A stretch of 21,026 bases of DNA, from IMG/VR virus record IMGVR_UViG_3300030618_000673, positions 1 through 21,026 of that record; one strand, 5' to 3'. This DNA comes from a virus. Below, in pieces: positions 1-21,026 of the stretch. How positions within the stretch are numbered: the first letter of the stretch is position 1; every line of letters starts with the position of its first letter. Position numbers and translations under genes: made by a program. The notes under the pieces were generated by a model that worked only from the letters and a program-made list of their open reading frames with translations, made no database searches and was not told the origin of the DNA.

Positions 1-412
1 TGGGCTCGGCATTGCTGATATATTGCGCCGCCCGGACGATGCCCCAAAAACAGGGGTTGCGCCAATGGGCATTTTTCACCACGCAACAGGCCGACGGCAT
101 CAGTGACAATAACACTACGACATCCAACCAAGTCGGATGATTAGCGATCACAATCACCGGTTTGCTGCGCGCCAGCAAGTCACGCCCCCGCACCTCAAGC
201 CGCATCACACCCAAGCGCTGCAAGGTGCCCATCAGAATGCTGAAAAACAGGTGTATCAATCCCGTCACCGCACGCGTGCGCGTTGCCCGGTGCGGCCACA
301 GCAACCCCAGAGGAAACAGCACCAGGGAAAACAGCAGTCCGCTTAGGCCAAACCCGACCATGCTCGCACCGGTGGCGAACCAGCGCCAGCCATAATCAAG
401 CCGCGCCAGCAC
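1..412 (-). CDS. Lysophospholipid acyltransferase family protein, partial (C-terminus off the left edge)
   Basis: Read on the minus strand from a GTG start at 412 this frame stays open to base 1 (about 137 residues). It begins VLARLDYGWRWFATG, followed by a hydrophobic segment (GLLFSLVLFPLGLLW) that looks like an N-terminal membrane anchor, then the acyltransferase block IANHPTWLD. That block gives the H-x4-D catalytic motif of 1-acylglycerol-3-phosphate acyltransferases (PlsC family). The family transfers an acyl chain from acyl-ACP or acyl-CoA to a lysolipid-like acceptor at the inner membrane. The start overlaps the end of the upstream ketoacyl-synthase-like gene by 17 bases, so the two are translationally coupled. 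KS-like protein followed by acyltransferase is the usual opening of aryl-polyene (flexirubin-like) clusters, so a role in anchoring the polyene acyl chain is inferred. The GTG start is chosen from the overlap and the family-like N-terminus. Confidence 0.82.
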   Translation of the reverse strand, partial: MLARLDYGWRWFATGASMVGFGLSGLLFSLVLFPLGLLWPHRATRTRAVTGLIHLFFSILMGTLQRLGVMRLEVRGRDLLARSKPVIVIANHPTWLDVVVLLSLMPSACCVVKNAHWRNPCFWGIVRAAQYISNAEP

Positions 413-1133
413 TATGCCTCCATTGCCATAGCGTAGCGCCATCGCCCCAGGACGCCGCCGTGCGGGATTCCAGACAATGCAGTAGCGCCTCGGCCTGACT
501 CGCCGAGTTCAGCGTTGCCGCGGGGTCAGGCGCGTACACGGACAAGATTGTTGCCGCATCGCACGCCAGCATCTGCGTTGCATCATGTGCCAGCAAGATG
601 GCGATCGCAACCGGCGCACCGCCGAGATCGTCCTGCGGGCCAAAGATCGGATCGCGCGGCTCATGGGCATAGACAAACAAAACCGGCTCCGCCGGATTCG
701 CAGCATATTGCGCATAGGCTTCGAGCAAACCGTAGCCCAGCGTTGCTGCGCCTGCCGAGATGGCAATCGCCGGCGAGCGGTCGTGGCGCGCAATCCCGAA
801 CACCCCCGCCATTGCATTCAACACCGACAAGCTGAAGGCCGTCGGCGACACCGGCTGCCGGTTTACCAAGTCATGCAAAATTTCAGTAGTCCGACGCAAC
901 TCTCCATGCTGAGAGGCAAACACCAAGCGCACATCGCCCGATCCGGCCACGCAATCATGGGCGACCTTCAGGCCCATTTTACCCAAACTACTGATGCGCC
1001 GGCGCAACATTGGCTCGACGTAACTGACGTCAGGCGCTTTTGCCGGCGTCGCGTCGATAGTCTCCGCAACTGCGCACGGCATAGGCCAGGCTGACCAGTG
1101 TTTGACGGGAAGCGTCCAGTGTAGATCGGGCAT
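396..1133 (-). CDS. Beta-ketoacyl synthase-like protein (PF13723-type, aryl polyene cluster)
   Basis: This 245-residue protein starts at an ATG and opens PDLHWTLPVKHWSAWP, the W-rich start typical of the short ketoacyl-synthase-like proteins that head aryl-polyene clusters. Family-like blocks follow: LRRRISSLGKMGLKVA (about 44-59), RLVFASQHGELRRTTEIL (about 70-87), and PTAFSLSVLNAMAGVFGIA (about 97-115). The stretch where a true ketosynthase carries its nucleophilic cysteine reads AISAGAATLGYGLLEA and has none, so it is probably a chain-length-factor-like or accessory partner rather than a complete condensing enzyme. Length agrees with the family (about 240). It is the promoter-proximal gene of a leftward operon with the acyltransferase. 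The leader upstream of 1133 carries an 11-bp inverted repeat. No strong Shine-Dalgarno is visible before the ATG. The family call is confident; pathway membership is inferred from gene order. Confidence 0.85.
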   Translation of the reverse strand: MPDLHWTLPVKHWSAWPMPCAVAETIDATPAKAPDVSYVEPMLRRRISSLGKMGLKVAHDCVAGSGDVRLVFASQHGELRRTTEILHDLVNRQPVSPTAFSLSVLNAMAGVFGIARHDRSPAIAISAGAATLGYGLLEAYAQYAANPAEPVLFVYAHEPRDPIFGPQDDLGGAPVAIAILLAHDATQMLACDAATILSVYAPDPAATLNSASQAEALLHCLESRTAASWGDGATLWQWRHSAGAA

Positions 1134-1161
1134 GTTATTTATCGGGCATCAAACGACAGCT

Positions 1162-1197
1162 CAATGCATCGCTGCGCAAACAGACCGCGATGCATTG
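1162..1197. promoter_or_regulatory. 11-bp perfect inverted repeat in the leader of the aryl-polyene operon
   Basis: CAATGCATCGC (1162-1172) and GCGATGCATTG (1187-1197) are exact reverse complements separated by 14 bases. They lie 29-64 bases upstream of the ATG at 1133 on the minus strand. This is either an operator for a dimeric regulator or an RNA hairpin in the 5' leader. No T-run follows it on the minus strand, so it is not a standard intrinsic terminator. The symmetry is certain; the function is inferred. Confidence 0.6.
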
Positions 1198-1236
1198 CCA
1201 TCGACAGGCTCAGGCTATTTCATACGAGATTCAATT

Positions 1237-1260
1237 CGGTCGGGCACAACCATCCGACCG
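1237..1260. repeat. 7-bp inverted repeat upstream of the aryl-polyene operon
   Basis: CGGTCGG (1237-1243) and CCGACCG (1254-1260) are exact reverse complements with a 10-base spacer, about 105-130 bases upstream of the start at 1133. It could be a second regulatory dyad. It is short, so chance cannot be excluded. Confidence 0.35.
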
Positions 1261-1804
1261 GACTAACACTGCACTCATTCTTTCTCAAATCGCGTATTAA
1301 AGAAAATCCCGGACCGGACTTGGATTTCAGGCGTTTTCAACGCGTGTTTAACCATACTGAATTATTTTGTTTTTATTAGCGAGAGGCGCGAATATTACAA
1401 ATTACTTACAAAAAACGACAATACCCGCCGGAATTGGGAAAATCGAAGGCGCAATCATACCGATGTTGCCCATACCTGTAATCAGAAATTTTAGATGCTA
1501 TCGTCGCGGGAAATACACACTGCCGAAATATGCCGCGACGGCCTGGTTTAGCCTCTCCACAGGTGCGGCACGTCAGCCTGGGTGCGCAGAAACTTGGGAT
1601 CGAAACATCATATTCAGACTGCCCGCCTCGGCCATAGTTTCATCGAATATCCCACACGCCCTCTGAATCGGGTCGACCGCATCGTAGCCTCGTTCATATC
1701 GGCACATACTCCTCAAAAAGAGCCAAAACGAGCCAAAAAGACCTCCCTATGCAGCCTACCCACCCAGCCTGCCCTCTCCAGCGTCGCCTGCCGACGCATC
1801 GCGA

Positions 1805-2398
1805 TCACTCCCCGCAGGCTTCGGCAAGCCATCCCTTGGACTCGAAGGCTCGCGACAATGCCGCAATCGTCTGCGCTCCGAGCTCTTCCATCATGCCCAT
1901 CATGCGCTGGTCGGCACGCCACGCAGTAGCTTGGGAAACCCCAGTATCGCGCGCAATTTTGCTGGGACTCAGACAATAACTTTCGCCGTGATCAAAATTG
2001 CGGATCACCAGCGCCCTGACCAGGGCGGCATTTTTGTGTACCGCCCGCGATGCGGCGACCAGGATTTCAATTGCCTGCGTACGCTGCGTCCCAGCGCCGT
2101 CGTAGCTGCAGGCAACCCAAGCACGCTGCGCTTCATTCAGCGTGCCCACCACCACGCGCGACACCCATGCCGCCTCCGCAACCCGGTCATAGCGGCTTTT
2201 CTTGTCGGTTACCGTACTCAATACAGTAGGAATATCGTAGTTGAGTATCACCGCCCCCGAAGCCGTCAGGACATCATAGAGTGTGCGCAAGGCTTGATCC
2301 ACCGAACGAAACATCGGCGCGTCCTGCACGGCGCGCGAGCCGACCGATACGCGGGGTGAAACGGCTTCACGCCCTTGGAGAATTCCCGAAAACGCCAT
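1805..2398 (-). CDS. Putative Q-type antiterminator / sigma-region-4-like HTH regulator
   Basis: A 197-residue protein starting at the ATG at 2398, which has a good Shine-Dalgarno (AAAGAGG, 2402-2408). The longer frame to 2464 has none, so I reject it. I do not recognise the N-terminal two thirds. The C-terminus has a helix-turn-helix: SPSKIARDTGVSQATAWR followed by a basic/hydrophobic helix (MMGMMEELGAQTIAAL). Ahead of it comes ALVIRNFDHGESYCLS, the layout of sigma-70 region 4 and of phage Q antiterminators (helix, G/S-rich turn, IA..xGVS). It is the last gene of the leftward run, after the Cro-like and winged-HTH genes, as expected for a delayed-early regulator. Four intrinsic terminators inside the tail operon and a long leader after the 4351 promoter would give an antiterminator a target. 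The regulator call is fairly safe; the Q function is inference. Confidence 0.5.
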   Translation of the reverse strand: MAFSGILQGREAVSPRVSVGSRAVQDAPMFRSVDQALRTLYDVLTASGAVILNYDIPTVLSTVTDKKSRYDRVAEAAWVSRVVVGTLNEAQRAWVACSYDGAGTQRTQAIEILVAASRAVHKNAALVRALVIRNFDHGESYCLSPSKIARDTGVSQATAWRADQRMMGMMEELGAQTIAALSRAFESKGWLAEACGE

Positions 2399-2476
2399 AC
2401 AAACCTCTTTCATATTTCGATTGTTTTTAAATTGATTTGCAAAACCAAGGTGCACACAGCGCATCGTGCAAATAGC

Positions 2477-2788
2477 TCAAAGCAGCTCATCCATCAGTGC
2501 TGCAGCACCCGCCGCGACCCTCACCGGCTTCACCAGACGGTGCGTGAATGGATCTCGGCGCGGCTCACCCTCCGTTACAAGACGATTCTTTTTCAACTCA
2601 CCAATACGCCCGCAAATGGATTGCAGCGGATAGCCCAGCGCGCGCGACAGCTCGTTGCGGCTCAAGCCCGTGACAGGACTGAGTTGCAGCAGATTCAAAA
2701 TCGCGCGCTGCTGAATCAGCGCTTGTTCGCGCTCCGGGTGCAGCGCACGCGGCATAGCATCGACCTTGAATTCATAAGGAGTGCTCAA
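2477..2788 (-). CDS. Phage winged helix-turn-helix protein
   Basis: This 103-residue protein starts at TTG (2788), which is well placed behind a near-perfect Shine-Dalgarno (AGGAGGTG, about 2794-2801). No ATG offers a comparable site. Residues about 27-72 form a winged helix: ILNLLQLSPVTGLSRNELS, then the recognition-helix-like LGYPLQSICGRIGELKKN and a wing RLVTEGEPRRDPFTHRLVKP. The pattern (R.EL...G.....I..RI.EL...LV...G.R..P.T.R.....) is common in small phage regulatory or replication-associated proteins. It is the middle gene of the leftward set. The leader contains one copy of the 13-bp operator motif (2976-2988). DNA binding is likely; the target is unknown. Confidence 0.65.
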   Translation of the reverse strand: MSTPYEFKVDAMPRALHPEREQALIQQRAILNLLQLSPVTGLSRNELSRALGYPLQSICGRIGELKKNRLVTEGEPRRDPFTHRLVKPVRVAAGAAALMDELL

Positions 2789-3209
2789 AAGACACCTCCT
2801 CGATGAAAACTCGGCTGCGCGATGACACCTGACTGGCAGGCACGAGGCCTCCGGCGCGGCAAAAATTCTGGTTTATTCAACATGTTTCGTTACGCTCTAA
2901 AAGATTGACAAACACATCCATGGACCCCGAACCCGCACAACATTGCGGACACAAGCTATCCACGAGCAACCAAACTATCCTTTTGGTAGTATTTATAGAC
3001 AAAAAAAATCCCAATAAAACCCCAGACCCCGGCCCTCCGAGCGTCTTGCCGGCTTACATACCTCCGGCTAACAGCCGGCGCCAACCTTTCAATACTTAGT
3101 TATCCCAAAAAACAACATCAGGACTGGTTCCGTCAGGAAAATTTCGTCTTGCATCGTGCGATTTCAGGACTATCGAAATTCGCTACCGGAGCTCGCCACG
3201 ATTCGCGCA
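2789..3209. other. Non-coding gap between leftward regulator genes
   Basis: About 420 bases without a credible gene on either strand. It holds the Shine-Dalgarno of the winged-HTH gene, an operator-like site at 2976-2988 and a small GC-rich dyad CCGGCT-AAC-AGCCGG (about 3063-3077). The dyad has no T-run on either strand and is not called as a terminator. The size of the gap suggests a separate leftward promoter for the two downstream genes, but I could not pick convincing -35/-10 boxes. Confidence 0.4.
2976..2988. promoter_or_regulatory. Operator-like site A (13-bp motif)
   Basis: TATCC-TTT-TGGTA, followed by GT. It has the same half-site spacing as the copies around the repressor genes (sites B, C, D) and lies in the leader of the leftward winged-HTH gene. 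Confidence 0.5.
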
Positions 3210-3437
3210 TCAGCCAGCCTCCGGCTTGGTCCGCTTTGCTTCGAGCAGCAGTAAGATATCCAACGTATGTCCCGTAATACGCGAGCTGGCAGAAGAAAGT
3301 TTCTTTGCAAGCTCATAACTGGGTCGTTTCCTCCCGTGCGCAATGTGTTTGAAGTAAGCATAACTCGTACCGGCATCGGCACAGACAGCTCGCACCTTGT
3401 CTGTTCCGACCATGCTCCAAAACTGCAACGCATTCAT
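3210..3437 (-). CDS. Cro-like / XRE-type small DNA-binding protein
   Basis: A 75-residue protein starting at the ATG at 3437, preceded by AAGGG. An upstream in-frame TTG at 3446 would add three residues and has a worse context. MNALQFWSMVGTDKVRAVCADAGTSYAYFKHIAHGRKRPSYELAKKL is a compact helix-turn-helix: KVRAVCADAGTS (helix 2 and turn), YAYFKHIAHG (recognition helix), RPSYELAKKL (helix 4). This resembles small YdaS/Cro-type phage regulators, which act as dimers on operators between divergent promoters. It is transcribed away from the CI-like gene at 3602, giving the classic divergent switch, with operators B and C in the 160-base intergenic region. It probably represses the opposing gene or its own; the direction of control is inferred. 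Confidence 0.7.
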   Translation of the reverse strand: MNALQFWSMVGTDKVRAVCADAGTSYAYFKHIAHGRKRPSYELAKKLSSASSRITGHTLDILLLLEAKRTKPEAG

Positions 3438-3462
3438 AGCGGCCAACCCTTATGACAAATAA

Positions 3463-3475
3463 TATCCAAATGGTA
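3463..3475. promoter_or_regulatory. Operator-like site B (13-bp motif)
   Basis: TATCC-AAA-TGGTA, continuing GTTTA. It lies 26 bases upstream of the Cro-like start, where the leftward promoter should be. On the minus strand TTGGTT lies just before it and a TATTAT-like box overlaps its left edge. The 18-bp extended form differs at only two positions from the reverse complement of site H (4686-4669). Confidence 0.6.
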
Positions 3476-3534
3476 GTTTAACCAAGCATGAATTGGAAGT
3501 ACCCAGGCAAAATTTAGCATCACGCCAGCCCTCT

Positions 3535-3557
3535 TAGAGTACCATTATGGTACTCTA
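3535..3557. promoter_or_regulatory. 23-bp palindromic operator (site C) between the divergent regulators
   Basis: The arms TAGAGTACCAT (3535-3545) and ATGGTACTCTA (3547-3557) are exact reverse complements around a single central T. The core TACCA-TTA-TGGTA (3540-3552) is the most symmetric copy of the recurring motif. It lies 45 bases upstream of the CI-like start and about 98 bases upstream of the Cro-like start. It is very probably the principal operator of the switch; which protein binds is not determined. Confidence 0.8.
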
Positions 3558-3601
3558 TCAACCAACAAAGGTATGTTTACCATTCACACGGAGTGAACCC
3601 G

Positions 3602-3988
3602 ATGGACATCAAACAAATCCGTTCGAAGAACTATCACTTCCTCTTCGGGCGCTTCAAAGCAAGCATTTGGGCTGAGTTTCCAGAGGAGCCGGAACGCGGC
3701 ATGCTCAAGCGCTTTGCCGAGAAGCTCGATTTGTCGGAAGCCTATATTTCTCATATCAATACCGGCTACAAACAGATCGGCGACAAAACCGCCAGGAAAT
3801 TTGAGCTGGCATTAAAACTACCTAACGGGTGGATGGACAAAGAACATCATGAAGGCGCCCCGCGTACCCCGGAAGAAGATGCTTTTGTCGCAGCCGCGGT
3901 CAAATTATATAGGGAGTCGCCCAATGAAGCACAAGCTATGTTGTTGAAAGCATTCAGCGATAAGCTGCATGCGGCCGGAACCAAATAA
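3602..3988 (+). CDS. CI-like HTH repressor without peptidase domain
   Basis: A 128-residue protein from the ATG at 3602, with Shine-Dalgarno CGGAG ending 8 bases upstream. The in-frame GTG at 3593 overlaps that ribosome site and is rejected. The N-terminal half is an XRE-type HTH: RGMLKRFAEKLDLSEAYISHINTGYKQIGDKTARKFELALKLPNGWMD. The recognition helix is around AYISHINTG, and the phrase L-x-L-P-x-G-W-M-D is typical of phage CI/C2 repressors. The C-terminal half (EEDAFVAAAVKLYRESPNEAQAMLLKAFSDKL) is a short helical region, not an S24/LexA peptidase, so RecA-stimulated self-cleavage is not expected. It reads divergently from the Cro-like gene across palindromic operator C and is followed after about 120 bases by a small unknown gene with the same leader style. 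It most likely keeps the tail operon silent. Confidence 0.78.
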   Translation: MDIKQIRSKNYHFLFGRFKASIWAEFPEEPERGMLKRFAEKLDLSEAYISHINTGYKQIGDKTARKFELALKLPNGWMDKEHHEGAPRTPEEDAFVAAAVKLYRESPNEAQAMLLKAFSDKLHAAGTK

Positions 3989-4046
3989 ATAAGAGCAGCG
4001 CACGGCATTTCCAATTTTTAGATAATTACAATCCATTTCACTATGC

Positions 4047-4059
4047 TACCATGTTGGTA
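4047..4059. promoter_or_regulatory. Operator-like site D (13-bp motif)
   Basis: TACCA-TGT-TGGTA is a perfect 5-bp-arm dyad with the same 3-base centre spacing as site C. It lies 48 bases upstream of the GTG at 4107, between the repressor gene and the next small gene, so it may control that gene separately. Confidence 0.6.
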
Positions 4060-4106
4060 TTATTTACCTGCTGCAAAGGCGGCGATAATTTCTACATGGA
4101 GTGAAT

Positions 4107-4334
4107 GTGATTACAGGATCGACGGCACACGAAGTCGTAATTGAATCGCTCGCAAACGCAGGGGCGGCTGACACTCGGGTCATGTTGCAACCAGCTGGCA
4201 ATAGTTCGATTTGTCAAAGTTTCGATGAAGCGCTATTTGTAAGCTTGCTTTCTACGGTACGGGCAAGCGAGCGCGCCGAGTTACTCTTGCAGCTTCGCCA
4301 GGTAGTAGATAGCAGCAAGAAAAAAAATCCATAA
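4107..4334 (+). CDS. Small unknown protein downstream of the repressor
   Basis: About 75 residues from the GTG at 4107, 5 bases after GGAG (4098-4101). An in-frame GTG at 4101 overlaps that ribosome site. The spacing copies the leader of the repressor gene (GGAGTGAA in both). I do not recognise the family. The C-terminal half (SFDEALFVSLLSTVRASERAELLLQLRQVVDSSKKKN) is an amphipathic helical segment with a basic tail. There is no membrane segment and no cysteine cluster; one cysteine is visible. It sits between operator D and the strong promoter at 4351, so a regulatory partner or antirepressor role is possible but unproven. No ATG start exists, which lowers confidence. Confidence 0.5.
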   Translation: MITGSTAHEVVIESLANAGAADTRVMLQPAGNSSICQSFDEALFVSLLSTVRASERAELLLQLRQVVDSSKKKNP

Positions 4335-4350
4335 AGGTAGTTTTTATCGC

Positions 4351-4379
4351 TTGACAGGGTGAATAGATCCAACTACTAT
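4351..4379 (+). promoter_or_regulatory. Strong sigma-70 promoter of the tail operon, overlapped by operators
   Basis: A perfect -35 box TTGACA (4351-4356) and TACTAT (4374-4379) are separated by exactly 17 bases, the best promoter I find by eye in the window. It points right, toward the structural operon. The -10 box coincides with operator-like site F (4374-4386), and site G (4385-4397) covers the predicted start region. The first likely gene downstream begins at 4753, leaving an untranslated leader of about 365 bases. This makes it the candidate late promoter. Confidence 0.7.
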
Positions 4380-4386
4380 TTAGCTA
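4374..4386. promoter_or_regulatory. Operator-like site F on the -10 box
   Basis: Read on the minus strand this is TAGCT-AAA-TAGTA followed by GTT, matching 10 of 13 positions of site B. It overlaps the -10 box of the 4351 promoter, so a bound repressor would block RNA polymerase. AACTACT (4371-4377) and AGTAGTT (4394-4400) also form a dyad that brackets sites F and G. Confidence 0.5.
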
Positions 4387-4604
4387 CCGTAACAGTAGTT
4401 TATCTGAGACAAGCTAAGCAGCGGAGAATACAGGCCTGACAAGGCCGGCCTTCTTGCTTGGACCACCTCATCGGGCAGAAGCACCGACCTATCCACGAGT
4501 ATGAGTCGCAGGTCTCCACGCGTTGAGTCATAAGCAATACAGCCGATGTGACAGCAACTGCCCGAACGTATCAGCTCATCAAGGCCCGACGATTCCACGG
4601 GCAT
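4380..4604 (-). CDS. Possible small unknown protein antisense to the tail-operon leader
   Basis: An open frame of 74 residues from an ATG at 4604 on the minus strand, running back to operator G. The sequence (for example CCHIGCIAYDSTRGDLRLIL and LLPDEVVQARRPALSGLY) is protein-like, with a hydrophobic C-terminal part and four cysteines, but I recognise no family. The nearest Shine-Dalgarno (GGAGG, about 4619-4623) is about 15 bases away, too far to be convincing. If real it would run against the tail operon and could interfere with its leader. It may equally be a chance frame. Confidence 0.25.
   Translation of the reverse strand: MPVESSGLDELIRSGSCCHIGCIAYDSTRGDLRLILVDRSVLLPDEVVQARRPALSGLYSPLLSLSQINYCYGS
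4385..4397. promoter_or_regulatory. Operator-like site G at the predicted start of transcription
   Basis: TACCG-TAA-CAGTA followed by GTTTA keeps the outer TACC...GTA positions and the GTTTA extension seen at site B. It overlaps site F by two bases and covers the region just after the -10 box of the 4351 promoter. Confidence 0.5.
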
Positions 4605-4752
4605 GATTCATTTGAATGACCTCCACTAGCCGCCGCGCCACCAGATGCATGGATTTTTCACGCTTATATAAACTACCGTTTAGATATTCTATATAAGCTG
4701 CGGCTAGCTTAGCTCTAGGTATTTGCTTTCCTCGCCAGGACCTTCTCAGATC
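4398..4752 (+). other. Long untranslated leader of the tail operon
   Basis: About 355 bases between the 4351 promoter and the first rightward gene, with no rightward frame worth calling. It contains the exact 12-bp palindrome AAGGCCGGCCTT (4441-4452) and operator-like site H (4674-4686) in an A+T-rich stretch (about 4655-4700). A long non-coding leader after a late promoter is the arrangement used by Q-type antitermination in lambdoid phages. That parallel is inference. Confidence 0.4.
4674..4686. promoter_or_regulatory. Operator-like site H upstream of the RyR-domain gene
   Basis: On the minus strand this reads TATCT-AAA-CGGTA followed by GTTTA, 16 of 18 positions identical to the extended site B. 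It lies in an A+T-rich stretch 67 bases upstream of the ATG at 4753 and may mark a second promoter or a repressor roadblock in the leader. Confidence 0.6.
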
Positions 4753-5088
4753 ATGAATCCAACGCAAATGGCGCGTATCGCGCATGAGGTCTATCGCGCG
4801 TATTGCGCATCGGTAGGCGGCGATCAACCTTTGCCTTGGGACAAGGTCTCACCGTGGCAGCGAGAAACTGCGGTCAACGACGTCGTGGTTTTGCGAAAGG
4901 GCCTAATGACACCGCACCGCATGCATGCCATCTGGTGTGAGCACAAAACCCGTGCCGGCTGGACTTTCGGCCCGATCGAAGACACTGTCCGCAAGACCCA
5001 CCCGCATCTCGTGCCCTATGACGCGCTACCCGCAACACTGCGCGCCAAGGATGCACTGTTGCACGCCGTGGTCCGCAATGCGCTTTAG
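4753..5088 (+). CDS. RyR-domain-like phage protein
   Basis: A 111-residue protein from the ATG at 4753. A TTG at 4723 would add ten poor-quality residues. The sequence follows the RyR domain (PF02026) pattern: QMARIAHEVYRAYCASVGG (helix 1), PWDKVSPWQRETAVNDVV (W-x6-W-Q-x5 block), HRMHAIWCEHKTRAGWTFGP, then THPHLVPYDALPATLRAKDALLHAVV, the very typical HP.LVPY..L....KAKD.L..AV end. Bacterial and phage RyR-domain proteins are usually stand-alone and about this size. The domain was named from ryanodine receptors, and its molecular role in phages is not established. It would be the first gene of the tail operon. The Shine-Dalgarno (AGGA, about 4737-4740) is rather far from the ATG. The family call is good; the function is open. 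Confidence 0.75.
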   Translation: MNPTQMARIAHEVYRAYCASVGGDQPLPWDKVSPWQRETAVNDVVVLRKGLMTPHRMHAIWCEHKTRAGWTFGPIEDTVRKTHPHLVPYDALPATLRAKDALLHAVVRNAL

Positions 5089-5545
5089 GACTGCCGCGGA
5101 GCACAACAAGCTTTAACTCAGGTTTATCGGTCAAACCGGCCAACACGGCCGACTGTTTCTTTATATCCGACACCGACGTGCGCAAGTTCAATGTCGCATT
5201 CACCGTCACGGGGAAGAAACCGCATTAAGCAGGACATCAACCCGGCGATAGGCGAACGCACACAACAGCTGGGCGGTTTCGCGCATGCCGCTCGCTGCGA
5301 GTGTTGCTGTGCGCCCCGGCATCGAGATTCGGATGAGCTCGATCCACACCTCGACGGCCGTTGCGTATCCGACCGACCCCTGCGCCGTTTCTTCCCCACC
5401 CCGCAGCCGGCACGCCTCGTGTAAGTCGCCTGCAAAACCGTGGCCGCGTTTCGGCATGCGGCCTTCATTGATCGCAAGTGGCGTGACGCATCGCGTCAGC
5501 GCATCGCTTGCGATTTCCATACCACTGTCAAACCAGGGAAATTTA
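5089..5545. other. Unexplained 457-bp stretch where head or connector genes might be expected
   Basis: No convincing rightward gene is present between the RyR-domain gene and the tail terminator-like gene, in an otherwise tightly packed operon. A short rightward frame ends at 5226 (a stretch reading KFNVAFTVTGKKPH) without a usable start. The in-frame extension upstream of 5546 is Ser/Pro-rich and looks like an antisense shadow. The best open frame here is leftward (5206-5454, listed separately). It may be a scar left by the loss of a gene. Confidence 0.4.
5206..5454 (-). CDS. Possible small unknown antisense protein
   Basis: An 82-residue frame on the minus strand from an ATG at 5454, preceded by GAAGG at a usable distance. 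It opens MPKRGHGFAGDLHEACRLRGG and continues with helical, non-repetitive sequence (VEVWIELIRISMPG, RETAQLLCAFAYRRVDVLL). Its third-position GC is about 70% by eye, similar to real genes nearby. I recognise no family. It runs against the operon, unlike every other gene from 4753 on, so it may be a chance frame or a remnant of an inverted segment. Confidence 0.3.
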   Translation of the reverse strand, partial: PKRGHGFAGDLHEACRLRGGEETAQGSVGYATAVEVWIELIRISMPGRTATLAASGMRETAQLLCAFAYRRVDVLLNAVSSP

Positions 5546-6388
5546 ATGGCAGACGTCACCGACGTACAAAATGTGCTGGTTGGGCTGATTTCCGCATGGA
5601 TCTATCCAAACGGCAGTGCGAACCCATCAGCCTTGGGCTTTCCAGTTCATGTGAGCTCGGGGTGGCCGGTTATGGCCAACATTAATCAAGACCTCGCGGT
5701 CGGCATCGCGGACATTACGATCTACGGAACCGACTTCGAGACAAACACCACACGCTACGTCGAGCGCTGGCAGACCCAAACACCGGTCACGCCGACCCTG
5801 ACGCTAAGTGCGTCAGGTCGAACCATCACGGTGGGCGGCACGCTACCTGTGCCGTATGTCCAGCAAAATCTCGCCGTCTTTGTGAATGATGTTCCCTACA
5901 CCTACGCGGCACAATCGACCGATACACCCACGACGATTGCCACCGCCCTCGCCACACTGATTGCCGCCGCAGTGCCCGGCACCAGTAGCGCCGGACAGCT
6001 CATCACATTGCCGGCGGGCGCACTGCTGGGCGCTTTGCGCGTAGGTGGAAGCGGCAGCACGATCAAGGAAATCCGGCGCCAAAACCGGCTCTTCAATATC
6101 GGCATGTGGGCCAGTACCGCCGCGCAACGCACCGCTATCGCCAACTTGATCGACCCGTTACTGGCTGATTTGCGAGGCATTTCGATGCCCGATGGCTTCA
6201 CCGCAAGAATCGTCTATCGCAATAGTCCACAACGCGACCTCAGCGACAAGACTCCCATATTCCAACGCGATCTTTGCTACTGGATCGAATTTGCGACGAC
6301 GAAAACGCAGAACACCGCACAAGTCGTGGTCGGCAAATTCAACGTTCGCGATGCGAACGGAAATTTACTTTCAACAGCCTCAACTTAG
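5546..6388 (+). CDS. Tail terminator / neck-like phage protein
   Basis: A 280-residue protein from the ATG at 5546, with AGGGAA five bases upstream. The frame is open further upstream but that extension is low-quality. It opens MADVTDVQNVLVGLISAWIYP. The C-terminal half (RRQNRLFNIGMWASTAAQRT, IANLIDPLLADLRGISMPDG, FQRDLCYWIEFATT) has the alpha/beta layout of small tail terminator or neck proteins. The middle (about 85-165) is a Thr/Ala-rich insert with a beta-domain feel (TLTLSASGRTITVGGTLPVP). Tail terminators cap the tube and sheath once full length is reached and are retained in headless tailocins. Position immediately ahead of the sheath module fits. The exact family is not certain; an alternative is a gp37/DUF1834-type protein. 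Confidence 0.6.
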   Translation: MADVTDVQNVLVGLISAWIYPNGSANPSALGFPVHVSSGWPVMANINQDLAVGIADITIYGTDFETNTTRYVERWQTQTPVTPTLTLSASGRTITVGGTLPVPYVQQNLAVFVNDVPYTYAAQSTDTPTTIATALATLIAAAVPGTSSAGQLITLPAGALLGALRVGGSGSTIKEIRRQNRLFNIGMWASTAAQRTAIANLIDPLLADLRGISMPDGFTARIVYRNSPQRDLSDKTPIFQRDLCYWIEFATTKTQNTAQVVVGKFNVRDANGNLLSTAST

Positions 6389-6399
6389 GAGTGCAACAT

Positions 6400-6573
6400 A
6401 TGTCAGATCAAGAAAAAATCGAGGTGCAAGCAGCCGCCGCGCCGTTTCATCTCGTCGTGATTCATCAATTCGGTTTTAACGAACGCGGCACGCGTATTGC
6501 CGACCCCGTTCAGATCGCCGAAATCCTTGCGGGTGAAAACGCGCATTGCTGTCACAAAGTAGCCGTGCAATAA
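6400..6573 (+). CDS. Small conserved-looking unknown protein between terminator and sheath
   Basis: A 57-residue protein from the ATG at 6400, with a strong Shine-Dalgarno (AGGAG, 6387-6391) and a start only 11 bases after the preceding stop. The sequence has a hydrophobic core PFHLVVIHQFGFNERGTRIADP, a helix (VQIAEILAGE) and a C-terminal AHCCHKV motif. Mu-like phages also carry a very small gene (gp38/DUF2635) just before the sheath gene, but the sequence does not match what I know of that family. The Cys/His cluster could bind metal or be structural. An intrinsic terminator follows 28 bases later. Confidence 0.65.
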   Translation: MSDQEKIEVQAAAAPFHLVVIHQFGFNERGTRIADPVQIAEILAGENAHCCHKVAVQ

Positions 6574-6600
6574 GCGCTACTCCCTTATTAACCCAAATCA

Positions 6601-6625
6601 AGTCGCCCGCCGGGCGGCTTTTTTT
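6601..6625 (+). terminator. Intrinsic terminator just before the sheath gene
   Basis: AGTCGCCC (6601-6608), loop GCC, GGGCGGCT (6612-6619): an 8-bp stem with one G.T wobble, followed directly by six more T residues. It is 16 bases upstream of the sheath start. Confidence 0.85.
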
Positions 6626-6640
6626 ATTGGAATCCATTAA

Positions 6641-8191
6641 ATGATTTACCAGCTTGGACAATTGAACAGCACCGCCCTCTCCGCTCCGGGCATCTATTTG
6701 CAAATTCAACCGCCGCCCACCATCGTCAACGGCGTCCCCTCCAATCTGCTGGCGCTGGTCGGCGTAGGTTCATGGGGCCCCGTCAATGCGCCTGTGCTGG
6801 TCGGTGCACCAAGCGATGTCAGCAATTACCTCGGCGCGATGCAAGTGCGCAAATACGATGTTGCGACCGCAATCGACGTCGCCTTCAAACAAGGTGCAAC
6901 GGCCATCATGTATGTGCGCGTCACGGACGGCACGGATATGGCAGCCACCGCCACCTTACTCGATACCGCAGGCACGCCGGCAATCGGCGCTACGCTCACG
7001 GCCATTTATACGGGCACGGGCGGCAACGCCATGACGGCCTCGCTGTTGACGGGCACCAAGACGGGCACTTTCAAGCTCGTGATCACCCGGCCGGGCGTCA
7101 CACCGGAAGTGTTCGACAATATTCCGGGAACGGGCGCGGTACTCTGGAGCAATCTGGTGAACGCGGTCAACAACGGCCAGTCGAATGTGCGCGGCCCGTC
7201 GCAACTGGTGGTCGCCAGCATCGGCCCGTCGGTTGCAGCGCCGAACATCAGCGCCAGCGCCGCATTTGCGGGCGGTCTGGACGGCACCGCAGCGGTCACG
7301 GACGCCACCTTAGTCGGCACCGACACGCTGCCGCGCAAGGGCATGTATGCACTGCGCTCCAGCGGCGCGCAGGTCGGCGCACTCATCGACCACAGCGACT
7401 CGACCGCCTGGAGCACCATCCTCGGCTTCGCGCTGCAAGAAGGTATCTATATGGGCGTGCAGGCTGCGCCTGGACAGTCGTATAGCGCGGCCTCGGCACT
7501 GCTGAATAGCGCCGGCGCCGATGGTTACGGCATCAAGGTGCTGGTCGGCGATTGGATCACCTATTACGATGCGGTGAACAAGCAAAACCGCCTGCTTGGC
7601 CCGACGGTGTTTTGGGCGGCCAAACAATCTGCGCTGGCACCGCACCTGTCCAGTCTGAACAAGATGCTGACCGGCATCGTCAGCACCCAGCGCACCGCGC
7701 AGAAATTGCCGTATAGCGGCGCGGAAGTCGGCGCGGCAAAAATCGCCCGACTCGACCTGATCACCAATCCATCGCCGGGCGGCAATTACTTCGCCATGCA
7801 GACGGGGGTCAATGCATCCAGCGATCCGGCCACCAACGGCGACAACTACACGCGCATGACGAACTACCTCGGGCTGACGCTTGCGGCTGCGTTCGGCAAG
7901 GTCATCGGTCAGAATCAAACCACCGATTTGCGCCGCGACGTGCAAACCGCGATGCAATCGTTCTTGTCCAACTTGTGGCGCCAGAACATGATCGGCGATG
8001 TGAATAACCCGACCACTGTGCCTTATACCGTCGAAATCGATGCAGCGAACAACCCGAGCCAGCAAGTGGCCAACGGTTATATGCAAGCCGATGTGTCGGT
8101 CAAATACCTGTCGGTAATCTTCTACTTCCTGATCAACTTGCAGGGCGGCCAAACCGTCGTGATTCAAACGCGCAGCGCCGCTGCCGCGTAA
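6641..8191 (+). CDS. Contractile tail sheath protein
   Basis: A 516-residue protein, the usual size of Mu gpL / P2 FI-type sheaths. It opens with the typical sheath start (IYQLGQLNSTALSAPGIYLQ), then PSNLLALVGVGSWGPVNAPV and YLGAMQVRKYDVATAIDVAF, in which GVGSWGPVN and the 'set up a new contour' segment are hallmarks of the family. The middle (about 110-215) is a variable Thr/Ala-rich insertion domain facing outward. The C-terminus (TVEIDAANNPSQQVANGY, MQADVSVKYLSVIFYF) is the conserved inner domain that exchanges strands with neighbours and contacts the tube. Sheath rings contract to drive the tube into the target envelope, so this gene shows the particle is contractile. It is preceded by an intrinsic terminator and followed by another, so its mRNA may be separately dosed. 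Confidence 0.95.
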   Translation: MIYQLGQLNSTALSAPGIYLQIQPPPTIVNGVPSNLLALVGVGSWGPVNAPVLVGAPSDVSNYLGAMQVRKYDVATAIDVAFKQGATAIMYVRVTDGTDMAATATLLDTAGTPAIGATLTAIYTGTGGNAMTASLLTGTKTGTFKLVITRPGVTPEVFDNIPGTGAVLWSNLVNAVNNGQSNVRGPSQLVVASIGPSVAAPNISASAAFAGGLDGTAAVTDATLVGTDTLPRKGMYALRSSGAQVGALIDHSDSTAWSTILGFALQEGIYMGVQAAPGQSYSAASALLNSAGADGYGIKVLVGDWITYYDAVNKQNRLLGPTVFWAAKQSALAPHLSSLNKMLTGIVSTQRTAQKLPYSGAEVGAAKIARLDLITNPSPGGNYFAMQTGVNASSDPATNGDNYTRMTNYLGLTLAAAFGKVIGQNQTTDLRRDVQTAMQSFLSNLWRQNMIGDVNNPTTVPYTVEIDAANNPSQQVANGYMQADVSVKYLSVIFYFLINLQGGQTVVIQTRSAAAA

Positions 8192-8210
8192 GCATTTTCT
8201 CCAACTTACC

Positions 8211-8240
8211 GAAAAGCCCGTAGAGCGGGCTTTTCTCTTT
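8211..8240 (+). terminator. Intrinsic terminator between sheath and tube
   Basis: GAAAAGCCCG (8211-8220) and CGGGCTTTTC (8226-8235) are a perfect 10-bp stem with a TAGAG loop, running into a T-rich tail (TCTTT). It is 19 bases after the sheath stop and 14 bases before the tube start. Confidence 0.88.
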
Positions 8241-8253
8241 CCAGGGCTTAGAT

Positions 8254-8685
8254 ATGTCTTTGAATGGCTTTTCCGTTGGGCGTGATATTGCGCTCAACAT
8301 TCAAACTCCGACGGGTGGTCTGTCACTCAACCTCATTACGAAATTCAGCGCCAAACCCGAAACCACCGATAAAAAGGTCAAGGGTATCGATGGCCGGACT
8401 CGCCATCTGAGTTTCCCGGATGGCTGGTCCGGGAGTTTCGAAGTCGAGCGGCAAGACAGCACCATCGACGACTTTTTCGCAGCCCAAGAAGCCAGTTATT
8501 ACAACGGCAAAAGCGTCACCGCCAGCACCATCACCGAAACCATTACCGAAGCCTCGGGTGCGGTGTCCCAGTATCAGTTCACCGGCGTGATCTTCACGTA
8601 CGACGATGCAGGCGATTGGTCCGGCGACGATAGCGTCAAGCAAAAAATCAAGTTCTATGCCGAAACCCGTATCAAGGTAGCGTAA
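8254..8685 (+). CDS. Tail tube protein
   Basis: A 143-residue protein from the ATG at 8254 (AGGG eight bases upstream). Gene order (immediately after the sheath), length and sequence (VGRDIALNIQTPTGGLSLNL, a central FSAKPETTDKKVKGIDGRTRH strand/loop, and KQKIKFYAETRIKVA) fit the Mu gpM-type tube family (PF10618), a beta-barrel that stacks as hexameric rings inside the sheath. Its TAA stop overlaps the ATG of the next gene (TAATG, 8683-8687), so the chaperone is translationally coupled to the tube. Confidence 0.9.
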   Translation: MSLNGFSVGRDIALNIQTPTGGLSLNLITKFSAKPETTDKKVKGIDGRTRHLSFPDGWSGSFEVERQDSTIDDFFAAQEASYYNGKSVTASTITETITEASGAVSQYQFTGVIFTYDDAGDWSGDDSVKQKIKFYAETRIKVA

Positions 8686-9062
8686 TGACCAAACTCAATG
8701 TCCGGACCCAGGGTAAAACGCCCTCCCAGGAACTGATCGCGAATACGGTTGCCGCGGTAGTCGTCACGACCGCCGCCGGCAGCAAGATCACGCTCAAGAA
8801 ACCGGGAGTCTTGTCGCAATTTCGCCTGGTAAGAATGCTGGGCGATGCGGCTAAAAACCAAGTGTATGTCGGCATGGTGATGCCGCTGACCTACATTATC
8901 GAAATCGACGGTCATCCGGTGGCTTTCCCCAACAGCGAACGCGAGATTGAGGCACTCATTACGCGTCTCGATGAAAACGGCGTGACGACCGTGATGGAAG
9001 GGGTGCAAGCTCATTTCGGCGGCGAGGATGCTGAGCAGGTACAGGAAGAAATAAAAAACTAG
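8685..9062 (+). CDS. Tail assembly chaperone (zero-frame product)
   Basis: A 125-residue protein that starts on the tube stop codon (TAATG). It resembles the Mu-like gp41/tail assembly protein family: N-terminal beta-rich segment, RLVRMLGDAAKNQVYVGMVM, then YIIEIDGHPVAFPNSEREIEAL and a charged C-terminus EDAEQVQEEIKN. Tail assembly chaperones wrap the tape measure before the tube polymerises and are made in two forms by -1 frameshifting. Here the last codons before TAG are ATA AAA AAC, so the heptamer A AAA AAC (9053-9059) ends at the stop, as listed separately. Confidence 0.88.
   Translation: MTKLNVRTQGKTPSQELIANTVAAVVVTTAAGSKITLKKPGVLSQFRLVRMLGDAAKNQVYVGMVMPLTYIIEIDGHPVAFPNSEREIEALITRLDENGVTTVMEGVQAHFGGEDAEQVQEEIKN
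9053..9059 (+). promoter_or_regulatory. Programmed -1 ribosomal frameshift site (A AAA AAC)
   Basis: A canonical X-XXY-YYZ slippery heptamer in the correct phase, directly followed by the zero-frame TAG (9060-9062). Slipping back one base reads CTA GCC ACG TCT and stays open for 57 codons to a TGA overlapping the next start. Downstream CCGGTC (9075-9080) and GGCTGG (9094-9099) can pair with two G.U wobbles, a possible stimulatory hairpin. This is the classic tail-chaperone recoding (lambda G/GT, Mu gp41/42). Confidence 0.88.
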
Positions 9063-9232
9063 CCACGTCTGTCCCGGTCGGCGAAGCGCTTTGGCTGGTT
9101 AAAAACGGTGTCCCGTTCGATGTTGCGTTTGCGCTGGATAGCACGACCCGCGCTGCGTTTGCGATCAAATTCTCCGAATTTGAAGGGCACCGTTTCAATT
9201 ATCAAACCATGTCTTTTGAGGAGTCCAAATGA
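9059..9232 (+). CDS. Tail assembly chaperone, -1 frame extension (read only by frameshift)
   Basis: This frame has no start of its own and is entered from the 8685 gene by the -1 slip, giving a fusion of about 182 residues. The extension is clearly protein-like: VPVGEALWLVKNGVPFDVAF, then STTRAAFAIKFSEFEGHRFN, then YQTMSFEESK. In the long form the extra domain is thought to recruit tape measure and tube protein (known for lambda gpGT). The Shine-Dalgarno of the next gene (GAGGAG) lies within its last codons, and its TGA overlaps the next ATG (ATGA, 9229-9232). A plain gene prediction would leave this as a gap. Confidence 0.85.
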   Translation, partial: LATSVPVGEALWLVKNGVPFDVAFALDSTTRAAFAIKFSEFEGHRFNYQTMSFEESK

Positions 9233-9717
9233 GCACCCTTCAATTTACAAGCCTGGGCAAATTCGCCGCCCACCTGCTGACTTTGCAGAACAGCATTGCG
9301 GATGAAATGGAGTTGGGACTGACTCAAGTCGCGCAACAGCTCACCGCGACCATGCTGGACGAACTGCTTACTTTGCAGCAAAGCTCGGACACCGATCCGA
9401 CCACCGGCATTCCGCTTACGACCTCGCCGGCGACGGCTACAAGCGCAAGCGGCGCGTCATCGCCAGCCGCATCCGGCGATTCCGTGCAGGTCACGCAAGC
9501 CTTGCGCGACTCGATCGGCAGCGTGGTGACAAGCGACACGCTCGTAATCGGCTCGGACAGCGATACGGCGGTCGATCTTGAACTTGGGACAGACACCATC
9601 CCGCCCCAGCCCTTCCTCGGGCCGGCGGTTATACAAAACGAGGATCGCATCAAGGAGTTGCTCGGCCATGCGCTGGCCGCAGGATTATTAGGTCGTACGG
9701 AAGTTCCGTCGGTCTGA
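9229..9717 (+). CDS. Tail completion / HK97 gp10-like protein
   Basis: A 162-residue protein with a strong Shine-Dalgarno (GAGGAG) and an ATG overlapping the chaperone stop. A helical N-terminus (about 1-48) is followed by a Ser/Thr/Ala-rich linker (about 50-85: SSDTDPTTGIPLTTSPATAT) and a conserved C-terminus: QALRDSIGSVVTSDTLVIGS, then DLELGTDTIPPQPFLGPAVI. The 'G(T)..IPPQPFL.PA...' phrase is diagnostic of gp10/gpS/gpZ-type tail completion or virion morphogenesis proteins, which act at the head-proximal tail end. Its presence between chaperone and tape measure is not the usual Mu order. The Ser/Thr linker is longer than expected. Confidence 0.7.
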   Translation: MSTLQFTSLGKFAAHLLTLQNSIADEMELGLTQVAQQLTATMLDELLTLQQSSDTDPTTGIPLTTSPATATSASGASSPAASGDSVQVTQALRDSIGSVVTSDTLVIGSDSDTAVDLELGTDTIPPQPFLGPAVIQNEDRIKELLGHALAAGLLGRTEVPSV

Positions 9718-9974
9718 CCCACGCACCGCGCGCAACCGGCTCCTCCGAGATATAAGCCCACAGTACATCGCTTCAGAAAAATAGCTGCATGACCCCGGCA
9801 CGCATGTTTTGACGTTTCTCAACGTCGCTCGACACGCGCTCGCCGGGCCTCCGGCTGCGCGCACGTCCCGAGGTGGACCGCGGCAGCATGAGGTCGCCCG
9901 CAGCGACGCCAGGACGTCGCGCTGGCACAGCATGCATCGACTCAATTCTGAGGCTGCATTTAAAGGACGGTTTC
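9718..9974 (+). other. Non-coding gap before the tape measure gene
   Basis: A 257-base stretch without a supportable gene inside an operon whose other genes mostly overlap. It contains a dyad GACGTT-TCTC-AACGTC (9811-9826) and a GC-rich dyad GCCGG-GCCT-CCGGC (about 9843-9856). Neither is followed by a T-run. The tape measure frame is open upstream to 9873, but that part is Arg/Ala-rich and lacks a ribosome site. Confidence 0.4.
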
Positions 9975-11786
9975 ATGTACGAAGCCTTCAAAATAGGCGT
10001 TAGCATCGGCCTCATCAACAATGCGTCACTGGGGCTGGCCGCATTATCCAAAGATTTTTCAAAAGCTGAGGCACAAGCCTCACTGCTGCAAAAACGCATC
10101 GACGCCTTACAGAATTTAGGAAAAATCGGCAGCTCGATGATGAGCTTTTCGAGCAGCATCAATGTCATGCTCAAAGCGCCGTATGAAGCGGCAAAAGCAT
10201 CCGAGCTGCAACGCCAGAAAATCACAGCATCCAAGCTACCGCCGGCTACTCATGCGCGGATCTATCCCCAAGCGCATACGCTGGCGCAGAGCAAAACCGG
10301 CTCGACAAGCAGCGATAACACCGGTTTCATCGGAACTTTGCTGAGCGCGCTCGGTAACCTGCCGCAAGCACTGCAACTTTCCGGCAAGCACCAAAAATCC
10401 TCTCGTGCCGCGCCCGTTAAAAATCACGGAAAATCCGTAGAAGGACGAGCCGGCAACGCGGCCAAAGCAAAGGGGAAACGCGGTGCGCACAGCGCCGGCA
10501 AAGCCTATGCAAGCTTTGACCCGGAATCTCTATACGCGAAGTTCGCGGCCTATATACAGGCAAAGAGTACGTCCGTCGTCGGCACTCATGCCACCGCCTA
10601 TATGGGCAGCATGGTGAAAAGCCACATGGGCAAGCGCGGTTCCGGTACCCGCAGCGGCGCCAGCCCCCTGATTAACCGCGCACAGGAATATAGTCAGCAT
10701 ACCAAATCGAAACAGAAGCGCAACACGGCAAACGGTGTCTTGGCTCACGCGGCGAAAACACCGAAAGGCGCTAAGGGTCAAGCCGCAGCGCCCCGGCAAA
10801 ATTTCCTGACAGCGATAAATGGGTTGCCGGTGCCTGCGATTACGGCAGGCTTGCAACAGTTCTCCGATGCGCTAACCAGCCTCGCTCCTATCGTAGCCAA
10901 GCATCCCGCTCTGGTCAAAGCTCTCGCCTATTCATTGACCACCTTGCAGGCGGCGATGACGATCGGCGAGAACGTGATGAATGCCATCTCGATGTTCAAC
11001 GAACTCGCAGGGATCTTGGGTGAAATCAGCAGCGGAGCGAGTAAGCTCACCAAGATAGGGGAAATCGGCGCCGGCGTTGCGAAACTGGCGAGCTCATTCT
11101 CGCTGGTCGGCCGTGGCCTGACCGTACTGCGCAGCGTTGCCTCGATCGTCTCGGTGGCATTGGAAGTACTCGCTATCGCCGGTCGCGCCTTGTTCGCCAC
11201 GCCGATCGGCTTGGTGATTATGGCCATTGCCGCCGCGGCGTACTTGTTATGGCGCAACTGGGGCACCATCGGACCCATGTTGTCCGCGACTTGGGACAAG
11301 ATAAAAAACGGCTTCGAAAGTTTCGTAGGCGGGATAAGCAGTATCTGGAACAAGCTGACCAGCCTCTTACCGTCATGGATGCACCACGACGACACAGCAA
11401 AATCGCCGACCTTGTCAGACGCTGCGCCCCCCGTCACAGCACACGATGCGGCAGTCACACGTGCGGCGAGCAAAGGCAAATCGCTGCTGCCCGCAGGCTT
11501 GCAACACAGCAAGGCAACGCCGTTGTCGGCCCACGCTGCTGCAAAACAGACGGCAGCGACCACACCAGCACCTGCAGCGAGCGCAACCACACCACAGCAA
11601 TCGCAATATGTGCGCGGCGCCGCACAGCAAGCGATTTTGGTCGATGCCAAGCTGTATTTGACTCGCACGGGTCAAACGGAAATTGCTAGAAGCACTGCAC
11701 AGATTATTTCAACCGGCATCGCGCGCCCCATGGGCAGCGGCACTTTCGATACCGGCTTACATGCCCTAACACCTGCGATGGCTTAA
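9975..11786 (+). CDS. Tape measure protein
   Basis: A 603-residue protein from the ATG at 9975, preceded by AAAGGACGG. It has the usual layout: an N-terminal helical part (MYEAFKIGVSIGLINNASLG, LSKDFSKAEAQASLLQKRID), a long Ala/Lys/Ser-rich central rod (about 100-310), then hydrophobic segments (about 340-450), including ALEVLAIAGRALFATPIGLV and VIMAIAAAAYLLWRNWG that could insert into the target membrane, and a flexible Ala/Thr/Pro/Gln-rich tail. It stretches inside the tube and sets tail length. At the usual ratio of about 0.15 nm per residue, 603 residues suggest a tail near 90 nm. It lies after the chaperone and gp10-like genes and is followed 5 bases later by the tail tip gene. No lytic domain is visible. 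Confidence 0.88.
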   Translation: MYEAFKIGVSIGLINNASLGLAALSKDFSKAEAQASLLQKRIDALQNLGKIGSSMMSFSSSINVMLKAPYEAAKASELQRQKITASKLPPATHARIYPQAHTLAQSKTGSTSSDNTGFIGTLLSALGNLPQALQLSGKHQKSSRAAPVKNHGKSVEGRAGNAAKAKGKRGAHSAGKAYASFDPESLYAKFAAYIQAKSTSVVGTHATAYMGSMVKSHMGKRGSGTRSGASPLINRAQEYSQHTKSKQKRNTANGVLAHAAKTPKGAKGQAAAPRQNFLTAINGLPVPAITAGLQQFSDALTSLAPIVAKHPALVKALAYSLTTLQAAMTIGENVMNAISMFNELAGILGEISSGASKLTKIGEIGAGVAKLASSFSLVGRGLTVLRSVASIVSVALEVLAIAGRALFATPIGLVIMAIAAAAYLLWRNWGTIGPMLSATWDKIKNGFESFVGGISSIWNKLTSLLPSWMHHDDTAKSPTLSDAAPPVTAHDAAVTRAASKGKSLLPAGLQHSKATPLSAHAAAKQTAATTPAPAASATTPQQSQYVRGAAQQAILVDAKLYLTRTGQTEIARSTAQIISTGIARPMGSGTFDTGLHALTPAMA

Positions 11787-11791
11787 TCACC

Positions 11792-12769
11792 ATGCCTACA
11801 ATCACGCTACAACTTGGCGATGTTCAGTTTAGCGAAACTGAAATCCCTGAAAATATCAAGATCGGTACTGAACACCGTACCTCGGTTCATAAACTGATCG
11901 GCGGGCATCGCGAAGTAAATATGCTCGGCCCCGATCATGCACCGATCGAATGGTCCGGCTATTTCATCGGCAGCAATGCCTATGCGCGCGCCAGACTGCT
12001 GAAGCAGATGTGCGATACCGGCCTGCCGCTAAGCCTCACCTGGTCGCAATTTAATTATCAAGTCGTTATCAGTCACTTCGAAGCCGATTTCGAACGCGAC
12101 TATCAATTGCCATACAGCATCACCTGCCTGGTATTGCAGGATTTGACGGCACCGCTGCCCAGCGCGAAAGCCCCGGGCCCGGATGCCGTGCTGGCTGCCG
12201 ACAACAAAACAGTCGATGACCTGGCTCTGTTGATCAATCACCCCGAGATCTCCAAGGCGATTTTGAATGTGACTCAAACAGTCGATCAGATCTCCAGCAT
12301 CGCCACCGCAGCCACCGGCAAAATCAGTCAGGCCATTACCTATATCCATACCGCGCAACAGCAAGTGCAAACGGTGATTGCCTCGACCGAAAAAACCCTG
12401 AGCAATATTTCGACGCTGGGTGGAATCTTGCCGAACAATCCGGTGGCGCGTAGCGTTTCCCGGCTGTCCGCGCAAGTCAATGCGATTACCAGTCAATCAA
12501 ATCTGGTGAAATTGAATGGTGTGTTGGGACGCATGACAAAAACCCTGGGTCAGGTTAATCAACGCGTCAAAATCATTCAGAGTGGCGCAGACAACCTTTA
12601 CAGCATCGCATCCAAGGCCTACGGCACGGTCAGCGGCTGGACCGAAATTCTCAAGGCCAATCCGCAATTAAAAGGCGATCCGCAAGTCCCGAACAACACT
12701 ACCTTGGCGATCCCGCCATTCAATGGCGATGCGGGGGATGCCAACAGCGAGGATCTGATCTATGCCTAA
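11792..12769 (+). CDS. Tail tip / hub-associated protein with C-terminal LysM-like domain
   Basis: A 325-residue protein. The N-terminal 120 residues (LQLGDVQFSETEIPENIKIG, HKLIGGHREVNMLGPDHAPI, EWSGYFIGSNAYARARLL, then LTWSQFNYQVVISHFEADFE) match a widespread family of contractile-tail baseplate proteins, with the phrase 'F...E.P..I..G......VHK..GG.R....LGP....I.WSG.F'. After a helical linker, residues about 268-313 (QSGADNLYSIASKAYGTVSG, WTEILKANPQLKG, PNNTTLAIPPF) form a LysM-like motif, as in the T4 gp53 type and in many tip proteins. LysM domains bind peptidoglycan or serve in baseplate assembly. It overlaps the following hub gene by 8 bases (translational coupling). Confidence 0.82.
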   Translation: MPTITLQLGDVQFSETEIPENIKIGTEHRTSVHKLIGGHREVNMLGPDHAPIEWSGYFIGSNAYARARLLKQMCDTGLPLSLTWSQFNYQVVISHFEADFERDYQLPYSITCLVLQDLTAPLPSAKAPGPDAVLAADNKTVDDLALLINHPEISKAILNVTQTVDQISSIATAATGKISQAITYIHTAQQQVQTVIASTEKTLSNISTLGGILPNNPVARSVSRLSAQVNAITSQSNLVKLNGVLGRMTKTLGQVNQRVKIIQSGADNLYSIASKAYGTVSGWTEILKANPQLKGDPQVPNNTTLAIPPFNGDAGDANSEDLIYA

Positions 12770-13856
12770 GCCGATCGCACGTGCCGTACGCGGAGCAGTC
12801 AATGTAAACGGCACGCCACTGGCGGGCTGGCTGGAGTTCGAGGTCGAAAACAATGTGTATGCATCAGCCGATTCGTTCTCCTGCACATTTTCCGCCGCGC
12901 AGTTGCCCAAGGAACGCGATGCCAATTGGTTTTCCCAACAGCAGGATATGACTATCGAGCTGTTCGTCGGTTTTCCGGATAACACCGGTCAGGCGGCGCC
13001 AGGCAACTTGCCGAGTTGGATTTACGGCACGGTCGATGAAATTGACTACGACCCGGTCGAAGGTCTGATTGAAGTGCGCGGACGCGATCTGACACATCTG
13101 TTTATCGATGCCAAAACCACCGAGAAATTTCAGAACCAGACCGCTTCGCAAGTTGCGACTGCGCTGGCGCTCAGACATGGCTTGAGTACCCAGACCACGC
13201 CGACCAAAACACCAATCGGCAAATACTACGAAATCGATTCTGCGCACATCAACGATGCACGCACCGAATGGGAATTACTCAACTATCTCGCGCGCGTCGA
13301 GCAGTATGTGGTTTACGTACAAGGACAGACCTTGGTCTTCCAGCCACAGCCGACGCCAGATAGCGCTACACCCTACCCCGTCGTCTGGACACCGCCGAGC
13401 AAGACGCTGGGTTATGCCCAGGCGGCAGTGGAAAGCATCCGCTTCCAGCGCGCAACAACCCTATCGCACGGCGTGGTGGTCACAGTCAAATCGTGGAACG
13501 ACGCCGCACAGCATGCATTCACCGTGAGTTACCCGCCTGCCCAGAGTCAATCAAAGAGCAGTGAAGCACCTCAGATGTATGCCTACTCGATTGCGAATAT
13601 GACGCCACAGAAAGCCTTGCAACATGCGCAAGCCAAGTATCGCGAGATCATGCAACATGAAATGAAACTGAGCCTGACCCTGCCCGGCAACGACGACCTG
13701 AATCGTAATTCGGTGATTCAGGTAAGCGGCACGGGCACCGATTACGACCAGGCTTATTACCCGGATACCATCACGCGCCGTTTCAGTCTGGACCAAGGGT
13801 ATCGCATGGAAGTGAATGCGAAGAATCATCACCCCGATTCGGAGCTCGGCGCATGA
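12762..13856 (+). CDS. Baseplate hub protein (gpD / gp27-like)
   Basis: A 364-residue protein of the late-control-D / Mu gp44 / T4 gp27 type. The first domain (AVRGAVNVNGTPLAGWLEFE, NVYASADSFSCTFSAAQLP) and second (IELFVGFPDNTG, WIYGTVDEIDYDPVEGLIEV, RGRDLTHLFIDAKT) show the paired beta-barrel pattern. QTASQVATALALRHGL and TEWELLNYLARVEQYVVYVQ follow, typical of the hub family. The trimer forms the central hub on which the spike V sits and matches the tube diameter. It begins within the end of the tip gene and ends with ATGA overlapping the spike gene. Confidence 0.9.
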   Translation: MPKPIARAVRGAVNVNGTPLAGWLEFEVENNVYASADSFSCTFSAAQLPKERDANWFSQQQDMTIELFVGFPDNTGQAAPGNLPSWIYGTVDEIDYDPVEGLIEVRGRDLTHLFIDAKTTEKFQNQTASQVATALALRHGLSTQTTPTKTPIGKYYEIDSAHINDARTEWELLNYLARVEQYVVYVQGQTLVFQPQPTPDSATPYPVVWTPPSKTLGYAQAAVESIRFQRATTLSHGVVVTVKSWNDAAQHAFTVSYPPAQSQSKSSEAPQMYAYSIANMTPQKALQHAQAKYREIMQHEMKLSLTLPGNDDLNRNSVIQVSGTGTDYDQAYYPDTITRRFSLDQGYRMEVNAKNHHPDSELGA

Positions 13857-14542
13857 GATCCATCAATGCATTATCCAATGCGATGCGGCAGCAGGCCGAA
13901 ATCTCAGCAGGCACCAAAGCACTGCCGCGCATGGGTCTGGTCAGCAGTTATGACCCCAACAAACACAGCGCCAAGATTCTTTGGCAACCCGATGGTATCG
14001 AGTCCGACTGGATGCCGGTCGGCGCCGTTGGCGTAGGCGCCGGATTCGGCGTGCTCTGCGCGCCCAATCTGGGCGATATGGTACTGGTCGAATTTTCCGA
14101 AGGCAGCAGCAACGCTCCAAAGATTGTCGGCCGCTACTTTTCCAATATCAACGTGCCGCCCAGCGTACCTTCCGGCGAAACCTGGATCGTTCACAAAAGC
14201 GGCTCGGTACTTAAATTTCATAACAGCGGCGTGGTCGAACTCGTGACCGCAGCCGATTTAAATGCCACCGTCGGCGGCAACCTAAATGCGACCGTCTCGG
14301 GCGCAGCCAGCTATACCGCCAGTTCGCATACCTTTACCGGCCCGGTCACGATGAAGGCGACGCTAAACGTCGCACAAGCCATCACAGGTCAAGGCGGTAT
14401 GGCGATTTCGGGCGGCTCGGGCGCAGCGGTCACGGGCAATCTGAATGTCACCAACGGCAATGTCAGTGCCGACGGCATCGACCTGAAAACCCATACGCAT
14501 AGCGACCCGCAAGGCGGTTTCGTCGGTGCGCCGCAGGGATAA
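13853..14542 (+). CDS. Baseplate assembly protein V / spike with metal-binding HxH tip
   Basis: A 229-residue protein starting on the hub stop (ATGA). Residues about 20-105 are the OB-fold (RMGLVSSYDPNKHSAKILWQ, VGAVGVGAGFGVLCAPNLGD, MVLVEFSEGSS) of P2 gpV / Mu gp45. The C-terminal half is a Gly/Asn/Thr repeat region (LNATVGGNLNATVSG, FTGPVTMKATLNV, AVTGNLNVTNGNVSADGIDL), expected of a triple-stranded beta-helix, and ends KTHTHSDPQGG. The H-x-H near the tip is the motif that in P2 and related spikes binds an iron ion in a trimer of histidine pairs (established for P2 gpV). The spike pierces the outer membrane. It is complete; no lysozyme domain is fused. Confidence 0.93.
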   Translation: MRSINALSNAMRQQAEISAGTKALPRMGLVSSYDPNKHSAKILWQPDGIESDWMPVGAVGVGAGFGVLCAPNLGDMVLVEFSEGSSNAPKIVGRYFSNINVPPSVPSGETWIVHKSGSVLKFHNSGVVELVTAADLNATVGGNLNATVSGAASYTASSHTFTGPVTMKATLNVAQAITGQGGMAISGGSGAAVTGNLNVTNGNVSADGIDLKTHTHSDPQGGFVGAPQG

Positions 14543-14566
14543 AACCCGCATCACAGCAGGATAAAT

Positions 14567-14965
14567 ATGGACCTATTTCATTACTGGGGAGAGGATTTAC
14601 AAGCCTCGCCCACCGGCGATCTTTCGCTGGCGGATATGAGCACTACGACCAAGCAGGAAATTCTGCGCGCCCTGATGACCAACGCGGCACTCAGCGATAG
14701 CGCGGGCAATCCGCTTACCGCGGCCGATTATCTGGACCATCCCGATTTCGGCGCAGGCTTGCCGCGACGTATCGGCGATCTGCTCGATCTCGGGCAGATC
14801 AGTGCGGTGGTAATGGGCGTCGTTTTGTCATTCCCCGAGGTATCTCGTTCTCCACGCCCGGTCGTCGATGTAACAGCGTTCAACGACGGCGCGACCATTT
14901 CAATACAGTACGTCGATACCGCCAGCGGCGGTTCCGAACTGCTTTCTTTTGACATCAAGCCATGA
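14567..14965 (+). CDS. Baseplate protein W / gp25-like wedge protein
   Basis: A 132-residue protein with AGGA before the ATG. It opens DLFHYWGEDLQASPTGDLSL and continues QEILRALMTNAALSDSAGNP, LDHPDFGAGLPRRIGDLLD, the size and layout of T4 gp25/GpW/Mu gp46 ('D..G..L......G......Q.IL.R.LT......Y...P.FG..L...I'). Gp25 is the conserved wedge that nucleates sheath assembly at the baseplate. Its stop overlaps the J start (ATGA, 14962-14965). Confidence 0.82.
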   Translation: MDLFHYWGEDLQASPTGDLSLADMSTTTKQEILRALMTNAALSDSAGNPLTAADYLDHPDFGAGLPRRIGDLLDLGQISAVVMGVVLSFPEVSRSPRPVVDVTAFNDGATISIQYVDTASGGSELLSFDIKP

Positions 14966-16119
14966 CGGTACAAACTCAATCGTTTACACAAATCCTCCAG
15001 GGATTTGCCGCGACCGTGCAAGGCGCGGCGTCCACTCTCGTTAATTTTGTCGTCGGCTCGATTCTGCGCGCCGTCGGCGAGGGCGTTGCCTGGGTCTCGC
15101 TATGGCTGCAAGGACTGATCCTGCAAGCCATCGCCTTGACACGCGCCACCACCTCGAACGGCGCAGATCTCGATTCATGGTGCGCCCAATACGGCTTTAC
15201 GCGCCTCTTGCCCAATGCCGCCAGCGGCGCTGTCAGTTTCGCGCGCTTCACCGCCACCCAACAGGCTGTGGTGCCGGTGGGCGCAATCGTGCAGACCGGT
15301 GACGGCTCCCAGCAATTTCAAGTGATTGCCGACACCACCAACCCCGCTTATAACGTCACGCTGAACGGCTTTGTACTTGCTGCCGGCATGTCCAGCATTC
15401 TGGCCACCGTGGTCGGCGTCACACCCGGCAATAACTCACTGAACCTGCCCGATGCCTCGGGCAATATTTCCGCCGGCACCATCACCCAGCTATATCAATC
15501 TATTCCCGGCATCGATACGGTCAGCAATCCACTCGCCTTCAGCAACGGCTTCAACGCCGAAAGCGATATGGCGATGCGCATTCGTTTTGTCTCCTACCTC
15601 GCGACCTTGGCCAAGGCGACCAAACTGGCAGTGGGCGCGGCCATCACCGCGCTTGGCGCAAACTTCACCTATACCTTGGTCGAGAATCTGAACTACGCAG
15701 ACAACTCGCCTCATATGGGCTATTTCTATGCAGTGGTCGATGACGGCACGGGAGCGCCGCCCTCCACCACACTCTCGACCGTATATAACGCCATCGATGC
15801 AGTCCGGCCGTTCACCTCGACCTTTGGGGTATTTCCGCCGACGCTCCAACCGGTGGTGGTCGCCATGACGCTGACCACCAGCTCGACCACCAGCGCCGGA
15901 CACGCCGCCACCGTGGCACTGGTCAGCACAGCCGTCACCACGTACATCAACAGCCTGGTACTCGGGCAATCGTTGTCGTACTTCAGGCTCAGCCAGATTG
16001 CCTTCGATGCCAGCAGCGACGTGATCGACATCTCCGGCTATACGCTGAACGGCGGTACGCTCGACGTGCCGGCGTCCAACCAACAGGTGATCAAAACCAC
16101 TAGCGTAACGGTGATCTGA
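14962..16119 (+). CDS. Baseplate J-like protein
   Basis: A 385-residue protein of the PF04865 family. The N-terminus (QSFTQILQGFAATVQGAAST, VGSILRAVGEGVAWVSLWLQ, then LDSWCAQYGFTRLLPNAASG) is family-typical. A beta region follows with VPVGAIVQTGDGSQQFQV and GVTPGNNSLNLP, then NGFNAESDMAMRIRFVSYLA, the J signature 'G...E.D...R.R'. The C-terminus SQIAFDASSDVIDISGYTLN is the usual inner-wedge end. J dimers link hub and fibres and switch the baseplate to the contracted state. It overlaps the gene on each side by a few bases. Confidence 0.93.
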   Translation: MTVQTQSFTQILQGFAATVQGAASTLVNFVVGSILRAVGEGVAWVSLWLQGLILQAIALTRATTSNGADLDSWCAQYGFTRLLPNAASGAVSFARFTATQQAVVPVGAIVQTGDGSQQFQVIADTTNPAYNVTLNGFVLAAGMSSILATVVGVTPGNNSLNLPDASGNISAGTITQLYQSIPGIDTVSNPLAFSNGFNAESDMAMRIRFVSYLATLAKATKLAVGAAITALGANFTYTLVENLNYADNSPHMGYFYAVVDDGTGAPPSTTLSTVYNAIDAVRPFTSTFGVFPPTLQPVVVAMTLTTSSTTSAGHAATVALVSTAVTTYINSLVLGQSLSYFRLSQIAFDASSDVIDISGYTLNGGTLDVPASNQQVIKTTSVTVI

Positions 16120-16787
16120 TGGCGACCGGAGACCAAGCAGATATTTTCGCGCGCCTCAAAGCATTGATGCCGCGCGGTTGGTTCGGCGACAACTCACCCT
16201 TGCTAGATGCCATCCTGCAAGGCTGCGCCAATGCGTTGGCCGCGGTGTACCTCGCCTATAGCTACCTGCTGCTGCAAACCCGGATCCAGACATCCAGCGA
16301 TGGGTGGCTCGATCTCAGTGCTGCCGATCACTTCGGCGAACAGGGTTTGCCGCGCAAGGTAAGTGAAGCCGATGCCAGCTATCGCAATCGGATTCTGGTG
16401 AACATCATTCGCGAGCGCGGTACCCGCAACGCCGTAACCAAGGTGTTGACCGATTTGACCGGGCGCGCGCCGACCATCGTCGAGCCGCAACGTCCCTCGG
16501 ATACAGGCGCTTACGGCGGCCCCATGATCGGCTACGGATCCGCCGGCGCCTACGGCTCGATGTCGCTCAACTACCAGGCATTTGTCACGGCCTATCGCCC
16601 AATCGGTAGCGGCATTCCGTATGTCGCAGGCTACGGTTGCTCGACGGGCGGCTATTCGCAAGCGTCACAAGCCGAGTACGCGCCTTATGCCTCGATGCAA
16701 AACAGCGTCAGCGATGCCGACATTTATGCCGCCATCGATTCGGTAAGGCCGGCTGGAACGATTATCTGGACCCGCATCACCAGTTAA
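16119..16787 (+). CDS. Baseplate tail protein I / gp48-like
   Basis: A 222-residue protein starting on the J stop (TGATG). It opens QADIFARLKALMPRGWFGDN, then ILQGCANALAAVYLAYSYLL, in line with Mu gp48/P2 gpI-type wedge proteins (ARL..LLPRG....., then a helix). DGWLDLSAADHFGEQGLPRK and EADASYRNRILVNIIRERGT ('D.YR..I') are strong. The C-terminal 75 residues are Gly/Tyr/Ser-rich (YGGPMIGYGSAGAYGSMSLN, AGYGCSTGGYSQASQAEYAP), an unusual insert before the final SVRPAGTIIWTRITS. I-type proteins attach the fibre to the wedge, and the fibre gene follows after a terminator. Confidence 0.85.
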   Translation: MATGDQADIFARLKALMPRGWFGDNSPLLDAILQGCANALAAVYLAYSYLLLQTRIQTSSDGWLDLSAADHFGEQGLPRKVSEADASYRNRILVNIIRERGTRNAVTKVLTDLTGRAPTIVEPQRPSDTGAYGGPMIGYGSAGAYGSMSLNYQAFVTAYRPIGSGIPYVAGYGCSTGGYSQASQAEYAPYASMQNSVSDADIYAAIDSVRPAGTIIWTRITS

Positions 16788-16812
16788 AAGCGCATCACGT
16801 AGACCCACCCAG

Positions 16813-16837
16813 ACCCCGCTCCCGCGGGGTTTTTTTT
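16813..16837 (+). terminator. Intrinsic terminator before fibre gene 1
   Basis: ACCCCGC (16813-16819), loop TCCC, GCGGGGT (16824-16830), followed by seven more T residues. It lies 26 bases after the stop of the I-like gene and 19 bases before the fibre start. It is almost the same stem as the one before fibre 2. Confidence 0.88.
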
Positions 16838-16855
16838 ATCTTTTGGAGAAATGCT

Positions 16856-18532
16856 TTGGACCGCACTATTATTTACCCCGGCGCCATTCCGCTTGAAACC
16901 GATTTGCTGAATACAAACCGGAACACTTTCACGGCATTGGGCTCGCTCGCACAAGATCTGTTCGGCACCAGCACGGTGTTTTCAGGTTTGAACTGCGTAC
17001 CGACCGCCTTGGCGTCGATGTCGGTCAGCATCGCTCCAGGGCGGGTGTACGCTTTGCAAAACCGAGACAATACAGCCTACTCCTCGCTTCCTGCCGACAC
17101 CGCACATCAGCTGATGAAGCAAGGTATCTTGCTCGATGCACAGACATTTTCATGCCCGGCACCGCAGACCTCCGGCTTTTCAGTGAACTATCTAATTTCG
17201 GCGAATTTTGTCGAGCAGGATGTCAGCCCGATCGTACTGCCTTACTACAACGCCACCAATCCGGCACAGGCCTTCAGCGGCCCACCCGCCAACGGCAACT
17301 CCAGCGGCGCGGCGCAAAACACCGTGCGTCAGAATACTGTGCAGCTCACGCTGACTCCCGGCGTAGCTGCCGCCACCGGCAACCAGATGACCCCGTCGGC
17401 GCCAGCCGGAGCCACACCGCTGTGGGTGATTACCGTAGCTTATGGTCAGACCTCGATCACCGCTGCGAATATCGCGGCTGCGCCTAATTCGCCGTTTGCG
17501 CCTACCGGAGGGTATTTTGCGGCGGTCGGCGAACGCTATAGCGGCATTCAGAACGTTGCCGGCAATTCGATTTTGACGACTGCGGCGCTCGGCGCGCTGG
17601 TTAATGTCACTGCGACCGGAACCACGCAGACGCTACCACCTGCTGCGAATTGTCCCAATGGCACCAGCATTACGATTGTCTATATGCAATCGAGCGGCTC
17701 GGTTAGCGTGGTACACAACGGCAACGATATCTTGGTGTTTGGCCAAGGGAATAGTACGAACAGTCTCACGCTGAATCCGGGTGAGGAAGTGCAGTTTGTG
17801 TCGAATGGGGTGAATAGTTGGGTGAGTGCCGGGCAGACGCTGTCGACGGGGGTGACTGCGGCGCAATTTGATAATAGTAGTAAGTTGGCGACGACTTCAT
17901 TTGTGCAACAAGCACTGGGTGCAGTTTCCGGAGAAAATCAGTACAACTCATCGCAAATACTTACCGCAGCCAATGATGCAAATAAATTGATCGTTATCGG
18001 TTCGACGGGCGGAAACATAACACTTCCCGCTCGTTCGACCGTCGTGCCGGGGACAAAACTCTATTTCATGTCTCAAGGCGGGACATCAACTCTTTTTACT
18101 CAAGGGAGTGATGCCTTATGGCTTGACACAACGACCGTCCCGAATCTTCCATTTGGCTTGGGTGATTATTTCGAAGTGACCGCTGCGTCAAACAGCAATG
18201 TATGGATGGTTACATCGGGGACACCATTGCTGGGCAAATGTAGTGGTTTCGCTTCATCCCAATTAGGTATCGGCTATCAAAAGCTGCCCAGCGGCATGAT
18301 TATCCAGTGGGGCTCAGGAGCAACGAATAGCTCAGGGACATTCACAACATCTCTACCTATCACGTTCCCGAATGGATGGTTTACAGGATATTCATCCTGC
18401 CAACAAGCAGGGAGTTTCACAACCACCGTTTCCAACCTCGTCACAACAACAATATCGGTGATTGGCTACTCATCGTCTAACGGCGTCCCGGCAGTCGGTT
18501 TGTATGTGACATGGCTTGCACTCGGCCGATAA
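16856..18532 (+). CDS. Tail fibre protein 1 (TTG start)
   Basis: A 558-residue protein. The Shine-Dalgarno TTTTGGAG ends at 16848. The ATG at 16851 is only two bases away and out of frame (it reads MLWTALLF... and soon stops), while the TTG at 16856 is 7 bases away and opens MDRTIIYPGAIPLETDLLNT. Residues about 1-130 are the baseplate-proximal domain, about 220-340 a repeated beta region, and the KLATTSFVQQALG phrase near 355 marks the join to a C-terminal receptor-binding part. That part is unrelated to fibre 2 except for GYQKLPSGMIIQWGSG, the signature of the gp53-like fibre C-terminal domain, and the final W-x-A-[LI]-G. The C-terminus is expected to bind the surface receptor (LPS or a protein). 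Downstream, AAAGGAG leads to its chaperone. Confidence 0.88.
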   Translation: MDRTIIYPGAIPLETDLLNTNRNTFTALGSLAQDLFGTSTVFSGLNCVPTALASMSVSIAPGRVYALQNRDNTAYSSLPADTAHQLMKQGILLDAQTFSCPAPQTSGFSVNYLISANFVEQDVSPIVLPYYNATNPAQAFSGPPANGNSSGAAQNTVRQNTVQLTLTPGVAAATGNQMTPSAPAGATPLWVITVAYGQTSITAANIAAAPNSPFAPTGGYFAAVGERYSGIQNVAGNSILTTAALGALVNVTATGTTQTLPPAANCPNGTSITIVYMQSSGSVSVVHNGNDILVFGQGNSTNSLTLNPGEEVQFVSNGVNSWVSAGQTLSTGVTAAQFDNSSKLATTSFVQQALGAVSGENQYNSSQILTAANDANKLIVIGSTGGNITLPARSTVVPGTKLYFMSQGGTSTLFTQGSDALWLDTTTVPNLPFGLGDYFEVTAASNSNVWMVTSGTPLLGKCSGFASSQLGIGYQKLPSGMIIQWGSGATNSSGTFTTSLPITFPNGWFTGYSSCQQAGSFTTTVSNLVTTTISVIGYSSSNGVPAVGLYVTWLALGR

Positions 18533-18545
18533 AGGAGATACACAG

Positions 18546-19094
18546 ATGGGTCAAAAACTCGCAGCATATAACGCGCAAGGCGCAATCACCGGCTTCTACG
18601 ACAGCGTGGATAGTCCCGTTCCAAGCAGTATCACCAATGTCATCGCCATCACCGACCAGCAATGGCAAACCTGCCTCTCGACACCCGGCTACACCGTCGT
18701 CAACGGCGCTCTGGTCGCACCCGCGCCACCGACAAATGCGCAGTTATTGGCCGCCGCGCAAGCAGCACAAATTGCCAGCTTGTATGCAGCCTGTTCTTCC
18801 GCAATTACGGCGGGCTTCACATCCAACGCACTGGGAGCCGCGCATAGCTATCCCAGCACGCTGATGGACCAGTCCAACCAGGTGACGGTATCGAATAACG
18901 CTGCAGGCGGTTCGCTATGGTGCGAAACCGGCTCGGCCTGGGCATTCGTCACGCATACCCAGGCACAAGCCCGACAAGTCGTTGCCGATTTTTCGAAATA
19001 CCTAAACAGCAAGCAATCGGAACTTGTAAACCTGACCACCATTGTCAATACCGCAAGTATCGTTGCAGCAGTGCAAGCTGTCGCATGGAGTTAA
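18546..19094 (+). CDS. Tail fibre assembly chaperone 1 (DUF4376-like)
   Basis: A 182-residue protein from the ATG at 18546 (AGGAG at 18534-18538). The upstream in-frame extension overlaps fibre 1 and is rejected. The N-terminus (MGQKLAAYNAQGAITGFYDS, then VIAITDQQWQTCLSTPGYTV, VNGALVAPAPPT) is the pattern of tail fibre assembly proteins. The C-terminal part (GSAWAFVTHTQAQARQVVAD, FSKYLNSKQSELVNLTTIVN) resembles DUF4376, with NNAAGGSLWCETG in between. Such proteins help the fibre trimerise and often come in matched pairs with a fibre C-terminus. Its first 104 bases are identical to those of the gene at 20923. Confidence 0.8.
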   Translation: MGQKLAAYNAQGAITGFYDSVDSPVPSSITNVIAITDQQWQTCLSTPGYTVVNGALVAPAPPTNAQLLAAAQAAQIASLYAACSSAITAGFTSNALGAAHSYPSTLMDQSNQVTVSNNAAGGSLWCETGSAWAFVTHTQAQARQVVADFSKYLNSKQSELVNLTTIVNTASIVAAVQAVAWS

Positions 19095-19228
19095 AACCCT
19101 AAGTCGAAGCAGGCCGGCGCTGCCGATATAAGCATCCGGTTTCCCCTTGTTGTGGACAGCAACCGCCGGCCGTAATACTCATTCGGGCCCGCCCGATCCG
19201 TTAGACCGCCTCACATACACCATGTCAC

Positions 19229-19256
19229 AACCCCGCTACGGCGGGGTTTTCTTTTT
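19229..19256 (+). terminator. Intrinsic terminator before fibre gene 2
   Basis: AACCCCGC (19229-19236), loop TACG, GCGGGGTT (19241-19248), then TT-C-TTTTT: a perfect 8-bp stem. It lies about 135 bases after the chaperone 1 stop, in a 168-base spacer otherwise without a feature, and just ahead of the fibre 2 Shine-Dalgarno (TTTTTGGAG). Confidence 0.88.
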
Positions 19257-19268
19257 GGAGAAATGCTT

Positions 19269-20918
19269 TTGGACCGTACTATTGTTTACCCCGGCGCCAT
19301 TCCGCTTGAAACCGATTTGCTGAATACAAATCGGAACATCATGACGGCATTGGGCTCGCTCACGCAGGATTTGTTCGGTAGCAACACAGTATTTTCAGGC
19401 TTGAACTGCGTACCGACGGTCCCGGCGGCGATGTCGGTCAGCATCGCTCCAGGGCGGGTGTATGCTTTGCAAAACCGTGACACCATCGCGTATTCGTCGC
19501 TCGGCACCGACATCACGCATCAACTCATGAAGCAAGGTATCTTGCTCGATACACAGACATTTTCATGCCCGGCGCCGCAGACCTCGGGCTTCGCAGTGAA
19601 CTACCTGATCTCGGCAAGTTTTGTCGAACAGGATATCGACCCGGTTGTGCTGCCCTACTACAATGCCGTCAATCCAGCGCAGGCCTTTAGCGGCCCACCC
19701 GTCAACGGCAACTCCAGCGGTGTGGCGCAAAACACTATTCGCCAGGACACCGTACAGCTCACACTGACTGTGGGTGTCGCCGCTGCCAACGGTAATCAGA
19801 TGACCCCTGCGGCACCGGTCGGGGCTACACCGCTGTGGGTTATCACAGCAACTTATGGTCAGACCTCGATCACCGCGGCGAATATTGCTGCGGCACCTAA
19901 CTCGCCGTTTGCACCCACCGGCGGGTACTTTTCAGCAGTGGGCGAACGCTATAGCGGCATTCAGAATATCGCCGGCAACTCGACTTTGACGACTGCGGCG
20001 CTCGGCGCGCTGGTCAATGTCACGGCGACCGGCACCACCCAAACCTTGCCACCTGCGGCGAACTGCCCAAACGGCACCAGCATTACGATTGTCTATATGC
20101 AATCGAGCGGTTCAGTCACCGTGATGCGTAATGGCAGCGATATTCTGATATTCGGCCAGGGTAATAGTACGAGTAACCTTACCCTCAGCCCTGGTGAGGA
20201 AGTGCAGTTTGTTTCGAATGGGGTGAATGGCTGGGTGAGCGCCGGGCAGACGCTTTCGACAGGGGTAACGCCACCATTAGGCGACAGTAGCAACAAGCTC
20301 GCGACGACCAGCTTTGTGCAGCGTGCTCTGGGTAATACGCAGGGGATCATTGGCGTGCAGAGCAGCCTAACGTTGACTCCATCGCAAGTAGGCTCGTTCG
20401 TCGAAATCAACGCCGGCAGCGGCATTGTTATTACCCTGCCAATGCCGACGGGGTTAGGCGGGGCATGTTTAAATTTCTACAACCCATCGACCAACCCGGT
20501 TTCTATTGTGGCGCCTCCGCCTAGCACCATCAATATTAACCTGACCAACATACCCGCCTATACGCTTCCAGCGGGCGGCACTCTGACATTGATGACAGAC
20601 GGTGCGTCATGGTCAATGATTGGAGGAAGTGGTACAGGTCAATTGTCGAGTACTGGTTATCAAAAATTTCCCAGTGGGTTAATTCTTCAATGGGGCTATT
20701 CAACCGCAGCAACCCAGACAACCCCCGCCTACGTCTCCTTCCCGATAAGCTTTCCCACGTCGCTTTTCTCTATAACACTCGGCCCGGCTGTCGCCGCAGC
20801 CAATGCAAATTCCTATAGTGTAAGTGCGGCATACACGGGAACTCACGGATTTAATCTCGTCAATAACAGTAGCAGCTCCGGTGCAGTCACCGCTTACTGG
20901 CAAGCGATAGGAATGTAA
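19269..20918 (+). CDS. Tail fibre protein 2 (paralogue of fibre 1 with a different C-terminus)
   Basis: A 549-residue protein from the TTG at 19269 (GGAG ends 8 bases before). An in-frame ATG at 19263 exists here and would add two residues, but it is only 2 bases from the Shine-Dalgarno, and the TTG also works in fibre 1. The first 355 or so residues match fibre 1 at roughly 85% (by eye), with runs such as VYPGAIPLETDLLNTNRN and ANCPNGTSITIVYMQSSGSV. After KLATTSFVQRALG the sequence diverges: QGIIGVQSSLTLTPSQVGSF, ITLPMPTGLGGACLNFYNPS, then the shared GYQKFPSGLILQWGYS motif and AVTAYWQAIGM. It therefore should have a different receptor. A chaperone start follows at 20923. Confidence 0.9.
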   Translation: MDRTIVYPGAIPLETDLLNTNRNIMTALGSLTQDLFGSNTVFSGLNCVPTVPAAMSVSIAPGRVYALQNRDTIAYSSLGTDITHQLMKQGILLDTQTFSCPAPQTSGFAVNYLISASFVEQDIDPVVLPYYNAVNPAQAFSGPPVNGNSSGVAQNTIRQDTVQLTLTVGVAAANGNQMTPAAPVGATPLWVITATYGQTSITAANIAAAPNSPFAPTGGYFSAVGERYSGIQNIAGNSTLTTAALGALVNVTATGTTQTLPPAANCPNGTSITIVYMQSSGSVTVMRNGSDILIFGQGNSTSNLTLSPGEEVQFVSNGVNGWVSAGQTLSTGVTPPLGDSSNKLATTSFVQRALGNTQGIIGVQSSLTLTPSQVGSFVEINAGSGIVITLPMPTGLGGACLNFYNPSTNPVSIVAPPPSTININLTNIPAYTLPAGGTLTLMTDGASWSMIGGSGTGQLSSTGYQKFPSGLILQWGYSTAATQTTPAYVSFPISFPTSLFSITLGPAVAAANANSYSVSAAYTGTHGFNLVNNSSSSGAVTAYWQAIGM

Positions 20919-20922
20919 ATAT

Positions 20923-21026
20923 ATGGGTCAAAAACTCGCAGCATATAACGCGCAAGGCGCAATCACCGGCTTCTACGACAGCGTGGATAGTCCCGTTCCA
21001 AGCAGTATCACCAATGTCATCGCCAT
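20923..21026 (+). CDS. Tail fibre assembly chaperone 2, partial
   Basis: The gene starts at the ATG at 20923, four bases after the fibre 2 stop, and runs off the right edge after 34 codons. All 104 bases are identical to 18546-18649 of chaperone 1, although the bases just upstream differ (AAATAT here, ACACAG there). The product therefore begins MGQKLAAYNAQGAITGFYDS like its paralogue. No good Shine-Dalgarno is visible; the gene may be coupled to the fibre stop. Confidence 0.85.
   Translation, partial: MGQKLAAYNAQGAITGFYDSVDSPVPSSITNVIA

Follow-up and report, generated by a model that had tools for sequence, protein, structure and literature searches.

A candidate R-type tailocin locus from a little-described myophage family without BLAST-level similarity to P2 or Mu

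The tailocins that have been studied well derive from a small number of phage kinds (P2, Mu, and lambda-like phages), and the R-type pyocins of Pseudomonas aeruginosa derive from P2-type phages. Repeated origin of tailocins is already known, and the R-type syringacins of Pseudomonas syringae are Mu derived and represent a separate instance in which a contractile phage tail was domesticated (PMC12090994). In Burkholderia cenocepacia, the tailocin BceTMilo is syntenic with phage KL3/P2, has kept an integrase, and is induced in a RecA-dependent manner (PMC5411513). Like the R-type pyocins, the locus described here encodes a headless contractile tail with regulators and lysis genes; like the syringacins, it is consistent with independent domestication of a contractile phage tail; and like BceTMilo, it is a putative contractile tailocin, probably of the Burkholderiaceae, with lysis genes. 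However, pyocins are P2 derived, whereas the tail genes of this locus matched no P2-type phage at E<1e-5; the syringacins are Mu derived, whereas tblastn with the sheath and baseplate J proteins gave no Mu-like phage; and, in contrast to BceTMilo, the locus comes from another tail lineage and has no integrase among its annotated genes.

The locus lies in a 21,026-bp virus record, which was analyzed at its full length and is referred to as the window. A second record, IMGVR_UViG_3300030524_000477 (G001; 26,104 bp), was 100% identical to window positions 2477 to 21026 (~18.5 kb) and extended the window by 7,554 bp to the right, giving a combined element of 28,580 bp that is numbered here in window coordinates. 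Two smaller copies of the locus (L023 and L024) matched at 99.99 to 100%, and viral-contig searches with the terminator and RyR proteins returned only copies of the window locus. The sequence-only reading had proposed a regulatory switch, a RyR-domain gene, and a contractile tail set. These genes were all present as open reading frames, most with profile support, and from 5561 to 20918 a single rightward run of intact frames made up the contractile tail, in the order terminator, sheath, tube, chaperone, completion protein, tape measure, LysM-ended distal protein, hub, spike, W, J, I, fiber 1, Tfa 1, and fiber 2:

5561..6388, + strand, tail terminator/collar protein (phrog_13532, of unknown function by profile; fold matches to phage neck, collar, and terminator proteins)
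6641..8191, + strand, tail sheath (phrog_23, 2e-30)
8254..8685, + strand, tail tube, by position and conservation (phrog_12993, 1e-50, function unnamed; adjoins the sheath in all relatives)
8685..9062, + strand, tail assembly chaperone, by position (phrog_20383, function unnamed)
9229..9717, + strand, tail completion (HK97 gp10-like) protein (phrog_5, 1.4e-6; TIGR01725 below cutoff)
9873..11786, + strand, tape measure protein, longest frame 637 aa, with translation possibly starting further downstream (phrog_28, 1e-19)
11792..12769, + strand, distal tail protein with a LysM-like end (phrog_21362, 5e-91; endolysin/hub LysM-type partial matches)
12762..13856, + strand, baseplate hub, gpD-like (phrog_52, 2.5e-33)
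13853..14542, + strand, spike, gpV-like (PF04717, 3e-8)
14567..14965, + strand, baseplate wedge, W-like, by position (no profile; 36 to 67% identical proteins at the same place in relatives)
14962..16119, + strand, baseplate J (PF04865, 2e-24)
16119..16787, + strand, baseplate I-like protein (phrog_26379, 1.6e-94)
16856..18532, + strand, tail fiber 1 (PF21882, 1e-11)
18546..19094, + strand, fiber chaperone Tfa 1 (phrog_1348, 1e-18)
19263..20918, + strand, tail fiber 2 (PF21882, 1.6e-15)
20923..21026, + strand, first part of Tfa 2, which runs past the window edge; fiber 3, Tfa 3, and the lysis genes follow in G001 (100% overlap with G001)

The contractile tail gene set expected of an R-type tailocin was therefore complete, with the tube, chaperone, and W assigned by position only. 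The fold of the terminator was predicted from a five-sequence alignment (pLDDT, 80; pTM, 0.58), and its matches were mostly necks, collars, and terminators, including the phage 812 neck (4e-6), T4 gp15, lambda gpU, and, as a further likeness to the pyocins, the pyocin R2 collar. Since the TM-scores were low (about 0.2 to 0.4), the predicted fold supports placing the product in the neck/collar/terminator class and does not imply a close relation.

The gene order of the window is closer to that of Mu than to that of the P2-derived pyocins. When the sheath and J proteins were searched by tblastn against 50,697 phage records (E<=1e-5), only Komagataeibacter phages, one Alicyclobacillus phage, and haloarchaeal viruses were matched; with these two queries, neither the P2-type homology that marks P2-derived tailocins nor, at BLAST sensitivity, the Mu-type homology that marks Mu-derived ones was detected. 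The nearest named phages, Komagataeibacter phages phiKX1 and phiKX2 (sheath, 37% identical; J, 39% identical), make headed myovirus particles (PMC8566455). They have the order of head genes, terminator-position gene, and sheath found in the phage relatives of the window and differ from the window in that their tail genes are preceded on the left by terminase, portal, and coat genes. Judged from its genes, the locus is thus a putative tailocin from a phage lineage without P2 or Mu similarity at the BLAST level.

To the left of the tail lie the RyR gene, the switch, two leftward phage-type genes, and the host flank:

2..1133, - strand, host flank with an acyltransferase (2-442; PF01553, 4e-7) and a beta-ketoacyl synthase (396-1133; PF13723, 9e-57), aryl-polyene/fatty-acid type
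1805..2464, - strand, o1805, phage-type gene, 219 aa, the leftmost gene recognizably of the element (phages G003, G006, and G007 have homologues, likewise placed upstream of o2477)
2477..2788, - strand, o2477, phage-type gene, 103 aa (phrog_1123, 1e-8; homologues in G003, G006, and G007)
3210..3446, - strand, small helix-turn-helix regulator of the switch, 78 aa (phrog_18104 transcriptional regulator, 8.5e-5; 53% identical in G006)
3460..4689, no strand, seven operator-like sites, at 3460, 3537, 3816, 4044, 4324, 4382, and 4671 (palindromes; matrix from sites of phage G006)
3593..3988, + strand, helix-turn-helix regulator/repressor, 131 aa, without an S24 peptidase domain (phrog_5736, 6.5e-10; 64% identical in phage G006)
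4101..4334, + strand, 77-aa open reading frame in place of the head module (open frame only)
4351..4379, + strand, candidate promoter of the rightward operon, TTGACA-17-TACTAT, sigma-70-like, between two operator-like sites (consensus match 10/12; promoter-like matches in the region not above chance)
4723..5088, + strand, RyR/R12-domain protein, 121 aa, RyDEP-like (PF02026, 1.5e-10, at residues 66 to 110; ligand residues H68, W71, H93, and D110)

Because the genes at 1805 to 2464 and 2477 to 2788 have homologues in phage relatives, the element starts left of 3210. The span from 3210 to 21026 proposed earlier holds a real tail locus, but its left limit was misplaced, the element having begun already by 1805. 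Host genes adjoin the element on this side (it was followed rightward to 28,580). The aryl-polyene neighborhood that had been suggested for the flank agrees with the presence of the PF13723 ketoacyl synthase and the PF01553 acyltransferase, a call made from these two genes only. Since the best homologues of the ketoacyl synthase were in the Burkholderiaceae, mostly at 50 to 60% identity, the host is probably a member of the Burkholderiaceae outside the sampled sets.

Profile searches found no S24 peptidase domain in either switch regulator. An operator matrix built from five sites of phage G006 gave seven matches in window 3400-4722 versus 0.32 expected, and one more at 2973; the form of the motif had first been suggested by two window palindromes, and the G006 and window site sets are not fully independent. 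In G006 itself, 31 matches versus 4.2 expected were scattered genome-wide. The palindrome TAGAGTACCAT-T-ATGGTACTCTA lies at 3535-3557 in the operator-like region of the window. LexA-type boxes were not enriched in the window locus (4 found versus 5.3 expected) and were rejected on this count.

Sheath searches gathered about 100 loci, among which the closest relatives of the window locus were head-bearing phages of ~48 to 54 kb, i.e., phages G003, G006, and G007, together with prophage G550 in a Burkholderiaceae genome. G003 has a 127-bp terminal repeat, consistent with a complete genome, and the tail genes of G006 and G007 are split over the record ends, consistent with circular permutation. 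Tail gene order and switch-regulator homologues are common to the window and all four relatives, and homologues of the leftward genes occur in G003, G006, and G007. The repressor and terminator are 14.4 kb apart in G003, 16.4 kb in G006, and 11.1 kb in G007 versus 1.57 kb in the window. In the three phages this interval, to the left of the terminator, holds the large terminase, portal, scaffold, and major head genes (in G007, a small terminase and an endonuclease could be recognized as well), whereas in the window it holds only the 77-aa open reading frame and the RyR gene. The claim that no head gene lies between switch and tail was borne out, with no terminase, portal, or capsid gene found in the window, and no head-protein remnant was found in window 1134-5600 (best E, 0.12). 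The terminase (phrog_2) and portal (phrog_145) profiles matched nothing in the window or G001; since they did match relatives (terminase in 8/8 and portal in 7/8 of the head-bearing records searched), this absence was not due to an insensitive search.

Lysis genes, reported earlier as not seen, are indeed absent from the window but exist ~3 to 6 kb past its right edge in G001, where Tfa 2, fiber 3, and Tfa 3 are followed by a holin-like gene, a GH19-type endolysin, spanin-like genes, and a secreted beta-helix-like protein. The holin and spanin names were given by size and position; the endolysin (phrog_181, 1e-66) was 60 to 65% identical to the endolysins of phages G006 and G003, and the lysis cassette is homologous to the one in the phages. 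The locus thus carries its own regulators and lysis genes, as expected of a tailocin. The gene for the secreted beta-helix-like protein, which is uncharacterized, lies at the right end (L103:1-1824). Window and G001 together hold three fiber-Tfa pairs. Block by block, the three fibers were ~75 to 100% identical over the first 280 aa and mostly 13 to 47% identical beyond residue 360, and dN/dS was about 0.1 over the first 280 aa and 0.10 to 0.20 for the Tfas. Given this low dN/dS and the divergent ends, all three fibers look maintained, with different tips. A Pseudomonas chlororaphis tailocin mounts three fibers in distinct particles (PMC12090994).

Clusters without a head module were also found in two other lineages of the family. 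A 41.6-kb contig of Rouxiella badensis DSM 100043 carries a tail set flanked by a cold-shock-type gene on one side and by LysR-, dsbB-, and fadR-like genes on the other; an S24 repressor and small genes occupy the place where the head module would be. In five genomes of a Ralstonia group, including Ralstonia sp. TCR112, neither head nor neck genes occur in the cluster. Four of them extend far enough to the left to show its neighbors, which are alike in all four: a DedA-type membrane protein and a GNAT acetyltransferase (preceded by flagellar genes in the two extending further). In these four, the first cluster gene belongs to one and the same repressor family, which was S24-type by profile in the single case tested. 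In one Ralstonia-group genome that was traced to the right, the endolysin is followed by apparent host genes, so that host genes were found on both sides in Rouxiella and in this genome; unless a profile is given, neighbor-gene names come from visual inspection of the sequence. We found no literature on Rouxiella tailocins and none dedicated to Ralstonia tailocins. A fourth, weaker headless candidate (L187) comes from a 1.7-Mb draft genome. Two further candidates that the first head queries had missed were rejected as headless, L035 because several large open reading frames lie upstream of its tail and L015 because it keeps a neck gene.

In a sheath tree of 58 sequences, the window nested with G003, G006, G007, and G550 among head-bearing phages. 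At least four changes between head-bearing and headless states were required (three without L187), and a single origin of headlessness was rejected (p-AU, 1e-39; the group was defined after part of the data had been seen). It therefore appears from the tree that a little-known myophage family lost its head genes separately, three times with reasonable security and possibly four.

These data bear on whether the locus is a decaying prophage remnant that lost its head module by chance and is now functionless. The replication genes and integrase are also gone, and a clearly broken relative exists (L185, in which the sheath has a stop and most of the tail is missing). However, all tail, fiber, and lysis frames are intact over ~23 kb, the fiber copies are under strong constraint, and only head, replication, and integration functions have been lost, a pattern that recurs in other lineages; decay is therefore improbable. 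Less probable still is a complete phage with its head genes elsewhere, past the right edge of G001 or dropped in assembly. Both records are incomplete and end before the right host junction, but the 7.5 kb that G001 adds beyond the window, where head genes might still have lain, held no terminase, portal, or capsid gene as far as element position 28,580. Moreover, annotated relatives carry the head module left of the terminator and not after the lysis genes, the left side of the window element runs directly into host genes, and the two records have an identical junction. An extracellular contractile injection system (eCIS) delivering protein cargo is very improbable, for although a secreted beta-helix-like protein lies at the right end and the tail genes follow a RyR gene, none of the genes was recognizable as a cargo-like toxin, no eCIS-type ATPase was among the annotated genes, the lysis cassette is of phage type, and the window sheath falls inside phages in the tree.

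The tail-only interpretation was thus strengthened by the headless rightward extension, by the absence of the relatives' head block from a defined place, and by two more headless lineages. With a probability of about 0.82, we consider the window to be a chromosomal R-type tailocin from a temperate myophage of a little-described family, minus the head/packaging module, integrase, and replication genes; the intact tail, regulators, operator-like sites, lysis cassette, and three constrained fiber-Tfa pairs have been retained. Counting against this reading are the lack of an S24 peptidase domain in both switch regulators, the failure of LexA-type boxes to exceed expectation, and promoter-like matches that do not rise above chance. 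The genes give the anatomy of an R-type tailocin, and its predicted activity would be bacterial killing. In the proposed mechanism, the repressor would hold the promoter near 4351-4379 via the flanking operators, and upon induction the rightward operon would be read from RyR through the terminator, sheath, and baseplate to the fibers and lysis genes. The terminator would cap the tube such that tails are completed without a head, and the holin, endolysin, and spanins would release the particles. These would bind target cells through one of three alternative fibers and then contract, and the empty tube would depolarize the target membrane.

The RyR protein may add a further function. RyDEP proteins act on Thoeris signals by cleavage or sequestration, and for most of the homologues that have been tested the activity is sequestration (PMC13232231, preprint). 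The window protein has both the PF02026 match and the H, W, H, and D ligand residues of an R12 domain; it is in the same Pfam family as RyDEP, and the spacing of H68, W71, H93, and D110 is identical to that of RyDEP H75, W78, H100, and D117. In contrast to RyDEP, it is encoded in a headless locus, and its anti-Thoeris role is a predicted one. The protein may benefit the producing cell or may be left over from the phage. No RyR gene was found near the tail among the relatives examined. It is conceivable, if rather doubtful, that one temperate myophage family repeatedly yields fixed bacterial weapons, the head module being a separable repressor-terminator block, and that here an RyR anti-Thoeris protein silences the producer's own Thoeris alarm, avoiding immune shutdown before lysis. 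If true, a counterdefense gene would sit inside a tailocin locus.

Together with its relatives, the window locus points to one more phage family from which tailocins arise. Since regulators and tail order are common to members with and without a head, the domestication step may be studied comparatively, with headed phages offering a clear before-and-after comparison. The headless clusters of Rouxiella badensis DSM 100043 and Ralstonia sp. TCR112 make the prediction testable in named strains.

Rouxiella badensis DSM 100043 (L006 / L123-L125) carries a headless tail cluster that is complete, spans about 23 kb and has host genes on both sides. Its repressor is of the S24 type, and it encodes two related fibres in tandem as well as a long fibre-like protein; no homologue of the completion protein was found between the chaperone and the tape measure. 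In the headless cluster of the Ralstonia group (L177/L190, L175, L178, L179 and L188), the genes to the left were the same ones in different genomes, and no published description of this cluster was found in the literature.

Two further loci carry tail genes of the same family. In L187/L191 (G363:C74), phage early genes lie ahead of the tail and no head genes were found upstream of the terminator; this locus may represent a fourth loss of the head genes, or else an artefact of the draft assembly. L185 (G558:C8) is a decayed copy with an internal stop in the sheath, in which the tube and chaperone are followed directly by the spike, the tape measure, distal protein and hub being absent.

Within the element itself, the following were recorded:

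4380-4827 (window), (-), two overlapping putative ORFs of 74 and 82 aa, opposite the region ahead of the RyR-domain gene
26757-28580 (element; L103:1-1824), (-), 607-aa protein at the extreme end of G001, the overlapping record that extends the element rightward

The 607-aa protein begins with what resembles a signal peptide, contains fibre-like repeats and matches the NosD beta-helix weakly; it is possibly a depolymerase.

In the head-bearing phage relative G006 (L108-L110), operator-like matches numbered 31, against 4.2 expected, and about 16 strong sites were dispersed along the phage:

7549, 19603, 23452, 25190, 28760 and 32551 (G006 record positions), examples of operator-like sites

One site lies directly upstream of the small terminase gene and one ahead of the lysis genes. 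This pattern is reminiscent of stoperators, and a many-site repressor system is predicted for G006.
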